Shown here piece after piece: positions 1 to 64,000 of a stretch of 64,000 nt of DNA. The DNA is from a virus, in IMG/VR virus record IMGVR_UViG_3300021185_003284, positions 49,072 to 113,071 of that record. One strand, 5' to 3'. The notes beneath the pieces are model-generated. The model worked only from the letters and a program-made list of their open reading frames with translations. It ran no database searches and was not told the DNA's origin. The translations under genes were made by a program, and so were the position numbers. Every line of letters begins with the position of its first letter. Position 1 is the stretch's first letter.

Positions 1-153
1 TTAACATTATGTAAGACTCCTTCTGATTTAATGGACATAGTAGACAGAATAAATAGAGATTATATTATAAAAAAAGACTCACCTTACGGTAAAGGTGATA
101 CAGCTAAAAGAGTTAAACGAATATTATATGGCGAAGATAACAGTAATACTTAA
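1..153 (+). CDS. C-terminal fragment, probable UDP-GlcNAc 2-epimerase family
   Basis: The reading frame is open from the first base of the window and stops at 151-153, so only the last 50 residues are visible. The fragment contains a SPYGKGDTAKRV stretch. This resembles the NPYGDGxAsxxI segment near the C-terminus of non-hydrolysing UDP-N-acetylglucosamine 2-epimerases. Its stop overlaps the next gene by 26 nt, and that gene is a glycosyltransferase, which fits a nucleotide-sugar role. The assignment rests on one short motif, and another sugar enzyme is possible. Confidence 0.45.
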   Translation, partial: LTLCKTPSDLMDIVDRINRDYIIKKDSPYGKGDTAKRVKRILYGEDNSNT

Positions 154-853
154 TTGCTATAAAAGAGCAGAGTACCTTAAAGAGCAGATAGAAGCTGTAA
201 CAGGTCAATCAATTCCACCAGAGGATATAATGATTTGGTCTAATAAACCTGAAGAAGGTCAGCAATTTAATCTAGATGAATTAGGAGTAAAGGTAGCTTA
301 TAGCAATACTAATTTAAAGTTTCATGCTAGGTTTGCATATGGCTTACTTGCTAAATCTGAGTATGTAGCATTCTTTGATGACGATACAATACCAGGTAAA
401 GATTGGTTTAAGAATTGCCTTGCTTGTATGAAACATGGAAATTATATTTTAGGAACTTCAGGAGTAAGGTTAGAAAGTGAGAATTATGACCCTAATAAAA
501 AGGTAGGATGGAATGGAGTTCTAAGCAATAAGTTGGAATTAGTTGATTTAGTAGGACATGCCTGGTTTATGAAAAGAGATACGTTAAAGTACCTTTGGCA
601 AGAAGATCCTATTTCATGGGAGAACGGAGAAGATATACAACTTTCAGCTTTTGCTTATTTACATGGAGGTATTGAAACAGCAGTACCACCGCATCCTGAA
701 GGTAAAGAACACTTATGGGGTAGCATAAATGGGTATAAAAAAGGAAATGACCAAAATGCTTCTCATTGGAAGAGCAATCATGCTCCTTTACGTAACGAAA
801 TTTGTAGTAAACTATCTGATAAAGGGTATAAAAGAGTAATGAAAAGAAAATGA
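128..853 (+). CDS. GT2-family glycosyltransferase
   Basis: The 241-aa product begins with a beta strand (ITVILNCYKR) typical of GT-A family 2 glycosyltransferases. It has an acidic AFFDDDTIPG segment near residues 82-91 that would bind the metal and nucleotide sugar. A WENGEDIQLS segment near residue 170 resembles the catalytic ED motif of this fold. I chose the ATG at 128; the open frame extends to a GTG at 95, but the extra residues lie inside the upstream gene and before the first strand. It overlaps the following SDR epimerase by 4 nt. Sugar donor and acceptor cannot be read from the sequence. Confidence 0.8.
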   Translation: MAKITVILNCYKRAEYLKEQIEAVTGQSIPPEDIMIWSNKPEEGQQFNLDELGVKVAYSNTNLKFHARFAYGLLAKSEYVAFFDDDTIPGKDWFKNCLACMKHGNYILGTSGVRLESENYDPNKKVGWNGVLSNKLELVDLVGHAWFMKRDTLKYLWQEDPISWENGEDIQLSAFAYLHGGIETAVPPHPEGKEHLWGSINGYKKGNDQNASHWKSNHAPLRNEICSKLSDKGYKRVMKRK

Positions 854-1698
854 AAAAAATACTAGTAACAGGAGGAGCAGGCTTTGTAGGATCTAATTTA
901 ATTAAGTTACTATTAGAAAAAGGTCATAAGGTAACTTCTTTAGATAATTATGATTCCGGAACAATGAAGAATCATCACCAAGGAGCAGATTATATTCCCG
1001 GTGATATAGAATTGATTAATACTTTAGATAAGGACTTTGATATAATTTATCACTGTGCAGCTTTATCTAGAATACAACCTTCATTCAATAACCCAGATGA
1101 GACTTATAGAGTTAATACCTTAGGTACTCAGAAAGTATGTGAGTTTGCTAGAAAGAATGGTATAAAGGTAGTTTATGCTGGTTCATCCTCAAAGCATCAT
1201 GATCCATATCAATCTCCTTATGCTGCTTGTAAGTATATGGGTGAAGAAGTATGTAAGATGTATAAGAAGACTTACGGTATGGACATAGAGATAGCTAGAT
1301 TTTATAACGTATACGGTCCAGGAGAGATAGTTTACGGTGATTGGGCAGCAGTAATAGGAATATGGAGACGTCAATCAGAAGCTAAAGAACCTATAACTAT
1401 AGTTGGTGATGGAGAACAAAAGAGAGATTTTACTCATGTCGAAGATATAGTAGAAGGTTTATTTAGAATAGGATTTAAATTAGAAGTGCATGAAGATGCA
1501 TGGGAGTTAGGAACAGGTATTAATTACTCTATTAATGATGTTTACTTAATGTTTAAAGAAAAGTTTGGAACAGACTATAAATACATTCCAGATCAAAATG
1601 GTAATTATAGAGAAACGTTAAGAGAAAATAATGATGCTTTATTAAGATTAGGTTGGAAACCTGAAGATAAATTACTATCTTATATCAATAGCTTATGA
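850..1698 (+). CDS. NAD-dependent sugar epimerase/dehydratase (SDR)
   Basis: This is an extended SDR enzyme of 282 aa. The dinucleotide-binding motif GGAGFVG is at residues 8-14, followed by an acidic residue after the second strand (SLDNYDSG). The catalytic YxxxK pair is Y124 and K128 (YAACK), preceded by a serine-rich segment (AGSSSKHHD). The family (GalE/RmlB-like) modifies nucleotide-sugar hexoses. It overlaps both neighbours by 4 nt, so it is translationally coupled with the flanking glycosyltransferase-like genes. Substrate is unknown. It is slightly shorter than the usual 310-330 aa. Confidence 0.88.
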   Translation: MKKILVTGGAGFVGSNLIKLLLEKGHKVTSLDNYDSGTMKNHHQGADYIPGDIELINTLDKDFDIIYHCAALSRIQPSFNNPDETYRVNTLGTQKVCEFARKNGIKVVYAGSSSKHHDPYQSPYAACKYMGEEVCKMYKKTYGMDIEIARFYNVYGPGEIVYGDWAAVIGIWRRQSEAKEPITIVGDGEQKRDFTHVEDIVEGLFRIGFKLEVHEDAWELGTGINYSINDVYLMFKEKFGTDYKYIPDQNGNYRETLRENNDALLRLGWKPEDKLLSYINSL

Positions 1699-2444
1699 AA
1701 CTAGTAGTATACACAGCACTGTTTGCAGATGAATCACTACCTTTAGAAGAGGTAGGAAGATTCTTTCCGTTTACTCATGAAAGAGGAGATGTTAAGTATA
1801 TAGCTTTTACAAACAGAGAAGATTTAAAATCAGATTTCTGGGATGTTAAAGTTTTAAAGAAAGATAAAGACAAGTCTTTTAGAATGATGTCAAGATTTCT
1901 TAAATGGAATCCATCTAAAGCTAAGTTACCGAAACATACTCATAGTCTCTGGATGGACTCTCAATGTTATTTTAAATTTGAACCAAAGGCTATTGTAGAT
2001 CATTATTTAAAAGATAACAAACATACAGCTATCCATCACCATACAGATCTAAGAAGTATATATGTAGAAGGAATGGTTACATCGTATGCTTATATGAATG
2101 ATAAACCTTCTATAGTAAACAGACAGTTAGAAAGGTATCATGAGAATGGAATGCCATATCAATACGATCATTTCGAAACTGGAGTACTAATTAGAAAAAA
2201 TAATAAAGACGCAAATGAATTTTCAAAAGAAGTTTATACTGAGCTTACAACTGATAGTATTAGAGATCAGATATCAACTCCATATATTGTTTGGAATAGA
2301 AGAGAAAAAGGAGACAAAGGAATACTAACTATAACAGAATCTTTTACAGCACACAAAGGTCAGTTACCTTTAGAGAAATCTAAAATATTTTTTACTGAAC
2401 CTAAGCCAAGTGATAAGTTAAAAGAGGATTTAACAAAAAGATAA
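1695..2444 (+). CDS. DUF616/TOD1-like putative glycosyltransferase
   Basis: The 249-aa protein starts with a strand (VVYTALFADES) and has a WMDSQCYFK segment near residue 90 where a DxD-like metal site would be expected. It contains several His/Tyr-rich segments. The overall pattern (YTA...; ..YIAFTN; K..PH.....SLWMD) resembles the DUF616/TOD1 group of glycosyltransferases. It is coupled to the SDR epimerase by a 4-nt overlap, so a glycan-building role is likely. Assignment is by pattern recall. Confidence 0.6.
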   Translation: MKLVVYTALFADESLPLEEVGRFFPFTHERGDVKYIAFTNREDLKSDFWDVKVLKKDKDKSFRMMSRFLKWNPSKAKLPKHTHSLWMDSQCYFKFEPKAIVDHYLKDNKHTAIHHHTDLRSIYVEGMVTSYAYMNDKPSIVNRQLERYHENGMPYQYDHFETGVLIRKNNKDANEFSKEVYTELTTDSIRDQISTPYIVWNRREKGDKGILTITESFTAHKGQLPLEKSKIFFTEPKPSDKLKEDLTKR

Positions 2445-2445
2445 T

Positions 2446-2619
2446 ATGAAAAAGTATATTGTAGAATTTAACTTATTAGATGGTACATCTGAAGAAATAG
2501 AGTTTGTAACTGACAAAATTGATTGGAGTATAGAGCAATGGGGACGCAATAGAGCAGTAAGAAGTTACCAAATAATTCAAGAAGGTTCATCAAATACTAA
2601 AAGAATGTTATTAGACTAA
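2446..2619 (+). CDS. small hypothetical protein (57 aa)
   Basis: This short ORF starts one base after the upstream stop codon and encodes a mixed-charge 57-aa protein beginning MKKYIVEFNLLDG. A central segment is rich in acidic and aromatic residues. It has no signal peptide or membrane segment. It fills the space between the glycan genes and the next gene exactly. I do not recognise the family. Confidence 0.6.
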   Translation: MKKYIVEFNLLDGTSEEIEFVTDKIDWSIEQWGRNRAVRSYQIIQEGSSNTKRMLLD

Positions 2620-2628
2620 CTATTTATT
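2620..2628 (+). promoter_or_regulatory. TATTTATA-type motif before 2633 gene
   Basis: The sequence CTATTTATT begins inside a gap of only 13 nt and lies 4 nt upstream of the next ATG. It is one of eight similar + strand motifs before module-leading genes. It is the reverse complement of the T4 late -10 element (TATAAATA) apart from its last base. The distance to the ATG is too short for an ordinary leader, so its role is uncertain. Confidence 0.4.
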
Positions 2629-2632
2629 AAAT

Positions 2633-3010
2633 ATGAAACAGCTAGAAAAGTATATAAGAAACGTATTAAGTGAGTCAGCAAAGATTAATTTTGCTGGACA
2701 TAAGTTTGTGCTTAAGGTAGATACCAACGAAGATCCACAGAAGAAAGGTGTCAAAGTTCAATTTCTACCAACAGAGTTTGGTACTCTAACTAAAACTCAA
2801 CAAGATGATATAGCAATTGAGCTTGAATCTAGATTGGAGAAAGGGTTAGCAAGCTTTGATATGAGAGTAGAAAGAGATAGAAATCTCAAAGACAAGACTA
2901 TAATTGGCTTTTTCATCTACATTGAATATTTTGATAGAATAATCAGAAAAGCATTATCAGGACAGAATCCAACGACTGATGACCCTGTAGACGGACCAGC
3001 CGAAGTTTAA
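2633..3010 (+). CDS. putative capsid-targeted protein (N-terminal LSE tag)
   Basis: The 125-aa product opens with MKQLEKYIRNVLSES, an amphipathic peptide ending in L-S-E. This matches the tag on many proteins between 46.6 and 64 kb. In T4, such peptides are capsid targeting sequences and (L/I)-x-E is the gp21 cleavage site. The remainder is a soluble alpha/beta domain with a strand-rich centre (GVKVQFLPTEFG) and an acidic, proline-containing tail. It is preceded by a TATTTATT motif. Function beyond possible packaging is unknown. Confidence 0.6.
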   Translation: MKQLEKYIRNVLSESAKINFAGHKFVLKVDTNEDPQKKGVKVQFLPTEFGTLTKTQQDDIAIELESRLEKGLASFDMRVERDRNLKDKTIIGFFIYIEYFDRIIRKALSGQNPTTDDPVDGPAEV

Positions 3011-3025
3011 AAACTAACGCAAAAT

Positions 3026-3433
3026 ATGGTGTCACCGAACAAGAAGATTAGAGAAGTTCTCTTCTCATTACATCCATTATCTTATCGTATCAAGAAGAAA
3101 GGTCTTGATAAAGAATCTATGAATAAAAAACTATTTACTGGAATTATTACTCAGTTAAAGAAGATTGAGGACAGGAGAGACTTTATGGCTGAAGAGATAG
3201 GAATGGATATGACTACTTACGAAGATCAATTCTTTAATGTTATAGAAGATCTAATGAAGATGTCATTTAATAAATCTCAGTTAGGATTAATACAATTATA
3301 TCTCTACACTCTTTCACCAGATAAAGAATGGGATGGAACTATAGTTGTTGAAGTAGGAGAATCAAAAGAAGAGAAAGTAGTAAAATTTAAAACACCTGAA
3401 GAGGTTTGGAAAGTAGTTACTGAGTTCTCATAA
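3026..3433 (+). CDS. hypothetical protein (135 aa)
   Basis: This helical, lysine- and glutamate-rich 135-aa protein has a C-terminal strand region (GTIVVEVGESKEEKVVKF). No catalytic motif, signal peptide or membrane segment is visible. It sits 15 nt after the tagged 125-aa gene and 9 nt before the dioxygenase fusion, so it is probably co-transcribed with both. I do not recognise the family. Confidence 0.6.
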   Translation: MVSPNKKIREVLFSLHPLSYRIKKKGLDKESMNKKLFTGIITQLKKIEDRRDFMAEEIGMDMTTYEDQFFNVIEDLMKMSFNKSQLGLIQLYLYTLSPDKEWDGTIVVEVGESKEEKVVKFKTPEEVWKVVTEFS

Positions 3434-3442
3434 TAATAAGTT

Positions 3443-4663
3443 ATGGATTTAGATTTTTATAATGAGCATGGATATCTCCATATCGAAAATGCTATCCCAA
3501 AAGAGTATATAGAAATTGCAAGAGAAAAAGGCATGCCTTTAGTCAAATGGTCTAGAGAAAATGTTAATAAACCTGCACTAGCTGGCCCACCTACATTAAA
3601 TCTACATGTAGGATGTGCTGGAGCATATGAAGGAGAGTTAATGAACCTTTATACTTCTAAAATCTCATATGATTTAGTTACCACTATTTTACAGAAAAAA
3701 GATATATTTTTATTTAATGATCAAATGGTCTATAAGTTTCCAAATGATAACTTTACATTTGCTCCTCATTACGATAATCAATATGGAGCTGAAAATAAGG
3801 ATGGTAAAATGCATACTGTTAATATGAGTTGGGTACTAGATGACTTTACAGATGATAACGGAACATTAGAACTTCAAAGCTTAAAAACAAAAGAGTGGCA
3901 TAGAGTCTATCCTAAAGCAGGAGATATTATAGCCATAAACGGAAACTGTATACATAGATCAGGTCCTAATACTTCTGATAAACCTAGAGGACTATATGCT
4001 TGTGTGTATTCTGAAGGACAGATAAACTTACAAAATTACTATAAGGAACCTTTTCTACTTAAAGATACAGATACACAGCACCTTCATCATCTATCTAATG
4101 GCATACCAATACAACAATTTAGAGGATTTGAGGAGTACTTTACTAAATTTTTAGAACTAAATAAATTTGATAGGATATTAGAATTAGGAACTTCAAGAGG
4201 AGGTTTAACATATTTCCTCTCTACTATATTTGACGGACCTATTATTACAGTTGATAACGTAACTAAGCTAATAGACCAAAAAGTATATAGTGTAGCACGA
4301 GTAATGGAAGCAGATCATATGAGCTTTCAAACTCAGCAGTTCTTACATAAAGAGTTTATTTCTAAAGAAGGAAAGACATTAGTACTTTGTGATGGAGGTG
4401 ACAAACCTTCTATCTTTAATGCTTATGCTACTTTAATAAAGGAGGGAGACTTTATAGGAGTGCATGATTTCTTTGTATCAAAGGAAGAATATGAAAAACA
4501 AAACGCTTGGAACTGGATGGAATGCTCAGAAGATCAAATAAAAAACGTGATACGTGAGTATAAACTAGAAAAGACTGATACTTATTTACTCAACATCGTT
4601 TGGGGTATGTATAAGAAGAACTCTAAGAAAGTAGATCTACCAACTTATTCATCTATAATATGA
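3443..4663 (+). CDS. PhyH-type dioxygenase fused to a methyltransferase-like domain
   Basis: Residues 1-195 look like a phytanoyl-CoA dioxygenase family Fe(II)/2-oxoglutarate enzyme. They contain an HYD metal pair (H109, D111), a distal histidine in CIHRSGP (H171) and a following arginine near 181. After about residue 235 there is a second domain with ILELGTSRGGLTYF, a glycine-rich SAM-type motif I, and ITVDN at the next strand end. This resembles Rossmann methyltransferases of the cephalosporin hydroxylase (CmcI) type. The fusion suggests sequential oxidation and methylation of one substrate, perhaps a glycan on the virion or cell surface. The substrate is unknown. Confidence 0.75.
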   Translation: MDLDFYNEHGYLHIENAIPKEYIEIAREKGMPLVKWSRENVNKPALAGPPTLNLHVGCAGAYEGELMNLYTSKISYDLVTTILQKKDIFLFNDQMVYKFPNDNFTFAPHYDNQYGAENKDGKMHTVNMSWVLDDFTDDNGTLELQSLKTKEWHRVYPKAGDIIAINGNCIHRSGPNTSDKPRGLYACVYSEGQINLQNYYKEPFLLKDTDTQHLHHLSNGIPIQQFRGFEEYFTKFLELNKFDRILELGTSRGGLTYFLSTIFDGPIITVDNVTKLIDQKVYSVARVMEADHMSFQTQQFLHKEFISKEGKTLVLCDGGDKPSIFNAYATLIKEGDFIGVHDFFVSKEEYEKQNAWNWMECSEDQIKNVIREYKLEKTDTYLLNIVWGMYKKNSKKVDLPTYSSII

Positions 4664-4681
4664 AAATATACATTAAATTAG

Positions 4682-4712
4682 TTGGAATCCTGGATCTTTA
4701 TTCTTATCTTTA
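4682..4712 (+). promoter_or_regulatory. host-type promoter (TTG-N20-TATCTTTA)
   Basis: TTG at 4682-4684 is followed after exactly 20 nt by TATCTTTA at 4705-4712. This fits the Bacteroidota pattern TTG / TAnnTTTG. The start codon of the zinc-ribbon gene is 26 nt downstream. Thirteen other sites in the window share the 20-nt spacing. Confidence 0.65.
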
Positions 4713-4737
4713 TATCTAATTAAAACGGTTATACTAT

Positions 4738-5136
4738 ATGCAAAAATTAAAAATGATTCCATGCCCTAAATGTGGCAACGATTTCCCAGAACTTAGAAAG
4801 ACATTATACAACTATCATGTATGTGTTGATTGCTCGACTACTAAACCTGTCGTAGGTATTACTACAGTAGAAGGAACAGGCGATCATACCTATAATGATA
4901 TTATTATAATGGATCAAGATAGAGCTTTGGCTATTGAAAGAGCAGCTAATGAAGCTATGGGTAAGAAAGCAATTGATGTAGAAGTTTTAGACTTTGATAA
5001 AGAGCCTATGAATGATAACGAAGTTACTCAATCAATTAAAGATCAAACTAAAAACATACTAGAAGGAGAAGAGGAACAATATGATATGTTGGATCCTGAT
5101 AAAGAACCTGAAGGTATAGAAGGAATAGATTATTAA
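4738..5136 (+). CDS. zinc-ribbon protein with acidic tail
   Basis: The 132-aa product begins with a four-cysteine zinc ribbon: CPKCG near residues 9-13 and CVDCS near 29-33. The first half resembles DksA/TraR-like or ribosomal zinc ribbons. The rest is strongly acidic, with aspartate/glutamate runs toward the C-terminus. A zinc ribbon with an acidic tail could act on RNA polymerase or nucleic acid, but this is inference. It has its own host-type promoter and overlaps the next gene by one base. Confidence 0.65.
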   Translation: MQKLKMIPCPKCGNDFPELRKTLYNYHVCVDCSTTKPVVGITTVEGTGDHTYNDIIIMDQDRALAIERAANEAMGKKAIDVEVLDFDKEPMNDNEVTQSIKDQTKNILEGEEEQYDMLDPDKEPEGIEGIDY

Positions 5137-5765
5137 TGGCAAGACCGTCTAAAATAGTTACTAAAGAAGATATTCTTAGAGCACAACAGAATACTCGTTC
5201 TAATATGGCAGCAGCCAGATATCTACATATATCTTATAACCACTATAAGAAGTATGCTAAGATGTTTAAAAATGACGAAGGAGTAACTCTGTTGGAAGCT
5301 CATAAGAATCAAGAAGGGAAAGGTATCCCTAAATTTGCTGTAGCTGGTATAGATAATGTACCCTTAATGGATGTACTGGAAGGAAGAGTTCCTATAGAAC
5401 ATTTCGATTCCAGAAAAATTAAGGCTAGATTATTAAGTGAAGGTAAGTTAGTTGAGGTATGTACTAGATGTAAATTCTCTGAAAGAAGAATTGTAGATCA
5501 AAAAATACCTGTTATCTTAAGTTTTAAAGACGGAAATAAAAAAAATTGGCATTTAGAGAATTTAGAGTTTCTCTGTTACAATTGTTCTTTTCTCTATGCA
5601 GCATCACCTATCGAGGAGAAACGTGCAGAGGCAATGGAAGACTACGTAAAAACTAAAAGAGATGAGCCGGATTGGGAACTAGATGAACACCATAAGGAAC
5701 ATTTAAGAGAGTTAGGGCTATTAGACGAATCTAACCCCGGAGATGAATTTATCTCTAGATTATAA
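5136..5765 (+). CDS. HNH-fold zinc protein with degenerate catalytic motif
   Basis: The 209-aa protein has an N-terminal helix-turn-helix-like region (NMAAARYLHISYNHYKKYA). A zinc-binding HNH-like fold follows, with CxxC pairs at C109/C112 and C147/C150. Between them is the segment KDGNKKNWHLENLEFLCYNC, which is the typical DGN..N..LENL..LC.NC core. The catalytic histidine pair normally found before the DGN segment is replaced by ILSF, so nuclease activity may be lost. It may therefore be a DNA-binding remnant of an HNH enzyme. It is coupled to the upstream zinc-ribbon gene. Confidence 0.65.
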   Translation: MARPSKIVTKEDILRAQQNTRSNMAAARYLHISYNHYKKYAKMFKNDEGVTLLEAHKNQEGKGIPKFAVAGIDNVPLMDVLEGRVPIEHFDSRKIKARLLSEGKLVEVCTRCKFSERRIVDQKIPVILSFKDGNKKNWHLENLEFLCYNCSFLYAASPIEEKRAEAMEDYVKTKRDEPDWELDEHHKEHLRELGLLDESNPGDEFISRL

Positions 5766-5766
5766 A

Positions 5767-5775
5767 CTATTTATA
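5767..5775 (+). promoter_or_regulatory. TATTTATA-type motif
   Basis: CTATTTATA lies directly after the upstream stop codon and 3 nt before the ATG at 5779. It is identical to the motifs at 30082, 32885 and 58103. See the finding on this motif family. Confidence 0.4.
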
Positions 5776-5778
5776 ACC

Positions 5779-5928
5779 ATGGCCAAAAAAGAAAAGAATA
5801 AATTTTCAACATGGAAAAAGAAAAAACCTTTAGAAAGAAAGGTTGCTGACGATCTAGTCAAGCAGTCTGAGAAAAATGAAAAGCTCAGAGAAAAAAGTAT
5901 AGGAACTAGTTTCTTAGACTTATTTTAA
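5779..5928 (+). CDS. small basic protein (49 aa)
   Basis: The product is very lysine-rich (MAKKEKNKFSTWKKKKPL) and ends in a short hydrophobic tail (SFLDLF). I chose the ATG at 5779; a longer frame from 5743 would overlap the upstream gene and place the TATTTATA motif inside the coding region. The charge suggests nucleic-acid or membrane contact. Function is unknown. Confidence 0.55.
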   Translation: MAKKEKNKFSTWKKKKPLERKVADDLVKQSEKNEKLREKSIGTSFLDLF

Positions 5929-5942
5929 CTTAAAACTATTTT

Positions 5943-6536
5943 ATGAAAAACTTATTATTAACTATAGTTGTGTCTTTAGCCAGCACCGTTGTGATGGCAT
6001 TTAGTTTAGCAACAAGAGGAGAAGTAAAGAGTGCAATAGAATTAGAACCAGAGAGGCCCTTGGCCTTAATTAACATCACCCCAGAAATCACAGCTCCAAA
6101 AATAGAGCTCATAATTAAAAATCACAGTAAGTTTCTAGAAGACATCGGAATGAGAGAGTCTTCCGGAAACTATAAAGCAGTCAATCAATTCGGATATTTA
6201 GGTAAGTATCAGTTCGGAAGAAGAACTCTTGATGCATTAGGATATGATAATGTATCTAATAGAGAGTTTTTATCTAATGGATCTATCCAAGAAGAAGCTA
6301 TGTATGCTCTACTTACTCATAATAGAAAGATACTTAGAAGACAGATAAGCAAATACGTAGGACAAACAATAGCAGGTGTATACATTACAGAGTCAGGTCT
6401 GTTAGCAGCAGCTCATTTAGCTGGTCCAGGTAATGTTAAAAAGTTCCTTAGAAAAGGTTATGAATTTAAAGATGGTAACGGTACTACAATGACATCTTAT
6501 ATGACAAAGTTTAGTAACTATAGGTTGGAATTCTGA
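5943..6536 (+). CDS. secreted lysozyme/transglycosylase-type endolysin
   Basis: The 197-aa protein starts with a signal peptide or signal anchor (MKNLLLTIVVSLASTVVMAF). A muramidase-like domain follows from about residue 60. GMRESSGNY places a glutamate (E72) in the position of the catalytic Glu of lytic transglycosylases. YLGKYQFG and AAHLAGPGN are further typical segments of this fold. It would cleave peptidoglycan after export and is the best candidate for the lysis enzyme. No holin was identified next to it. Confidence 0.8.
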   Translation: MKNLLLTIVVSLASTVVMAFSLATRGEVKSAIELEPERPLALINITPEITAPKIELIIKNHSKFLEDIGMRESSGNYKAVNQFGYLGKYQFGRRTLDALGYDNVSNREFLSNGSIQEEAMYALLTHNRKILRRQISKYVGQTIAGVYITESGLLAAAHLAGPGNVKKFLRKGYEFKDGNGTTMTSYMTKFSNYRLEF

Positions 6537-6555
6537 TATAATTTTCTTATATTAA
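6525..6555 (+). promoter_or_regulatory. host-type promoter (TTG-N20-TATATTAA)
   Basis: TTG at 6525 lies inside the last codons of the endolysin gene, followed by 20 nt and TATATTAA at 6548-6555. The downstream leader carries the AAAGGTTATG start context of the 6586 gene. Confidence 0.7.
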
Positions 6556-6585
6556 GGTATAATTAATTAATAAAAAATAAAGGTT

Positions 6586-6888
6586 ATGACAAAAGCGAAA
6601 CGCCACTACGAATCTTGGTCAATTGATGAAGCAAGATTATTTATGAATTACTATTTAGCTAATATTACTAGAAAAGATTATAGTCTAGTATTAGATAATT
6701 TTTCAAAGGAAGTTGATAGAACTTATGATGCTATTGCATTTAGAGTAAAAGAAGTTTTGAGTATATTAACTGATGGAGATCAAGGTCTTAAAAAAGATAA
6801 ATGGACAAAAGAATTTATCTATGTTGTTGATGAAAAGCTAAATGAAGGCTCTATTTCTAAAGCTAAAATGATAATGTTGTTTGAATAA
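6586..6888 (+). CDS. hypothetical protein (100 aa)
   Basis: This helical 100-aa protein has an N-terminal segment WSIDEARLFMNYYLAN and a run resembling a SANT/Myb-like three-helix arrangement (TYDAIAFRVKEVL). The resemblance is too weak for an assignment. It starts with AAAGGTTATG 30 nt after a host-type promoter. It begins a three-gene operon, and its stop overlaps the next start by one base. Confidence 0.65.
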   Translation: MTKAKRHYESWSIDEARLFMNYYLANITRKDYSLVLDNFSKEVDRTYDAIAFRVKEVLSILTDGDQGLKKDKWTKEFIYVVDEKLNEGSISKAKMIMLFE

Positions 6889-7223
6889 TGGGTAGAGAAA
6901 AAGCAGGACATACTGAGAAAATCAGGTTCGACTTTCCTACTGAAGCAGTATTGGAAGTTAATATTAAAGGTAATTGGTATAGAGTCACTTCACAAGACTT
7001 TAGATCTTTTGACGGTAAAAGAAGATATTCTAAACCTACTCGTCAACCAGGCCTTGGCATGAAAGATATGCACGAGATAGAATTTATTACTGTTGATTAT
7101 ACTGATGAACCTCTTTACATGTTTGGTACTAATATTCAGGTACTAGATAGAGAGATGAATGAAAAGATAGTCAATAGTCCTTATTACGAAAAAGTAACTA
7201 AAGTATCAGGATCAAGAACATGA
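6888..7223 (+). CDS. hypothetical protein (111 aa)
   Basis: The protein has a beta-strand-rich first half (EAVLEVNIKGNWYRVTS) and a basic, glycine/proline-containing centre (RRYSKPTRQPGLG). No known domain is recognised. It overlaps both neighbours by 1-4 nt, indicating translational coupling within the 6586-7516 operon. Confidence 0.65.
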   Translation: MGREKAGHTEKIRFDFPTEAVLEVNIKGNWYRVTSQDFRSFDGKRRYSKPTRQPGLGMKDMHEIEFITVDYTDEPLYMFGTNIQVLDREMNEKIVNSPYYEKVTKVSGSRT

Positions 7224-7516
7224 TAAAATTACATTTTGAAAATACTAATGAATTTGAAGGTTTATTTAAATCTAAAAAATTAGCAGTCACTCAGGGCATT
7301 GTCCAAGGTATAGAAGAAGCTATGAAAAGAAATGTTAAGAGTGCTGATTTATTTCAACTCTCTTTTGGAGACTCAGATATGATGTATGAACTTTCACTAC
7401 CTAGATCTCAATGGGTTGTTGCATTAGAGTCTTGTCTAGAACATTACCATGAATTACAATTAGCAGATGATGCTATAGATACGTGGAAACTTCTAGAAGC
7501 AGCTAAAGTCTGGTAA
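7220..7516 (+). CDS. hypothetical protein (98 aa)
   Basis: This acidic, mostly helical protein of 98 aa is the last gene of the 6586-7516 operon. The ATGA overlap with the upstream gene supports the start. No motif, signal peptide or membrane segment is visible. Confidence 0.65.
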   Translation: MIKLHFENTNEFEGLFKSKKLAVTQGIVQGIEEAMKRNVKSADLFQLSFGDSDMMYELSLPRSQWVVALESCLEHYHELQLADDAIDTWKLLEAAKVW

Positions 7517-7554
7517 ATAAAGTTAAACTTTTCCGGAAATAACTATGTAAATAG

Positions 7555-7585
7555 TTGCCTAGGAACTTAATTATTCATATATTAA
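7555..7585 (+). promoter_or_regulatory. host-type promoter (TTG-N20-TATATTAA)
   Basis: TTG at 7555 within AGTTGCCT, 20 nt, then TATATTAA at 7578-7585. The extended TATATTAAGGTATAATT string is shared with the sites at 6525, 21645 and 23474. It drives the ATPase gene at 7615. Confidence 0.72.
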
Positions 7586-7614
7586 GGTATAATTAAAAAG
7601 GTAAAATAAAGGTT

Positions 7615-8358
7615 ATGACAAATATTAAAACAGTTAAAATGAAGGACATGAAGTTTGATCCTTCTCTATTCCGTCCAATGAAATCAGGACGTATAATCGA
7701 TGCTCACTTCTCTTCTCAGAAAGGTTTGATGAAAGGTACTAACTATGCAATCGTAGGTGATCCAGGTATTGGTAAAACTACTGTTATGTTAGATATGTTA
7801 GCTGACTTACAGAATAAAGGTAAGAAAGTTTTATTTATTTCTGGTGAAATGAATCAGATTGATATGTACGGTTACGTAAAAAGATACCCTAAGTTTGGTG
7901 AACTTCCAATATTATTTATGGGTGACCATACTGAAGATAATAACTTAGAAGTTATTGAAAATATCTTATCAGAAGGTTGGGATGTTGTACTTATAGATTC
8001 TATGGCAGAGGTTCAAAATGCTGTTGTAGATACTCATAAAGGATGGATGTCATCTAAAAAAGCTGAGACTGAATTATTGAACTTATTTGAAAAGCATAAT
8101 TTAGGTCAGAATGATTCTAATACTAATACTTCTTTCTTAGTTATTCAACAAGTTACTAAAGGTGGTGAGTTTGCTGGATCGAATAGATTTAAGCATATGA
8201 TGACTGGAATGGCTCATATGAAATGGACTAAAGAAGGTGATAGAACTTTCTTCTTCTCAAAAAACAGAAGAGGTGGTGATATGTCTGTAAGAATGTTTAG
8301 CTTGCAGAATAGAAATAGAATCGGATGGTTAGGAACTGTTGCAGTAGGTCAAGAATAA
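7615..8358 (+). CDS. RecA/DnaB-fold ATPase (RadA-like)
   Basis: The 247-aa protein carries a Walker A motif GDPGIGKTT at residues 48-56 and a Walker B strand VVLIDS near 124-129. The spacing is as in RadA, DnaB and KaiC family ATPases. A VLFISGEMN segment near residue 80 corresponds to the second conserved strand. The zinc finger and Lon-like domain of bacterial RadA are absent, so it is a core ATPase only. A role in phage recombination or replication is likely. It is monocistronic, with a strong host-type promoter and the AAAGGTTATG context. Confidence 0.8.
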   Translation: MTNIKTVKMKDMKFDPSLFRPMKSGRIIDAHFSSQKGLMKGTNYAIVGDPGIGKTTVMLDMLADLQNKGKKVLFISGEMNQIDMYGYVKRYPKFGELPILFMGDHTEDNNLEVIENILSEGWDVVLIDSMAEVQNAVVDTHKGWMSSKKAETELLNLFEKHNLGQNDSNTNTSFLVIQQVTKGGEFAGSNRFKHMMTGMAHMKWTKEGDRTFFFSKNRRGGDMSVRMFSLQNRNRIGWLGTVAVGQE

Positions 8359-8372
8359 AGTTACTTAAATAG

Positions 8373-8403
8373 TTGCCTCACAAAGATAAAATTCGTATAT
8401 TGT
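8373..8403 (+). promoter_or_regulatory. host-type promoter (TTG-N20-TATATTGT)
   Basis: TTG at 8373 in AGTTGCCT, 20 nt, then TATATTGT at 8396-8403. The 42-nt leader to the ATG at 8445 is almost purely A/T and ends in CAGGTTATG. Confidence 0.7.
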
Positions 8404-8444
8404 AAATATAAATTAATAATTAATAATTAAATAAAAATCAGGTT

Positions 8445-9290
8445 ATGTCAGATATTATGTTCAATTTTAAGCAAGATGAAACTTACATGAGTAAGGAAGA
8501 TCTTAGGAATGAATGCCCTTTAGCATTCGCTAGTGCACCAACTAACCCTAATGTTAGTGGTAAATACTTATTCGTTAATACAGAAACTATTGTAGACGAT
8601 TTAGATAAGTTAGGATGGAAACCAGTTCAAGCTGCTCAAAGAAAAGCTAGAGGTAATGCAGGTACTATTTTTAGTAAGCATATGGTTGCATTCCAGAATC
8701 CAGATATTAAGATTAAAGGTGAAGGCGGAGATGATGCTTGGCCTAGAATTATTATGACGAACAGTCATGATGGTATGCAAGCGTTTAAGTTTAGCGTTGG
8801 TATATTTAGAATGGTTTGTTCTAATGGTTTAGTAGTTGCAGATGAGCAATTTAGTGACTTTAAGATTAAGCATAAAGGTTATACCTTTGGTGAACTTAGA
8901 GAAGTAGTTAATCAAGCTGTAGCTGATCTTCCTAATAGAGTCCAAGTATTAAACGATATGAAAGATAGAGTTCTTACTCAAGAAGAAAAGAATAAATTAG
9001 CTTTAGATGCTATGTTAATTAGAGCTAATATTACTCCTGGTTCTGAAAAAGCAAAAGAGTTTAATTATGATGCTGAGACTATTGAAGATATTCTTGATCC
9101 TAAAAGAGATGAAGATAAAGGAGATGATCTTTGGAGAGTATTTAATGTAGTACAAGAAAAGATTACTCAAGGAGATTTCCATGCTGCATTAACAGGTGCA
9201 AAAGTAAGAAAAGTTCGTAAAATTAAATCTTTCGAAAAGGACTTGAAAGTTAATAAGGAACTATTTAAATTAGCGACTAATTTAATTTAG
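8445..9290 (+). CDS. DUF932 phage/plasmid-like protein
   Basis: The 281-aa product fits the DUF932 family (phage/plasmid-like TIGR03299). It has an N-terminal segment with VNTETIVDDLDKLGW and a central FRMVCSNGLVV, the signature of this family. A helical C-terminal region with many lysines follows. Family function is unknown, though members are common on phages and plasmids. The gene is monocistronic between two host-type promoters, suggesting expression before the late genes. Confidence 0.78.
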   Translation: MSDIMFNFKQDETYMSKEDLRNECPLAFASAPTNPNVSGKYLFVNTETIVDDLDKLGWKPVQAAQRKARGNAGTIFSKHMVAFQNPDIKIKGEGGDDAWPRIIMTNSHDGMQAFKFSVGIFRMVCSNGLVVADEQFSDFKIKHKGYTFGELREVVNQAVADLPNRVQVLNDMKDRVLTQEEKNKLALDAMLIRANITPGSEKAKEFNYDAETIEDILDPKRDEDKGDDLWRVFNVVQEKITQGDFHAALTGAKVRKVRKIKSFEKDLKVNKELFKLATNLI

Positions 9291-9308
9291 AAACATTCTA
9301 AATAAAAG

Positions 9309-9339
9309 TTGGTTATTAACTCTTAAAAGACTATATTGT
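9309..9339 (+). promoter_or_regulatory. host-type promoter, close to start codon
   Basis: TTG at 9309, 20 nt, then TATATTGT at 9332-9339. The ATG of the flavoprotein gene follows only 4 nt later. Transcription would then start at or next to the start codon, giving a leaderless or nearly leaderless message. Confidence 0.6.
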
Positions 9340-9343
9340 ATAT

Positions 9344-10069
9344 ATGAATGTAGCAGTATTAGTAGAAATTATAAAAGAGACGGACAAAAATTGGCGATTC
9401 ATATTTGAGTCGCCTTTGTACGATAAGATAGATTTCGTCTCTGGCCAGCTTGTTCAATTAGCGATCCAGGATCCTATTGAGGCAGGCTACTACCATAAAA
9501 GAAATTATTCAGTAGCATCTTGGCCAGATGGTACAAACAGGTTTGAACTTATCATAACCTACATACCTGGAGGTTTATTCTCTGAGTTTTTATTTAAGGA
9601 AGCAAAGATAGGAGATGAATTTCTCTACAGAGGTCCATTAGGAGTATTTACTTTACCGAACTTACAGAAACTAGATAGAGATATATACTTTGTGAGTACT
9701 GGTTCCGGAATAAGTCCTTTTAGATCCATAATGGGTTGGATAGGAGAAAATCCTGATAAGATAGAAACTAAGAAGCTTAAATTATTCTTTGGTACACGAA
9801 CTGAAAAGGAAATACTTTATAGAGATGAAATGGAGGCTTTAGAAAAGAAGCTTCCTAACTTTGAATTCATTCCAACATTATCTCAAGAACAATGGGACGG
9901 TAAAACAGGATATGTCCATGACCACTACCTTAAACTAATAGATGAGATGGATGAAAAACCTTTAGTATACTATTGTGGATGGGATAAAATGATTAGAGAA
10001 GGAAGAAGCCATCTAGATGCTAGAGGATTTGAAATGACTAAAGATATCAGAGTAGAAATATTTGGATAA
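9344..10069 (+). CDS. ferredoxin-NADP reductase-like flavoprotein
   Basis: The 241-aa protein matches the ferredoxin-NADP(+) reductase fold. The FAD-binding motif RNYS is at residues 53-56. The pyridine-nucleotide motif GSGISP is at 120-125, a further FFGTR strand follows, and a YYCGW segment near residue 208 corresponds to the nucleotide-binding C-terminal part. No plant-type iron-sulfur domain is attached. It could feed electrons to a ferredoxin or flavodoxin, for example for ribonucleotide reduction or for the 2-oxoglutarate oxygenases encoded nearby. The partner is unknown. It overlaps the next gene by one base. Confidence 0.85.
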   Translation: MNVAVLVEIIKETDKNWRFIFESPLYDKIDFVSGQLVQLAIQDPIEAGYYHKRNYSVASWPDGTNRFELIITYIPGGLFSEFLFKEAKIGDEFLYRGPLGVFTLPNLQKLDRDIYFVSTGSGISPFRSIMGWIGENPDKIETKKLKLFFGTRTEKEILYRDEMEALEKKLPNFEFIPTLSQEQWDGKTGYVHDHYLKLIDEMDEKPLVYYCGWDKMIREGRSHLDARGFEMTKDIRVEIFG

Positions 10070-10515
10070 TGGAAGGACCAATGGCAGCTTTAGACCTTCT
10101 TAACGAAAAGGCATTTCAGCATATAAAAAATAACGTCGTCACTCAATTAACTTGTAGAAAAATTGGTCTTACGTTTTGTGCTTTGACCGATATTTATAAA
10201 GGACAAGAGGTATTCCTACCTTGGGATGGACCAACAAGGGAATACAGCTTTATTGTAGATAGGATCGAAGAACTCCACGGAAACGTATTTGGTACCCTAC
10301 TACGATACTTTGACAATCATTCTTATTTAGAAAAGGGTGTTGTTAATTTTAAATTAGTGCACGGTGTTAACTTTATAGTGGCACAACCTGAATGTATTTT
10401 ATCCCCCGATGGAGAGGGTGGCAACTTAGAGTCAGGAACTATAAAGGCTAGATGGGATATTATTGCTACAACAGAGCTTTCACTCTATGAAGCAAGAAGT
10501 AGACCACTTTTGTAA
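10069..10515 (+). CDS. hypothetical protein, possibly SET-domain-like
   Basis: The 148-aa product has a segment GLTFCALTDIYKGQEVFLPW and later DNHSYLEKG followed by ARWDIIATTEL. The order faintly resembles SET-domain methyltransferases (GxGxFA..dI..GeeI, then NHs, then ArrdI..GEEL). The GEEL/Tyr end is not clearly present, so activity is doubtful. It is coupled to the flavoprotein gene. An alternative is an unrelated beta-rich protein. Confidence 0.55.
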   Translation: MEGPMAALDLLNEKAFQHIKNNVVTQLTCRKIGLTFCALTDIYKGQEVFLPWDGPTREYSFIVDRIEELHGNVFGTLLRYFDNHSYLEKGVVNFKLVHGVNFIVAQPECILSPDGEGGNLESGTIKARWDIIATTELSLYEARSRPLL

Positions 10516-10541
10516 TACTATGCGTAATTGATAATTAACAA

Positions 10542-10549
10542 TATTTATA
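10542..10549 (+). promoter_or_regulatory. TATTTATA motif before the Hint-protein gene
   Basis: TATTTATA sits in a 60-nt gap, 26 nt before the ATG at 10576. Its distance from the start is compatible with promoter function. Confidence 0.45.
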
Positions 10550-10575
10550 ATAAACACTAATAAAACCCAAAAAGA

Positions 10576-12810
10576 ATGAAAGGTACATTATTTTCAGCTG
10601 ACTTTGTAAAAGACGGAAACGGCGATAGTAAACTAATCGAAATCAACACTGATACAGCTTGTATCGCAGGATTAGCTTCTAACATCGACTTTACTGATCT
10701 TTACTCAGTTTTAGCTACAAACACAATCACAGACCTACAGGTAATCTATAAAGAATTTCAAGAGCCAATCTTAGATAGACTTAAAGCTCAGAAACCTGAG
10801 GGAGTAACAATCACCGAACATAAGGAAATACACTCTTCTATATATCCAACTTCTATAGCAGACGATGCTACTAAGTTTATATTGAGATTAGCTTATGACG
10901 AAAATGCATTATTAGATGCCATTTACGCTAAAAATGATGCAAACTTACATGGTTTGTTCGGAGCACAAGGACCAGCATCAGCATCACTTGTAGTATCTGC
11001 TAAACAGTCAGCAGATTCCTCTAACCTTAATTACGTATTAAACGGACCAACAGAACCAGATTTTGCTGTTAAGCCTAAAGTTCCTACTAAATCAGGAATT
11101 GACTTTTATAAGCTAGGAGGTTCAACAGGATCTATTGAAGACAGGATAAACGAATTTACTGCTTCTATTGATTCAGGCGTTAATGTAATTACAAACTACG
11201 TTAGTGATGCAACAGATACAGCTAAGTCAGTAAGATCATATCAAATCGTATATGGAGCTGATTTAGATATCACTTGGTTAGGTGCTTATACTCTTGATGC
11301 TTTATTTACTCATACTTTAAGTTTAGTATACGATGATAATAAAGTAGTTAATAAATTAGCTAACAAGCATTACTATGAATTTGCTACTAATGACATCTCA
11401 GATAACGAAGGTGTTTATTATGAGGCTAAAATTAAGAAAGAAGATGGTAACTACGATGTAGCGGAAGATGCAGTAATAGGTACATTATATGATTCTTATT
11501 ATGTAAGTGGATCGCCGATGACTGATAACAGTCTTATATTAGACTCATGGTCTTTTGCTGGAGATACTCTACCTTCTGGTTCATATAGTACATCATCATC
11601 TTTACAGTCAAACACTTCAGTCACAATGGGAGATAATTCATTAAGAAGAATTACTCTTGATGACGGACAAACAGTACTATTAGGAGGAGCTAACAGAGCA
11701 TTAGTACATGATAATGTTAATAATGAAACTTCTTACTTAAGAGCTAGAGATATTAAAGCTGGATTCAAATTATTTGATGAAAACGGAGCTAGTAAAGGAG
11801 TTACTGCACATGATATAATCATATTAGATAACGACTCAGATTCTAAAATTATAGAATTAGGAGTAGAGGATGTAGATAACTATGTTGTAAGTGGGTCTAA
11901 TACTATTATTCACAACGCACCTTGTTTCATTGCCGGAACTAAAGTTAATATGGAAGACGGTTCAATGAAGAATATTGAAGACGTTAAAGAAGGAGATCAA
12001 GTATGTTGTTGGGACTTTGAAATAAATGGTTTCTCAAATGAGAAAGTATTAATAACTACTGAAACAGAAGATCAGAAAGTAGTACAGATAACATTTAAAT
12101 GCTTCGGTAATGATCTAGATATATATGCAACTCCAGACCATCCATTCTTTGTAGAAGGTGGTAAAGGTTGGGCATGTCAAGATCCAGAATTACTTAAAGA
12201 AAAGACTGGAATGGAAGCTGCTCTATTAGATGCAGGAGATAGTATACTGACAGGTAAGGAAGGAGAAACTTCTATTGTTACAGGAATTACTTCTTGTGAC
12301 TGGACAGCGACAGTATATAACTTAGATAACGTATTCAAATATAATAACTACTTTATATATGGAATGTTAGTACACAACAGATTTATCTTTTCTTGTCATA
12401 CTTATGATAGTAAAGTAGAAATGGCTGATGGTACTCACAAAGCTATAGGAGAAGTAAAAGTTGGAGATAAAGTAAAATCTATCAAAGACGGAATCGTAAC
12501 AGAAGGTACTGTTACTGATCATTTAATTCACGTTACTAACGATGTAATGAGAACAATCAAAACTACTAATGGATATACAGAAATCAATCACCCAATCTTA
12601 GTTGACGGTGAGTGGGTAGCTGCTAAAGAATTAGGAGAAGTAGAAAGTGTATTTGTTGATAACTTCTATAACTTAGAAATTGACGGAAACATTTCTGAAA
12701 GTGATCATAACTATATCGTTGACGGAATGGTATCATCAGGATTAGGAGACAGCAAAGAGCTTAATGCTAAATATCAGAGACAACCTAAACAATTAACTAA
12801 ACACTTATAA
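10576..12810 (+). CDS. multi-Hint-domain (intein/hedgehog-like) protein
   Basis: The 744-aa protein has about 350 residues of unrecognised N-terminal sequence, then consecutive Hint-type segments. Residues about 355-447 resemble a Hint module that ends in IIHN but lacks the starting Cys. A full module runs from C450 (APCFIAGTKV) through PDHPFF to LVHN at 598-601. A further module starts at C607 (CHTYDSKVE), contains EINHPIL, and lacks a terminal HN. Hint domains catalyse N-S acyl shift, splicing or cleavage. Arg after H600-N601 is not a splicing nucleophile, so cleavage is more likely than splicing. Its place behind a late-type motif suggests a structural or surface protein. Confidence 0.75.
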   Translation: MKGTLFSADFVKDGNGDSKLIEINTDTACIAGLASNIDFTDLYSVLATNTITDLQVIYKEFQEPILDRLKAQKPEGVTITEHKEIHSSIYPTSIADDATKFILRLAYDENALLDAIYAKNDANLHGLFGAQGPASASLVVSAKQSADSSNLNYVLNGPTEPDFAVKPKVPTKSGIDFYKLGGSTGSIEDRINEFTASIDSGVNVITNYVSDATDTAKSVRSYQIVYGADLDITWLGAYTLDALFTHTLSLVYDDNKVVNKLANKHYYEFATNDISDNEGVYYEAKIKKEDGNYDVAEDAVIGTLYDSYYVSGSPMTDNSLILDSWSFAGDTLPSGSYSTSSSLQSNTSVTMGDNSLRRITLDDGQTVLLGGANRALVHDNVNNETSYLRARDIKAGFKLFDENGASKGVTAHDIIILDNDSDSKIIELGVEDVDNYVVSGSNTIIHNAPCFIAGTKVNMEDGSMKNIEDVKEGDQVCCWDFEINGFSNEKVLITTETEDQKVVQITFKCFGNDLDIYATPDHPFFVEGGKGWACQDPELLKEKTGMEAALLDAGDSILTGKEGETSIVTGITSCDWTATVYNLDNVFKYNNYFIYGMLVHNRFIFSCHTYDSKVEMADGTHKAIGEVKVGDKVKSIKDGIVTEGTVTDHLIHVTNDVMRTIKTTNGYTEINHPILVDGEWVAAKELGEVESVFVDNFYNLEIDGNISESDHNYIVDGMVSSGLGDSKELNAKYQRQPKQLTKHL

Positions 12811-12812
12811 TC

Positions 12813-12950
12813 ATGCCAGAAATATATAAAACAATCTCACTAGCAGATTACGGAAACAGAAATGCAACGGCTTTGACTGCTGACGAACAAACAGATGTAA
12901 GAGCAACTGTTACTAAGTTCATCGAACTTTTCAAAGCAGAACATTTATAA
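12813..12950 (+). CDS. small hypothetical protein (45 aa)
   Basis: This 45-aa ORF starts 2 nt after the Hint-protein stop and ends 9 nt before the next gene. The product is a short amphipathic helical peptide with a TALTADEQTDV segment. Tight spacing on both sides supports a real gene. Function is unknown. Confidence 0.55.
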   Translation: MPEIYKTISLADYGNRNATALTADEQTDVRATVTKFIELFKAEHL

Positions 12951-12959
12951 GATAGTTAA

Positions 12960-13502
12960 ATGATCTTAGAGCAAAAGGTTTTATTGACTCCTAAGGAGTG
13001 TCAAGATGTAATAGCATCATGTAAAGACATTTGGTACCCATCATTATTGGGTAAGGAGGAATATAAACCTAAGCTTAGAAATAGTTTCGTACATATTAAG
13101 AAACCAAGAAAAGGAGAGGCCTTGTATGAATACATACAAAGAGGCCTTTCCCTTGTTTCTGAAGAGCTCGTATCTGAAGAACCTTTACTTATTCAGATAT
13201 TAAAATACAAAAAAGGAGGATTTATCTACAAGCATAAAGATGACGTTACCTCTTCATTAAATGGTTTAGTTCAAGCACGTTACTACTTTATTATTCTTCT
13301 TAATGATGATTTTGAAGGAGGAGATTTTCTAGCATATGATAATAAAGATACTGTGTATAAATTAGATAGGAAACAAGGTAACATACTTATAGGAGATCCG
13401 ACTATGTTTCATGAAGTTACTAAAGTTACAAAAGGTACAAGATATAGCCTAATATGTTTTATTACACCAGACCTTCTTAAACCTAATAATACTATAATTT
13501 AA
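12960..13502 (+). CDS. 2-oxoglutarate/Fe(II) oxygenase, prolyl-4-hydroxylase type
   Basis: The 180-aa protein shows the jelly-roll oxygenase pattern. IYKHKDD near residues 84-90 gives the HxD metal pair, DDFEGGDFLAY near 117 is the usual strand pair, MFHEV near 148 gives the distal His, and GTRYSL near 158 gives the 2-oxoglutarate-binding Arg. It would hydroxylate a protein or small molecule. It overlaps a second, unrelated hydroxylase by one base, and both follow the Hint-protein gene, so a virion protein is a possible substrate. Confidence 0.82.
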   Translation: MILEQKVLLTPKECQDVIASCKDIWYPSLLGKEEYKPKLRNSFVHIKKPRKGEALYEYIQRGLSLVSEELVSEEPLLIQILKYKKGGFIYKHKDDVTSSLNGLVQARYYFIILLNDDFEGGDFLAYDNKDTVYKLDRKQGNILIGDPTMFHEVTKVTKGTRYSLICFITPDLLKPNNTII

Positions 13503-14050
13503 TGAAACCTAATTTTAAACATTATGGTTCTATAAATGTAGCTCCTTTTCTTTCTGCTTTGGAAGCTATCAAACCTCAAGACTGGAGTAAATATACCTAC
13601 CGTCAAGACTTATTTCCTATGCATAACAAAACTCAAACTATACCAGTACTATATGATACAGACTACGAAATAGGAGTAAGTAAAAAATCATCTTTTTACA
13701 AAATATTTGAAAGTTCAATAGAGCATGCAACTAAAAAGATATCTGAGTTAACCAAATCTAACTGCTCTATAATAAGATTTATTATTACTAACCTTCCAGC
13801 TAATACAGTAGTCGATGAGCATAGAGATAAAGCAAATAGTTTTAAACTTTATAATAGAGTACATATACCTTTAATTACTAATGATAAAGTTCTTTTCACA
13901 GTAGGAGAAGAAACAATCAATATGCCTGTAGGAGAAATGTATGAAATAAACAACAATGATCAACTTCATGGAGTAGTAAATAGCAGTAACCAAGACAGGC
14001 TACATATTATTTTAGATTGGTATGATTATACTAAAAGAACAGCCATATGA
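13502..14050 (+). CDS. aspartyl/asparaginyl beta-hydroxylase-like oxygenase
   Basis: The 182-aa product contains VVDEHRDKANSF (His as first metal ligand near residue 102), RVHIPLITN and NNNDQLHGVVNSS, giving the distal His near 159. A following RLHIILDW strand completes the fold. This arrangement resembles the Asp/Asn beta-hydroxylase cupin family, which uses 2-oxoglutarate and iron. It is coupled to the prolyl-hydroxylase-like gene upstream and the sulfotransferase-like gene downstream (4-nt overlap). Confidence 0.75.
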   Translation: MKPNFKHYGSINVAPFLSALEAIKPQDWSKYTYRQDLFPMHNKTQTIPVLYDTDYEIGVSKKSSFYKIFESSIEHATKKISELTKSNCSIIRFIITNLPANTVVDEHRDKANSFKLYNRVHIPLITNDKVLFTVGEETINMPVGEMYEINNNDQLHGVVNSSNQDRLHIILDWYDYTKRTAI

Positions 14051-14538
14051 AAAATATACTAATAATAGCATTACCAAGATCAGGAGGAACTTCTATTATG
14101 CATCAGTTAGCTGAAAAGCATAATTTAAAAGCAAGATTTGAACCTGAATTAACTCAATGGCCAGTAGCACCTAAAGACGACGTTACCAAAGTTATTGTTG
14201 ATAGATTCAGTATGGTAGATATTTTTTCTATAGCTGAAAATTACGATAATATTATATTGCATAGCAGACATGATATAGAATCTACAGCAGAATCTTTAGC
14301 TACAATGCTTCATCACTGGGGAGATGAAAGTCATGCTGAGAAACCATGGCATGCTGATTTACTCAAAGAAGTACCGCAGTGGTATTTAGAGCAAACTAAC
14401 CATAGAATAGTACATTGTCAATTACTAATGCATGTATTAAGTGACGAACTTAAAGTACCTATTCAATATTATGAAGATCTATTTGACCTTAATTCAAAAG
14501 AAAGATTAAGAAAAGATTTAGATAGAACACTGTTATGA
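14047..14538 (+). CDS. sulfotransferase-like P-loop protein
   Basis: The 163-aa protein begins ILIIALPRSGGTSIMHQLAE. This matches the PAPS-binding 5' loop of sulfotransferases (PRSGTT-type). A second motif, IILHSRHDIESTAES near residue 76, matches the 3'-phosphate loop (R.P..s..S). It is short for the family (usually 230-300 aa), so it may be a minimal or reduced version. Substrate may be a glycan or hydroxylated residue made by its neighbours. Confidence 0.7.
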   Translation: MKNILIIALPRSGGTSIMHQLAEKHNLKARFEPELTQWPVAPKDDVTKVIVDRFSMVDIFSIAENYDNIILHSRHDIESTAESLATMLHHWGDESHAEKPWHADLLKEVPQWYLEQTNHRIVHCQLLMHVLSDELKVPIQYYEDLFDLNSKERLRKDLDRTLL

Positions 14539-15251
14539 TAAAAATTATATGGACATACGATAAAAATGTATTTCACGATGAGGGTACCATTAAAAATAAT
14601 AAAGCTTACTATAAAAGATCTATTATAGATGCTAAAATATTTGGACATCCAACAGAAATGTACTCTAATGATAGAGATTTTGAACACCTAGTAGATACTT
14701 TTCATTATGTAGATACACCAGTAATGTTCTGGGATGAATTTAAATCATTTCCTCTTCATGATAATAAAAGTGATTTTCTACTATCAGATGGTGATATAAT
14801 TTGGCACCAAGGCTTCAAAGTAAATAAAAATGTTGATGTTTTAATTGATAGTTATGAAGACTTTAATTGGAAATCACTTTACGAAATAGATGTTAATACA
14901 TTATCTTATTTAGAAATTAATAAGGTTATTCCGGAATGGGATGGTAAGAAGAGAGCAGCCTTTTGTACAGGTATACTAAGCTTCAATAATAAAGAATATC
15001 AAGCACTTTATTTAGATAGGTATATAAAATTTAAAGCATTTGTAGAAAGGTATAGGAATATGCTAGACGTCAGTAAATGTACAGCAATAGGAGCACAGTA
15101 CCTATTAGCTACTATAGCAGATGTTAAAGGATATTCTCATTACGCTTACTCTAACAAAGTGAGAGAGAATAATGGCATCTACACACACTACTCAGGCAAG
15201 AAGAAACATACCGATAGTTTTCTTCCTCTTACTAAAAAACATCTACTTTAG
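14535..15251 (+). CDS. glycosyltransferase-like protein (238 aa)
   Basis: The protein starts with IKIIWTYDK and has a LLSDGDIIWHQ segment near residue 77, where a GT-A DxD site would lie. A later GILSFNNKEY segment resembles acceptor-loop regions of small glycosyltransferases. It closes the coupled hydroxylase-sulfotransferase cassette with an ATGA overlap. The assignment is tentative because no full family signature is seen. Confidence 0.5.
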   Translation: MIKIIWTYDKNVFHDEGTIKNNKAYYKRSIIDAKIFGHPTEMYSNDRDFEHLVDTFHYVDTPVMFWDEFKSFPLHDNKSDFLLSDGDIIWHQGFKVNKNVDVLIDSYEDFNWKSLYEIDVNTLSYLEINKVIPEWDGKKRAAFCTGILSFNNKEYQALYLDRYIKFKAFVERYRNMLDVSKCTAIGAQYLLATIADVKGYSHYAYSNKVRENNGIYTHYSGKKKHTDSFLPLTKKHLL

Positions 15252-15252
15252 C

Positions 15253-15283
15253 TTGTTTTTCTGCTATATTCTTCTTATATTGA
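15253..15283 (+). promoter_or_regulatory. host-type promoter (TTG-N20-TATATTGA)
   Basis: TTG at 15253 starts just after the upstream stop, followed by 20 nt and TATATTGA at 15276-15283. The ATG of the 61-aa gene is 26 nt further on. Confidence 0.65.
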
Positions 15284-15309
15284 TAGTTCACTAATATAAT
15301 ATAAAACAT

Positions 15310-15495
15310 ATGGAAAGCTACTTTATTTTAAAATCAAAACTAAATTTTAAACTTCAACAAACTGTAGTCGATGGGGGTGGAATACGCCTAGGAGGGTATA
15401 ACTATATCCAACTAAGCTCAAAACCTAGAGGTCGATCTATTAAACACAACTTAATTGGCTCAGACTCTGGAGATCGATTTGTAATTTACAATTAA
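15310..15495 (+). CDS. small hypothetical protein (61 aa)
   Basis: The 61-aa product is glycine- and serine-containing (VDGGGIRLGGYNYIQL) and basic in the centre. It has no signal peptide or recognised motif. It is the first gene behind a host-type promoter and ends one base before the membrane-protein gene. Confidence 0.55.
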   Translation: MESYFILKSKLNFKLQQTVVDGGGIRLGGYNYIQLSSKPRGRSIKHNLIGSDSGDRFVIYN

Positions 15496-15496
15496 A

Positions 15497-15754
15497 ATGA
15501 GAAAGTTTTTAAGGTCTTTAGTTAAAGAAAGAAAACTTAAACCGGTAGAAAGATTAGGAAATAGGTTGGGCTATATGGGGACTGGATTTATAATGATGTC
15601 TCCTTACCTACTTCCTTATGATAATATGGGTGCCTATACTTATTTAGCAGGAGCATTATTATCTCTTCCTCAGGTTTGGTTAGCTAAACAATGGAACTTA
15701 GTTATTGTTAATTTTAATTTACTTATAGGTTATGGTGCGTATCTTTTTTATTAG
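15497..15754 (+). CDS. small membrane protein (85 aa)
   Basis: After a basic N-terminus (MRKFLRSLVKERKLK), the 85-aa protein has two or three hydrophobic segments, at about residues 27-41, 47-60 and 66-84. It probably sits in the inner membrane. Its end overlaps the start of the FMN-binding protein gene by 23 nt, so the two are co-expressed. Function is unknown. Confidence 0.65.
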   Translation: MRKFLRSLVKERKLKPVERLGNRLGYMGTGFIMMSPYLLPYDNMGAYTYLAGALLSLPQVWLAKQWNLVIVNFNLLIGYGAYLFY

Positions 15755-16169
15755 CCTTTTATTATTTCTATCTAATCTAGAGAAGAAAGCTCATAAGGCT
15801 ATCGCCAAAGAGTATGAAGTTGATCTAGTAATACTTGACGTATTAGAAGAAGGTTATTTAGATGGAACACTCTACTCTGTCTTAACTGATAAAGGCCCTA
15901 AGGGATATGCTTTCATAGGTAGTTCCAAGTCTAGATACGATGATTTTGAATATCTAGCTCTATTAGATAGTAATTTTGCAATAGTAAAAGTAAAGGTTTT
16001 GATCTATAGAGAAAACTATGGAGGTGAAATAGGAAGCACAAGATGGTTGAGACAATTCATAGGTTTGAAAGAACCAATTGATAGAGTTTCAGCTATAAGT
16101 GGAGCAACAATCTCAGTGAACTCTATACACTATTCAGTAAATAAGTTACTGAGAAATATAGGGAAATAG
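15732..16169 (+). CDS. exported FMN-binding domain protein
   Basis: The 145-aa product starts with a hydrophobic export signal (MVRIFFISLLLFLSN). A domain with the FMN-binding (NqrC/RnfG-like) pattern follows: YGGEIGSTRWLRQF near residue 95 and a terminal AISGATIS (S123-S128) followed by a helix. In this family the final Thr/Ser of the SGAxxT/S motif is flavinylated by ApbE; here a Ser is in that place. It would be an extracytoplasmic redox protein. Phage-encoded examples are not something I recall as common. Confidence 0.7.
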   Translation: MVRIFFISLLLFLSNLEKKAHKAIAKEYEVDLVILDVLEEGYLDGTLYSVLTDKGPKGYAFIGSSKSRYDDFEYLALLDSNFAIVKVKVLIYRENYGGEIGSTRWLRQFIGLKEPIDRVSAISGATISVNSIHYSVNKLLRNIGK

Positions 16170-16200
16170 TTGCCTCCCCGAAGGATTATTCTTATATTTA
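16170..16200 (+). promoter_or_regulatory. host-type promoter (TTG-N20-TATATTTA)
   Basis: TTG at 16170 in AGTTGCCTCC, which overlaps the upstream stop codon, 20 nt, then TATATTTA at 16193-16200. This is among the closest matches to TAnnTTTG in the window. Confidence 0.72.
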
Positions 16201-16229
16201 AGTATAATTAAAAAGGTAAAATAAAGGTT

Positions 16230-17039
16230 ATGACAAAAATTGAAATTATTGACGAGATTATTGCTAAAAAGCAAGAACTATTATCTAAAGCTAAGAAGAA
16301 AGCTCTTAAGGTTAGAGATGATAGAAGAGATTCTTATTTCTCTGTTATTCAAAAATACTTCGGTGGTGAATTAAATACTGAATACTCTAGTGATGCTTAT
16401 ATTCTTAAGCCTAAATACGATGGAGATTCTAGTTTTGAGATCTTAAGACCTCATGAAGATTATTCTTATGATAAAGAGTTAGGTACTATTAGAATTGAAA
16501 GACCTTGGTCTTGGAGAGAAGAGAAAGGTGAAAAGGCTTCTATGAGAATTTCTACTTATAGTACTTCTGCTGGAGGTCCTTGGGAGTTAGAAAGATTTGC
16601 CGTTCTAGGTAAAGTTGCTTCTGTTATTCAAGACTTTCAAGATGATATTATTGCTGAGATGGATAGTAAAACTGATTCTTATAAGGATGAGTATGATACT
16701 AAGTACCAAGAAGTAAGAACTTTAGAAGCTGATATTCAGAAACTTAGAGATGAAAAGAATAACTCTTACTTAGATACTGCTGAGAAGCTTTTAGAATCTA
16801 AAAAAGGTTTAAAGTTTGACGGTCAGAAGAAAGGTTCTATGGATTTAAGATGGGATTGGACTTTGAGAGGTATATCATCTGCTAAAATAATTAGCAAGAC
16901 TGCCTCTGGTAAGTCAGCTGATGTTGAAATTGCTACCTACGGAGAAACTCCTAGAGTTTATGAAAAGGTAAGAATGACTAATGTAGAGAATCTACTTTGG
17001 CAATATAGAGATTATGTATTAACTGCTGATAGTAAGTAA
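16230..17039 (+). CDS. hypothetical coiled-coil protein (269 aa)
   Basis: The 269-aa protein has a lysine-rich helical N-terminus (residues 1-35) and a central mixed region. A long charged helix at about 140-185 (EVRTLEADIQKLRDEKNN) is likely a coiled coil, and a strand-rich C-terminal part follows. No catalytic motif is visible. It starts with AAAGGTTATG and ends one base before the SWIM protein gene. Confidence 0.65.
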   Translation: MTKIEIIDEIIAKKQELLSKAKKKALKVRDDRRDSYFSVIQKYFGGELNTEYSSDAYILKPKYDGDSSFEILRPHEDYSYDKELGTIRIERPWSWREEKGEKASMRISTYSTSAGGPWELERFAVLGKVASVIQDFQDDIIAEMDSKTDSYKDEYDTKYQEVRTLEADIQKLRDEKNNSYLDTAEKLLESKKGLKFDGQKKGSMDLRWDWTLRGISSAKIISKTASGKSADVEIATYGETPRVYEKVRMTNVENLLWQYRDYVLTADSK

Positions 17040-17040
17040 T

Positions 17041-17442
17041 ATGGCTCTATGGAACTATAACGGTGAGATAGTCTACTCTGACGGTGCCCTATCCATTTCG
17101 AATCCTGAGAGTGGATGGGCTACTCGCCACTATTATAAAGTACCCTTTACTAATGTAGGTAAAGGTGGGTTAGTAAATTTACCTACCGGTAGATTTCATA
17201 CTCCTTCTTGGATAGAGGTTCACGAAAAAGCTACCTTAGATGATATCTTAGTAGATAAGAAACCTTTTGAAGAGCTATTCGTAGAAGAGAGAAACGATCA
17301 AAAGTGGTCATTTAAGTCTGCTTCAAGCGATAAAGAATATACTGTTAGATATAATGCAGCTGGTAACTTAAGCTGTGATTGCTGGGGGTATATAGGTCAT
17401 AAGAAGTGTAAGCATATAAAAGAAGTTAAAGATGGACTGTAG
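17041..17442 (+). CDS. SWIM zinc-finger protein
   Basis: The 133-aa protein ends in a SWIM-type zinc finger, CDCWGYIGHKKCKHI (C-x-C-x(n)-C-x-H), at about residues 113-127. A YTVRYNAAGNLS hairpin precedes it as in the family. SWIM fingers bind DNA or protein. The N-terminal region (residues 1-90) is unrecognised. It overlaps the DksA-like zinc-finger gene by 11 nt. Confidence 0.75.
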   Translation: MALWNYNGEIVYSDGALSISNPESGWATRHYYKVPFTNVGKGGLVNLPTGRFHTPSWIEVHEKATLDDILVDKKPFEELFVEERNDQKWSFKSASSDKEYTVRYNAAGNLSCDCWGYIGHKKCKHIKEVKDGL

Positions 17443-17668
17443 TAAATGTTGTAACGAGATTAATCCTTTGAGATTAAAAGCATTACCAGGAACTAAGACC
17501 TGTGTAAACTGCTCTAGTACTTCTAGATGGTACGTTAGAAATATTATATCTGGGAAGACTGAGTATGCTGAAACTGAAGTAATAAAAGATCCTAATGTAG
17601 CTAAAGAGATAGCTGCTATGGATGTAAGAACTGGTTGGGGTTCCAACCTTCATAAAGTAAATAGATAA
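17432..17668 (+). CDS. DksA/TraR-like zinc-finger protein
   Basis: The 78-aa protein starts with CSKCCNEINPLRLKALPGTK followed by CVNC. This matches the DksA/TraR zinc finger (CxxCg..I...RL.A.P....C..C). TraR and DksA act through the RNA polymerase secondary channel. The coiled-coil arm of DksA is missing and the finger is N-terminal, so only the zinc module is supported. It may modulate host transcription, but that is inference. Confidence 0.65.
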   Translation: MDCSKCCNEINPLRLKALPGTKTCVNCSSTSRWYVRNIISGKTEYAETEVIKDPNVAKEIAAMDVRTGWGSNLHKVNR

Positions 17669-17672
17669 TAAT

Positions 17673-17837
17673 ATGATTGAAATAATAAAACATACATTAG
17701 GAATTTGTGGAGAGCATTGGCATCCAAACGTCATAACCTTGTTGGCCGGCTCTCCCATCTTTCTTACTGCTGTACATTACATTAAATGTAAATGTGGTGG
17801 ATGGTTTAAACATAAAGATAATTGTGAGAATCAATAG
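17673..17837 (+). CDS. small membrane protein (54 aa)
   Basis: The 54-aa product begins MIEIIKHTLGICGEHWHP, has one hydrophobic segment (residues 20-38), and ends with a KCKCGGWFKHKDNC cysteine cluster. It follows the DksA-like gene after 4 nt and overlaps the lipoprotein start by 14 nt. I believe similar small proteins occur in other T4-like phages, but function is unknown. Confidence 0.6.
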   Translation: MIEIIKHTLGICGEHWHPNVITLLAGSPIFLTAVHYIKCKCGGWFKHKDNCENQ

Positions 17838-19125
17838 ATACATAATACTCGGACTTCTTATAATAGGATGTCAGAAGGAACCTATGGAACCTATTGCTCC
17901 AGTACAACCCTGTAACTGTGAGTTAGTAGTAGATGTACAGATACCTTCTGCTACTGATTGTGAAACAGATTACCTTCATTGGGATATTCCTTTTGTTGAT
18001 ACTGCTAAGAAGTTAAATGTTAACTTACCTAGATTTGGACAATTTACTTTATGGTCTGCATTTGGTAATTTTAATAATAACGATACGTCTGATTATGTAA
18101 TCGTAACAGAAGGAGGAACTAATATAGAAAATCCTCCTAGGGGTGAAGTAGTTATAGTAGTAGATGATGTTATAGTAATAGCAATACCAAGTCCTCAACT
18201 AAAAACTAGGAAGGTAGTTACAGAAGATCTAAATCAAGATGGTATAGATGATATAATTCTATTTGGAACAGGACCTGATACTGCACAATCATCAGGAGAT
18301 ATTACTACTGTGATCTATATGTATGCTTCTGGTAGCTATAGGGTACAGGAAATAGGAAGCATCAGCGGATATTACCATACAGGAGCGTATGGAGTAACAA
18401 ATGGAAATGCAGAGATTTTAGAGATTAACTCTCAAGCTTTTACTAATGGTAGTAACGGGTATGTTAACCTTTTACAATCTAGCGGAACTAGTGAAGTATG
18501 GACTAATAGTGATTCTAACATAACTACTCATCATGTAGCTCGAACTTTTCATAGTGAATTATATGATTTCGATAAAGATGGAATTCTAGATTTAATACTA
18601 GGTGGGCACGAATGGGAAGAAGATTGGATGGCTACTTCATTACGTAAAGTAGTATGGCAGACTCATATACTTAGAGGATTAGGTCCAGGACAGTTCGATG
18701 TAGATAACCCAATTATACTCCCTCAGATATTAAACTGGGGTGTAATTACAGACTTTGATATCTACGATATTGATCGAGATGGTAATGTAGAAATTATTAT
18801 TACTAGAACTACTGGAAGAGATGGAGTACAATTTGAATTAGTAGATAATGAATACTACGATGGTATTAAAGTTCAAATACTTAAAGGAGAAGGATTTAAT
18901 TGGTATCAAGACCAGGCATTAGAGTCTCCTAACATAATAGGCTTAGGGACATTTATATGGCCTCATAAGAGTACGATCTATGATGTAAACGGAGATTGTT
19001 TACTAGATATAATTCCGGAAAGCGATAAGCTTAACGCAGCTAGCTTTGTAGACTTTAACTCTGTGAGAGGTATATACTATGAACAGCAGGATAACGGACA
19101 GTTTAACTTAAAATATAAGAATTAA
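17824..19125 (+). CDS. FG-GAP/VCBS-repeat lipoprotein
   Basis: The product of about 433 aa has a lipoprotein signal (LGLLIIGC). At least four calcium-loop repeats follow: DLNQDGIDDIILFG, DFDKDGILDLILGG, DIDRDGNVEIIIT and DVNGDCLLDIIPE. These FG-GAP/VCBS-type repeats form beta-propellers on cell-surface proteins. I chose GTG at 17824, because the frame has no ATG before the signal sequence. It would be a surface lipoprotein made during infection, possibly changing the host envelope or blocking superinfection (inference). Confidence 0.75.
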   Translation: MRINRYIILGLLIIGCQKEPMEPIAPVQPCNCELVVDVQIPSATDCETDYLHWDIPFVDTAKKLNVNLPRFGQFTLWSAFGNFNNNDTSDYVIVTEGGTNIENPPRGEVVIVVDDVIVIAIPSPQLKTRKVVTEDLNQDGIDDIILFGTGPDTAQSSGDITTVIYMYASGSYRVQEIGSISGYYHTGAYGVTNGNAEILEINSQAFTNGSNGYVNLLQSSGTSEVWTNSDSNITTHHVARTFHSELYDFDKDGILDLILGGHEWEEDWMATSLRKVVWQTHILRGLGPGQFDVDNPIILPQILNWGVITDFDIYDIDRDGNVEIIITRTTGRDGVQFELVDNEYYDGIKVQILKGEGFNWYQDQALESPNIIGLGTFIWPHKSTIYDVNGDCLLDIIPESDKLNAASFVDFNSVRGIYYEQQDNGQFNLKYKN

Positions 19126-19310
19126 TGACACTAGGATTATATATAATAATAGGAGTAATATGGGCAGCATGGTTAGAGTATTATACAACAAATCAAATAG
19201 ATGGCTTTCTAGGACGACCTTGGGTATGGCGAGAACGATTATTTCATTCTTTACTATGGCCAATAAGTCTAGGAACATTCATATGGGAATTTTTAAAGGG
19301 CATATCATGA
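19125..19310 (+). CDS. small membrane protein (61 aa)
   Basis: This hydrophobic 61-aa protein has a first membrane segment (LGLYIIIGVIWAAWL) and a second near residues 42-57. An aromatic-rich loop (GRPWVWRERLFHSLLW) lies between them. Its start overlaps the lipoprotein stop by one base, and its TGA overlaps the next ATG (ATGA). Function is unknown. Confidence 0.65.
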   Translation: MTLGLYIIIGVIWAAWLEYYTTNQIDGFLGRPWVWRERLFHSLLWPISLGTFIWEFLKGIS

Positions 19311-19525
19311 TAAATTCATTTACTACATATAAGAAAGCTTTAAAGGTAGTAGATTCATGTGAGAATCATACTCAGTTAGATGGAGCTAAGAACTACATTA
19401 ATAACTTCTTTAAATTCTATTCAGTAAACACTAAAGATGTTTTTACAGCAGATGATAGCATACATAGAATGTACCAGAGGTTACTAATTAAACACGCAGA
19501 GAAAAGCGTACTACTAGAAGTATGA
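19307..19525 (+). CDS. small hypothetical protein (72 aa)
   Basis: I chose the ATG at 19307, which gives an ATGA overlap with the upstream stop. The longer open frame from 19160 lies inside the upstream gene. The 72-aa product is helical and charged (TTYKKALKVVDSCENH), with no motif. It overlaps the next membrane protein gene by 4 nt. Confidence 0.6.
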   Translation: MINSFTTYKKALKVVDSCENHTQLDGAKNYINNFFKFYSVNTKDVFTADDSIHRMYQRLLIKHAEKSVLLEV

Positions 19526-19890
19526 AAGATTTAAATTGGTATTATATACTATTAGGAGCACTTGTAACTATAGTTGCTCAAATTGGAGCTTGGTTTCAAC
19601 ATAACTTACAGTTTAAGTATCCTGAGTACGATGAGAAATGGTGGGGTATGTATGCTTTATCTGTTCCTCTAACTTATGTATTTATTCTTGCGACTAAGTA
19701 CAATGTTGAAGGATATGGAGGAAGTATCTGGGGAGCTAGATTTGTAGGCTTTGCTATAGGAATGATTATATATGCTATTATGATCCAAATATTCTTTCAG
19801 GAGAAGTTTACTATGAAGATAGCATTTCAATTATTACTTTGTTTTGCAGTATTATTTGTACAGGCTTTCTGGAAAGAGTCAGTAAAATAA
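19522..19890 (+). CDS. multi-pass membrane protein (122 aa)
   Basis: The 122-aa protein has about four hydrophobic segments, at about residues 5-22, 43-57, 72-90 and 97-114. A charged, tryptophan-rich loop (YPEYDEKWWGMY) follows the first. It probably lies in the inner membrane. It is the last gene of the coupled 17.4-19.9 kb string. I do not recognise a transporter family. Confidence 0.65.
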   Translation: MKDLNWYYILLGALVTIVAQIGAWFQHNLQFKYPEYDEKWWGMYALSVPLTYVFILATKYNVEGYGGSIWGARFVGFAIGMIIYAIMIQIFFQEKFTMKIAFQLLLCFAVLFVQAFWKESVK

Positions 19891-19989
19891 CTTAGTAACT
19901 AGTAGGTTCTTATTGTTATTTTTCATATCTTTAAGTATTAAAGAAAGAGAGATATACTCTCTTTATAATTAATTTAATTTATTTCTACT

Positions 19990-20130
19990 ATGATTCAACC
20001 TATCTATCACACCGACGACAACATTAAAAAAACTATTCAATCTCTATTAGAATCTAATTCGATTACACCCGAATTCGCCGACGATATTTACAACTTAGTA
20101 TATAATAAAAATTTAACCGACCAAGAATAA
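19990..20130 (+). CDS. small hypothetical protein (46 aa)
   Basis: A 46-aa acidic, helical product (MIQPIYHTDDNIKK...) lies alone in the 320-nt space between 19890 and 20214. A TATCTTTA box at about 19929-19936 upstream resembles the host-type -7 element, but no TTG sits 20 nt before it. The gene call is therefore moderately supported. Function is unknown. Confidence 0.45.
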   Translation: MIQPIYHTDDNIKKTIQSLLESNSITPEFADDIYNLVYNKNLTDQE

Positions 20131-20153
20131 ATTAAAAATAACTTGGGGAGGAG

Positions 20154-20184
20154 TTGCCTCCCTGAGTATTTCTTCTTATATTTA
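20154..20184 (+). promoter_or_regulatory. host-type promoter (TTG-N20-TATATTTA)
   Basis: TTG at 20154 in AGTTGCCTCC, 20 nt, then TATATTTA at 20177-20184. From here through the two small genes, the structured RNA and the tRNA no other promoter was seen, so this site may drive all of them. Confidence 0.72.
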
Positions 20185-20213
20185 AGTATAATTAAAAAGG
20201 TAAAATAAAGGTT

Positions 20214-20402
20214 ATGATACAGATTAAAGATTTAAAAGTAGGTCAGATCTTCCAGATGGAAGGCTTAACAGAGAATGGTGATACAGTTCAAGCTGATTGT
20301 ACCCTTCACGCTTATAACGGAATGAATAAGTACGTTGTTGAATCAGATGGTATTACGATATTATTCGATGGAGAGGATGTAGTAACTAAAGTATATAAGT
20401 AA
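20214..20402 (+). CDS. small hypothetical protein (62 aa)
   Basis: The 62-aa product is beta-rich (IQIKDLKVGQIFQMEG..., ending DGEDVVTKVYK) and resembles a small SH3-like or OB-like barrel. It starts in the AAAGGTTATG context behind a strong promoter and overlaps the next start by one base. No family is assigned. Confidence 0.6.
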   Translation: MIQIKDLKVGQIFQMEGLTENGDTVQADCTLHAYNGMNKYVVESDGITILFDGEDVVTKVYK

Positions 20403-20641
20403 TGGCTAGAGATAAAAAAAGATATTCAGTACAGATAGATTTGTACATTCATGCAGACAATGATTATATGGCTCGTAAAAAAGCTCATGAGTATGCTGAA
20501 GAGATAGATGCTAAGCATGTTAATGCTAGAGCTAATGTAATAGAGATAGGTGAGCAACCATTTGCTTCACTTTCATATAGAAAACTAGATGATAAATCTA
20601 GACCTATCGAGAAAGAAAAAGATGAACCGCTACCATTTTAG
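20402..20641 (+). CDS. small hypothetical protein (79 aa)
   Basis: The 79-aa product has strand-helix-strand character (RYSVQIDLYIHADNDYMARK) and a charged C-terminus. Its stop is directly followed by the structured RNA region. No motif is recognised. Confidence 0.6.
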   Translation: MARDKKRYSVQIDLYIHADNDYMARKKAHEYAEEIDAKHVNARANVIEIGEQPFASLSYRKLDDKSRPIEKEKDEPLPF

Positions 20642-20662
20642 TAGCAACGTTCTTTAACATAT

Positions 20663-20944
20663 TGGAGGAAAGTGTTGGATCTGAAAGATTGATCCGTTAA
20701 AGAGAGGCCGACGCGATGAGATGATATCAAGAGCTCGCTAGAAGTTGAAAGCTTAGTACTGACTACCGCCGGTTATAGAGGGAAAGGAAAAGGAACTAAA
20801 GACTGAGGCTCGACATTGGGAGTGTAAATTTTGATCACTTTAAAAGGGGAAGAAAATAAGCTGTGTGAAGACAGCGAGGTACCAAGTCCATTCCGGGCGA
20901 AACTATTTTCACAGAGAGGATACCTAACACCCACCCTAACTCCA
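20663..20944 (+). ncRNA. structured non-coding RNA candidate upstream of tRNA
   Basis: This 280-nt stretch is clearly more GC-rich than its surroundings and has no convincing ORF. Ends pair as TGGAG (20663-20667) with CTCCA (20940-20944) and GTGTT (20672-20676) with AACAC (20926-20930). Internal helices are GGATC/GATCC (20677-20681/20691-20695), AGTG/CACT (20821/20836), GAAAATA/TATTTTC (20852-20858/20904-20910) and, inside it, GCTGT/ACAGC (20860-20864/20871-20875). GAGGAAAG, ACCGCC and ACAGAG occur in this order, as loosely found in RNase P RNA core regions, but P4 does not pair convincingly. It ends 6 nt before the tRNA. Confidence 0.6.
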
Positions 20945-20950
20945 TCTTAT

Positions 20951-21023
20951 AGCGCTGTAGAGCAGTGGCCAGCTCGTTGGGCTCATAACCCAAAGGTCGG
21001 AGGTTCGAATCCTCCCAGCGCAA
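20951..21023 (+). tRNA. tRNA-Met (CAT), initiator type
   Basis: A 73-nt cloverleaf is visible: acceptor 20951-20957 with 21016-21022, D stem GAGC/GCTC, anticodon stem TTGGG/CCCAA, T stem GGAGG/CCTCC with loop TTCGAAT. The anticodon CAT is at 20984-20986. Initiator features are all present: a mismatch at the top of the acceptor stem (A1 with A72), three G-C pairs at the base of the anticodon stem, and the A11-U24 pair in the D stem. CCA is not encoded. Confidence 0.92.
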
Positions 21024-21040
21024 CTAAATTAATAAAGGTT

Positions 21041-21274
21041 ATGAAATATTTAAGTAAAGATTATGTAATGCAAGAGATTATTGATACTGTACATATGATG
21101 CAGCTTAATAATGAAAAGACTCCTGACTTAGAACCAACGTATATGGATGCGTTAATTGAATGGTTCTTTATAGATTGGAATGAGATTGCTGATCGAGATA
21201 CAGACTTTCAAGGATGCTTATTAGAGTTTTTAAGAACTGAGTTTAAAACTGAGACTATAAAACATGCCCTCTAA
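21041..21274 (+). CDS. small hypothetical protein (77 aa)
   Basis: The ATG at 21041 has the conserved AATAAAGGTTATG context, which identifies it as the start. A longer open frame from 20831 would translate through the tRNA and is rejected. The 77-aa product is acidic and helical, with aromatic residues (LIEWFFIDWNEIADRD). It overlaps the next gene by 11 nt. Function is unknown. Confidence 0.6.
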   Translation: MKYLSKDYVMQEIIDTVHMMQLNNEKTPDLEPTYMDALIEWFFIDWNEIADRDTDFQGCLLEFLRTEFKTETIKHAL

Positions 21275-21479
21275 AATTATACCAATCGTAGTAGTCTACA
21301 CAAAAGGTAAAGGCTTCAAAAAGTATATGAAAGTCTTCCGGAATGTAAGGTACATAGATCAAGTTAATAGCTCCAGATCAAAGCTTCTTGATAAAGATAT
21401 TGTTGTACATGATTTAGGATGGGGGGAGTACTTTATAGAAAAGTATATGAAGAAGCATAAAATAACTAAGTATGCGTAG
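21264..21479 (+). CDS. small basic protein (71 aa)
   Basis: The 71-aa product is lysine-rich with a hydrophobic first strand (IIPIVVVYTKGKGFKKYMK). No known domain. It overlaps both the upstream gene (11 nt) and the next ATG (8 nt), so it is part of the tRNA-proximal operon. Confidence 0.55.
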   Translation: MPSKIIPIVVVYTKGKGFKKYMKVFRNVRYIDQVNSSRSKLLDKDIVVHDLGWGEYFIEKYMKKHKITKYA

Positions 21480-21627
21480 AGCATGGAGATTATGGGCGAG
21501 AGCTTTGGGAGAAAAGATAGGTCCAACAAGTGAAGCAGATAAAATAGCTATACTGAGAACATTAATTATACTCCAGGCAGTAATATGTAATGCTTTGATT
21601 GTAGCTAATATTATAAAAAACTGGTAA
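21472..21627 (+). CDS. small membrane-anchored protein (51 aa)
   Basis: The 51-aa product has a basic, tryptophan-rich start (MRRAWRLWARALGEKIG) and a C-terminal hydrophobic helix (residues 27-46). I recall similar MRRAWRLWA-type small proteins in other T4-like marine phages. It is the last gene before the next promoter. Function is unknown. Confidence 0.6.
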   Translation: MRRAWRLWARALGEKIGPTSEADKIAILRTLIILQAVICNALIVANIIKNW

Positions 21628-21644
21628 AATAACTATGTAACTAG

Positions 21645-21675
21645 TTGCTCGTCTGATATATTATTCATATATTAA
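21645..21675 (+). promoter_or_regulatory. host-type promoter (TTG-N20-TATATTAA)
   Basis: TTG at 21645, 20 nt, then TATATTAA at 21668-21675, continuing as GGTATAAT. The ATG with AAAGGTTATG follows at 21703. Confidence 0.72.
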
Positions 21676-21702
21676 GGTATAATATTAAAACAAATAAAGG
21701 TT

Positions 21703-22212
21703 ATGGTAAATTTTAAAAGATCAAGTACAAGTATTAAGGGTTATGGTTCTGAGTTAGCTAAGGGCGAGAAGAACGATTGTTTCGTTAGAGCTTTAGCATC
21801 AGCTACAGAAGTTAATTATGACGTTGCTCATAAATTCACTAAAGATTATTTCGGAAGAGCAAACGGTAAGGGTGTATACTTTACTGGCGCTACAATAAAT
21901 CCTCTTGAAGATAAAGGTTTAAGTATAGGTAATAAAGACTTTGACTTTAAAGTTCTTAACAAGATGAGAATTACTAATGGGTATAAGTTATATGGAGAGA
22001 TGGTTTACCGTCAGAAGACTGTTAAGTCATTCATTAAAGATAATCCTAAAGGGACTTATATTGTTGGAGTAGCAGGTCATGCCTTTACTATAAAGGATGG
22101 TACGTTGATTGATAATGCTGATGAGAAGTTTAGACCTACTAGAAAAGTAACTAGTGTATTCCAATTGAAGTCTAAAAGAACGGAAGCTAAGCAATTAAGT
22201 TTGTTTGCATAA
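21703..22212 (+). CDS. papain-like/C39-like cysteine peptidase family protein
   Basis: The 169-aa protein has a candidate catalytic Cys in KNDCFVRALA (near residue 27), followed by a helix as in papain-fold enzymes. A His lies in VGVAGHAFTIKDG near residue 126, followed by LIDNAD with an Asn/Asp. This Cys-His-Asn order fits the papain/C39 type fold. It may cleave or deamidate a host protein, but the substrate is not predictable. It is monocistronic with a host-type promoter. Confidence 0.65.
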   Translation: MVNFKRSSTSIKGYGSELAKGEKNDCFVRALASATEVNYDVAHKFTKDYFGRANGKGVYFTGATINPLEDKGLSIGNKDFDFKVLNKMRITNGYKLYGEMVYRQKTVKSFIKDNPKGTYIVGVAGHAFTIKDGTLIDNADEKFRPTRKVTSVFQLKSKRTEAKQLSLFA

Positions 22213-22236
22213 TAAGCATGGCGAGGGGGTGAGGGG

Positions 22237-22268
22237 GCGTTTCTCTCTCTCCTCCGAAGGAGCCACGC
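22237..22268 (+). repeat. GC-rich hairpin element, copy 1
   Basis: Outer stem GCGT/ACGC (22237-22240/22265-22268) encloses CTCC/GGAG (22249-22252/22259-22262). A G-run-rich stretch precedes it. A second copy is at 23044-23077 with the same outer stem and a changed but still paired inner stem. Confidence 0.6.
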
Positions 22269-22287
22269 GCGAATTTAAAAAAGTAAT

Positions 22288-22464
22288 ATGAAGAAAAAGA
22301 AGAAATATACTATGTTAGATGCAAGGACTAAGGAGTGGGATACTACTCTACATCAAGGAAGGACTAAGCGTCAAGTAGAGAATAACTATAAAGTCATTGG
22401 GTTGACTATAGTCTCAGTCATAGTAGTAGCTTTATTTTATCTTATAATAAGTTTATTTGTATGA
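22288..22464 (+). CDS. small tail-anchored membrane protein (58 aa)
   Basis: The product begins with a lysine run (MKKKKKYTMLDARTKEWD) and ends with one long hydrophobic helix (VIGLTIVSVIVVALFYLIIS), so it is probably a single-pass membrane protein. The TGA overlaps the next ATG. It lies just after hairpin copy 1. Function is unknown. Confidence 0.6.
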   Translation: MKKKKKYTMLDARTKEWDTTLHQGRTKRQVENNYKVIGLTIVSVIVVALFYLIISLFV

Positions 22465-23009
22465 GTAACTTAGCATTCTATCCTATATTAACTCCAAGAG
22501 AGATCGTAGAAGAAGGAGCCTTTGGTGGTTGTTACTTCGGATTGCCTATAGAGGAGTATAGTAATTATGAGTATAGTGAGTTATTTGATTATCATTTTAA
22601 GGGCTTAGATACAAGCTTATACTTAGGAGAGACATATAAACCTCGTATGAATAAGTACAAGATAAGATCGGGTATGGATTATGAGTATTGGAAGGAGATG
22701 AATTGGATGCATGAGAGAGATCCATATGGTTGGTTTGAATGGTATTGTAAGTATAGTATGGGCATCAGAGGAGAGGACGATGATAGGCAGATAAGAAGAT
22801 GGCAAGACTTTGCAGGTACTAATGGTAGATGGCGTAATAGATTATATAAGAGAATAGAACAAGAAGATGATTGGAGTATATCACCAAGGATACAACAGTC
22901 ATTACTACATTGGGGTTACAAAGCCAATGAAGAAGATTATAGTATGTATAAACAATTTAAATTAGTTAAAGATGAAGATAGACTTATCACTCAAAGGATG
23001 GGGCTTTGA
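22461..23009 (+). CDS. hypothetical protein (182 aa)
   Basis: This aromatic- and arginine-rich protein has a GGCYFGLPIEEYSNY start region and a helical centre with FEWYCKYSMGIRGEDDDRQI and RWQDFAGTNGRWRNRL. The last looks like a conserved functional segment. I recall similar proteins in T4-like marine phages, but no function is known to me. It is coupled to the upstream small membrane protein by an ATGA overlap. Confidence 0.7.
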   Translation: MSNLAFYPILTPREIVEEGAFGGCYFGLPIEEYSNYEYSELFDYHFKGLDTSLYLGETYKPRMNKYKIRSGMDYEYWKEMNWMHERDPYGWFEWYCKYSMGIRGEDDDRQIRRWQDFAGTNGRWRNRLYKRIEQEDDWSISPRIQQSLLHWGYKANEEDYSMYKQFKLVKDEDRLITQRMGL

Positions 23010-23010
23010 T

Positions 23011-23157
23011 ATGGCTGCTTTAAAAAAGAGTGAGAGGGGGAGGGCGTTTCTCTCCTCATCGAACGAAGTGAGCACGCGCAATATTGACAAAACATCCAAC
23101 CAATCCTACCAATGGGACCATTATAGCGGATTACCGGGTACTGGGGCATATAAATAA
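23011..23157 (+). CDS. possible small protein spanning hairpin copy 2 (48 aa)
   Basis: An ATG 2 nt after the upstream stop opens a 48-aa frame (MAALKKSERGRAFLSSSN... ending GLPGTGAYK). The frame crosses the second GC-rich hairpin, so it may be a real gene invaded by the repeat or just an open stretch. Low confidence. Confidence 0.35.
   Translation: MAALKKSERGRAFLSSSNEVSTRNIDKTSNQSYQWDHYSGLPGTGAYK
23044..23077 (+). repeat. GC-rich hairpin element, copy 2
   Basis: Outer stem GCGT/ACGC (23044-23047/23074-23077) and inner stem CTCA/TGAG (23055-23058/23069-23072). The primary sequence matches copy 1 in GGGCGTTTCTCTC and CACGCGC. The inner stem differs by compensatory change. Confidence 0.6.
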
Positions 23158-23172
23158 GGTACTAGCATAGCT

Positions 23173-23300
23173 AGTCTCTGAGGTAGTGTACGGCTTTGCC
23201 TTTACATAGATATATGTTTACATAGATCCTCTAAGAGAGAAGTGCTATGATATGCATACCCATAGGAGACTAACGTCTAATACCATTGAAGCCTATTAAT
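23173..23300 (+). ncRNA. possible structured RNA in 370-nt gene-free gap
   Basis: The stretch 23158-23529 has no supported gene apart from the promoter at its end. CTCTGAGG (23176-23183) pairs with CCTC-TA-AGAG (23228-23237), enclosing a GGC/GCC hairpin (23192/23198). ATAGG (23262-23266) pairs with CCTAT (23292-23296), enclosing AGAC/GTCT (23267-23270/23275-23278). An intrinsic terminator follows at 23403. This could be a small RNA or the 3' UTR of the upstream operon. Confidence 0.4.
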
Positions 23301-23402
23301 AATAACTAGTGTATATATTCATATATAGATATACTTATAGATTCATATAAAGATATATAGCCTGTATAGAATAAACATAGGCAGGTGTGTGTAATTTAGA
23401 TG

Positions 23403-23441
23403 GGTAAGATCAGTCCTGCATGTGCCCCTTACCTTTTTTTT
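23403..23441 (+). terminator. intrinsic terminator
   Basis: GGTAAG (23403-23408) pairs with CTTACC (23428-23433) across a 19-nt loop and is followed directly by a run of eight T residues. It separates the upstream region from the promoter at 23474. Confidence 0.65.
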
Positions 23442-23473
23442 CTCTCTATAGGCAAAAATAACCCACCAAACAG

Positions 23474-23504
23474 TTGCTTATATGAGATATTCTTCTTATA
23501 TTAA
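23474..23504 (+). promoter_or_regulatory. host-type promoter (TTG-N20-TATATTAA)
   Basis: TTG at 23474, 20 nt, then TATATTAA at 23497-23504. AAAGGTTATG follows at the 23530 start codon. Confidence 0.72.
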
Positions 23505-23529
23505 GGTATAATATTAAAAAATAAAGGTT

Positions 23530-23775
23530 ATGGATTTAAGTAAATTATCAATTTCAGAGTTAAGAGAGTTAAGAACTAATGTCAATCAATGGATAGATAT
23601 TAAAGGGCAGACCAATGCCATGTCTTATACTATAGGACAAGAAGTTACCGTTGACCATAAGAAGCTTAGAGGTCAGATATGTGAGGTAGTTAAGATCAAT
23701 AGAACTAAAGTAGTGGTTAATGCACCATCAATGGGTAGGGTATCAGTACCAATGTCCATGATAGAGGCTGCTTAA
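23530..23775 (+). CDS. small protein with SH3/KOW-like barrel (81 aa)
   Basis: A helical N-terminus (residues 1-25, SKLSISELRELRTNVNQW) is followed by a beta-rich part (IGQEVTVDHKKLRGQICEVV). That part looks like a KOW/SH3-type barrel, as in proteins that bind nucleic acid. No catalytic residues. It begins a two-gene operon with a membrane protein. Confidence 0.6.
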   Translation: MDLSKLSISELRELRTNVNQWIDIKGQTNAMSYTIGQEVTVDHKKLRGQICEVVKINRTKVVVNAPSMGRVSVPMSMIEAA

Positions 23776-23787
23776 TATAATCTATCT

Positions 23788-23979
23788 ATGGCAAATAAGA
23801 TATATACAATCATTGGCCTTATAGTAGTATGTACTATAGGGCTAATACTTATACAAGGCCTTATATGGCTGGGTGTTAATACTCTATGGCTATTACTCAC
23901 CTACCCTCTATATTGTCTTATAGGAGTAACTTGTCTTACCTTCCTAACACTCCTTATACCAAATAAACAAACTAAATAG
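23788..23979 (+). CDS. small two-helix membrane protein (63 aa)
   Basis: The 63-aa product consists almost entirely of two hydrophobic helices (about residues 5-27 and 31-56). A lysine-containing tail follows (IPNKQTK). This architecture is compatible with a holin-like or other small phage membrane protein, but nothing else supports a holin call. It is the last + strand gene before the minus-strand island. Confidence 0.55.
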   Translation: MANKIYTIIGLIVVCTIGLILIQGLIWLGVNTLWLLLTYPLYCLIGVTCLTFLTLLIPNKQTK

Positions 23980-24290
23980 TTGGACAGGTAGAAAATAGTC
24001 TGTCTTGAATACCCTTCCGGAATATTAGACCAAATTGCCGGCCAATTGCCTGTACGCTGCACTCAAGGTGATATAACACTGACAGTATAGTTCCCTAAGG
24101 GGTTGGTAGTCTGCAAGATTCTTCCATACTTATCTGCATAAATCTGATCAAATTTGAGTATATAGGTTATATATAAATATATATGTATATATTAGATTAG
24201 AACATTAGAGTTATTATGTGATACCATACGAATAAACAAAAACCTATTAGCCCTATCCATGTTAATGGTACTACCAATCTATATAGAGCA
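23980..24290. other. gene-free convergent intergenic region
   Basis: No supported ORF lies in these 311 nt between the end of the + strand operon and the end of the minus-strand operon. Several inverted repeats are present: GACAG/CTGTC near 23983-24005, AATTG/CAATT around CCGGC near 24034-24048, and CCC-TAA-GGG near 24094-24102. They may form terminators or processing structures for both directions. Confidence 0.5.
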
Positions 24291-24446
24291 CTATATACGA
24301 TCTGTTTCATCCTTTCCACCATAGTCATCATAGTAAAATAAGTATACAGCTCCTATTATAAGGCATATAGTAAGAATGATCATTGGGACCACTGGGAGAT
24401 TTACTAAACCTACTTCGTCAAAGCTTTGATTACCTGTTAAATTCAT
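24291..24446 (-). CDS. small membrane protein (51 aa)
   Basis: Read on the minus strand, an ATG at 24446 opens a 51-aa frame. It starts MNLTGNQSFDEVGLVNLP, has one hydrophobic helix (MIILTICLIIGAVYLFYY) and a charged end (DDYGGKDETDRI). It lies 3 nt after the upstream minus-strand gene, which supports a two-gene operon. Confidence 0.6.
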   Translation of the reverse strand: MNLTGNQSFDEVGLVNLPVVPMIILTICLIIGAVYLFYYDDYGGKDETDRI

Positions 24447-24449
24447 TAT

Positions 24450-24608
24450 TTACATTCTATTAACAACTGTTTCGTACGCTTTTTGATAAATCTCTAGTAA
24501 TTCAGTGGGAGAACCTTTACTATTCTTTATTTTAGTGACTTCTTTATATAATTCATCTTTAGCGCCATGGGAGATGGCAGAATAAACGATATCTTCTATA
24601 GTCTTCAT
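24450..24608 (-). CDS. small hypothetical protein (52 aa)
   Basis: This minus-strand ORF encodes a helical 52-aa protein beginning MKTIEDIVYSAISHGAKDE. It follows a host-type promoter at 24660-24630 with a 21-nt leader containing AAAGGTAACGT before the ATG. It is co-transcribed with the 51-aa membrane protein. Function is unknown. Confidence 0.6.
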   Translation of the reverse strand: MKTIEDIVYSAISHGAKDELYKEVTKIKNSKGSPTELLEIYQKAYETVVNRM

Positions 24609-24629
24609 ACGTTACCTTTGTTATATACT

Positions 24630-24660
24630 ACAATATAAGAACTTTTTATCTACTTTCCAA
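24630..24660 (-). promoter_or_regulatory. host-type promoter on minus strand (TTG-N20-TATATTGT)
   Basis: On the minus strand TTG (24660-24658) is followed after 20 nt by TATATTGT (24637-24630). It has the same spacing as all + strand sites, which shows the motif is directional. It overlaps the 3' end of the SGNH hydrolase gene. Confidence 0.68.
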
Positions 24661-25510
24661 CAGTACTTGGGGAAATTTTTTGGAAAATTTTCGCGATATA
24701 GGGGGTTGATTGTACAAAGCCCTCTTCCTTATGTGTTTTTATTGCTCTTATAAACTTATCAGCTATAATTTTTAACATTAAAGCAGGAGAATGTGCACCG
24801 TCCCTTGCAACTAACACTTTTTTACAGTTTTCTTCGTACCAATTCTTATCTATATCGGCTATTTCGAGAGGAGAGTTCTCCACAGTGGTCATAGCTTTGT
24901 AATATCCGGTTGGATCGTATGGAAATTCACATAAATGGTAGAAAGGCACGTCTTTACCTTTAAGAAACCCTACCATAGCGTTGACATTTTTAGTATGGTT
25001 ATAATCTACATACCAATCTTCTACTAAAGCTCCTCTTATATGCCAATTTGTGTAGGGTATAGCTTCTTGTGTATGTGTCCATTGAGGAGAATATTGGTGA
25101 ACTTCACCATCTTTTGTAAAATAATCATACCTAGATACAATATCTTGGAAATAAAACACGTTCTGCACGTTAAAATACTCAAAATACTTAATAAGATTAA
25201 AGTAGGCTGATTCAGAACCATAACCGCCCATACCTAAGTTAACGATTTCGTTGCCTGTATATTGCGATACAAGGTATGGCCAGGTGTTTTCCCAATACTG
25301 TCCTGCACCGTATGTATGGCTACATCCTAAAAAAAGGTCTACTTTTTTGTTTTTATCGGGTATCATTTCAAAATTCATACGAAATCCAGCAGAGTTAAAC
25401 AAATACTCTAAAGGTTTATCTACATACGGTTGAAATAACTCGGGCCATTTTCGATAATGCTTATAAAATACTTCCTTTTTACAAGTATTATACCATTCAA
25501 GTTTTACCAT
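24650..25510 (-). CDS. SGNH/GDSL-type hydrolase, paralogue A
   Basis: The 286-aa product has FLGCSHTYGAG near residue 60 with the nucleophilic Ser of block I (G-x-S). A NLGMGGYGS segment near residue 93 supplies the Gly block, and VARDGAHSPALM near residue 236 holds the catalytic Asp-His pair (DxxH). SGNH enzymes hydrolyse esters, often acetyl groups on glycans. It is clearly related to the adjacent gene, and the two overlap by 7 nt. A cell-surface or capsule polysaccharide target is likely but inferred. No signal peptide is seen. Confidence 0.8.
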   Translation of the reverse strand: MVKLEWYNTCKKEVFYKHYRKWPELFQPYVDKPLEYLFNSAGFRMNFEMIPDKNKKVDLFLGCSHTYGAGQYWENTWPYLVSQYTGNEIVNLGMGGYGSESAYFNLIKYFEYFNVQNVFYFQDIVSRYDYFTKDGEVHQYSPQWTHTQEAIPYTNWHIRGALVEDWYVDYNHTKNVNAMVGFLKGKDVPFYHLCEFPYDPTGYYKAMTTVENSPLEIADIDKNWYEENCKKVLVARDGAHSPALMLKIIADKFIRAIKTHKEEGFVQSTPYIAKIFQKISPSTVGK

Positions 25511-26361
25511 TGTTGCAGTGGATCTTGGGGATTTTTTTTTGGAAAAATTTTATCTATGTAGGGAATCGGTTCAATATACCCTTTTTCATGTGTATTAAGG
25601 AGGTGAACCATGTCGGTTCCTATTTGATTCATGTCTTCCACACTCATATGTGCTCCATCTCTTGGTAAAGTATAGTCACTATAGGGGAAATCTCCATCAA
25701 TAGACATAATTTTTGGTCCATTAGGTGAATCTCTATCATATTCTATGTATCTTCTATATGTTCTAGTGGGGAAAGTATGTTTATAGTATAAGTTAGCTCC
25801 TCTACTCTGCGCGAGATATGCTATTGCGTGTATAAACTGCAAATGATTGAGGTATATGGACCTATCATCTACAGCAACATGTTGTAGGTAGTCTTCGGTA
25901 AAGGGTTGCTGCATTTTCCATGCTTCTGGCCATAACGGGTTAAATGTACGGTGTGTAAAGTACTCGTCAAAGTAGCTGTATCGAGGAACAATAGGTGCAA
26001 ACATAAATACGTTGCGTACTTTGTAGTGATCTATGTATTGAAGTAGTGAGTAATAATGGGTACCTGTACCAGTTGAAGGCATTCCTAAGTTAACAGATGT
26101 GTTACCTGTATAGTTTGAGACTATACTTGTCCAAACCTCTTCTTCATAGTGCCCAATACCGAAAGTATGGCTGCATCCAAGGAATATATCAACTTCTTTT
26201 TCTTTTCTCCTATGAAATTCAAAATTTGATCTAAATCCATCCGAATTTACATTGTAGCTAAGTGGTTTATCCACGTATCTTTGAAATACTTTAGGAAAGT
26301 TTTCATAATGATAAGGGAATATATCAGGAAATTCAGAGTCATGCCATTCTCTTACCACCAT
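25504..26361 (-). CDS. SGNH/GDSL-type hydrolase, paralogue B
   Basis: The protein of about 285 aa has the same block order as its neighbour: FLGCSHTFGIG near residue 60, NLGMPSTGTG near 93 and LPRDGAHMSVEDM near 237. The shared start (FPxxFxxYVDKPL) and shared end (PYI.KIF.K) show a tandem duplication. I chose the ATG at 26361; the open frame extends to a TTG six bases upstream. The TAA of the upstream 49-aa gene overlaps this start. Confidence 0.8.
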   Translation of the reverse strand: MVVREWHDSEFPDIFPYHYENFPKVFQRYVDKPLSYNVNSDGFRSNFEFHRRKEKEVDIFLGCSHTFGIGHYEEEVWTSIVSNYTGNTSVNLGMPSTGTGTHYYSLLQYIDHYKVRNVFMFAPIVPRYSYFDEYFTHRTFNPLWPEAWKMQQPFTEDYLQHVAVDDRSIYLNHLQFIHAIAYLAQSRGANLYYKHTFPTRTYRRYIEYDRDSPNGPKIMSIDGDFPYSDYTLPRDGAHMSVEDMNQIGTDMVHLLNTHEKGYIEPIPYIDKIFPKKNPQDPLQQW

Positions 26362-26501
26362 CTCCAAGTAATTTTTGCTATACCAAGGTATATATTAAGT
26401 TCTACCCAATCATTCTCTTCATCTATCACTACATCTCCTTTACCGTAGTAAGTAAATCCCACTAGAAATTCACTAGCTAATAATTCTACTCTAAAGTCCA
26501 T
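26352..26501 (-). CDS. small hypothetical protein (49 aa)
   Basis: On the minus strand, an ATG at 26501 opens a 49-aa frame (MDFRVELLASEFLVGFTYYG... ending ITWRWW) that overlaps the SGNH start. It is a beta-rich, acidic small protein and the first gene of the minus-strand island. Function is unknown. Confidence 0.55.
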   Translation of the reverse strand: MDFRVELLASEFLVGFTYYGKGDVVIDEENDWVELNIYLGIAKITWRWW

Positions 26502-26514
26502 TTTACTGCTTTTA

Positions 26515-26522
26515 TATAAATA
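26515..26522 (-). promoter_or_regulatory. TATTTATA motif on minus strand
   Basis: Read on the minus strand, this is TATTTATA followed by TAAAAG, 13 nt before the ATG at 26501. The arrangement matches the + strand site at 30082. On the + strand the same bases read TATAAATA, the T4 late -10 sequence, and could instead serve the gene at 26570. Confidence 0.4.
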
Positions 26523-26569
26523 TAAGAAAAGTTAATTTAGAAAGCAAGTAGGTAATGATATTTATTGGT

Positions 26570-27013
26570 ATGCAACCATTAGATAAAAATACATTGTTTT
26601 CTATATTTGAAGTAGGTGATGAAGAGATCTACAAAGAGCATGGTGTAGAAGATCAGCTAAAAAATCCTTTCGTGCTAATGGGAATGGTTCTAAAGGGATT
26701 AGAGAATTACAGTATAATGGATATGATGTACTTAAAGAGACATCCAGAAGACTATAAGAACGTAAGAGCGTTAACAAAGTATAAGTATTATATTAAGTTG
26801 TATACGTACTTAGAGAGAATAGACAGTCTTAACTTTGATAAAATATATAAGGTTGCTGATTCTTTCGGAAGAGATGAAACGTATGTAGGGTTAGAGAACC
26901 TTTTAAGGTACTTTGAAAAGATAGAGCATTATGAAAACTGTGCTGTTATAAAGAGGTATCAAGATTTATTGATAGAGTCTTATGTTTCTGAAGATACTGT
27001 AGAAAGTTACTAA
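26570..27013 (+). CDS. hypothetical protein (147 aa)
   Basis: I chose the ATG at 26570 (MQPLDKNTLFSIFEVGDEE), because the earlier ATG at 26555 places an ATATTTATT motif inside the frame. The helical, acidic protein has tyrosine-rich segments (YKYYIKLYTYLERI), no signal peptide and no known domain. It is divergent from the minus-strand island. Confidence 0.55.
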   Translation: MQPLDKNTLFSIFEVGDEEIYKEHGVEDQLKNPFVLMGMVLKGLENYSIMDMMYLKRHPEDYKNVRALTKYKYYIKLYTYLERIDSLNFDKIYKVADSFGRDETYVGLENLLRYFEKIEHYENCAVIKRYQDLLIESYVSEDTVESY

Positions 27014-27018
27014 GATAG

Positions 27019-27049
27019 TTGCCTCCCTGACAAAGATTTCTTATATTTA
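27019..27049 (+). promoter_or_regulatory. host-type promoter (TTG-N20-TATATTTA)
   Basis: TTG at 27019 in AGTTGCCTCC, 20 nt, then TATATTTA at 27042-27049. The AAAGGTTATG start context follows at 27076. Confidence 0.72.
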
Positions 27050-27075
27050 AGTATAAATAAGAAACAATAAAGGTT

Positions 27076-27564
27076 ATGAGAATGAAAAGATTAACTATAG
27101 AGGAGTCGGCGACTCTAATCAAAGCCGATCATAATACCTCAGATCACGAGAAAACTGGATATACGATAACACCTAGTGTAGATGCTCAGAAGAGATCCGA
27201 AGGATGGGAAGACGTTACGTACTATACTAGTGTAAAGAAGATGAACCAGAAGCCTACATACGATATAGAGGCACAATGGATATACGTACTTACTAATACT
27301 TCGATGCCTGGCCTATGTAAGATTGGTTTTACTAAGAACACTCCGGAGGAGAGATGTAAGGAGATAAATAGTGCTACCGGTGTACCTGTAGATTATGAAG
27401 TAGCTTATTCCGTACCGGTGTTTAATGGCCATGATGTAGAGCAATTAATACATTTCCATTTATCTGAAGTTAGAGTTAATAAGAGAAAAGAGTTCTTTAC
27501 AATATCATTAGATGAAGTAAAGCCTATTATAGATGCTATAAGTCAACCATATAAAATGTTATAA
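27076..27564 (+). CDS. T5orf172/GIY-YIG superfamily protein
   Basis: The 162-aa protein has a C-terminal T5orf172-type domain from about residue 62. QWIYVLTNTSMPGLCKIGFT gives the Y...KIG core. ERCKEINSATGVP follows, then a histidine and acidic residues in HDVEQLIHFHL. This family belongs to the GIY-YIG nuclease superfamily and is common on phages. The first 60 residues are unrecognised and polar. Nuclease activity is likely but not certain. Confidence 0.75.
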   Translation: MRMKRLTIEESATLIKADHNTSDHEKTGYTITPSVDAQKRSEGWEDVTYYTSVKKMNQKPTYDIEAQWIYVLTNTSMPGLCKIGFTKNTPEERCKEINSATGVPVDYEVAYSVPVFNGHDVEQLIHFHLSEVRVNKRKEFFTISLDEVKPIIDAISQPYKML

Positions 27565-27565
27565 A

Positions 27566-28192
27566 ATGAAAGAAATAAAAATCGCGGTGCAACTTCGCGC
27601 GTTTCGCGCGGCGGCCGTAACTTTTTTAATTGTATTATTAACCTCGTGCTCGCCCGATGAGCTCTCTCCCGACACTTGCCCCGGCGGTTGTGATGGACAG
27701 ATGCTTTGGAACTATGAGAAGGATGCAAATGGATATTACCATGTACCTTTAGATTGGACGGGTGAGTACTTACCTTACTTTTTTGTCGATGTAACAGCTT
27801 CCGAAGTTGATCCATATTGGCAGTATAATGAAGAGTCAGTTGTAGAAGCTAGATTCGATAGTAATACCTCATGGAGAATAGGTGACAACCTAGTGATATC
27901 TGTTCCCTACTACACTCCTTTTGGTAATTATACCTCTACAGGTCTTCCTTTACCGGCAGGGTGGACAGACGTTAATTTAACTCAATATGAAGGAGAGCTT
28001 ATTAATATAGCTCAACCTACGGGTATAAGATTTTCTAAGAAGAACGGTAGATTAATGTCAAGACGTTACTTAGGTCCATTTATTCCAGAAATGATAGGTG
28101 ATACTATCACGGTAAATATGAGAATATTATGGGATGCAGGTGATAATTCTATAGTAAAAGATCACTACGAACAAAAATTTATTGTAGAATAG
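27566..28192 (+). CDS. lipoprotein with unusually GC-rich 5' end
   Basis: The 208-aa product has a lipoprotein signal (VTFLIVLLTSC) followed by a cysteine-containing SPDELSPDTCPGGCDGQ segment and a beta-rich body. The first about 110 nt are far more GC-rich than any neighbouring gene and contain a perfect CGCGCG-TTT-CGCGCG hairpin (27596-27610) inside the coding region. The rest has the local base composition. This suggests a recently acquired or repeat-invaded signal region. Function is unknown; exposure on the host envelope is likely. Confidence 0.65.
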   Translation: MKEIKIAVQLRAFRAAAVTFLIVLLTSCSPDELSPDTCPGGCDGQMLWNYEKDANGYYHVPLDWTGEYLPYFFVDVTASEVDPYWQYNEESVVEARFDSNTSWRIGDNLVISVPYYTPFGNYTSTGLPLPAGWTDVNLTQYEGELINIAQPTGIRFSKKNGRLMSRRYLGPFIPEMIGDTITVNMRILWDAGDNSIVKDHYEQKFIVE

Positions 28193-28223
28193 TTGCTTAT
28201 ACGAATTATATTTAATATCTTCA
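28193..28223 (+). promoter_or_regulatory. host-type promoter (TTG-N20-TATCTTCA)
   Basis: TTG at 28193 directly after the lipoprotein stop, 20 nt, then TATCTTCA at 28216-28223. The leader to the HD gene is about 120 nt and nearly pure A/T. Confidence 0.55.
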
Positions 28224-28335
28224 ATATATAATTAATAAGATATTAATATAGATAATAAATAATATAATATATAATAATAAAAATATATATATACTTATAT
28301 AAATATATAATATAATTAATAATAAATAAATAAAA
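28224..28335. other. extremely AT-rich tract, possible origin or unwinding element
   Basis: Over 110 nt there are only a handful of G or C bases, with many TATA/AATAAT runs and no ORF. It sits between the lipoprotein and the HD phosphohydrolase genes. Such a tract could be a DNA-unwinding element or a long leader; no iterons were found. Confidence 0.35.
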
Positions 28336-28344
28336 GGTTACACT

Positions 28345-29079
28345 ATGTTAGAAGCAGAACAAATTCAAAAGAATTACGAGAAACATCTTAAAATTATCGA
28401 AACTTATTTAAGTGAAGAGCGTGTTACTCAAGTTAAAGCTATGTTAAACCATATGGAAGAGGTCTACATAATGGCTCCTGCTAGTGGTAAGACTTGGTAC
28501 CATAATGCTTTTGCTGGTGGATATGTTGATCATGTTAATAGAGTGGTACAATATGCTATTGAACAATCTAGACTTTATGAAAAGATGGGAGGTACTTTAG
28601 ACTATACTGATGAACAGTTAGTATTTTCTGCACTATTCCACGACTTAGGTAAAATAGGAGATGGAGATGCTCCAAACTATATACCTCAGACTGACAAATG
28701 GAGACAGGATAAACTATCAGAAATGTATACTTTTAATCCTGACCTGCAATTTATGTTGATTCCAGACAGGTCTCTTTTTATACTCCAGAAGTTTGGCATT
28801 AAAGTAGACCAGAAAGAGTTTCTAGGCATTAGATGTCATGATGGAGTATTCGATAAAGCTAATGAAGCATACTTCTTCAGCAATGTTGAATCATCTAGGC
28901 AAAAGACTGCTTTAGTATCCGTACTTCACTCAGCAGATTTCTTAGCCTCTAAGGTTGAATACGATATGTGGAAAAATAAAGGTGGATCAACAATACCAAC
29001 TACTAAAAAAACAAAAGCATCAACAGGCAGAAGAGTGAACTCCTCAGAAGGCCTGAGTAAAATGCTTAAAAACTTATAA
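28345..29079 (+). CDS. HD-domain phosphohydrolase
   Basis: The 244-aa protein shows an HD-type metal site: His in GGYVDHVNRVV near residue 63, the HD pair in FHDLGK (H99, D100), His-Asp in RCHDGVF near 173, and Asp in HSADFLA near 197. HD enzymes hydrolyse nucleotides or cyclic nucleotides. A phage version may manage dNTP pools or destroy a signalling nucleotide. The basic C-terminal tail (TKKTKASTGRRVNSS) may be flexible. It ends one base before the next gene. Confidence 0.8.
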   Translation: MLEAEQIQKNYEKHLKIIETYLSEERVTQVKAMLNHMEEVYIMAPASGKTWYHNAFAGGYVDHVNRVVQYAIEQSRLYEKMGGTLDYTDEQLVFSALFHDLGKIGDGDAPNYIPQTDKWRQDKLSEMYTFNPDLQFMLIPDRSLFILQKFGIKVDQKEFLGIRCHDGVFDKANEAYFFSNVESSRQKTALVSVLHSADFLASKVEYDMWKNKGGSTIPTTKKTKASTGRRVNSSEGLSKMLKNL

Positions 29080-29080
29080 T

Positions 29081-29401
29081 ATGGCACAATTTTTTACTCT
29101 TACTAACATAATAATTACTGTTTTAGTTGCTTTATTGGCAACTTCTGTTTATATTATTAATAACTTACTTACGAAAGTAGAAAAGTACGAAGATGTAACG
29201 GTTGATCAAACAAGTTATCTTCAAAGAATCTCCGATTTAATTAGAGATTCGAAAATGCACCTAAGAAAGCTAGACGAAAAAGGGGTCTTTGCAAGCGATG
29301 ACGAGGTCGGTTATTTTTTTAATAAACTAAAAGAAATACAGAGCGAGCTTGACAATTACATGCTCCCCGAAAATTATGGCAAGGAAGAAAGCAAAAGCTA
29401 A
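29081..29401 (+). CDS. membrane-anchored coiled-coil protein (106 aa)
   Basis: The N-terminal hydrophobic helix (residues 8-28, IIITVLVALLATSVYIINN) is followed by a charged helical region that may form a coiled coil. Its last codons overlap the sigma-factor gene by 26 nt. It resembles small conserved proteins found near gp55 in other T4-like phages as I recall them. Function is unknown. Confidence 0.6.
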   Translation: MAQFFTLTNIIITVLVALLATSVYIINNLLTKVEKYEDVTVDQTSYLQRISDLIRDSKMHLRKLDEKGVFASDDEVGYFFNKLKEIQSELDNYMLPENYGKEESKS

Positions 29402-30080
29402 CTACTTTACAACAGAGACAGAACAATATATAGTTAAATACAATACTTCAACAGATTCAGAATATAGAAATTCTATATTTACTGAACATATTTATCTACC
29501 ATTCTACAAGTTAGCAGAGAACATTATACATACATTTAAGTTTTACTACACCGATGTTGAAAAGATAGAGGATCTCAAACATGAGATAGTATCTGTCTTA
29601 CTGGAAGAAAAGATTATGAAATTTGACCCTACTAATGGAGCAAAGGCATACTCTTATTTTGGTACGATAGTTAAACGTTGGTTAATAAACTACAACAATA
29701 AGAATTATAAGAAGTTAAAACAGATAGGATCTTGGGATGACGTAGCAGACGGTTATGTACCTGAACAAAGAGACCTAAATACTGTAGGAATAACCTTAGC
29801 TCAATTTATTGACCGTTGGGTAGGCAGCTGTTATGAAGAGTTAGATGAGATGTTTAAGAAAGATCACGAAAAAAGAATCGCTGATGCTGTTTTAACATTA
29901 TTCAGAACTCGAAACGATCTAGAGATATTTAAGAAAAAAGCTCTCTACATATACATTAGAGAGATGACTGATTGCGATACCCCTAACCTCACGAGAGTTA
30001 TTACTAAACTTAAATTTAACTTTAAAGAAAAGTACCAAAAACTTTATGATGAAGGATTAATCTCAAATAAAGTGTTATAA
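29376..30080 (+). CDS. gp55: T4 gp55-like late sigma factor
   Basis: The 234-aa product has a region-2-like core: DLKHEIVSVLLEEKIMKFDP followed by NGAKAYSYFGTIVKRWLINY, which is the conserved (A)Y.YF..I.kR..I...NK pattern of T4-type gp55 late sigma factors. In T4, gp55 with gp33 and the sliding clamp directs host RNA polymerase to late promoters. I chose ATG at 29376; the longer frame from 29349 lies in the upstream gene. It stands directly before the structural module and a TATTTATA motif. It is longer than T4 gp55 (185 aa). Confidence 0.75.
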   Translation: MARKKAKANYFTTETEQYIVKYNTSTDSEYRNSIFTEHIYLPFYKLAENIIHTFKFYYTDVEKIEDLKHEIVSVLLEEKIMKFDPTNGAKAYSYFGTIVKRWLINYNNKNYKKLKQIGSWDDVADGYVPEQRDLNTVGITLAQFIDRWVGSCYEELDEMFKKDHEKRIADAVLTLFRTRNDLEIFKKKALYIYIREMTDCDTPNLTRVITKLKFNFKEKYQKLYDEGLISNKVL

Positions 30081-30081
30081 T

Positions 30082-30090
30082 CTATTTATA
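30082..30090 (+). promoter_or_regulatory. TATTTATA-type motif before structural module
   Basis: CTATTTATA lies just after the sigma-factor stop codon and 17 nt before the first gene of the structural module. It is a candidate late control site. Confidence 0.5.
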
Positions 30091-30107
30091 TAAAAGTATA
30101 TAATACT

Positions 30108-30485
30108 ATGAGTTTAGATAAAGAAATATTTAAAGGTAAAACTCTATCAGATCTATTTGGAGAAATTTATGATAACTCCAAAGAAACTAAAGGACAGGTA
30201 AAAGCACTTATAGGAGAATTAAAACCTCTTATTGAGAATATCGGAGACGCTACTCTAATAGTACCTATGATTAAAGAGTACATGGAGATTGGTGTTAAGA
30301 ATGACGATGCTCTTATTAAACTAGCAACTATCATTCAACGTATAGAAAGTGCACAAGCAAAAGGAGAAAGCGGAGAGTTTGACTTCTCTGAGTTACAGGA
30401 TTTATTAGAGGAGCAAGAAGCTCTAGAGAATGAGATAGAAGAAGTACCAACTAAAAAAGAAGAAGAAACAGACAAAGATGTTTAA
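30108..30485 (+). CDS. conserved T4-like hypothetical protein (125 aa)
   Basis: The helical, acidic 125-aa protein starts SLDKEIFKGKTLSDLFGEIY and ends in a Glu/Asp/Lys-rich tail. The pattern resembles a conserved but unnamed protein that precedes baseplate genes in T4-like cyanophages, as I recall it. It overlaps the next gene by 8 nt. A role in assembly or late transcription is possible but not shown. Confidence 0.6.
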   Translation: MSLDKEIFKGKTLSDLFGEIYDNSKETKGQVKALIGELKPLIENIGDATLIVPMIKEYMEIGVKNDDALIKLATIIQRIESAQAKGESGEFDFSELQDLLEEQEALENEIEEVPTKKEEETDKDV

Positions 30486-31623
30486 ATCATTCGGAAACGC
30501 TTCGGCAGGTAGCGGTGGAGGAAACGGAACATCATCAAATAGCTCTATATTTGCTAGAGTAGTAGATGTTATTCAAGATTCATTTCATCCTGAATATGAA
30601 GATAAAGGATCTTCAAACGCACTGTACGGACTATTTTACAGAGAACTACACGTACCGACTCTAGAGGATGGAGAACAACCTCTTAAGTTCGCCTACTGTG
30701 GTATATCCGAATTTAAAAAGATACCCTTAAAGAATGAGATAGTTAGAGTAGAAAAACTTCCCTCTGACGAACGTACACCACAGGATCCAACTAAAACTAA
30801 GATGTACTGGACAGCTATAGTAGGAGTATGGAACTCTCCTCATCACAATGCTGCTCCAGACACACTACAGTCAGGTGAAGGATCATCTGTAGATCTAGGT
30901 GAATACTTTGTTGAAAAAGAGAACGTACCACCTATTCAAGCCTTTCCAGGAGACGTATTAATGGAAAGTAGATTTGGGTCTACACTTAGACTAGGAGGTA
31001 CTAAATACGATACTAATATATTTACAGACGACAGTAATGACGGAATTCCATATGTTATACTTTCAAACGGACAAAAAGAACCAGAGGACGGAGTAACACC
31101 TGTTATAGAAGATATCAATGATGATCCAAACTCACTATATATGGGAGCAGATCATAAGTTTGAACTTACTCAAGCAAACGATAAACGTGACGCATGGGAT
31201 TCCGAACCAGATAAAGCAGATGCATTTAAAGGTAATCAAGTAATTCTTAATGGAGGGAGACTGTTCTTCAATGCTAAAGAAGAAGGAATATTTTTATCTG
31301 CAGTTGAAGGTATAGGTTTAAACGGAAAGGTAGTAGGAATAGATGGAGAAGAGTACGTAGCACTAGACGCTACAAAGGTATACTTAGGTACAGATGCATT
31401 TAAAGAGATAGAGCCTGTGCTCTTAGGTCAAACTTCGATAGACTGGTTAGATGATTTTATATCTCAATTCGAAACCCTTTGTAAGAGTATAGCTACATCA
31501 CCACCTGCACCTCCTGCATTCGTAGCAAAGCAGATAGCTACAGCAAATTCAATAGTACCGGTAATACCGCAGTTAAAGAGTTTATTAAAACAACTATTAT
31601 CTAAAAAAGTATACACAGAATAA
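30478..31623 (+). CDS. baseplate-associated structural protein (gp5-like region)
   Basis: The 381-aa protein has a Gly/Ser-rich N-terminus, an OB-like beta region (IFARVVDVIQDSFHPEYED), and AFPGDVLMESRFGSTLRLGG near residues 157-176. That GD.l.egrfG..irlg pattern belongs to T4-like baseplate/hub proteins of marine phages. It carries no visible lysozyme domain. It lies directly before other baseplate genes and overlaps the next start by one base. Confidence 0.65.
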   Translation: MFKSFGNASAGSGGGNGTSSNSSIFARVVDVIQDSFHPEYEDKGSSNALYGLFYRELHVPTLEDGEQPLKFAYCGISEFKKIPLKNEIVRVEKLPSDERTPQDPTKTKMYWTAIVGVWNSPHHNAAPDTLQSGEGSSVDLGEYFVEKENVPPIQAFPGDVLMESRFGSTLRLGGTKYDTNIFTDDSNDGIPYVILSNGQKEPEDGVTPVIEDINDDPNSLYMGADHKFELTQANDKRDAWDSEPDKADAFKGNQVILNGGRLFFNAKEEGIFLSAVEGIGLNGKVVGIDGEEYVALDATKVYLGTDAFKEIEPVLLGQTSIDWLDDFISQFETLCKSIATSPPAPPAFVAKQIATANSIVPVIPQLKSLLKQLLSKKVYTE

Positions 31624-32879
31624 TGCCATACGTTAATATACCCGATTCCGGACTTCATGGTACCATCGCTAAAATAGTTGGCAAGATGATGGGTGGGGTA
31701 ATGTCAAAGGTAATACAGAACTCTACCAACATAACTAATTCACTCAATAGAAAAGGATGCCCGACAGGGCCGGAGACAGATAGGTTAAGAAAGAAACTAA
31801 ATCAAAATCAAAAATCTCTCCAACAAGTACAGAGCCGTATATCAAAATTTAAAGCTATACCCGGTAAATTAAAACCACCATTAGGGGGACTAAAAGCAGC
31901 TTTAAAAATTATACTTACTTTACCAATTCCACAAGGTATAGGTATTCCACCAGGACCTGCTGGGGGTCTTATTATTGGTTTACCAATAAACATTACAACT
32001 AAGTATGCAGATACTATGCATCTACTAAAGGAGTTTATTAAGCAAATTGACGAAATTATAGTAGCTATAGAAGCAGTATTAGATACTCCATCAGCATCAT
32101 TAAAGAGTTTACAACGTAACTTAGGATCAGCAGACACAGCCGTTAAATGCTGTGAAATAGAAGCAGCACTACAAAAACAACTCGACAATGGAGATTTAAC
32201 TCAAACAGATATAGACGATCTTGGACTTTCAGATGATGACGGAGACTTAATCTTCTCCTCTCTAGGACCTAAGCTTCTTGCTTCTGTATCCAATAAAGGA
32301 TTAACTAACAGTAGTAAAGATAGTTTAAAATCTAAAAGTGATTTAAACAAAAAAGGAAAATGGTTACTTAAGAACCCAATATCTTCAAACGCTGACGGTG
32401 GGGATATTATATATCTTGTGAATGACCAAGTTAAGTATAATAATGTAGAGTACATATGCATTAAAGGGCATACCTCTTCATTAGAAAATATACCCCCTAC
32501 AGCTGAATTCTGGAGTACATTAGATTCTGCTGTAAATAAAGGGGTAAGCGACCTTCTATCTGGAATTAGAAAGATAGAGGATAGCAATATTAATTCTAAT
32601 ACCAAAGACCTTATTAAAGGCCTATTAGATAATTTTGCTAATATAGGGGAAGGTAAAGCAGGTATTAATTCTAAGTTCTTTCATACAGGCCCTGATGGTA
32701 TTGTATATGAATTAAGAATAAAGAATGATCCACAAGCACCACCTATTGCCCCTAGACGATACGCAGTAGCAATAAATCCTGACGGAGCAGAGATGTTTGT
32801 CGGTGATAAATCCTTTGCTTCTGACGTAGAAGTATTATTAAATGAAATAAAATTTAGAATAGACAACCAACTTTCATAA
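31623..32879 (+). CDS. structural protein with CBM5/12-like chitin-binding insert
   Basis: The 418-aa protein has a helical N-terminus and a hydrophobic, Pro/Gly-rich stretch near residues 80-120 (IPQGIGIPPGPAGGLIIGLP). At about 265-300 it has a segment with the pattern of carbohydrate-binding modules 5/12 (IYLVNDQVKYNNVEYICIKG, then HTSS, then W). Such modules bind chitin or other surface glycans. Its place among baseplate genes suggests a baseplate or tail protein with a glycan-binding insert. The main fold is unrecognised. Confidence 0.6.
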   Translation: MPYVNIPDSGLHGTIAKIVGKMMGGVMSKVIQNSTNITNSLNRKGCPTGPETDRLRKKLNQNQKSLQQVQSRISKFKAIPGKLKPPLGGLKAALKIILTLPIPQGIGIPPGPAGGLIIGLPINITTKYADTMHLLKEFIKQIDEIIVAIEAVLDTPSASLKSLQRNLGSADTAVKCCEIEAALQKQLDNGDLTQTDIDDLGLSDDDGDLIFSSLGPKLLASVSNKGLTNSSKDSLKSKSDLNKKGKWLLKNPISSNADGGDIIYLVNDQVKYNNVEYICIKGHTSSLENIPPTAEFWSTLDSAVNKGVSDLLSGIRKIEDSNINSNTKDLIKGLLDNFANIGEGKAGINSKFFHTGPDGIVYELRIKNDPQAPPIAPRRYAVAINPDGAEMFVGDKSFASDVEVLLNEIKFRIDNQLS

Positions 32880-32884
32880 ACAAA

Positions 32885-32893
32885 CTATTTATA
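32885..32893 (+). promoter_or_regulatory. TATTTATA-type motif
   Basis: CTATTTATA lies 3 nt before the ATG at 32897, within the 17-nt gap after the upstream gene. Confidence 0.4.
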
Positions 32894-32896
32894 TAT

Positions 32897-33322
32897 ATGA
32901 AACTCGATCAATTACGTACAATAATAAGAGAAGAAGTTAAGTCTGCTGTTAAAGAAGAGTTGCAAGATATGCTTAATGAAGCAGTTAAAGCAGCATCTAC
33001 ACCAACAAAACAGACTCCAACAACATACTCTCCAGTTACACAGAAGGACATAAGCAAGACGTGGTCGACTGGAAAGATTAATCAAGGTACAGTTCCTTTA
33101 GAAGAGATGATAAATCAAACTAAATCCGAAATGACCAATGAAGATTACAAAACAATAATTAATGCTAATTCTACATCAGCACCAAACTTTGCACAAAGAC
33201 AGGCTACAGGTGGAGGAGGAGCAGGATTAGACTTAAGCACAATACCTGGATTCGATCCTAATAAAGCAAAAGCAATTTTAGCTAAAGCTAATGAATCATC
33301 CAAGCAAAGAGCAGGAGCATAA
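32897..33322 (+). CDS. putative capsid-tagged protein (N-terminal IRE motif, 141 aa)
   Basis: The product begins MKLDQLRTIIREEVKSAVKE, an amphipathic helix containing I-R-E, similar to the tag family at 46-64 kb. The remainder is low-complexity, rich in Thr, Gln and Ala with a Gly-rich turn (ATGGGGAGLDL). It lies between baseplate genes, so it could equally be a coiled-coil structural protein whose start resembles the tag by chance. Confidence 0.55.
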   Translation: MKLDQLRTIIREEVKSAVKEELQDMLNEAVKAASTPTKQTPTTYSPVTQKDISKTWSTGKINQGTVPLEEMINQTKSEMTNEDYKTIINANSTSAPNFAQRQATGGGGAGLDLSTIPGFDPNKAKAILAKANESSKQRAGA

Positions 33323-33325
33323 GAT

Positions 33326-33736
33326 ATGGCATTCGAAGTTAAAAAAATAGATCCATTAGACCTACAGCCTAGAAAAGCTGTCGGTGTGCAGTTGCCATTT
33401 TCTGGTAAAAGTGTATTTAATGTAAACTACACTACAGAAGCGGCAATTAAGACTAATTTGATCAATTACTTTTTAACAGGTAGAGGCGAAAGATTTTTAA
33501 ATGTTAATTTTGGTAACTCACTTCAGAAACTAGTCTTTGACCAGTTAACTGAGAATAAAGTAAAAGAGATAGATGCACTAGTTAAGGCAGATCTAGCATT
33601 CTATTTTCCTAGGGTAGAACCAGTAGAAATTAACACACTTGGAATACCGGATAACAATACTGTTCAATTCTCTATGAGGTATAAGGTAAAAAATACCAAC
33701 ATAGAAGATGAGGTGGTAATTAATTTTGAACAATAA
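33326..33736 (+). CDS. gp25: baseplate wedge protein, GPW/gp25 family
   Basis: The 136-aa protein matches the GPW/gp25 family in length (T4 gp25 is 132 aa). It also has the key segment NYFLTGRGERFLNVNFG near residues 48-64, which corresponds to the LT..GER....FG signature. Gp25 forms the wedge core that starts sheath assembly. It overlaps the gp6-like gene by one base, the usual neighbour. Confidence 0.9.
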   Translation: MAFEVKKIDPLDLQPRKAVGVQLPFSGKSVFNVNYTTEAAIKTNLINYFLTGRGERFLNVNFGNSLQKLVFDQLTENKVKEIDALVKADLAFYFPRVEPVEINTLGIPDNNTVQFSMRYKVKNTNIEDEVVINFEQ

Positions 33737-35556
33737 TGGCTGAACAAAGAGACATAAAATATGTAAACAGAGAGTTCGGTGACTTTAAAGAACAGTTAGT
33801 AGAGTTTGCGAAAAGCTATTTTCCAGACAGCTATAATGACTTTAATGAAACAGCCCCTGGAATGATGTTTATTGAAATGGCATCATACGTTGGTGATGTA
33901 CTCTCTTTTTATCAAGACACACAATTACAAGAAACATTTCTTCAACACGCTCAGAACCCTGCTAATCTATATTCTTTAGCATACATGATGGGCTATAATC
34001 CTAGAGTGACTTCAGCTGCTACTGCTGATATATTAGTAGAGCAAAAAGTACAAGCACTTTCTGGAAGCAGCTATACACCCGATTGGGACCAAGCTATCAA
34101 AGTACATGAAAACAGTACTATTAAATCCACCTCAGAAGGAAACTCTTCTTTTATAATACAGGATACCGTAGACTTTAAATTTTCTAGTTCTTATGATCCT
34201 ACAGATATTAAAATATCATCAGTAGATGATAGTAATAATCCTGCAGAATATATATTAAGTAAGAAGGTTACAGCAATGTCAGGCGTAATAAACACTACTA
34301 CATCTACATTTGCTTCAGCAGAGAAATTTGCAACAGTAAACATAACAGATACTAACATAATTAAAGTATTAGATGTTACCGACAGTGACGGTAAAACATG
34401 GACAGAAGTTCCTTTCTTAGGACAGGACACAGTATTTGATGAACAACAAAACACATCTACTGATAACGCTTTAGTTCCATCTTTAATGCAACTAAAAAAA
34501 GTACCTAGAAGATTCGTAACAAGGTTTACCTCTAAAGGGGTTATGCAAATACAGTTTGGAGCAGGAATAATTGGCTCATCAGACGACCAGTTTCTTCCAG
34601 ACCCACAAAATATAAAGAAGTTCGGAGACAAACAAGCAGTTGAACAAATCGATAGAGCATTTGATCCATCTAACTTCTTATTTACTAGAACATATGGTTT
34701 AGCACCAAGTAATACAACATTAACTATAAGATACCTTACTGGCGGTGGAGTAGAGTCTAATGCACCTGCCAATTCAATAACTGAAAAAGATGTAGTTACC
34801 ACCACAGCAACTGATTCAACTTTCCTTGACACATTAACGTTTAACAACGAGAAACCTGCATCCGGAGGTAAAGATGGAGATACAGTAGAAGAGTTGAGAC
34901 AAAATTCTCTTAAGTCATTTAGTGAACAAAAGAGAGCTGTTACTACATCTGATTATACAGTTAGAGCATTATCTCTACCACCTCAGTTTGGTTCTGTAGC
35001 AAAAGCATTTGTAACTCGAGAGTTTAATCAAAATAGTATTAAATCTCCTCTCGACAGTAATCCTTTAGCACTAGCACTTTATATATTAGCGTATGACAAT
35101 AGTGGAAAACTAATTACTGCATCGACTTCTTTAAAGAATAACTTAAAAAAGTATCTCACTGAGTATATGATGATAACAGATGCGATTGATATTAAAGATG
35201 CATTTATTATAAACGTAGAAGTAAAATTTGAAGTTCTCACATTACCTAATTATGCATCAAGAGACGTACTTTTAAACTGTACTAATAAACTAAAAGATTA
35301 TTTTAAGACAAGTAAGAGAGATATAAATGGTCCTATCAATACATCTAATGTATTTACAGTACTTGACTCTGTAAAAGGTGTACAGACAGTTAAGTCAGTA
35401 GACATATTCAATAAAGCAGGAGGTAATTACTCAGGTTTCGGATATGATGTAGAAGGAGCAACCAAAGGAGGAGTAGTTTATCCTTCTTATGACCCTTGTA
35501 TTTTTGAAATTAAATATCCCGATATAGATATATCAGGGAGAGTAACAACAACATAA
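33736..35556 (+). CDS. gp6: baseplate wedge protein, gp6-like
   Basis: The 606-aa protein starts with the pattern of T4-type gp6/baseplate J-related wedge proteins: a FN.TAPGMM.IE..SYVGDVLSFY segment at about residues 35-59, then AHNPANLYSLAYMMGY-like residues. T4 gp6 is 660 aa and forms the ring of the baseplate wedge with gp7 and gp53. It is coupled to gp25, as in related phages. A region near residue 310 (KKFGDKQAVEQIDRAFDPSN) lies in the long central domain. Confidence 0.88.
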   Translation: MAEQRDIKYVNREFGDFKEQLVEFAKSYFPDSYNDFNETAPGMMFIEMASYVGDVLSFYQDTQLQETFLQHAQNPANLYSLAYMMGYNPRVTSAATADILVEQKVQALSGSSYTPDWDQAIKVHENSTIKSTSEGNSSFIIQDTVDFKFSSSYDPTDIKISSVDDSNNPAEYILSKKVTAMSGVINTTTSTFASAEKFATVNITDTNIIKVLDVTDSDGKTWTEVPFLGQDTVFDEQQNTSTDNALVPSLMQLKKVPRRFVTRFTSKGVMQIQFGAGIIGSSDDQFLPDPQNIKKFGDKQAVEQIDRAFDPSNFLFTRTYGLAPSNTTLTIRYLTGGGVESNAPANSITEKDVVTTTATDSTFLDTLTFNNEKPASGGKDGDTVEELRQNSLKSFSEQKRAVTTSDYTVRALSLPPQFGSVAKAFVTREFNQNSIKSPLDSNPLALALYILAYDNSGKLITASTSLKNNLKKYLTEYMMITDAIDIKDAFIINVEVKFEVLTLPNYASRDVLLNCTNKLKDYFKTSKRDINGPINTSNVFTVLDSVKGVQTVKSVDIFNKAGGNYSGFGYDVEGATKGGVVYPSYDPCIFEIKYPDIDISGRVTTT

Positions 35557-35557
35557 T

Positions 35558-36607
35558 ATGGCATTATTTAGAATATACCCCGAAAAAGATTCTCATATTT
35601 GGTCTGAACCAAATGTGGCAGGATTGTACGGTAATGCCGGTAAAGATCCAATATTAGAAATAGGAGGATATCCCGACGTTAATTTAACAGGAAGGACAAA
35701 CAGAACTCTAATACAGTTTAGACAATCGGATATTACAAGCAGTATAAATAATAAAGTAACAGGAGGATTTAGCGCAAGCCTACACCTATCCTTAGCTTCA
35801 GCTTCTGAAATACCGGACACCTTCACTATTAACTCTTATCCCCTATCTTCCTCCTGGACTAACGGTACAGGTCAAAGAACAGACAGTCCGCCTAATCTAG
35901 GAGGCTGTAGCTGGAAATATAAAGACGATTCAACAACAGAGTGGACTACACCTGGAGCAGATTATTTACCTACACCTACTACAAGTCAAGTTTTTGACTT
36001 AACATCTACATACGATATTAACATGGATGTTACGGAAGCCATAGAAGGAATGTACAGCGGTTCCTTAAGTAACAATGGGCTTCTTCTTAAAATTGAAGAT
36101 ACATATGAAAATTACACAACTGCCAGTGTAAACCTTAAGTACTATGGATCAGATACACATACTATTTTCCCTCCTTATTTAGAACTTAAATGGGACGATA
36201 CTGTATATAGTAGTTCTTTAACTGAATTAAATACCGACGTAGCAGTTATAAAAATTAAGAATCACAAACCAGAATACGTAGACTCAGATAAAGTTAGATT
36301 TAGAATTTCTGCCAGACCTAAATACCCAGCAAGAACATTCACTACATCTTCTATATACTTAACTGAATATAAACTTCCTATTAACTCCTATTGGGGCATA
36401 CAGGACGACTTTAGTCAGGAAATGATAGTAGAATTTGATACAACATACACTAAGATTAGCGCCGACAATGTAAGTAGTTACTTTGACATTTATATGGATT
36501 CACTTCAACCGGAAAGACATTATAAATTATTAGTTAAAACTACTTTAAATGGAAGCACTGTTGTCTTAGACAATAATAACATTTTTAAAGTAGTTAAGAA
36601 TGGCTAA
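35558..36607 (+). CDS. tail/baseplate structural protein, DNRLRE-like
   Basis: The beta-rich 349-aa protein starts ALFRIYPEKDSHIWSEPN and continues with ILEIGGYPDVNL...RTLIQF. This resembles DNRLRE-type beta-sandwich domains (D..i.....nyG....l.vg....rtlirF). The C-terminal half has alternating strands with many Tyr and Thr. Its position between gp6 and the 1007-aa protein suggests a baseplate or fibre-attachment role. Confidence 0.65.
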   Translation: MALFRIYPEKDSHIWSEPNVAGLYGNAGKDPILEIGGYPDVNLTGRTNRTLIQFRQSDITSSINNKVTGGFSASLHLSLASASEIPDTFTINSYPLSSSWTNGTGQRTDSPPNLGGCSWKYKDDSTTEWTTPGADYLPTPTTSQVFDLTSTYDINMDVTEAIEGMYSGSLSNNGLLLKIEDTYENYTTASVNLKYYGSDTHTIFPPYLELKWDDTVYSSSLTELNTDVAVIKIKNHKPEYVDSDKVRFRISARPKYPARTFTTSSIYLTEYKLPINSYWGIQDDFSQEMIVEFDTTYTKISADNVSSYFDIYMDSLQPERHYKLLVKTTLNGSTVVLDNNNIFKVVKNG

Positions 36608-36941
36608 GGAAATTTCAATTAAAAAAACTGTATACCAGAAAGATACCTTTGGTAAGGTGATCGATAGGTCTTTTAAGTCTTTTGTTCAACCAACAGCAGA
36701 AGACCAACAAGTTACTCTTGAACAATTCTTTAGCGATTACGACAGTCTTTTCTTAGAAATACCAGCAGAAGGAGATATACAATCACATACATATCTAATT
36801 AATAAAAGCTCAGAACTAGTAGATTTTGAAAAAGATACAACAGATATACAGCCTCTACTGGACGAAATTACACAGCTCAGAAATCAAATACTTGATTATC
36901 AAGAACAGTTAATTGAAGCTAATAAACCAGACATTGAATAG
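36600..36941 (+). CDS. small structural coiled-coil protein (113 aa)
   Basis: The 113-aa protein ends in a helix with heptad character (LLDEITQLRNQILDYQEQL, residues about 84-102). The first half is mixed. It overlaps the upstream gene by 8 nt and the downstream GTG by one base, so it is translated with the baseplate genes. No family assigned. Confidence 0.6.
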   Translation: MAKEISIKKTVYQKDTFGKVIDRSFKSFVQPTAEDQQVTLEQFFSDYDSLFLEIPAEGDIQSHTYLINKSSELVDFEKDTTDIQPLLDEITQLRNQILDYQEQLIEANKPDIE

Positions 36942-39900
36942 TGGCAGAGTTTAAATACAACATAGAACAGTTAGAGCTAAGTAGTTTAGCACAGTCTTCA
37001 AAGATTACTTTGAAAGACGGCAAACTTATTGGTACATTCGAGGTAGACAATGTATTTAATATCAATCAATCTAGAGTAGGAATAGGTGTATACTCTATTG
37101 ATAATACGCTACTCGATTATATACCAAATTATAAAGGGTACACATTTGGCCTTAACGCACAGATAGACGGAGATAGAGGAGCTTCTGTACTTACTATAGA
37201 TCCTGAACAGGATATAAAAAAGTTAAAATACGATACAGGTGATGTAAGATTAGTATATAACTTCACTAATAATCTTTTTTCTGAAAACCAAGAAGGCGGA
37301 GAATTTTTTGTACAAGAAATTTCTAGTGATAAAACAGAGTTAAAGTTATTAAGCTTATCGTTAGAAAGAGAACAGATATTAAATTACGTTAAAAGCTTAA
37401 AATCTAAGCTAAATGATAGTTCTTACTTTTCTCAATTTAGAGTTGACTTCGGTAACAACAGTAATAACGTAGGTATTAATGTAGATACGTTAGAAACTAA
37501 TGAGGGCTTAGTAGTATTAGTAAAATTATATTCCCCCTTATTAGACACAGTTTCTATAAAGGATAGTTTAACCATACAGGAAATAGTTAGCGATAGCTTA
37601 CTATACGAAATTACAGCTATCCCTTTTGTAGATACATTAGAAATACCATATATAAAAGGTCCTAACTTTTCTCTTGAGGAAGTAGATAAAGTAAATGAAC
37701 CCACACAATTTTTAAACTATAACGAATTATTTTCATATCCAGTTTCCGGTTCATATTATGAACTCTTCTCTCTCTTTAATAACGCTGGAGCAGAAATTGC
37801 TATTAATCATGAAGATTACGCTGACTTTATACATTTCTCTTCTGCCGAAGAAAGATTGCGTAACTTCCAATATAAGCTTCAGCTACTAGAAAGCTATGAA
37901 ACTTCGTTAAATACAATATCAGCATCAAATGCCACTGGAAACGGAAATTCAATCCAAACTGAAGTCTCCGGCAGTAACACATACTACGAAGGTTTAATTA
38001 GAGGGTTAGTAGATAATTTTGACCATTACGATAGATACCTTTATTATTCATCAGGATCAGAAGCATGGCCCAAGAGTACCTCAAAACGACCTTATGACAA
38101 CTACTCTACAACCTCTTCAACAAGTATAACTTGGTTTAATCAGCAACTAGTAACAGCATCAAACTTTGATGTAAGTAACTTTGATTTATTAGCTAACTCT
38201 ATTCCTACCTTTATAAGAGAAGGAAAAGAAAACGAACCGTACTTGATGTTTATTCATATGATTGCTCAACATTTTGACAATTTATGGATATACTTTAAAG
38301 CAGTAGGGGATAAGTATGATGCTGATAACAGACTTAATTTTGGAGTCAGTAAAGATATAGTTAGGGAGGTAGTAGAATCATTTGGTATAAACTTATATAA
38401 TAGTAATCAAAACGCTGACAATTTATTCTCTATGTTTCTAGGTGCTACACCTGAAACTGGAAGTGAGAATATTAATACAATGTCTATAGCAACATCTGCA
38501 TCCTTCAATAATGGATCAACAGATTTAGAATACTTACAACCAGTCCCTAAGAGCGATTATGAAAAGGAAGTATATAAGCGAATATACCATAACTTACCCC
38601 ACTTAGTAAAAACTAAAGGTACTGAAAGAGGGTTAAGAGCATTAATAAATTGCTTCGGTATACCGGAAAGTATATTAAGCATTAAGACATTTGGAGGTTC
38701 ATTAATAGACGAACCAATGTTCGGAGCTAATAATCCACATACCTCTAGTTTATATATTTCAAACAGTGTAAATTATAGAAGCGGCTCTACAAAGATAAGA
38801 ACAGACAATACAGGGAGCTATACCTCAGGAAGTACTCTATCTCAGTTCGTATCTATAGAGCAGAGAAATAAAATATATACTGACGATACCCATAATGTAG
38901 AGGTTGGATTTGATATTTCTCATGGTACTAATGAACATATTATTCGTAAGATATCTAGTAGCTACGACATCGATTCTTATATTGGAGATCCAAGAAGAAG
39001 GTACGAAGAGGGTTACCCTGAATTAGATGCTCTAAGAGAAAAAGTAATCAATGACGGAATCGATTGGGACGACATTACTAACCGATGGGAATCAGGCTCT
39101 TGGGCTTGGGAAGATGAATTAGCATTTACTAAGTCTCCTAAGTCTTTTGTTAGACTATTAAAGTTTTTTGACAGTTCTATCTTTAAGATTATTAAGGACT
39201 TCGTTCCTGCAAGAGGAAAGGTAGATACAGGTATAATAATCAAATCGAATAATTTAGGTAGAAGCAAAGCTAAACAAGTAGAGGTATCTTTTACAAATGA
39301 AATACATACAGCCTCAATACTAACCAACACAGTTACTGGAAGCATTGGTGGAATATATGACTCTTCTGGGAGCTTCGACTACACTACTAATTACAACGCA
39401 CATGTAATGACCCCTCTTGGCCCTGCCAGTAGAAACATTACTGATGAATCTCCAATGTTTAACGGAGAATTAAGTGGCTCGTTAATAGTAGCTACGGATG
39501 GAGAAGTAGGAAGTAAGAATCCATTTCTTGATTTAGCACAACCATTAATTGAGTTAGATATTACAGTATTTAACTTCTCACTACCGCCTCCACCGGCCTG
39601 TGTTATTGCTCTTACAGGAAGCTATATAGGTGAAGCTTATACTATAGGTGTAGTTGATGAAGCAGATTACGACGAAACAGTTGCTATAACCTATCCATTA
39701 GCAGTTGCTAATATTACAAGTTCTTATAACTTTGCTCACGATTTCGACGTATATGAATTCTTTACTATTGAAGCAAACGCAACATATAGTGATACATACT
39801 ATGACGGAACCTTCGGAGCATACGGTGCGAACTTTACAGGATGGTATGATAAGAATGATGGAACCGGTAATTTAATATCAACTAATAACCCACTTACTAT

Positions 39901-39964
39901 TTATAGGTATACAGACGAACTGTACGGAAACGAGTTTTATGCTAAATTTGAAAATCATATCTAA
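36941..39964 (+). CDS. large baseplate/tail structural protein (1007 aa)
   Basis: This very large protein starts at a GTG that overlaps the previous stop. It has a beta-rich N-terminal part and a central region with long helices and FIREGKENEPYLMFIHMIAQ and RIYHNLPHLVKTKGTERGLR segments near residue 550. The latter are typical of large T4-like baseplate proteins. The C-terminus (about 915-1005) contains a GWYDKNDGTGNLIST segment resembling Listeria-Bacteroides (InlB B) repeats, perhaps an adhesion module. It may take the role of T4 gp7, but this is inference. Confidence 0.65.
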   Translation: MAEFKYNIEQLELSSLAQSSKITLKDGKLIGTFEVDNVFNINQSRVGIGVYSIDNTLLDYIPNYKGYTFGLNAQIDGDRGASVLTIDPEQDIKKLKYDTGDVRLVYNFTNNLFSENQEGGEFFVQEISSDKTELKLLSLSLEREQILNYVKSLKSKLNDSSYFSQFRVDFGNNSNNVGINVDTLETNEGLVVLVKLYSPLLDTVSIKDSLTIQEIVSDSLLYEITAIPFVDTLEIPYIKGPNFSLEEVDKVNEPTQFLNYNELFSYPVSGSYYELFSLFNNAGAEIAINHEDYADFIHFSSAEERLRNFQYKLQLLESYETSLNTISASNATGNGNSIQTEVSGSNTYYEGLIRGLVDNFDHYDRYLYYSSGSEAWPKSTSKRPYDNYSTTSSTSITWFNQQLVTASNFDVSNFDLLANSIPTFIREGKENEPYLMFIHMIAQHFDNLWIYFKAVGDKYDADNRLNFGVSKDIVREVVESFGINLYNSNQNADNLFSMFLGATPETGSENINTMSIATSASFNNGSTDLEYLQPVPKSDYEKEVYKRIYHNLPHLVKTKGTERGLRALINCFGIPESILSIKTFGGSLIDEPMFGANNPHTSSLYISNSVNYRSGSTKIRTDNTGSYTSGSTLSQFVSIEQRNKIYTDDTHNVEVGFDISHGTNEHIIRKISSSYDIDSYIGDPRRRYEEGYPELDALREKVINDGIDWDDITNRWESGSWAWEDELAFTKSPKSFVRLLKFFDSSIFKIIKDFVPARGKVDTGIIIKSNNLGRSKAKQVEVSFTNEIHTASILTNTVTGSIGGIYDSSGSFDYTTNYNAHVMTPLGPASRNITDESPMFNGELSGSLIVATDGEVGSKNPFLDLAQPLIELDITVFNFSLPPPPACVIALTGSYIGEAYTIGVVDEADYDETVAITYPLAVANITSSYNFAHDFDVYEFFTIEANATYSDTYYDGTFGAYGANFTGWYDKNDGTGNLISTNNPLTIYRYTDELYGNEFYAKFENHI

Positions 39965-40938
39965 TGAATTTAGAAGAGTTTATTAATACAAATCCTAATT
40001 TTTATGGAAATGGAAATGCTAATTTATTTTATAGCTCTAGTATTTCCGGTTCAGACGATATACCTGTTGCTCCTTTTGTAATACAGGGACTTTCAATACC
40101 TAACACAGACCTAAATTCAAATAATTTAGTATCTCCTTTAAAAGAGGTAACAAAGTTTAAATTTGACTTTGGTGGATCAAGAATAGAAGCTACAATAACC
40201 GGTAGGCAGAAAAAAAATGACTATACATACTTTTCTATTGAACCTATAACAGTTGGAACATTACCAGATGAAAACACAGTCGGATCCAGAATTGAAGACG
40301 ATTCAGAATTTGTATTTAATCCTTACTTTGAGAGCGGCTACTTTAATAACGATTATAATCCACTACAGGGTAATTCAACTTTACTTTTAAGAAATTCATC
40401 TACTATGGTAGTAGATAGACAAGCATCTCAAATTACACCCGGTAACTTAGATGCACTAATAGCAGGAACTGCAGAAAGAGCAGAAATAGTAGACAGTTTT
40501 AATACAACAGCAGGATTAATCTCAGGTAGACACGTAGGAAGCAAAACAACATCCGGAGGAGCAAAAGTAGACATATCAGCAGTATCTTCTTCGAAAGAGA
40601 GTTTTACAAGAGCAGTCATTGCAAATCAAGGTAAGAATATTGAACCAGCAGTAGTTTTTAAATCTTTTGAAGGAAGTGAACACCCTCAAGATGCAATTAC
40701 TTCTACTATTAAAGGTTTAGCTGAAAGAGAAAAGATCAATATATTTTTTAAAGAATTTAGAGCAACTATTTCAGGTATACTACAGTACCCAAACTTCCCT
40801 GCTGTAGGAAGCACGGTATTTTTAAATAAAGAAGATTCAAAAGAATTAAGAAAAGCAGCAACAGCAAAAGTATATTCAATTCAAACTGACCAGGTATTTA
40901 TTACAAATGAATCCGGATTGGTTACATCAATTGAGTAA
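39964..40938 (+). CDS. structural protein (324 aa)
   Basis: The 324-aa protein is Ser/Asn/Thr-rich with strands typical of virion proteins and a LRNSSTMVVDRQASQITPGN segment near residue 142. There is no signal peptide or enzyme motif. It overlaps the 1007-aa gene by one base and ends the first block of the structural module. It could be a gp8-like or fibre-connector protein, but no signature is recognised. Confidence 0.55.
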   Translation: MNLEEFINTNPNFYGNGNANLFYSSSISGSDDIPVAPFVIQGLSIPNTDLNSNNLVSPLKEVTKFKFDFGGSRIEATITGRQKKNDYTYFSIEPITVGTLPDENTVGSRIEDDSEFVFNPYFESGYFNNDYNPLQGNSTLLLRNSSTMVVDRQASQITPGNLDALIAGTAERAEIVDSFNTTAGLISGRHVGSKTTSGGAKVDISAVSSSKESFTRAVIANQGKNIEPAVVFKSFEGSEHPQDAITSTIKGLAEREKINIFFKEFRATISGILQYPNFPAVGSTVFLNKEDSKELRKAATAKVYSIQTDQVFITNESGLVTSIE

Positions 40939-40956
40939 TAAACTATAATTAACATA

Positions 40957-40964
40957 TATTTATA
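40957..40964 (+). promoter_or_regulatory. TATTTATA motif
   Basis: TATTTATA lies 18 nt before the ATG at 40983 in a 44-nt gap within the tail gene block. Confidence 0.45.
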
Positions 40965-40982
40965 TAAAACACAAATAATAAA

Positions 40983-41639
40983 ATGGGATACTTAGACAAT
41001 TCGATCGTCACGGTGGATGCGATCCTTACAAAAAAAGGTAGAGAACTGTTAGCTAGAGGGGACGGTTCTTTCAAAATCACTCAATTTGCATTAGCGGACG
41101 ACGAGATAGATTACACCTTATACAATCCATCACATCCCTCAGGTTCTGCACTCTACGGAGAAGCTATCGAAAACATGCCGTTATTAGAAGCATTTCCTGA
41201 TGAGACACAAATTATGAAGTATAAGCTTACTACACTACCAAGAGGTACATCAAAACTTCCGGTATTAGATTTAGGTGTTACTTCAATTACTTTAAGACAA
41301 GGAGCTTCAATAGCAATTACCCCTCAAACGTTAAACTATTTAGGAGCTACTTCTATTTTCGAAACACAAGGATACACAGCAACTATAGCTGATGTAAGAA
41401 CGCTTAACACCTTTACAGCAGTTGGTATTAACACAGAAGACGCAACTAGGCTAAATGAATCAGTAACAATTGGTACGAATGTATCTAAGACAGTACTTGG
41501 TACATCTATTAACTTAGTAGCAACATCAGTTAATACTTTATTTGGATCAAATACTCAACTGCAGACAACTATCACCATTATAGGTAGAGGTTCCGGAGCA
41601 AGATTAACGATTCCAGTAAACATCACTAAAACTAACTAA
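40983..41639 (+). CDS. tail structural protein (218 aa)
   Basis: The 218-aa protein starts GYLDNSIVTVDAILTKKGRELLARG and continues with FKITQFALADDEIDY. This start is one I recognise from structural proteins of large T4-like marine phages. The C-terminal half is Thr/Ile-rich beta structure. It heads a block of four tail genes. The exact role is unknown. Confidence 0.65.
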   Translation: MGYLDNSIVTVDAILTKKGRELLARGDGSFKITQFALADDEIDYTLYNPSHPSGSALYGEAIENMPLLEAFPDETQIMKYKLTTLPRGTSKLPVLDLGVTSITLRQGASIAITPQTLNYLGATSIFETQGYTATIADVRTLNTFTAVGINTEDATRLNESVTIGTNVSKTVLGTSINLVATSVNTLFGSNTQLQTTITIIGRGSGARLTIPVNITKTN

Positions 41640-41641
41640 TT

Positions 41642-42667
41642 ATGTCATATAAAAGATTTGATGCAGAAGATTTAGTAGTTAGTGCAGAGTCAGTAACTAC
41701 TCCAGTATGGTCAGGTAATACTACAACTTTAAGTACATTTTTTACTTCGTCTACCCAGGTAGGTGGTACTTCGGCTGATTATTACTACGATATATACCAA
41801 ACATCCTCTACAGATACTTCTGGTAGAGTTCAATTTAGTGTTGCATATGGAGATAAACACGGAAGTGGTTCTCTATATTACAATACATCTGTAGTAGGAA
41901 AGTCACCTTCTTCTACAATATACGGTCAGTACAGAAACCTAGTATTAGGTGATGAAGAATCTGACTTTACTTTCGGTACAGACACTTCTGAACATTTTTA
42001 CGTTATAGCTATTGATAGAGCGAGATATAAAGAAAAGCTTCTACCAGGTAGTTTCACATTAGAAATGAAACAATCAGGATCAGGAGAACATTTATCATTA
42101 ACTGATAATAGTAAAATTATAACAACCACTACATTTACAGATGCAGGTAGAGTTTATGACCTTGTAACAGGATCATTAGGTTCTCTTTCACCTGGTAAGA
42201 AAAACGATAGTGGTTATACAGACGGATCAGGTTCATACGGAAAACTTCTTCCAGATATTGGAATAATTTTATTAAACGGAAAAGCATTAGATGCTTCTGT
42301 TACAGCTGGAGGATTAAATTTAGGTATTAACAGATCAGCTAATACTGCATCTCTTAATAATAGAAAGCTGTATGACGTTCTGGACTTTAGCGGAAGCTTT
42401 AGAATTCAATCTGAAGAGACTATTACTTCTAACTTTGTATTCGTTAGAGCTAGAAATAGTGAATTTAATTACTCTACTAACCCGTCCCTTATAACAGGTT
42501 CAGGAGAATTGAGACATAACGTAATGATTAACACACCCCAAGCATTTGTTACATCTGTTGGGCTGTATAACGATAATAATGATTTGTTAGCAGTAGCTAA
42601 ACTTTCTAGACCTTTAATGAAGGACTTTACAAAGGAAAGCTTAGTGCGAATCAAATTGGATTACTAG
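41642..42667 (+). CDS. tail structural protein, paralogue 1
   Basis: The 341-aa, Ser/Thr/Gly-rich beta protein has a C-terminal segment (NYSTNPSLITGSGELRHN, then TSVGLYNDNNDLLAVAKLSR) closely similar to the end of the next gene product. The two are therefore tandem paralogues. The first halves have diverged. Likely tail-fibre or baseplate-attached proteins. Confidence 0.65.
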   Translation: MSYKRFDAEDLVVSAESVTTPVWSGNTTTLSTFFTSSTQVGGTSADYYYDIYQTSSTDTSGRVQFSVAYGDKHGSGSLYYNTSVVGKSPSSTIYGQYRNLVLGDEESDFTFGTDTSEHFYVIAIDRARYKEKLLPGSFTLEMKQSGSGEHLSLTDNSKIITTTTFTDAGRVYDLVTGSLGSLSPGKKNDSGYTDGSGSYGKLLPDIGIILLNGKALDASVTAGGLNLGINRSANTASLNNRKLYDVLDFSGSFRIQSEETITSNFVFVRARNSEFNYSTNPSLITGSGELRHNVMINTPQAFVTSVGLYNDNNDLLAVAKLSRPLMKDFTKESLVRIKLDY

Positions 42668-42675
42668 ATAGATGA

Positions 42676-43725
42676 ATGAGTGCATTCAAGAAACTAAACC
42701 GTCAAGATGTATATGTCACGGACTATACTGCTAAAAAACAGTGGTATGCTTCCGGGAGTACTCTTAATGATTATGGTCTAGAGGTTTTAAGAGGGTTTTC
42801 AGGTTCTACACCCGGTTACCCATACCCCCTAGATTATAGAAATAATAGATACCAGAAGTTAACCTTCGATAGTGTCTACCATAATTATTACAGCGGTAGC
42901 AATACTCTTGGAGTATTTTCAGGGTCTTACGATCTTTCACTTCAGACTACTTTAACTCTAACAGGTTCAAGAAGCAGCAGTAAAGAAGTAGGGGTAATAT
43001 CTATTCCTAGAAGTGCATACGGTACTCATATAGAACCGGGCTCATTTGTTTTGAAAGCATTTTATGAAGACGGTAGAGGTGCAGCAACAAATGATGATAG
43101 GTATTGGATAGGAGATGGAGATTATGCAAGAGCAGATAATTTTGCAGATCAATATGTTGAGGATTTAGAACATTGGTACGGGACTATTCCTATCGACTTA
43201 GACGACTATATTAGTGATGAAGGAGATTATGTAATAGAAACAGGTAGTGAGTACTTAGTAAGAGATGAGAGTATTCTTTTTGAAAGACATGAAGTAGTAG
43301 ACGATAAAGAAGGAAGATTAGTATTATCAGGATCAACTCTTTCTTACACTAAAAACCAAAGGGTAGTAGGAGATATAATTTATAACCAAGGACAGGTTAT
43401 AATAACAGATGACATAGCAGCAAGATATTATTCAACTTATGCTCGACCTATTGTGCACTGGAAATCAAACCTACCTATTTATACATATAATGTTCACTGT
43501 ACCGTTAAGGAGTCTGAGTTGAATTACTCTTTTAATCCTTCATCGTTAACAGGATCAGAAAATACAGTAAGAGATAATATCACAGGTAGTGAATTTAGAC
43601 CTTACATAACAACCGTAGGGCTGTACAATGAAGCAGATGAGTTAATAGCAGTTGCTAAAACTAACAGACCTATACCAAAATCGGAAAATGTTGATATGAC
43701 ATTTGTCGTAAAAATAGATATATAA
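42676..43725 (+). CDS. tail structural protein, paralogue 2
   Basis: The 349-aa protein shares the C-terminal pattern NYSFNPSSLTGSENTVRDN, then TTVGLYNEADELIAVAKTNR with paralogue 1. The N-terminal part (FKKLNRQDVYVTDYTAKKQW) resembles the paralogue's start (YKRFDAEDLVVSAES). It overlaps the next gene by one base. A duplicated fibre or attachment protein is likely. Confidence 0.65.
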   Translation: MSAFKKLNRQDVYVTDYTAKKQWYASGSTLNDYGLEVLRGFSGSTPGYPYPLDYRNNRYQKLTFDSVYHNYYSGSNTLGVFSGSYDLSLQTTLTLTGSRSSSKEVGVISIPRSAYGTHIEPGSFVLKAFYEDGRGAATNDDRYWIGDGDYARADNFADQYVEDLEHWYGTIPIDLDDYISDEGDYVIETGSEYLVRDESILFERHEVVDDKEGRLVLSGSTLSYTKNQRVVGDIIYNQGQVIITDDIAARYYSTYARPIVHWKSNLPIYTYNVHCTVKESELNYSFNPSSLTGSENTVRDNITGSEFRPYITTVGLYNEADELIAVAKTNRPIPKSENVDMTFVVKIDI

Positions 43726-44384
43726 TGGCAATAAACTTTAGAGCAGAGAAAGGACAAGCACTTACGTATTCAGAGTTAGACGTTAACTTTGGTTCGTACT
43801 TTAGATCAGCGTCAACAAACGGTCAAACGCTTACTTTATACTACCCTAGTAGTTCTCAAGTACCTGTTAATAGCGGATCAGTAGAAATTGCCCTAATAAA
43901 AGGATTACAGAACGCAGGTGTAAATAAAAGACTAACAGTATATTCTGGTTCTTCAGCTGTATCATCAAGCCAAGGATTAATTTTAGACGACAATCATAAC
44001 TTAGGAATAGGAGTAGATGAAAGTTCTGACTTACCTTTATCTTACAAGTTAATGGTTTCAGGATCAATTAAAGCTTCAGGTACTGTAATACAGGGATCAG
44101 ACATTAGATTAAAAGAAGATATACAGCCTATAGATAATGCCCTTAGTAGAATAGATAATATAGACGGAGTATACTTTACATATAAGGATACTAAAGAAAA
44201 GAGCATAGGTGTAATAGCACAAGATATTCAAAAAATTCTTCCAGAAGTTGTTTCTGAAGATAATAAAGGCTATCTTGGTGTTAATTATAGTGGTATAGTT
44301 CCTGTTTTAATAGAAGCAGTTCGAGAACAAAATAGTATAATTAAAGATCTTGAGGATAGAATCTCTGATTTAGAAAACAAATAA
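43725..44384 (+). CDS. short tail-fibre protein with S74 chaperone domain
   Basis: The 219-aa protein ends in a peptidase S74-type intramolecular chaperone domain. SDIRLKEDI at S125-I133 holds the expected Ser and Lys (S125, K130), followed by GVIAQDIQKILPEVV and a terminal coiled coil. S74 domains help trimeric fibres fold and then cleave themselves off. The N-terminal 110 residues are fibre-like. Confidence 0.8.
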   Translation: MAINFRAEKGQALTYSELDVNFGSYFRSASTNGQTLTLYYPSSSQVPVNSGSVEIALIKGLQNAGVNKRLTVYSGSSAVSSSQGLILDDNHNLGIGVDESSDLPLSYKLMVSGSIKASGTVIQGSDIRLKEDIQPIDNALSRIDNIDGVYFTYKDTKEKSIGVIAQDIQKILPEVVSEDNKGYLGVNYSGIVPVLIEAVREQNSIIKDLEDRISDLENK

Positions 44385-44385
44385 G

Positions 44386-46098
44386 ATGCCAGATAGTAAA
44401 ATTACATTAAGGTCGGTAACAGGAAGTGCTTTAACGCATGCACAGATGGATCAGAACTTTATGGAACTGTTCTATACTGCATCAAAAGTAAATTCCCGAT
44501 TAAGATTATTCAGATCACAATCCGACGAGCCGTATGTTGAAATAGAATTACCAACTCCTAAAGCTAAGCAATATGCAATACAGCTTAAACAAGGTACAGG
44601 TAGTTTAGCACAAGAAATAGACTTTACAGGGTCGAATCAATTCATGTTTGATTACGATAACGATGTATTTACTATTACAGGTTCAACCTACCACCAAGGA
44701 GATATGGTTGTTGACGGTAGAATGACTGCTAAGGTATTTCAATCTCAAACTATTATATCATCTACATCTACAGGTTCAACCTCATTTGGTGACACTTCAG
44801 ATGACTTTCATATAAGAACAGGTTCACATAGAGTATTAGGAGATTCTGATATCAACGGAGTATTAAGCATAACAGGTTGGTCAGATGTATCTTCATCATT
44901 AGGGCACCTATATAATTTTAGCTCTTCACTAGACAACTATTATGCCACCGATGCAGACTTAGAAGCATCTAGATCACTAGATAGCGGATCAGCACACAAC
45001 GACAGAGTAGCAAGACATGCTCTTTTATCTAGCTCAGCTCATAGTCAAAGAAGCACACTCTACCAGTATAATTCTTCCTCTATAATTGAACTATCAGGAT
45101 CCTCACATGTACAGAGAGTGCATATGCTTAACTCTATGTCATACCATGACAGTATAGTTTCACAATCAGCATCAGGTTCTCTAGCACAAATAAGTGCATC
45201 ATCACATGCTCAAAGAGTAGCAATTAGCTCCTCTGCGCACACTGCATACCTTAAAAATACTACAGACACCTTTACAGGCACTCTAACTGTTGCAGGTGAT
45301 ATTGACTCTAATGATATAACAATAGATACATGGGGATCAGTTTCTGCTTCACTAGCATCAATTTCATCATCAGCAAGTGGGAGTCAACTTAATATAGCTA
45401 ATAATGCTAACAATAGATTAGTAACTGCTCAAGGAACAGATTACTTAAATGCTGAATCAAATTTAACTTTTGACGGAACTCACTTAACTATTGGTGATAC
45501 AGCAATAACTAATTACTCCCATACTACTCACGCTACTTTAGCATCTCTTATAGGTGGAACAAATTCAGGTTCCTTATTTGAAGCTTATACAGGTGGACAC
45601 TTAGTAATGGGTATTAGAGATAACTCAACTGACGGACATGATAGTTTCGCAGTTGTATCTGGAGATGGCGGGTATTATTCCGGTAACCAGTATACTAAAC
45701 TTGCCTTTAGAGTTTCCGGTTCAGGAGACACAACAGTAGGAGGAACTCTTACTACAGAAGGAAGTTTAGCAGTAACAGGAGACATTACCGCAACAGGGGA
45801 TGTTACAGCATACCATTCTTCAGATGAAAGATTAAAAGATAATATTAAACTAATTCCATCGGCAATCGATAAACTATCTAAAATAGGAGGTTACTCTTTT
45901 GACTGGAATGATAACTCGAACAATACAGGCCATGACATTGGAGTAATTGCTCAAGAAATAGAACAAGTACTTCCTGAAATTGTCATTGAAAGAGACAATG
46001 GATACAAGGCAGTACGTTATGAAAAAATTGTCCCGTTATTAATTGAAGCTATTAAAGAGCAGCAGTTACAGATAGAGGAGCTAAAAAGCAAACTCTAG
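44386..46098 (+). CDS. tail-fibre protein with S74 chaperone domain
   Basis: The 570-aa protein has a Ser/His/Ala-rich central region with repeated SSxAHxQR segments (about residues 200-285). A C-terminal S74 chaperone has Ser and Lys in SSDERLKDN (S479, K484) and then IGVIAQEIEQVLPEIV. The repetitive part probably forms a fibrous trimer. It shares its N-terminal pattern with the preceding shorter S74 protein (ALTHAQMDQNF vs ALTYSELDVNF). Host recognition is the likely job. Confidence 0.82.
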   Translation: MPDSKITLRSVTGSALTHAQMDQNFMELFYTASKVNSRLRLFRSQSDEPYVEIELPTPKAKQYAIQLKQGTGSLAQEIDFTGSNQFMFDYDNDVFTITGSTYHQGDMVVDGRMTAKVFQSQTIISSTSTGSTSFGDTSDDFHIRTGSHRVLGDSDINGVLSITGWSDVSSSLGHLYNFSSSLDNYYATDADLEASRSLDSGSAHNDRVARHALLSSSAHSQRSTLYQYNSSSIIELSGSSHVQRVHMLNSMSYHDSIVSQSASGSLAQISASSHAQRVAISSSAHTAYLKNTTDTFTGTLTVAGDIDSNDITIDTWGSVSASLASISSSASGSQLNIANNANNRLVTAQGTDYLNAESNLTFDGTHLTIGDTAITNYSHTTHATLASLIGGTNSGSLFEAYTGGHLVMGIRDNSTDGHDSFAVVSGDGGYYSGNQYTKLAFRVSGSGDTTVGGTLTTEGSLAVTGDITATGDVTAYHSSDERLKDNIKLIPSAIDKLSKIGGYSFDWNDNSNNTGHDIGVIAQEIEQVLPEIVIERDNGYKAVRYEKIVPLLIEAIKEQQLQIEELKSKL

Positions 46099-46111
46099 GG
46101 ACTAACCTAAT

Positions 46112-46603
46112 ATGGAAAAAATGCCAACACAACCTACTTGGACTCACCAAGGGAGGTTAATCACTGATATTTCAGATATGCCAGAAGGAACCTATGGGTT
46201 TATCTATGAGGTAGTTTATAAACCTGAGGATATTCGTTACATAGGTAAAAAAGTACTTTACTTTGAACGTAACAAACGTTTAGGAAAAAGAGCTTTAGAG
46301 GAGTTGAGATTAGAAAGAAAGGCTAAAGGAATAGGTGGTCGTACCCCCCTTAAACAAAAAGTAATAACAGAATCTGATTGGAGAGACTATTTTGGTTCCC
46401 AAAAAGAGATAGTAGCATTAGCAAAAAAAGATAAGACTCAGGATAATTGGGAGAAGAGAATACTTGAGTATGTTCCTAATAAAAAGCTATTAACCTATTA
46501 TGAGACAAAGCACCTATTTATTAATAACGTATTAGAGGACGATTACAGTTCTCATATAAATGATAATATACTAGGTAAGTTTTACAGAAAAGACTTTAAA
46601 TAA
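46112..46603 (+). CDS. GIY-YIG-type nuclease-like protein
   Basis: The 163-aa protein has GTYGFIYEVVYKPEDIRYIG near residues 26-45. This fits the G-(I/F)-Y...(Y)-I-G core of GIY-YIG nucleases, followed by KKVLYFERNKR. A later ENWEKRILEYV-type segment could hold the catalytic Glu. I recall proteins of this type in T4-like phages as putative homing or mobile nucleases. It overlaps the first tagged gene by one base. Confidence 0.65.
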   Translation: MEKMPTQPTWTHQGRLITDISDMPEGTYGFIYEVVYKPEDIRYIGKKVLYFERNKRLGKRALEELRLERKAKGIGGRTPLKQKVITESDWRDYFGSQKEIVALAKKDKTQDNWEKRILEYVPNKKLLTYYETKHLFINNVLEDDYSSHINDNILGKFYRKDFK

Positions 46604-46905
46604 TGAAACTGATAGAAATTTTAACAGAAGAGAATAGATATAACGCCGACGGTTACGACGAAGGTGATATCAAGCTCATGGGAGATATGATTCTTCCTAC
46701 TGATAAAATGGTAGTATTGCAAGCAGAAGAAGATACGTATAACAGAGGACTATTAGTAACTAGTAATAAAGATAAAAGTTACGATGTAGCCTATTGGGCA
46801 GACGACAAAACTAAACCTTATCCTATAGGAATAGAAATAGACGGTAAGGAAGTATCAAAAGATGCTAAAATTATTAAGTTTATGTTTCACCCAGAAATGA
46901 AATAA
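46603..46905 (+). CDS. tagged small protein (LTE tag, 100 aa)
   Basis: The product begins MKLIEILTEENRYNADGYDE. The short hydrophobic peptide ends in L-T-E, fitting the (L/I)-x-E prohead protease site as in T4. The mature part is an acidic alpha/beta domain with a WADDKTKPYPIG segment. It is the first of a nearly continuous series of tagged genes. Confidence 0.6.
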   Translation: MKLIEILTEENRYNADGYDEGDIKLMGDMILPTDKMVVLQAEEDTYNRGLLVTSNKDKSYDVAYWADDKTKPYPIGIEIDGKEVSKDAKIIKFMFHPEMK

Positions 46906-46908
46906 ATT

Positions 46909-47694
46909 ATGATTAGACTAAAAGAAATTATCGGATACCCGTCTTTAAAGTACCACTTAGACAACAAGCTCTCATTACATGAGCATGTCTATCGTTATAA
47001 CTCTGAAGCATTTATACAATTATTCAAAGAAGCAAGAGAAGCTCTTAGAGACGAAGCTATAGAGTTAGACGAGACTGATACAGAACTTTTAGAAACAACA
47101 GATATAGGAGAATATGCTGATTATAATGGAATGAGAGTTCCTTTAGATTTACCAATGGTATCTCCTAAATACAATCCTTTGTTCGAAATTGGAGCTTTAA
47201 TCGATGAAATGATCGAAAATGAAGATACAATTGACGAAGCAGCTTCTATAGACGAAATGATTGACTATGAAATGGTCAAAGAATTAGTAGAGTCTATTGG
47301 GGGTAACATAAACATAGACAAATTTAAAAAAGCAGTCTCAATACAAAATGAAAATTTTGACCATAATGGTTTTGAAATGCTTAAAGCGTCAGTAGATTAC
47401 ATACCCGAAGCTGAATACAAAGGTAAAAAGGTTGCACTTAACAAACCTAAAAGAGGTGGAAGTAAAAAATTCTATGTCTACGTTAAGTCTAAGAAAGGAA
47501 ATGTAAAAAAAGTATCTTTCGGTGATACTGGCCTTTCAGTTAAGTTTAAAAAGAAAGGTGCAAGAGCATCATTTGCTGCACGTCATAAATGTGCAACTAA
47601 GAAAGATAAAACAAAAGCAGGTTATTGGTCTTGTAATATAGGCCGTTATTGGAAATCATTAGGCGGTTCATCTAACTTCTCAGGATACTGGTAG
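46909..47694 (+). CDS. putative packaged protein with basic C-terminal domain (261 aa)
   Basis: The N-terminus (MIRLKEIIGYPSLKYH) is a weaker form of the tag. Residues 30-150 are strongly acidic. The last 80 residues are very basic, with FYVYVKSKKGNVKKVSFGD, ARHKCATKKDKT, AGYWSCNIGRYWK and conserved Cys/Trp/His. Similar ARHKC...YWSC tails occur in head-associated proteins of T4-like marine phages as I recall. An acidic propeptide followed by a basic DNA-binding tail fits a processed internal protein. Confidence 0.6.
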   Translation: MIRLKEIIGYPSLKYHLDNKLSLHEHVYRYNSEAFIQLFKEAREALRDEAIELDETDTELLETTDIGEYADYNGMRVPLDLPMVSPKYNPLFEIGALIDEMIENEDTIDEAASIDEMIDYEMVKELVESIGGNINIDKFKKAVSIQNENFDHNGFEMLKASVDYIPEAEYKGKKVALNKPKRGGSKKFYVYVKSKKGNVKKVSFGDTGLSVKFKKKGARASFAARHKCATKKDKTKAGYWSCNIGRYWKSLGGSSNFSGYW

Positions 47695-47695
47695 T

Positions 47696-48013
47696 ATGAA
47701 ATTAAGTAATATAATATTAGAAGAAACTGAAGAGAGCTTCAACGACTTTGCTGAAGGCAGAGGAGCAGGAGCAGGTAAGATTGCTTCATCCGCTAAAGAT
47801 AAAGGAGGCGACTCCATGTTAACTCACCACCACTTTAATGTTAAGCTTCCTTACTATAAAAAGGCAGCAGCTGGAAACTTTGATTTAAAAAAAGCTAAAG
47901 AAGAGTTTGATACCACGCATAAAAGTATTAACTTTAGTATGAAACCTATAGACTTTCAAAAGGAGATGGGAAGATTAGAAGTATTAGGAGAGTTAATTAT
48001 TAAGCATGGCTAA
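47696..48013 (+). CDS. tagged small protein (ILE tag, 105 aa)
   Basis: The product starts MKLSNIILEETEESFNDFAE, a near-copy of the tags on the 48266 and 48630 proteins, with I-L-E as cleavage motif. The rest is Gly/Ala/Lys-rich (GRGAGAGKIASSAKDKGG), then helical. No enzyme motif. It overlaps the next gene by 8 nt. Confidence 0.6.
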   Translation: MKLSNIILEETEESFNDFAEGRGAGAGKIASSAKDKGGDSMLTHHHFNVKLPYYKKAAAGNFDLKKAKEEFDTTHKSINFSMKPIDFQKEMGRLEVLGELIIKHG

Positions 48014-48269
48014 GCCGTACAGAGAAACACAAGTAGAAGATTTTATAGTTAGAGAATTTTTAGAAGAGACATCTTCTTTTGAATTCGTATGGCATAGAGA
48101 TAAGGAAGATAGATATATACTGCCGACACACATAACAGACTGGCAATTTCAATTAGACAACGATGTACCCCGTATATTAGGAAAAGATAAACTATTTATA
48201 CCTAAAGAGACATATCACCGACTTATTAAAGGAACAGGAGATTTAACTCTAAAGATTTGGAAATTATGA
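48006..48269 (+). CDS. hypothetical protein without tag (87 aa)
   Basis: The 87-aa protein (MAKPYRETQVEDFIVREF...) has Trp/Phe-rich central strands (FEFVWHRDKEDRYILP) and lacks the N-terminal tag. It overlaps both tagged neighbours. It could be an antitoxin- or chaperone-like partner, but nothing in its sequence shows this. Confidence 0.55.
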   Translation: MAKPYRETQVEDFIVREFLEETSSFEFVWHRDKEDRYILPTHITDWQFQLDNDVPRILGKDKLFIPKETYHRLIKGTGDLTLKIWKL

Positions 48270-48625
48270 AACTAAGTAAAATTATTCTTAGCGAAAGTAC
48301 TAAAGTAACTGATCTACAGGGACTTACTTTTGATCTACTTGTATCCATGTTTATAGAGAAACCCATGTTCGGATTTAGCTTACCAAACCCAGACGATTCA
48401 TCAAGGAGTATTCATGCAGAAGATGATTTAAATAGTTGGAAAGCAGAAATTGAAAAAAAATACGGCAACGTAAAAATTAAAATAGATACTAAATCAGAAT
48501 CACCTTGGAATAGAGTACAGGTATTAGATGATAAGTTTAGGAAAGATAAAGAGAGCTATACAGCTGGAAAAGCAGCCTGGCTGGATAAAGAAAGAGCTGC
48601 AGGTAGAACATACGGATTAGATTAG
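48266..48625 (+). CDS. tagged small protein (LSE tag, 119 aa)
   Basis: I chose ATG at 48266 because it gives the tag MKLSKIILSES; the frame extends to a TTG at 48257. The ATGA overlap with the upstream stop supports this. The mature part is a charged alpha/beta domain ending in KAAWLDKERAAGRTYGLD. Function is unknown. Confidence 0.6.
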   Translation: MKLSKIILSESTKVTDLQGLTFDLLVSMFIEKPMFGFSLPNPDDSSRSIHAEDDLNSWKAEIEKKYGNVKIKIDTKSESPWNRVQVLDDKFRKDKESYTAGKAAWLDKERAAGRTYGLD

Positions 48626-48629
48626 TATT

Positions 48630-48824
48630 ATGAAATTATCAAAATTAATATTAGAGAATAAGAGGATTATTCATAGATCAGAAATTAACCTTTCTGAAAA
48701 AGACGTTGACCTACTATCTGAAAATATAACTGGTAAGCTCGAAGAATTTCTAGACACCGGAGATAGGTCATTTCTTAAGAAGACTGTTACCGCAGCAATC
48801 CAAGAACTCTTAAAAGATTCTTAA
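48630..48824 (+). CDS. tagged small protein (ILE tag, 64 aa)
   Basis: The 64-aa product starts MKLSKLILENKRIIHRSE and is otherwise a short helical domain (LSEKDVDLLSENITGKLEEF). Its tag differs from the 48266 tag by one residue over the first nine. It is one of the smallest members of the tagged family. Confidence 0.6.
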   Translation: MKLSKLILENKRIIHRSEINLSEKDVDLLSENITGKLEEFLDTGDRSFLKKTVTAAIQELLKDS

Positions 48825-48830
48825 TAATAG

Positions 48831-48861
48831 TTGTTTTTACGAATTATTCTTCTTATATTAT
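48831..48861 (+). promoter_or_regulatory. host-type promoter (TTG-N20-TATATTAT)
   Basis: TTG at 48831, 20 nt, then TATATTAT at 48854-48861. It gives the primase gene its own promoter within the late region, so the primase can be expressed before the tagged genes. Confidence 0.65.
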
Positions 48862-48884
48862 AGAATAATAGTTACGGACAATCT

Positions 48885-49808
48885 ATGGATTATACTTTCC
48901 TTTTAGGATCCATTGAAAACATCTTAGGCAAAAGTCATAAGAGAGCAAGAGAGAATCATGCTTTCCATTGCCCATTTTGTAATCATAGGAAACCAAAGCT
49001 TGAGATTAATATGGCAACTACCGAAGAAGGTAAGAACTTCTGGGAATGTTGGGTATGTCAAACTCGAGGTCAAACTATTCGTTCTCTACTTAAACAACTA
49101 AAAACACCTAGAGAACAAGCACAGGAGATATTAAAATATCTTCCAAAAGGAACTACAATAGAGTATAAACAACTATCTATAGTAGAGCTTCCTAAAGAGT
49201 ACCAACCTCTTTATAATGCTTCTCCAACATCGGTTGTAGCTAACATAGTAAGAAAATATTTATATGACAGAGGGCTTAACGACAATGATTTTATTAAATA
49301 TAGCATTGGATACTGCACAACTGGAGAATATGGAGGAAGAGTTATTATACCAAGTTATTCTTCATCCAACCAACTCAATTTCTTTATTGCAAGAACTTAC
49401 GACGGAAATTACTTTAAGTACAAAAATCCAGAAGCTTCTAAAGATATAGTATTTTTTGAGAACTTAATTAATTGGAATGCTCCTATTATTCTTTGTGAAG
49501 GAGTATTTGATGCAATAGCTATACGTAGAAATGCTGTTCCGCTACTGGGAAAGAGTGTTTCTAATTCACTTTATAAAAAGATTATAACAACTACTACAAA
49601 CGATATCTATATAGCATTAGACACAGATGCTAGAGATAGAGCTCTCTCAATAGCTGAGAAGTTTTTAAACGAAGGTAAAAGAGTGTTCATAGCAGACCTA
49701 CCAGATAAAGATCCCTCAGAGATGGGTTTCACTACTTTTACAAAATTCATACAGCAAGCTAAGGAATTGGATCTATCAAGCCTTATGCTTCATAAACTAA
49801 ATCTATGA
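48885..49808 (+). CDS. DNA primase, gp61-like (zinc finger plus TOPRIM)
   Basis: The 307-aa protein has an N-terminal primase zinc finger (CPFC near residues 29-32 and CWVC near 50-53). A TOPRIM domain follows with LCEGVFDAIAI near residue 204 (catalytic Glu) and YIALDTDA near 243 (DxD). T4 gp61 is 342 aa with the same layout and makes RNA primers for lagging-strand synthesis with the gp41 helicase. No helicase is in this window. It overlaps the next gene by 4 nt. Confidence 0.85.
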   Translation: MDYTFLLGSIENILGKSHKRARENHAFHCPFCNHRKPKLEINMATTEEGKNFWECWVCQTRGQTIRSLLKQLKTPREQAQEILKYLPKGTTIEYKQLSIVELPKEYQPLYNASPTSVVANIVRKYLYDRGLNDNDFIKYSIGYCTTGEYGGRVIIPSYSSSNQLNFFIARTYDGNYFKYKNPEASKDIVFFENLINWNAPIILCEGVFDAIAIRRNAVPLLGKSVSNSLYKKIITTTTNDIYIALDTDARDRALSIAEKFLNEGKRVFIADLPDKDPSEMGFTTFTKFIQQAKELDLSSLMLHKLNL

Positions 49809-50587
49809 TTAAACAAGGAATGAACATTCTTAAAGAGAATGCAAAGAAAAGATTAGACTTTAACCCCGAGTTAAAGCAGATAAATTTTTTAGACCGAAGA
49901 GTCTATAAGAGAAGCGAAGGAGTATATTACCCGTCTGTAACTACAATACTCCAATATATGCCCAAGAATAAGTTTTTTGAAACATGGATGAAAGACGTTG
50001 GGCATAACGCTGATCTTATTATGCGTAAAGCAGGTAAAGAAGGAACTCAAGTACATGAAGCTGCCGAGAAATTAGTAGAGGGAGAAGAAGTAACCTGGAT
50101 GGACGATTATGGGAACGCTAAATACTCTCAACTAGTATGGGAGATGATACTTAAGTTTGCTGAGTTTTGGAAGACATATAAACCTGAACTAATATCATCA
50201 GAACAATTTGTATGGTCAGATAAACATAAGTATGCTGGAACAGCTGATATAGTATGTAAGATGAATGGAGAGACCTGGTTACTGGATATTAAAACTTCTA
50301 ATAGTATACATAAGTCGTATGATCTACAATTGGCTTCCTATGCAAAAGGGTTAAAAGAAAGTAGAGGAGTAACAATAGAGAGAACAGGTATTATTTGGTT
50401 AAAAGCTCACTCTAGAGGTCCAAGTAAACAGAAGAATGTAATTCAAGGTAAAGGATGGAAGCTGTTACAGATAGATGACATAGAAAAAAACTTTAGTTTA
50501 TTTAAAAACATATACGAACTATACTCTTTAGAGAACCCAAATACTGAACCTATTTATAATAGTTACCCTACAACTATAAAAATATGA
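49805..50587 (+). CDS. PD-(D/E)XK nuclease (RecB/Cas4-like fold)
   Basis: The 260-aa protein has the PD-(D/E)XK pattern. A helix with GTQVHEAAEKL near residue 80 is followed by YAGTADIVCKM near 141 with the first Asp, WLLDIKTSNS near 156 with D-x-K, and QLASYAKGL near 172. This order matches RecB-type exonucleases of phages. It is coupled to the primase, so a role in replication or recombination is likely. Confidence 0.8.
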   Translation: MIKQGMNILKENAKKRLDFNPELKQINFLDRRVYKRSEGVYYPSVTTILQYMPKNKFFETWMKDVGHNADLIMRKAGKEGTQVHEAAEKLVEGEEVTWMDDYGNAKYSQLVWEMILKFAEFWKTYKPELISSEQFVWSDKHKYAGTADIVCKMNGETWLLDIKTSNSIHKSYDLQLASYAKGLKESRGVTIERTGIIWLKAHSRGPSKQKNVIQGKGWKLLQIDDIEKNFSLFKNIYELYSLENPNTEPIYNSYPTTIKI

Positions 50588-51549
50588 AAAAATTTATCTA
50601 TTTAGCGTTAATACTTTCTTTAGCTAGCTGTAAAAGCTACCAACTATCTACCTACTATACAGAACCAGTAACTATTAACGGTATAGAAGCCGATGTTATT
50701 GAAAATGAATTTCAATTAGATAGAAAGTTTAGACTTGACGATAAGTTTAGATGGAACTTTGCACAGTATGCAATGAATCAAGATTTAAGATGGTATTCTG
50801 ATTTCTATTTTAACAATAGGATGTATAGAAGTCCATTTAGTTCACCATTTGATTTTTATTGGAATTCACAACAGTACTGGTGGAATTGGTCATCAAACTA
50901 TTCATTTAATTATGGATTTAACCATTGGGATACTTTTGGATTCAACGGTTGGAATAATTATGGATGGAACAATTACTATTATTTGAATAATGTATATACG
51001 TGGAATAATTGGAGATGGAACAATAGAATAGATAACAACTACTGGGAAGATAGAAGCAGAAGAAACGTTGCTTATATAAACGGTAGAAGAGGGTCTAGAA
51101 ATACTATAGTACAAGCACCAACAGGAACAGTAGGTAGAACTATAGTAAATGTTAACACACCTAGATTAAGGAATGATAGAATTCCTACACCTAACGATAT
51201 TGACATTGTAATTGAAAGACCAGATAGAAGCCTTATTGGAAGATTTATAGATAAAATGGAAGATAAAGGTATAAGAGTAAGAACATATAATAACCCTAAT
51301 CAGATTAATAATGATAAAATTATCAGACCTAATCCTAGAAGCTACAACAGGACCGAAAGCGGTAATAATGGCGGGAGGAGCTGGAACAGGCAAAACGTAC
51401 CTCCTCAACCAACTAGATCTAGGCAGCCTAACGCAGTTCAACCCAGACAAGTACGTGGAGGATCAGGATCACCCGTACTACAACAATCTAGGAGCAGCCA
51501 GCAGCCAAGTAGCCAAGGACGTAGCAGCAGCAGCAGAATTAAAAACTAG
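50584..51549 (+). CDS. lipoprotein with aromatic/Asn-rich body, overlapping the next gene
   Basis: The 321-aa product has a lipoprotein signal (IYLALILSLASC). Residues 60-155 are extraordinarily rich in Trp, Asn, Tyr and Phe, and the tail is basic with many Arg, Gln and Ser. The last 239 nt overlap the following gene in another frame. In the overlap the product is low-complexity (QSRSSQQPSSQG), while the other frame encodes a conserved P-loop. The tail is thus probably overprinted on an older gene. A surface-exposed role is likely; function is unknown. Confidence 0.6.
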   Translation: MKKFIYLALILSLASCKSYQLSTYYTEPVTINGIEADVIENEFQLDRKFRLDDKFRWNFAQYAMNQDLRWYSDFYFNNRMYRSPFSSPFDFYWNSQQYWWNWSSNYSFNYGFNHWDTFGFNGWNNYGWNNYYYLNNVYTWNNWRWNNRIDNNYWEDRSRRNVAYINGRRGSRNTIVQAPTGTVGRTIVNVNTPRLRNDRIPTPNDIDIVIERPDRSLIGRFIDKMEDKGIRVRTYNNPNQINNDKIIRPNPRSYNRTESGNNGGRSWNRQNVPPQPTRSRQPNAVQPRQVRGGSGSPVLQQSRSSQQPSSQGRSSSSRIKN

Positions 51550-52249
51550 TTTAGTTTGGGATACCACTGCATCTGGTGTACAGTTTAGAAAAGGACTTGA
51601 TAACCTTTTAAATAAAGGATATAAGGTCTATATGGTAATGGTATATACTCATCCTATGATAGCATATATTTCTAACTTTACTAGAAAGAGAAATATTCCT
51701 GGAGCATCAGTATTTAAAACCTGGAGAAACGTATATCAAAAGATAGCCGAATATGATAAGGCAACTAAAGGTAATTTTTCAATCTTTGTAAATGATTTTG
51801 GAGGTAAGTATGCTAAGGAAGTAGAAGGGTTTAACCTAGCATCTAAAAATGGAGAAGCAGGAATCAAAGACTATTTAACAAAGTATAACGAAAAAACAGG
51901 AGCAGGTAAAAGCTCTTTCTTTAAACCAGTTGAGATGTCATCATCAGAGGAGCAAGAGTTTAATAAAGCTCTTGGTAGTTTAGATTACGATAGAGATAAT
52001 AGATCTGAAGATAAAGCGATTAAGACTGAATTTTTAAAGTACTATAGAAAAAACGGAGTAGGACCAGGTGAAGATCAATTAAAGGTAACTAGGGATAAAT
52101 ATAGAGATAAAAAAGTAAAGCTTGACAAAGAAGCTTCTCAGGTAATGGATAATATTATAGATATGATTTTTAATCCTAAATATCAAGATAAACTTAACCA
52201 TTCATCTCCTAAAGAAATAGATCAAAAAGTACAAGCATTTTTAGCATGA
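51311..52249 (+). CDS. tagged zeta-toxin-like P-loop kinase
   Basis: The 312-aa product begins MIKLSDLILEATTGPK, with the I-L-E tag. It continues at once with AVIMAGGAGTGKTYLL (Walker A, residues 18-33) and a FNPDKYVED segment, as in zeta-toxin/polynucleotide-kinase type enzymes. VWDTTASGVQF near residue 83 fits the next conserved Asp region of zeta-like kinases. This class phosphorylates nucleotide sugars or nucleic-acid ends. As a tagged protein it would be delivered with the DNA. Its first 239 nt overlap the upstream lipoprotein gene. Confidence 0.7.
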   Translation: MIKLSDLILEATTGPKAVIMAGGAGTGKTYLLNQLDLGSLTQFNPDKYVEDQDHPYYNNLGAASSQVAKDVAAAAELKTSLVWDTTASGVQFRKGLDNLLNKGYKVYMVMVYTHPMIAYISNFTRKRNIPGASVFKTWRNVYQKIAEYDKATKGNFSIFVNDFGGKYAKEVEGFNLASKNGEAGIKDYLTKYNEKTGAGKSSFFKPVEMSSSEEQEFNKALGSLDYDRDNRSEDKAIKTEFLKYYRKNGVGPGEDQLKVTRDKYRDKKVKLDKEASQVMDNIIDMIFNPKYQDKLNHSSPKEIDQKVQAFLA

Positions 52250-52728
52250 TAAAACTAGCTAACATATTAATTGAAAGTGAAGGACCAGCTCCTAAAAAAA
52301 TACCATCTGAAATTTGCTGGCATTTGAGTGAGGAAAAAAGACCAACCTTTCCTGACTATGGATTCCATATTGGCACTGAATTACAGTCTTTAGATAGAGG
52401 TCTTCAAATGCTTGGAGACGAAATGGTTGATGATCCTGACAATACAGTCTTTTATTTACATAAAGTAAAAGTAAATCCTTCAGCTGAAATTTATCCTGAT
52501 ATTTTATTTGATGATCCTGAGGAAGGGTATACTGTACCTAGTGACCAAATAGATAAAAATAAAATTTATTTCTACGAAAATGGTCATGAAGGGATAGACG
52601 GTCCGGAACCTAATCTATCAATCTATACTAGTGGTAATAATATTAAATTAGTTCAAATTATAATTCTAGATACAAGAGGATGGGAAGATGGAGAATCAGA
52701 ATTAAACAAAAGATATAACTCTTTATGA
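52246..52728 (+). CDS. tagged protein of unknown function (LIE tag, 160 aa)
   Basis: The product starts MIKLANILIESEGPAPKK with L-I-E. The body has ICWHLSEEKRP, then YGFHIGTELQSLDRGLQMLG and YLHKVKVNPSAEIYPDI. The H...G.HIGT..qSl.R pattern resembles domains found in phage and plasmid polyvalent proteins and some ADP-ribosyltransferase-like folds, but I cannot assign it. It overlaps both neighbours by 4 nt. Confidence 0.55.
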   Translation: MIKLANILIESEGPAPKKIPSEICWHLSEEKRPTFPDYGFHIGTELQSLDRGLQMLGDEMVDDPDNTVFYLHKVKVNPSAEIYPDILFDDPEEGYTVPSDQIDKNKIYFYENGHEGIDGPEPNLSIYTSGNNIKLVQIIILDTRGWEDGESELNKRYNSL

Positions 52729-54578
52729 TAGCATTATACCCAGGAGCATATAAACCACCTCATAGAGGCCATTTTAACGTCGTTAAGTCTTTACTTGATG
52801 GATCGTATAGTGGTGCAATATACAGTAAGGATGATTATAAAGAAAAAGGAGCAGACTTACTTGGAGGTGTTAAATCAGAAAAGCCTAAGATAGATAAAGT
52901 AATTGTATTTGTTGGTGCCGGTGAGAGAAACGGTATTACTAAGGAGGAGTCAATAGCTATCTGGAAGATATATGCTCAGCATTTAGGTAATGTAGAGATA
53001 TTAGATGGACAGAAGAACCCTATGTTTGCTGCAAAAGACTATGCTCAAGCAAGCCCAGATACAGAATTTGTAGCAGTAACAGGCATTAGAGGAGAAAAAG
53101 ACTTTGTAGACTTAAGAAGAGTAACTACGTTTAAAAATGCTCCTAACGTTAAAGGATTAGCATTAGCTTCAAAACCAGGATCTGGATTTAGAGCATCAGA
53201 TTTTAGAAATAAAATACTATCAGGTAACTTAGATCAAATTACTGACTACTTTCCTGAAGAGTTAGATAAGGAAGAAATATTATCAATATTGACAAATTTA
53301 AAAGATAAAATTGTAGCAGAAATAATTGCTTCTAATATTGAAGGCTTTATAAGTGAATATTTTGTTAAAGAAGAAACAGAAGATAATACACCTTCTTTAA
53401 CTAAGTACATGGCATCATTACTTGAGTATATGATTGATGAAGGAATGAAAATAACACCTCTACCAGAAATAAAGACAATCAAAGATGATGTAAATGCAAA
53501 AGATATATTTGGTAAAACAGCTCATTACGATCCAAACAGTAAAGAGATAGTACTTTACACTTCCGGTAGACACGATAAGGATATATTAAGGTCCTTTTCT
53601 CATGAGATGGTTCATCATATGCAAAACCTAGAAGGTAGATTAGGTAATATCCAAACTTCTAATACAAACGAAGATGATAACTTATTAGAATTAGAAAAAG
53701 AAGCTTACTTGAAAGGAAATATTACTTTTCGTAATTGGGAAGATAGTATAAAGAACGAATCAAAAAATGTTATGGCAGAAGGAAAATATGACTCAATAGT
53801 AACTTACCTTACTAACAAGAGTGTTGAAGCAGTGAAGAATGGGTTAATTAGAAAATTAAACCATTACAAAGAAGGTCATTTCGGCGATCCTAAAACTGAA
53901 GAAGCTAGAATTAGTATGAAAAAAGAAATAGAAAAATCATACCCAATTCTACTCATAGATATACCTGACGATATAGATAAAGAGTTCCAGAAAACTATTG
54001 ATCTTGAATTTGACTTTGAATTGAAAGTTATATTTGCTAAAGGCTCAGACTCTATTATGAGAGACGGAGGAGCATACAAAGGAGGTTTCGGACCGGATGA
54101 TGAATTTGAAAGTCCTAAAGTAGAACTGGAATTTGTTCTTGATCCTTATAACTTTCCTAACGACTTTGAAGAATTATCAGGACAGATATCAGATGTATTA
54201 AGACACGAAATAGAACATTTAACTCAAGCAGGAGGAAACGAAAGAGGTAAATCATTTGGAAAAGATTCTCAATTTGGAGGAGAATTTGGAACAGAAGAGG
54301 AGTCTATATTTCGTACAATGATTCAAAAAGGAATATTAGCTAACGGTGTATCGTATTTAACTTTACCATCTGAAATAGATGCTAACATACAGGGATTATA
54401 TCTTTCAGCTAAAAAACAAAAAAGACCTTTTGTTGACGTTGTAGATCAATATCTATACCAATTTACAGACCAATATGATGAGCAAGGAGATCCTTACTTA
54501 ACTAAAAAAGATGTTGAAGATGTAAAGAAAGTATGGGCATTAAGACTACCGGCACTAGGCATTAAACAAAAATTATAA
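52725..54578 (+). CDS. nucleotidyltransferase fused to two metallopeptidase-like domains
   Basis: Residues 1-160 look like a cytidylyltransferase-family nucleotidyltransferase: LYPGAYKPPHRGHFNVV with HxGH (H13-H16) and a later conserved region (SGFRASDFRNKI). Residues 280-330 hold SHEMVHHMQ with a zinc-peptidase HExxH (293-297). A second HExxH is in RHEIEHLTQ (494-498), each in a mostly helical domain. The three-part layout in one 617-aa chain is unusual. It lacks the N-terminal tag but sits between tagged genes. Confidence 0.7.
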   Translation: MIALYPGAYKPPHRGHFNVVKSLLDGSYSGAIYSKDDYKEKGADLLGGVKSEKPKIDKVIVFVGAGERNGITKEESIAIWKIYAQHLGNVEILDGQKNPMFAAKDYAQASPDTEFVAVTGIRGEKDFVDLRRVTTFKNAPNVKGLALASKPGSGFRASDFRNKILSGNLDQITDYFPEELDKEEILSILTNLKDKIVAEIIASNIEGFISEYFVKEETEDNTPSLTKYMASLLEYMIDEGMKITPLPEIKTIKDDVNAKDIFGKTAHYDPNSKEIVLYTSGRHDKDILRSFSHEMVHHMQNLEGRLGNIQTSNTNEDDNLLELEKEAYLKGNITFRNWEDSIKNESKNVMAEGKYDSIVTYLTNKSVEAVKNGLIRKLNHYKEGHFGDPKTEEARISMKKEIEKSYPILLIDIPDDIDKEFQKTIDLEFDFELKVIFAKGSDSIMRDGGAYKGGFGPDDEFESPKVELEFVLDPYNFPNDFEELSGQISDVLRHEIEHLTQAGGNERGKSFGKDSQFGGEFGTEEESIFRTMIQKGILANGVSYLTLPSEIDANIQGLYLSAKKQKRPFVDVVDQYLYQFTDQYDEQGDPYLTKKDVEDVKKVWALRLPALGIKQKL

Positions 54579-54588
54579 AATTAAGGTT

Positions 54589-55131
54589 ATGGAAAAATTA
54601 GTAGATTTATTAGAAGCGTACCCGCTTCCAGAAGTAAAAGAAAAACCAAAGTATAAAATATACTGTGATATGGACGGCGTATTAACTGACTTTGAAAAGA
54701 GATTTGAACACTTTAGTGGAATGCACCCACAAGAGTATGAAAAAGCAAAAGGTACTCCTGCATTTTGGGAACTTATAGATAATAAAATTGGAGTTAGATT
54801 TTGGGTTGGAATGGATTGGATGCCTCAAGGCAAAGAGTTATGGAACTTTATATCACCCTACCAGCCGGATTTATTAACTTCTCCTTCTAGACATAATAAC
54901 TCTAGATTAGGAAAACAGTTATGGGCTAAGAATAACCTTAACCCTAAACCAAAAGTAATAATGGCATACTCTAAAGATAAGCAGAGATATGCAAATGAAA
55001 ATAGTATATTAATAGACGATAAAAAGTCAAATATAAATGAATGGGCATCTAAAGGCGGTATAGCTATAAGATGTAAAGACGGTAACGTTAACCATGTTAT
55101 AGAAAAATTAAAAGAGTTAGGTTATGAGTGA
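54589..55131 (+). CDS. tagged HAD-family 5'-nucleotidase
   Basis: The 180-aa product starts MEKLVDLLEAYPLPEV, a variant tag with L-L-E, then has YCDMDGVLTDFEKRFEHF (HAD motif I, near residue 26) and ILIDDKKSNINEW near residue 142 (motif IV). This is the pattern of 5'(3')-deoxyribonucleotidases. The gene has a GGTTATG start context and overlaps the next gene by 8 nt. Together with the tag, it could dephosphorylate host nucleotides early after injection (inference). Confidence 0.75.
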   Translation: MEKLVDLLEAYPLPEVKEKPKYKIYCDMDGVLTDFEKRFEHFSGMHPQEYEKAKGTPAFWELIDNKIGVRFWVGMDWMPQGKELWNFISPYQPDLLTSPSRHNNSRLGKQLWAKNNLNPKPKVIMAYSKDKQRYANENSILIDDKKSNINEWASKGGIAIRCKDGNVNHVIEKLKELGYE

Positions 55132-55699
55132 TTCATCACTAAAGAAAGAATTTAGACGAGAAGACGTACAGAGAGTTAGAAATATAGTTAATAAAGATTT
55201 TACATCTAAAACTAAATCTCAAACTGGTTATAGTAAGTCTTCTAACAACTATAAAGAAGGAGACCTCTGGGAAGAATCAGGTAAGACCTGGACTATCAAA
55301 AACGGTATTAAGCAGAATATTACTAAGCTAGATGCTGCAAAAAAAGCTATGAGGATACCTCTTGCTTGCCCAAAATGTGGAGGTTCTATGAAACATCACT
55401 TAGCTAAAAAAATGTATAAGATACACGGTTTTTGTTTTGACTGTACCCTACAGTATGAAGCAGAGCTTAGAAAAGCCGGTTTATTTAAAAAGTATGAAGC
55501 AAGTATGATTAATGGATCGATAGATGCATTTGCAAAAGACCTTACCTCCTGGGTTAATGAATACAGCGTCCAGTCAAGTAGCTTCGTCACAGAACAGGGG
55601 GTTATAGAGGATTGGAACAGTAATACTACCTCTCAGAATAATAAAGTCATGACCAACTTGAAAGAATTTATTGAAGTTTTAAATAAAGCGAAAAAGTAA
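55124..55699 (+). CDS. zinc-ribbon structural-type protein (191 aa)
   Basis: The product has a DLWEESGKTWTIKNGIKQN segment and a four-cysteine ribbon (CPKCGGSM near residue 85 and CFDC near 106), followed by a helical part. This layout is one I recall from T4-like marine phages without known function. It lacks the tag. It overlaps the nucleotidase gene by 8 nt. Confidence 0.6.
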   Translation: MSDSSLKKEFRREDVQRVRNIVNKDFTSKTKSQTGYSKSSNNYKEGDLWEESGKTWTIKNGIKQNITKLDAAKKAMRIPLACPKCGGSMKHHLAKKMYKIHGFCFDCTLQYEAELRKAGLFKKYEASMINGSIDAFAKDLTSWVNEYSVQSSSFVTEQGVIEDWNSNTTSQNNKVMTNLKEFIEVLNKAKK

Positions 55700-55701
55700 A
55701 G

Positions 55702-55709
55702 TATTTATA
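55702..55709 (+). promoter_or_regulatory. TATTTATA motif
   Basis: TATTTATA follows the upstream stop by 2 nt and is 53 nt before the ATG at 55763. Confidence 0.4.
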
Positions 55710-55762
55710 TATAAGAAAGTACTCCGAAGAGGATACAGTAATAATACAAAACAATACTACAA

Positions 55763-56119
55763 ATGACTCAAAAAGAAGTACTAGATGCTCTGTTAGCTGA
55801 AATCAAGCACATCAAGACTCACATGCCAAATGGTGAATTAAAACAAATGGCAAGAGATTTTGAAAGCATGAAAGAGGACTTATCAGACCTAAAGTATACA
55901 CTACTAAATCCTGAAAATGGAGTTATAGTTAATACTAACAGAAATACCGAATATAGAAAAGAACTCGAAAATAACGAAGTTGACTTTAGAAATAAGTTAA
56001 TGGAAATAGAAGATCTTAAAAGATGGAAGGAAGGAGTTACAAGGGCACTGTGGATTATCTTTGGTATTTTAGCAACAGTCGTAATTAGAATGATACTAAT
56101 GCATTCAGAACAAGGATAA
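55763..56119 (+). CDS. coiled-coil protein with C-terminal membrane helix (118 aa)
   Basis: The helical, charged 118-aa protein (AEIKHIKTHMPNGELKQMAR) ends in one hydrophobic helix (LWIIFGILATVVIRMILM, residues about 95-113). It may be anchored in the membrane by its tail, or be a holin- or spanin-like protein. No other evidence favours either. Confidence 0.55.
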   Translation: MTQKEVLDALLAEIKHIKTHMPNGELKQMARDFESMKEDLSDLKYTLLNPENGVIVNTNRNTEYRKELENNEVDFRNKLMEIEDLKRWKEGVTRALWIIFGILATVVIRMILMHSEQG

Positions 56120-56126
56120 TAAAATA

Positions 56127-56327
56127 ATGTCTATAAAATTAAAACCATCAACAAAACAGTATATAAAAGATTCTAGAGGTAAAATGACTAATAAGTGGAC
56201 TATGTTACATTTTCCACCTTCAAGTTTTAAAACAAAAGAATTAAAGGAGATGTACAGCAGTAACGCCTACAGTAGAAAAAAACATCTAATTAAAAAAGAA
56301 TTAGAAAACAGAGGTCAAGAAGTATGA
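56127..56327 (+). CDS. small basic protein (66 aa)
   Basis: The 66-aa product is strongly basic (SIKLKPSTKQYIKDSRGK, ending KKHLIKKELENRGQEV) and could bind nucleic acid. It overlaps the following tagged basic protein by 4 nt. Confidence 0.55.
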   Translation: MSIKLKPSTKQYIKDSRGKMTNKWTMLHFPPSSFKTKELKEMYSSNAYSRKKHLIKKELENRGQEV

Positions 56328-56602
56328 AAAAATCTGAATTAATAAATGCTATTAAAGAAGTATTAGCAGAAGAAAAACCAGGTCTATGGGCTAACATCAG
56401 AGCTAAAAGAGCTAGAGGTGAAAAACCTGCTCATAAAAACTCTAACGCACATAAAGATGCAGTTAAGGCTGGTAAGAAGATTAACAAAGAAGGTCTTTGG
56501 GCTAATATTAATGCTAAGAAAAAAGCAGGTAAGAAACCTTCTCATGGTAATTCTAATGCTCACAAAGATGCAGAAAAGGCTGGTAATAAGTTAAAACCAT
56601 AA
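56324..56602 (+). CDS. tagged basic protein with two GLWANI repeats (92 aa)
   Basis: The product starts MKKSELINAIKEVLAEEKPG with I-K-E and L-A-E sites. It then has two near-identical units of about 32 residues (residues 20-51 and 57-89), each of the form GLWANI-x-AK-x(3)-G-x-KP-x-H-x-NSNAHKDA-x-KAG. The repeats are Lys/His-rich, fitting a packaged DNA-binding protein. I recall GLWANI-type basic repeats from other phage proteins, without known function. Confidence 0.7.
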   Translation: MKKSELINAIKEVLAEEKPGLWANIRAKRARGEKPAHKNSNAHKDAVKAGKKINKEGLWANINAKKKAGKKPSHGNSNAHKDAEKAGNKLKP

Positions 56603-56605
56603 ATA

Positions 56606-57475
56606 ATGCCTTTAACTCTAGCACAACTTATAGGAGAGATTATAAGTGATACTAAAATCATTTGTGATAATTGCGGTTGGAGTTGGAACAAAAAAGACGG
56701 AGGAGATGATTTATATATGTGTCATAAATGTGACCATGATAACACTCCCCATGCTTTACAGGAGAAAGTAAACCCTGAGCTAGAATCTCAAATAAAAGAC
56801 TATATAGAAGACTATTCAGAAATAAATGTAGGACTACTAAAAAACCTACTTAAGATAAAGCAAAAATTCCCTAAAGAATTAGATCCTAAATCAGGAGGCA
56901 ATAAATACGGATATAGAGGCACTACATTTAATAAGGAGTTTATAAGTAAATTAAAAGTTAAAAGTGAATCAAACGGAGTAACTGAATATGAGGTTCCTTC
57001 TAATTTAAAAATTAACTCAAAAGGAAATAAAGGCTTTTTAAGCTTTTCCACAGATGAGGATGTAGCTAGAGGATTCGGACATTACTCAGGGTATGTGGAT
57101 CATAAAAAATCTTCTGATAGAGTAGGAGGGTACGTTAAGGTTTCATTAGATAACCCTAACTTTATTTTGCACCCCGATTATATGGGTAGACTTTCACAAG
57201 ACATGGAGTATAGTAAAGAGAGTGAGAAAGAAACTTTATATGTAGGTACTTCATATTCACCCGAAAGCATATATGTTGTAGATGAAAATTTATATAAAGA
57301 AAACTACGCTGATGGTAAAGTGAAAGGTAAAAGCAAACCAGGTAGAGTAAAAAAATCTGGTGCTAGCTGTAATGGCTCAGTTACCGACCTTCGTAGAAAG
57401 GCTAAAAATGCATCAGGTGAAAAAGCTAAGATGTATCATTGGTGTGCTAATATGAAGAGCGGTAAGAAAAAATGA
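56606..57475 (+). CDS. probable ADP-ribosyltransferase with packaging-type N-terminus
   Basis: The 289-aa protein starts MPLTLAQLIGEIISD, a variant tag, followed by a zinc ribbon (CDNCGW near residue 20, CHKC near 38). An R-S-E type ADP-ribosyltransferase pattern follows: GYRGTTF near residue 102 (Arg), GFLSFSTDEDVA near 143 (S-T-S-like) and SEKETLYVG near 206 (E-x-E). The C-terminus (SGASCNGSVTDLRRKA...MYHWCANMKSGKKK) is a basic Cys-containing tail. In T4, Alt is an injected ADP-ribosyltransferase acting on RNA polymerase; an analogous role is inferred here. Confidence 0.72.
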   Translation: MPLTLAQLIGEIISDTKIICDNCGWSWNKKDGGDDLYMCHKCDHDNTPHALQEKVNPELESQIKDYIEDYSEINVGLLKNLLKIKQKFPKELDPKSGGNKYGYRGTTFNKEFISKLKVKSESNGVTEYEVPSNLKINSKGNKGFLSFSTDEDVARGFGHYSGYVDHKKSSDRVGGYVKVSLDNPNFILHPDYMGRLSQDMEYSKESEKETLYVGTSYSPESIYVVDENLYKENYADGKVKGKSKPGRVKKSGASCNGSVTDLRRKAKNASGEKAKMYHWCANMKSGKKK

Positions 57476-58101
57476 AAATATCAAATAATAAACTACACTC
57501 GGAAGCATATTTTTTTGATGCCATAGAGAACCCAGAAGTTCTTAAAGATCCGAACTGTGTAGACCTATTTGATCAAAACGGTTATCACCTCACTAAAGCA
57601 GAACAAGCTTTTCTAGACCGTAATGGATATCAGTCAATAGAGAGACGTCATGAAGACTGTCTAAGACATGACTGGCTAACATGGGATAAGAAAGACGGAG
57701 CACATATAAACCACTCAGACTTATTTGAAAGAAAAGGATTTAAAGATCAAGCTTTAGAACAATTAGAGATACTAGCAGAGGAACATAATCCTATGTTATA
57801 CAAACTAATAAAAATGAAACCTAAATGGGGAATAGATATATCGATAGATTATGTATCTCCATATGCTGTATTTGAAGTGTTTCACTACGAGTGGGACTCC
57901 TTTGACTATAAAAAATTACTTGAAAAAAAGTTGGAAATTGAGCAATTAGTTCTTAAATTGGACTGGGATCAAGTAGCAAATGATCTTTGGAAGATAAAAG
58001 AAGAGTGGATTGACCTTAATTTTTTCGAACAGACTAAATGGCGCACAGATTATTTCGGATTATCCCCTGAAAAGTTTAAAAACGTTATTTGGAAACATTA
58101 A
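57472..58101 (+). CDS. hypothetical protein (209 aa)
   Basis: The charged, aromatic-rich 209-aa protein has DQNGYHLTKAEQAFLDRNGY and RHEDCLRHDWLTWDKKDG segments. It has a helical C-terminus with many Trp. I recall related proteins as conserved hypotheticals of T4-like marine phages. It lacks a convincing tag. It overlaps the ART gene by 4 nt and ends before a TATTTATA motif. Confidence 0.6.
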   Translation: MKISNNKLHSEAYFFDAIENPEVLKDPNCVDLFDQNGYHLTKAEQAFLDRNGYQSIERRHEDCLRHDWLTWDKKDGAHINHSDLFERKGFKDQALEQLEILAEEHNPMLYKLIKMKPKWGIDISIDYVSPYAVFEVFHYEWDSFDYKKLLEKKLEIEQLVLKLDWDQVANDLWKIKEEWIDLNFFEQTKWRTDYFGLSPEKFKNVIWKH

Positions 58102-58102
58102 T

Positions 58103-58111
58103 CTATTTATA
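58103..58111 (+). promoter_or_regulatory. TATTTATA-type motif before large polyprotein
   Basis: CTATTTATA lies just after the upstream stop and 28 nt before the ATG at 58140. Confidence 0.45.
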
Positions 58112-58139
58112 TTATATACGTATATAAAACATTTCGCCA

Positions 58140-61100
58140 ATGACCTATAAAGAACTTAAAAACCGTTTGAATAAGTGCGAGTATGCACTAAAGGCTATCA
58201 AAGACGGAACTCACAAAGATATTAGCACAATAGATGTTCAGAAGACAACTACTCAATTGAATATGATTAAAGAGAGCTTACAGAATCAAATCAAACAACT
58301 TAAAGAAGGTAATTCTAAGACTTACTTAGTAACACCGAAGAAAGGACAGACAACTGCTGTATCTTTAGGTGATGATGAAAAAGACGCATTAAAGGATGCT
58401 GATGATGTAAAAGCAATAAAAGGTATAGATGGAGAAGAGATAAAAGAAGGTATTGAGTTCACATCAGACGAGACTAAAGCAATAGCAAAGAAGGTAGGTC
58501 AGGCAGTCGCAAAAGCTTTAAAAGATTCCGGTGATGATGTAGCACATATGAAAGCTACTCACATAGAACCTAACTCATTTGAAATATACGTAGAGTATAA
58601 GAATAATTCTGATGATTCATTTGCTTTTCACTTAAGTAAAAATAAGTTACATTTAGCAGATTTTTCTTTTAATAAAGCATTAGTTGATGTTAGCGTTAAA
58701 CCTTCAGGAGAACCAATCTTACACGTTGACGTACTGGCTAATGAGCTGGTTAAACACTTTAAATCTTTAAGAGAAAATAAAGACCTAAAGGAAGATCCTT
58801 ACCAAACTACATACATTAAAGTAGGTAGAAGAGATTATAAAAAAGCAATGTCTATATTAGACGGTAATTTAGATCCAACTTATGTTAAGATGGACATTGT
58901 AGATGACGACGGAGACGGTAATGTGATTATATATTTTAATTTTAGAGCATCAGATGACGGTGAACCAGGTGAAAATGTAGAAGCATTTATATACGATGCA
59001 GCATCAGATTTACAAGCTCAAGGAATACATGTAACAGGATCTAGTCACGATATTGATGAGGGTATGGATATTAACGACCCAGTTCTTATGAAAATGAGAG
59101 CTTCAAAAACTAAAGTAGCAAGAAAAAAAGCAATCGTAAAAGGAGGAGAAAGACATGTAGGTAAGAAAAGAGAGTTATTAGCTAAACTTAAAGCTAAGAG
59201 AGCTCAAGTAATGAAAGATATGGAGAATGATCCATCAATCGAACCAGAAGGAGGCCCTGTTGCTGATATGTACGGAGATCAATTGAATAAAATAGATAAA
59301 GATATAGCTAGAGCATCAGGAAGAAAACAAATGGACTATGATACTGCAGTCGGTAAAGTAGACGAATATGCTATTGACCCAGCAGAATATGGAGACATAG
59401 GAGCTGCATATTTAAAAGGATTTAATAAACCTCATTCTTTAAACTTAGATCAACTAGAAATGCTAGGGCGTAAAATAGTTAAACAATTATATAAAGGAGA
59501 TTTTGAAGCAGCAAAGGCTAAACACCTTAAAGAAGGTTCGGATGACGACTTATTTACTTTTGGATTTGATTTAGATAAAATTCAACACGTAATTGATCAC
59601 CTAAAAAATAACTACTCAGATCAAGATTACGAACTTCATGTAGGTAGAGGAGATACGCACCCAAATGCTGTCACCCTTAATAATCCTGACATGGAAAACG
59701 ATAAGGAATTAGGAAATTTATTAATTGCAGCAGAAGATCAAGAAGAAACAGATTATCAAGTCAATAGACAAATGCAAGAAGATGAAGAAGAAGATGCTAA
59801 GAATGATGCTGATTATGAAGCTGGATGGCATGACGATCCAAGAAAGGATGAAGGTGACGAAACAGATGATTACGGTAGACCTCATGTAGATCCAAAAGGA
59901 TCTAGAACGTTTTTAGAACCAGATGAAATGCTACCTCATAATAGATTCAAAAAAATGACACAAAAAGAAGATACAGATATAGGTCATCAAGACGATGAGC
60001 CTAGTATGTTAAGTGCAACTGCTAGAGAAACAGCAGAATACTCTGCTAAATTATTAAAGAAATTACAGGCATACGATCAGCACGATGGAGAAGTAGATTT
60101 TCCAAACTGGTGGCAATCTAAGCTTATATTAGCTAGAGAGTATATGTCAGCAGCATTTCATTATTTAGATTCAGAAGAAAAGCAACCTGCATTAGATCAA
60201 TTAGCTTTAGAAAGCGTTGTCAAAGAAGGTAGAGGAGTAATGGACTCAATAAAAGATGCAGTAGAAGAATTAATGTTTGATGGAGATATAAGCGAAAAAG
60301 AAGCTGCTATGGAATTAGTAATTGCAATATCAGACCAATATGGATTTGATTTAGCAGGACATGAATTCGATATATTCCATAAAGGTATGAGTGAAAATAT
60401 AGATAAAGTAGCGGGAGGTATTCCTTACAAAGTTGAAGGTAACAAAGCTATAATTAATGAACCTTTAGATGATGCCACAAAAGAACGTTTAATGGGTAAA
60501 GCCAAAGAACATGGATATCATGCAGCACCTAATCAAGCAGGAGGTATTACTATTACCTTAAAAAAAGGCATGCACAATGAATCTGACAATTTAGGAGAAG
60601 AAAGATATAGAAAAGTAACTGACGATGATAAAGGACTTGATGGAGTTTTTTATGTTGAAGACGATGCCTTTGTTGATCTTGATTACGGTAAATATAAATC
60701 TGCTACTAAGGATTTATTAGACCTTGCTATGGAACAGGGACACGAGTATGAAAGTGTAGAAAACTATTATGAGTATGCTGATCATTTCGAAAACGAATTG
60801 AAAGATTATGCTGAAGGAGAAGTACCTGATTGGCAGATGAATGACCTTGCTGTGAAGTATGGAACTGATTATAGTCAGTTTTACGGTGAAGAAGATGATG
60901 ATGATGATATGGACGAAAATAAGAAAACATTAAAAGAATATGCTTCTAGAGATTTCGATGAAATTTTCGGAGCACTAGGATATAGACAAGGCTTTGACGA
61001 GTTTATAGAAGATAATCCTGGAGCAGTAGAGGCATTAATGAACTGGATTGGCTCAATAAGTGAATTCAGAAAAAGAATAGGAGATGAATACTCTAAAGAA

Positions 61101-61592
61101 GAACAAGAAAACTTAGGCTTCTATTATGGTGATGATGATGAAGATGTATATGAAAATGCAGAATTAGATAAGGTAACTAAAGCAAAGAGACTTATTAAAC
61201 AACAAGCTCCTGCTATGAATAAGTTATCTCAAGACGATCCTAAAAGAAAAGCATTTATTGATAAAGTAAAACAAATTAATAAAAAGTATAAACAACTATT
61301 AGCTAAACAAGACGATAAGGTATCAGGAACAGGAAAAGATCAAGAATTAGATGAAGCTGGTCCTGGATTTAAGCATGACTGTGCTGCTAAAGTAGTTCAT
61401 GAAAAATATGGTAAAGGTAATACCATTCCAGAAAAACATACCTTAGTAAAAGAAGGTAACAAGTATGTAGTTACTCATTACGACGTTTTATTTGAAAACG
61501 GAAATACAGTATTAGATATACCAGTTAACGAGTTAAAGATAGAAACTACTAACGAACACTGGCATAAAGGATACAAAAAGAAAAAGAAGTAA
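58140..61592 (+). CDS. very large acidic protein with repeated (L/I)xE sites (1150 aa)
   Basis: The 1150-aa protein is mostly acidic and helical with no recognised enzyme domain. (L/I)-x-E motifs recur at regular intervals, often followed by Gly or a charged residue. Examples are LKEG (54-57), IKEG (101-104), LKED (216-219), IDEG (305-308), LKEG (463-466), and later LGEE, LKEY and LDEAG. Between them are separate small alpha/beta units (e.g. YIKVGRRDYKKAMSIL near 225). This suggests a precursor cut into several peptides by a prohead protease, or a scaffold-like internal protein. The C-terminal 80 residues are a more conserved basic domain (AGPGFKHDCAAKVVHEKYG). Confidence 0.6.
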   Translation: MTYKELKNRLNKCEYALKAIKDGTHKDISTIDVQKTTTQLNMIKESLQNQIKQLKEGNSKTYLVTPKKGQTTAVSLGDDEKDALKDADDVKAIKGIDGEEIKEGIEFTSDETKAIAKKVGQAVAKALKDSGDDVAHMKATHIEPNSFEIYVEYKNNSDDSFAFHLSKNKLHLADFSFNKALVDVSVKPSGEPILHVDVLANELVKHFKSLRENKDLKEDPYQTTYIKVGRRDYKKAMSILDGNLDPTYVKMDIVDDDGDGNVIIYFNFRASDDGEPGENVEAFIYDAASDLQAQGIHVTGSSHDIDEGMDINDPVLMKMRASKTKVARKKAIVKGGERHVGKKRELLAKLKAKRAQVMKDMENDPSIEPEGGPVADMYGDQLNKIDKDIARASGRKQMDYDTAVGKVDEYAIDPAEYGDIGAAYLKGFNKPHSLNLDQLEMLGRKIVKQLYKGDFEAAKAKHLKEGSDDDLFTFGFDLDKIQHVIDHLKNNYSDQDYELHVGRGDTHPNAVTLNNPDMENDKELGNLLIAAEDQEETDYQVNRQMQEDEEEDAKNDADYEAGWHDDPRKDEGDETDDYGRPHVDPKGSRTFLEPDEMLPHNRFKKMTQKEDTDIGHQDDEPSMLSATARETAEYSAKLLKKLQAYDQHDGEVDFPNWWQSKLILAREYMSAAFHYLDSEEKQPALDQLALESVVKEGRGVMDSIKDAVEELMFDGDISEKEAAMELVIAISDQYGFDLAGHEFDIFHKGMSENIDKVAGGIPYKVEGNKAIINEPLDDATKERLMGKAKEHGYHAAPNQAGGITITLKKGMHNESDNLGEERYRKVTDDDKGLDGVFYVEDDAFVDLDYGKYKSATKDLLDLAMEQGHEYESVENYYEYADHFENELKDYAEGEVPDWQMNDLAVKYGTDYSQFYGEEDDDDDMDENKKTLKEYASRDFDEIFGALGYRQGFDEFIEDNPGAVEALMNWIGSISEFRKRIGDEYSKEEQENLGFYYGDDDEDVYENAELDKVTKAKRLIKQQAPAMNKLSQDDPKRKAFIDKVKQINKKYKQLLAKQDDKVSGTGKDQELDEAGPGFKHDCAAKVVHEKYGKGNTIPEKHTLVKEGNKYVVTHYDVLFENGNTVLDIPVNELKIETTNEHWHKGYKKKKK

Positions 61593-61593
61593 T

Positions 61594-63183
61594 ATGCACA
61601 AGTTAGAAAAACTTATATTAGAATCTTACGGCCAAATCCAAGAGGAGATAAAAAAGCCAAAAGATATGCCTAAACCTTTTCTTGATAGAATTGAAAAGCA
61701 GTATGGACCTGTAGATATGGAACATGACTTCTTTACTGACGACTTAACTCGTTATATGAAGCATACTAGCTATAATAAAACTACAGGGTCTAGAGGACAT
61801 AAAGTTATTAAGTTAGCATCTTTTTCTAAGATGTATGATGATATGAAAGCACTTGTTGATGACATTAAAAACTTAATGGGTTCTGATGATATTAGGACTG
61901 ATAAAGCAGCAAGAGAATTATTTGATCTAATCAAAACTAACTTTAGAAAACTACAGAGATACCTAAGAACAGAAAGACCTGATCAATATGCTATTATTAG
62001 ACAGCAAGCAGCTCTTCAAGAAATGTTTAAAGACTTTCAAGTAAATGCTAGTTTAATTGTTGAACAAAAAGAAGATGAACTAAAAATAGGTAAAGTAAAA
62101 AATATTGAGATATACGTAAACGACCAATCATCTATATCTGATACTATGTTCTATAAGCTTGTAGATAAAAATTCAGGTAAAGAATTTGAAGTAAGCGTAG
62201 ACGTCGCAGGAGAAGAAGTAGATTTGAATTACGTAAAAGAAGAAATTCCTATACTAGTTAAGATAGGTTTTCCTGCTGGAGATGCTATCGGTAATTTTAT
62301 CGTTAAAGATATTAACAAAGAGTTAGAAGAAGGAACGCACGAATCCGCAGTAAAAAATGAAAATACTAACTTTAAGGTATTAAAAAAAGGACCTTATTAT
62401 AGGTACCTTCCAACTGATGATTTATTTACTGATCTAAATCAATTAGGACACCACGGATTACAGCGCAGCCCAGACAACTTAGCAGTAATTAAAACTGCAG
62501 AAGAACTTTTAGATATTTTAGATGATATGCATATGGAGGACCCAGAAAGAGCATTAGCTTTTTCAGATCAGAATAATGATATTATAAAGTTTCAAGGAAA
62601 GGTACTAAATGAATCTATGCTTGATGAAGTAGAAGATGAAGAAGAACCTACACCAGAAGAAGAACCAGACACTGCAGCACCAGAAGAAACAGTATTAGAA
62701 GATGCTACAGATAAAATATTAGGTAAGTTTCCAACTGTTAAAGCAGCTATAATTAAACTTCAGACTGAACAATTTAAAGAATTTGTAGATTCTATTGATT
62801 GGATATCACCAAGACCTTCTTCATTTAGAGTAAACCTCAAGAATGGTCAAGACTATATACTTAAATGGACAGGTAAAACTTTTGAAGCTCAAATATTAGG
62901 TAAAAGATATTTACTTTCAAATATTGCAGATTATCAACAAGCATTAGATAAATTAGCTATATTATATAGAGAGGCACCAATGACTGGAGCAGGCGAAGGA
63001 GAACCTGCTGATGTTGACACCGGCGGCGGTGGAGGCGGCGGAGGAGATTTTCCTGGTGAAGAAGGTGGAGCAACCGGAGAAGATCCAGCATTACCAGATG
63101 ACGCAGGCGGAGAAGAAGGAGGAGCAGACCTAACAGATGAACCAATCGATTTTGAAGAACCGGCAGAAGAGCCAGAAGCATAA
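61594..63183 (+). CDS. tagged large protein with acidic C-terminus (529 aa)
   Basis: The product starts MHKLEKLILESYGQIQEEIK with I-L-E. Residues 60-170 form a helical domain, and 180-260 are strand-rich (VKNIEIYVNDQSSIS). After residue 340 comes an acidic Pro/Glu region, a short folded domain (about 370-455), and a Gly/Asp/Glu-rich tail with poly-Gly. No enzyme motif is seen. It follows the 1150-aa gene after one base and probably shares its fate in the capsid. Confidence 0.6.
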   Translation: MHKLEKLILESYGQIQEEIKKPKDMPKPFLDRIEKQYGPVDMEHDFFTDDLTRYMKHTSYNKTTGSRGHKVIKLASFSKMYDDMKALVDDIKNLMGSDDIRTDKAARELFDLIKTNFRKLQRYLRTERPDQYAIIRQQAALQEMFKDFQVNASLIVEQKEDELKIGKVKNIEIYVNDQSSISDTMFYKLVDKNSGKEFEVSVDVAGEEVDLNYVKEEIPILVKIGFPAGDAIGNFIVKDINKELEEGTHESAVKNENTNFKVLKKGPYYRYLPTDDLFTDLNQLGHHGLQRSPDNLAVIKTAEELLDILDDMHMEDPERALAFSDQNNDIIKFQGKVLNESMLDEVEDEEEPTPEEEPDTAAPEETVLEDATDKILGKFPTVKAAIIKLQTEQFKEFVDSIDWISPRPSSFRVNLKNGQDYILKWTGKTFEAQILGKRYLLSNIADYQQALDKLAILYREAPMTGAGEGEPADVDTGGGGGGGGDFPGEEGGATGEDPALPDDAGGEEGGADLTDEPIDFEEPAEEPEA

Positions 63184-63193
63184 TAATAATAAT

Positions 63194-63754
63194 ATGAAAA
63201 ATAACTTTAACTTAAGAACATTCTTAACAGAAAATAAACTTACACAAAACAGTCAAGCGTTAGTAGAAATGCTTACTATATCAGGAAACTCAGAAGAAGA
63301 AATAAAGAAAAATGCCGAAGAGTTATTAGCATTAGCTAAAAAAGTAGGATTGGACAAAGCTGAAATAAGATATAATGATGACGGGTCTGTTGATGGGGTT
63401 GAATTAAATGACACAGTAGAGGATAGAAACGATGGTAAAACTCGAAAAGTTTCTGACTTACAAGACAAACAGTATCATTCTGCTAAAGCTGGACGCCCTG
63501 AACAAGAGCCTTCTTTCAAACCTAAAAAGTTAAAGAAGCTTACAATAGGAGGTAAAACATACGAAAAAGGAGATTTTGATCCTAACGATGACGGTAGAAT
63601 TATGTCAATTGAAAAATATCCTAACGGATACTTCATTACTGGAGGAATATATTCAGACTACGGAGACGGTGATGGACCTAAAGAAGGATATGGATACGCT
63701 ATCGACTTGAAAGGTAATGAAATGGACGAAGAGGATCTAGAAGGAAGATACTAA
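63194..63754 (+). CDS. tagged protein (LTE tag, 186 aa)
   Basis: I chose ATG at 63194, 10 nt after the upstream stop. The start gives MKNNFNLRTFLTENKLTQNS with L-T-E, whereas the longer frame from 63137 lies in the upstream gene. A helical region (residues 20-55) is followed by a beta-rich domain with YNDDGSVDGVELND and DPNDDGRIMSIEKYPNGYF. No known function. Confidence 0.6.
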   Translation: MKNNFNLRTFLTENKLTQNSQALVEMLTISGNSEEEIKKNAEELLALAKKVGLDKAEIRYNDDGSVDGVELNDTVEDRNDGKTRKVSDLQDKQYHSAKAGRPEQEPSFKPKKLKKLTIGGKTYEKGDFDPNDDGRIMSIEKYPNGYFITGGIYSDYGDGDGPKEGYGYAIDLKGNEMDEEDLEGRY

Positions 63755-64000
63755 ATGAATCTTATAGACAAAGCAATATTAGAATGGTCTTACAAGACTA
63801 CTAAAGGATATCCTGACATCAATAGTCAAGAGGATATGGCTTTGTTTGAATCTATGTTTGGTTTTAATTTATCAGAAAATGCTTTCGAAAGAGAAGTAAG
63901 ACAGAAGATATTAGACGTTTCTTCCGGAGATTTAGAAACAATGGGGGATGACTATAGGGTAGCAAATAAAGGTAAAATTGATTCAACTAAATTTATCGAG
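63755..64000 (+). CDS. partial tagged protein at window end
   Basis: The reading frame starts at the ATG directly after the upstream stop and runs out of the window after 82 codons. It begins MNLIDKAILEWSYKTTKG, another variant tag with I-L-E, and continues as an acidic helical protein. Function cannot be judged from the fragment. Confidence 0.55.
   Translation, partial: MNLIDKAILEWSYKTTKGYPDINSQEDMALFESMFGFNLSENAFEREVRQKILDVSSGDLETMGDDYRVANKGKIDSTKFIE

Follow-up and report, generated by a model that had tools for sequence, protein, structure and literature searches.

Shared and exchangeable N-terminal tags, probably capsid-targeting propeptides, on a block of cargo genes in an uncultured T4-related phage

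Introduction

The internal proteins of phage T4 are described as diverse defence proteins with only a capsid targeting sequence (CTS) in common (PMC3012670), so the targeting principle is already known. The CTS of IPI, IPII, IPIII and Alt is about 10 residues long, with hydrophobic residues at −6, −3 and −2, a terminal glutamate and unrelated mature parts behind it (PMC9026906, PMC3012670). IPII and IPIII start with MKTYQEFIAE, and in IPIII residues 4 and 7 are important for targeting and residues 8 and 10 for processing; Asp at position 10 leaves targeting intact while it prevents processing (PMC9026906).

Many head proteins of phiKZ and SPN3US are likewise processed after a short x-x-E motif, but the available parts of these papers describe mostly long propeptides (20–254 residues), an A/S-x-E motif and no common short tag (PMC10052503, PMC9026906). 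In P1, an N-terminal signal (DarB) directs an anti-restriction protein into the head; here the Dar proteins are incorporated stepwise, and no short common (L/I)-x-E tag is described (PMC9024508). The polyvalent proteins (Iyer et al. 2017; PMC5512222) mix ART, ParB-like, zincin and nucleotidyltransferase domains and are predicted to be packaged, as are the proteins discussed below. However, polyvalent cargo is linked by domain architecture, whereas our mostly small proteins are linked by a putatively cleavable N-terminal tag. We found no description of such tag arrays in marine phages in the open-licence literature.

The DNA analysed here, the window, is a stretch of 64,000 nucleotides (bases 49,072–113,071 of a 113-kb uncultured virus contig). 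Its last 18 kb encode many proteins that begin with short related peptides, or tags. Like the T4 CTS, these are about 10 residues long, with hydrophobic residues at −6, −3 and −2, a terminal glutamate and unrelated mature parts. MIKLSDLILE has its hydrophobic residues at 4, 7 and 8 and its glutamate at 10, the same register as in T4, and spacing and cut-site register of the tags agree generally with the T4 sequence. As in T4, a gp21-type (S77) protease and a gp22-like scaffold are present, in relatives. Unlike T4, with four such proteins, about 11–12 occur in this one partial genome, with at least four tag classes, longer tags, multidomain cargo and a block directly upstream of terminase–portal–head genes. 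New here are the number of cargoes, the several tag classes, the exchange of one tag for another on a given cargo and the wide occurrence among uncultured phages. We regard the shared N-termini as probable cleavable capsid-targeting propeptides, addressed to the prohead core, on a large swappable cargo set; docking, cleavage, packaging and injection are inferred, without virion proteomics.

Results and discussion

Tagged genes of the window

The source phage is T4-related, marine and near a Flavobacterium phage. The nearest isolate is Flavobacterium phage immuto_2-6A (immuto), whose gp6-like baseplate protein is 56% identical; megablast of the window DNA against isolate phages gave no match. 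Tags extend to about 20 residues and fall into at least four classes: class A, MKLS(D/N/K)(I/L)(I/L)LxE; class B, MKKSxL(K/R)xI(I/V)(K/R)E..., where another (L/I)xE follows around residue 20; class C, FxLRxFLTENKLT; and class D, LTLAQLIGE.

All tagged genes lie on the + strand (a slash marks the end of the tag). The block opens with a 100-aa protein (46603–46905; class A tag MKLIEILTE/E, 46603–46629) whose mature part reads ILPxDKxxxLQAEExxYNRGLLV. It is followed by proteins of 105 aa (47696–48013; MKLSNIILE/E, 47696–47722; immuto ortholog MRLLELLREAKE), 119 aa (48266–48625; MKLSKIILSE/S, 48266–48295) and 64 aa (48630–48824; MKLSKLILE/N, 48630–48656). The gene at 51311–52249 encodes a 312-aa P-loop kinase (MIKLSDLILE/A, 51311–51340) and is followed by one for a 160-aa protein (52246–52728; MIKLANILIE/S, 52246–52275). 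Further along are a HAD-type 5'(3')-deoxyribonucleotidase of 180 aa (54589–55131; MEKLVDLLE/A, 54589–54615), a 92-aa basic repeat protein with LWANIxAKRxRGEKPAH modules (56324–56602; class B tag MKKSELINAIKEVLAE/E, 56324–56371) and a 289-aa protein with a Zn-ribbon, an ART-like domain and an SCxGSVT tail (56606–57475; class D tag MPLTLAQLIGE/I, 56606–56638). The last two are a large acidic protein of 529 aa (61594–63183; MHKLEKLILE/S, 61594–61623), in the position of a 548-aa protein that lies shortly upstream of the terminase/head module in the metagenomic relative L165, and a 186-aa protein (63194–63754; class C tag MKNNFNLRTFLTE/N, 63194–63232). The latter begins FNLRxFLTENKLTxN, as in a family with 27/32 members in class C and several copies in immuto. 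One tagged protein of 125 aa stands alone outside the block (2633–3010; MKQLEKYIRNVLSE/S, 2633–2674); ILSE likewise closes the N-terminal stretch of the immuto ortholog (MSLINEIKQILSE/V). In immuto, whose host is Flavobacterium sp. LMO8, tagged genes lie between gp093 and gp070 (the protease); gp082 begins MRLLELLRE/A and gp080 MKKSQLRQIIKEAL.

The peptides quoted in a first-pass annotation were found in their places, but its count of at least 12 tagged proteins in 46.6–64 kb was slightly high. By hand we count 11, plus the isolated gene at 2633. The start at 63755 (MNLIDKAILEWSYKTTKGYPD, MNLIDKAILEW) was not accepted, for conservation continues past the glutamate and the stretch resembles part of a folded domain; the start at 32897 is ambiguous (see below). 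The start at 46909 (MIRLKEIIGYPSL) was rejected too, as it shows neither a cut site nor a dip in conservation. Those at 55763 (MTQKEVLDALLAEIKHIK), which reads as a continuous helix, and at 58140 are unconvincing. In all, three or four of the genes listed in the first pass carry no tag. Some genes of the block have no tag. Among them are a large acidic protein of 1150 aa (58140–61592, +), whose C-terminal module also occurs in cyanophage proteins, and the product of 52725–54578 (+), with a nucleotidyltransferase-like N-terminus and, by eye, two HExxH motifs. The start of the kinase gene shares 239 bases with a lipoprotein-like ORF at 50584–51549, and 50943–51241 does not align in the otherwise near-identical relative L009.

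Enrichment of the motif at protein N-termini

A hydrophobic-(I/L/F)-x-E motif lies within the first 15 residues of 10/21 block genes, compared with 9/141 elsewhere on the contig (Fisher p=7e-6). In the same block of immuto the figures are 13/29 versus 18/188 (p=1e-5). Both figures come from automatic counting and deviate a little from the 11 found by hand; internal protein segments gave a null of 4–5% (4.4%). We also clustered 2,124 non-identical proteins from related loci by mature part, which yielded 65 families with at least 5 members. In 26/65, at least half of the members have the motif N-terminally, whereas pseudo-N-termini at other offsets gave 2–6 families. The 26 include a few not accepted as tagged, such as the IDKxxxEW family, and N-terminal calls hinge on the choice of ATG. 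The family-wise comparison of N-termini bears out that the tag is common to unrelated proteins and kept across related phages. At the thresholds used, no BLAST similarity was found between families, as the first-pass annotation had implied in calling the mature parts unrelated; yet ART-like, LWANI and SCxGSVT modules recur behind several tags. The families were split by BLAST, and very distant homology among short mature parts is still possible.

The similar N-termini might instead have arisen by recent duplication of 5' gene ends, or from start-codon or translation-initiation bias, with no function of the peptide. An AT-rich genome does favour K, I, L and N near starts. We give this explanation almost no credence, since codons at identical tag residues agree between genes at 0.50, against 0.44 expected: they have diverged almost to independence, and the peptides are thus old and selected, not freshly copied. 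The glutamate is moreover conserved at fixed spacing and the tag retained family-wide. Together with this codon divergence, the internal-segment, shifted-position and shuffled-pattern controls reject chance, composition and recent duplication of the gene start.

Conservation of the tag as a separate peptide

The clearest family is that of the kinase, in which 51/51 homologs carry the tag. In an alignment of 29 sequences the glutamate at position 10 is invariant and is followed by a few variable residues and then the conserved P-loop strand. The structure model has a pLDDT of 88, with the first residues below 50. Conservation also drops behind the glutamate in the families of 46603 (0.74 in the tag, 0.51 in the next six residues, 0.82 in the mature part), 48266 (glutamate invariant) and 48630 (0.93 in the tag, 0.61 behind it; tag in 37/38 members). 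The families of 47696 and 54589 show no such dip, which counts against a cleavable tag.

A less circular test came from class B. There is some circularity in the class A sequence logo, whose sequences were picked by the motif itself; the family-based and class B tests are free of it. The class B DNA pattern fixed only residues 1–12, leaving residue 20 unforced, and still hydrophobic-x-E falls exactly at residue 20 in 44/80 proteins. The mature parts of these 80 form 63 clusters, one of which contains 12 related proteins; a shuffled class B pattern found 0 matches in the same collection. Kinase alignment and residue-20 site together uphold the proposed (L/I)-x-E ending. In tblastn searches, bare class A and B tags gave no match among isolate phages, the queries being too short or filtered.

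If the tag were merely a docking helix for another phage machine (tail or baseplate, replisome, nucleoid, RNA polymerase), the (L/I)-x-E would be incidental. The tag is predicted to be helical, and a similar, class-B-like start (MKLDQLRTIIREEV) occurs on a coiled-coil-like protein (32897–33322, +) within the baseplate gene cluster. Similarity of that doubtful case to immuto extends beyond the tag, however, leaving its status ambiguous. The conservation drop in several families, the unforced residue-20 site, the cargo orthologs within the head module and the co-occurrence with a protease all speak against such a helix, which we judge very improbable.

Exchange of tags between cargoes

A given mature domain can follow different tags, which directly bears out the first-pass view that the tags are exchangeable. 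The ART-like domain of 56606 stands behind a class D tag with a Zn-ribbon in the window and in L171, and behind a class A tag with a ParB-like domain in L172–L175; L009, a close relative, has the same tag and tail without the ART part between them. LWANI proteins (the 56324 family) have A or B tags, EWEEA-domain proteins A or D tags. The 46603 ortholog of L165, located between protease and scaffold, has a class C tag, while most relatives have class A, and the tag of 54589 also differs among relatives.

Predicted functions of the cargo

The kinase-like and nucleotidase calls of the first pass are supported by matches, the ART-like call by motif only. The 51311 product scores 36.8 bits against Pfam Zeta_toxin (cut-off 22.3) and matches polynucleotide kinase (PNK) and PezT/zeta structures in the PDB (E about 1e-5 to 1e-4); it meets the mark for a P-loop kinase of the zeta/PezT or polynucleotide kinase fold. 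The 54589 product matches the PHROG 2643 deoxyribonucleotidase (E=3e-24), and the 56324 module matches PHROGs 11180/22379. The ART-like domain of 56606 was assigned solely by reading motifs (RG, SFST, EKE), as was the ParB-like domain; the ART-like domain had no Pfam match and only chance-level hits in a PDB profile search. A structure prediction for it (pLDDT 49, from five sequences) was not used. The cargo set differs between relatives.

Basic C-terminal modules recur in 46909–47694, 56324–56602 and 56606–57475: GARxSFxARHxC...AGYWSC, LWANIxAKRxRGEKPAH and SCxGSVTxLRxKA...MYHWCANMKSGKK. They are common to otherwise different proteins, partly to those of cyanophages.

Synteny with the head genes and the maturation protease

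Window and immuto share an order in which baseplate and tail-fibre genes lead to the tagged block, which in immuto is followed by terminase, portal, gp21-type protease, scaffold and gp23. The window ends inside the gene preceding terminase, and this last gene runs off the contig end. L165 matches the window end at 63.73–63.87 kb and bridges the gap to the head genes. Its cargo block leads directly into terminase and portal; next come a 73-aa protein with a class B tag in the gp67/68 position, one of 738 aa, the S77/gp21 protease, two more tagged proteins, scaffold and gp23.

The prediction that a gp21-type protease would be found in the genome holds in the syntenic relatives only. A PF03420 search of the window's own 113-kb contig gave no match, and no protease or capsid gene is present there, because the contig stops just before the head genes. 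Peptidase_S77 scores 124.8 bits in L165 and 120.4 bits in immuto (cut-off 27). The alignment of the L165 protease to T4 gp21 (5JBL, E=1e-24) covers the SRG serine region, and the catalytic region is conserved. The gp22-like scaffold has a QAIAE/A start. Every relative has [IL]V[SA]E in the gp23 processing region, where T4 has LTE/A; conservation of this site favours the capsid-targeting interpretation, and the valine at P3, in place of L/I, counts against it. S77 was found in 14/20 large class-B contigs (13 compact and gp21-like), compared with 7/20 random contigs (3 compact). The latter were drawn with a random 14-mer; a scrambled class B pattern yielded no contigs. Since contigs are fragments, a missing S77 means little.

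The T4 core proteins gp22, gp67 and gp68 are cleaved by gp21. On this precedent, the tags could dock proteins on the prohead core whose task lies within the head (as scaffold helpers, in DNA condensation or in head-size control) and which are degraded or stay there instead of being injected as effectors. A number of the cargoes are low-complexity proteins of basic or acidic character. The small L165 protein between portal and protease has a class B tag, and relatives of 58140, the 1150-aa family, were matched by search with an L165 protein located between portal and protease, upstream of the latter. Kinase, nucleotidase and ART-like proteins, however, have cellular substrates and make poor sense as scaffold, and the cargo set varies across relatives. 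A purely in-head role seems to us unlikely, though less so than the docking helix.

Virion evidence is indirect and comes from cyanophages only, through the T4-GC190 cytidylyltransferase, which was detected in S-SM1 virions by mass spectrometry (PMC3037559). In P-HM2, the GC190 neighbour has modules in common with 58140 and 56324, but GC190 itself has no such tag. P-HM2 was considered as a tag-rich cyanophage, and no tag was seen in the stretch examined. Microcystis phage Mel-JY01 was rejected as another isolate carrying such tags in number: its head-gene order is similar, with one clear tag only, MGKLINILLSE on a cytidylyltransferase-like protein. Such an array is hence not essential to this head design.

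Proposed loading of cargo

Under the capsid-targeting interpretation, the tag, through its hydrophobic residues at −6, −3 and −2 before the glutamate, would dock each protein on the scaffolding core during prohead assembly. The gp21-type serine protease would then cleave behind (L/I/V)-x-E and free the mature protein within the head, and DNA would be packed around the freed proteins. This cargo (the kinase and the nucleotidase, together with ART-like, DNA-binding-like and acidic proteins) would accompany the DNA and most likely enter the next host with it, where it could counter defences or reprogram the cell. The tag, as a module complete in itself, has been joined repeatedly to new cargo, and one tag has been replaced by another on the same cargo.

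More tentatively, and at somewhat less than even confidence, these tags may form a code for loading cargo that is general among uncultured T4-related phages, in which several tag classes are interchangeable addresses copying parts of the scaffold. Unrelated proteins would be loaded by the dozens to hundreds; some of them are multidomain and may be cut again at internal junctions. Class B tags begin much like the scaffold N-terminus. Two immuto cargo proteins start with a minor class E tag (MKKQILSEQFRRMQKLAGIITES), which repeats RMQxLAGI (or RWQxLAGI), a motif located at the C-terminal end of the scaffold proteins recovered.

If the capsid-targeting interpretation is true, the injected protein set of a phage becomes readable from sequence, with the tag picking out cargo where gene functions are unknown, and a large, so far unexplored stock of anti-defence or takeover proteins that act early in marine phage infection becomes accessible. 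Protein delivery in T4-like particles would gain a natural library of signals for head loading, and the number of different proteins per T4-type head would become a testable question.

Additional observations

The motif xEN(F/Y)xDGK recurs at domain junctions in the L172, L175, L009 and window 56606 proteins; these junctions are possibly internal protease sites and the proteins polyproteins. In other uncultured phages (L320, L306, L327/L343), as many as six class B tags are crowded into 7 kb; the tag extends to jumbo phages, as one of these contigs measures 293 kb. In L001 (contig 1–18000), genes at 159–980, 8337–9116, 9948–10661 and 11699–12526 resemble immuto QueC, QueE, FolE and DpdA, which suggests 7-deazaguanine-modified DNA. 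Internal proteins that shield modified DNA would fit the T4 precedent, by analogy. At contig positions 21058–23038 (L002) there are GroES-like and GroEL-like phage genes, as in immuto.
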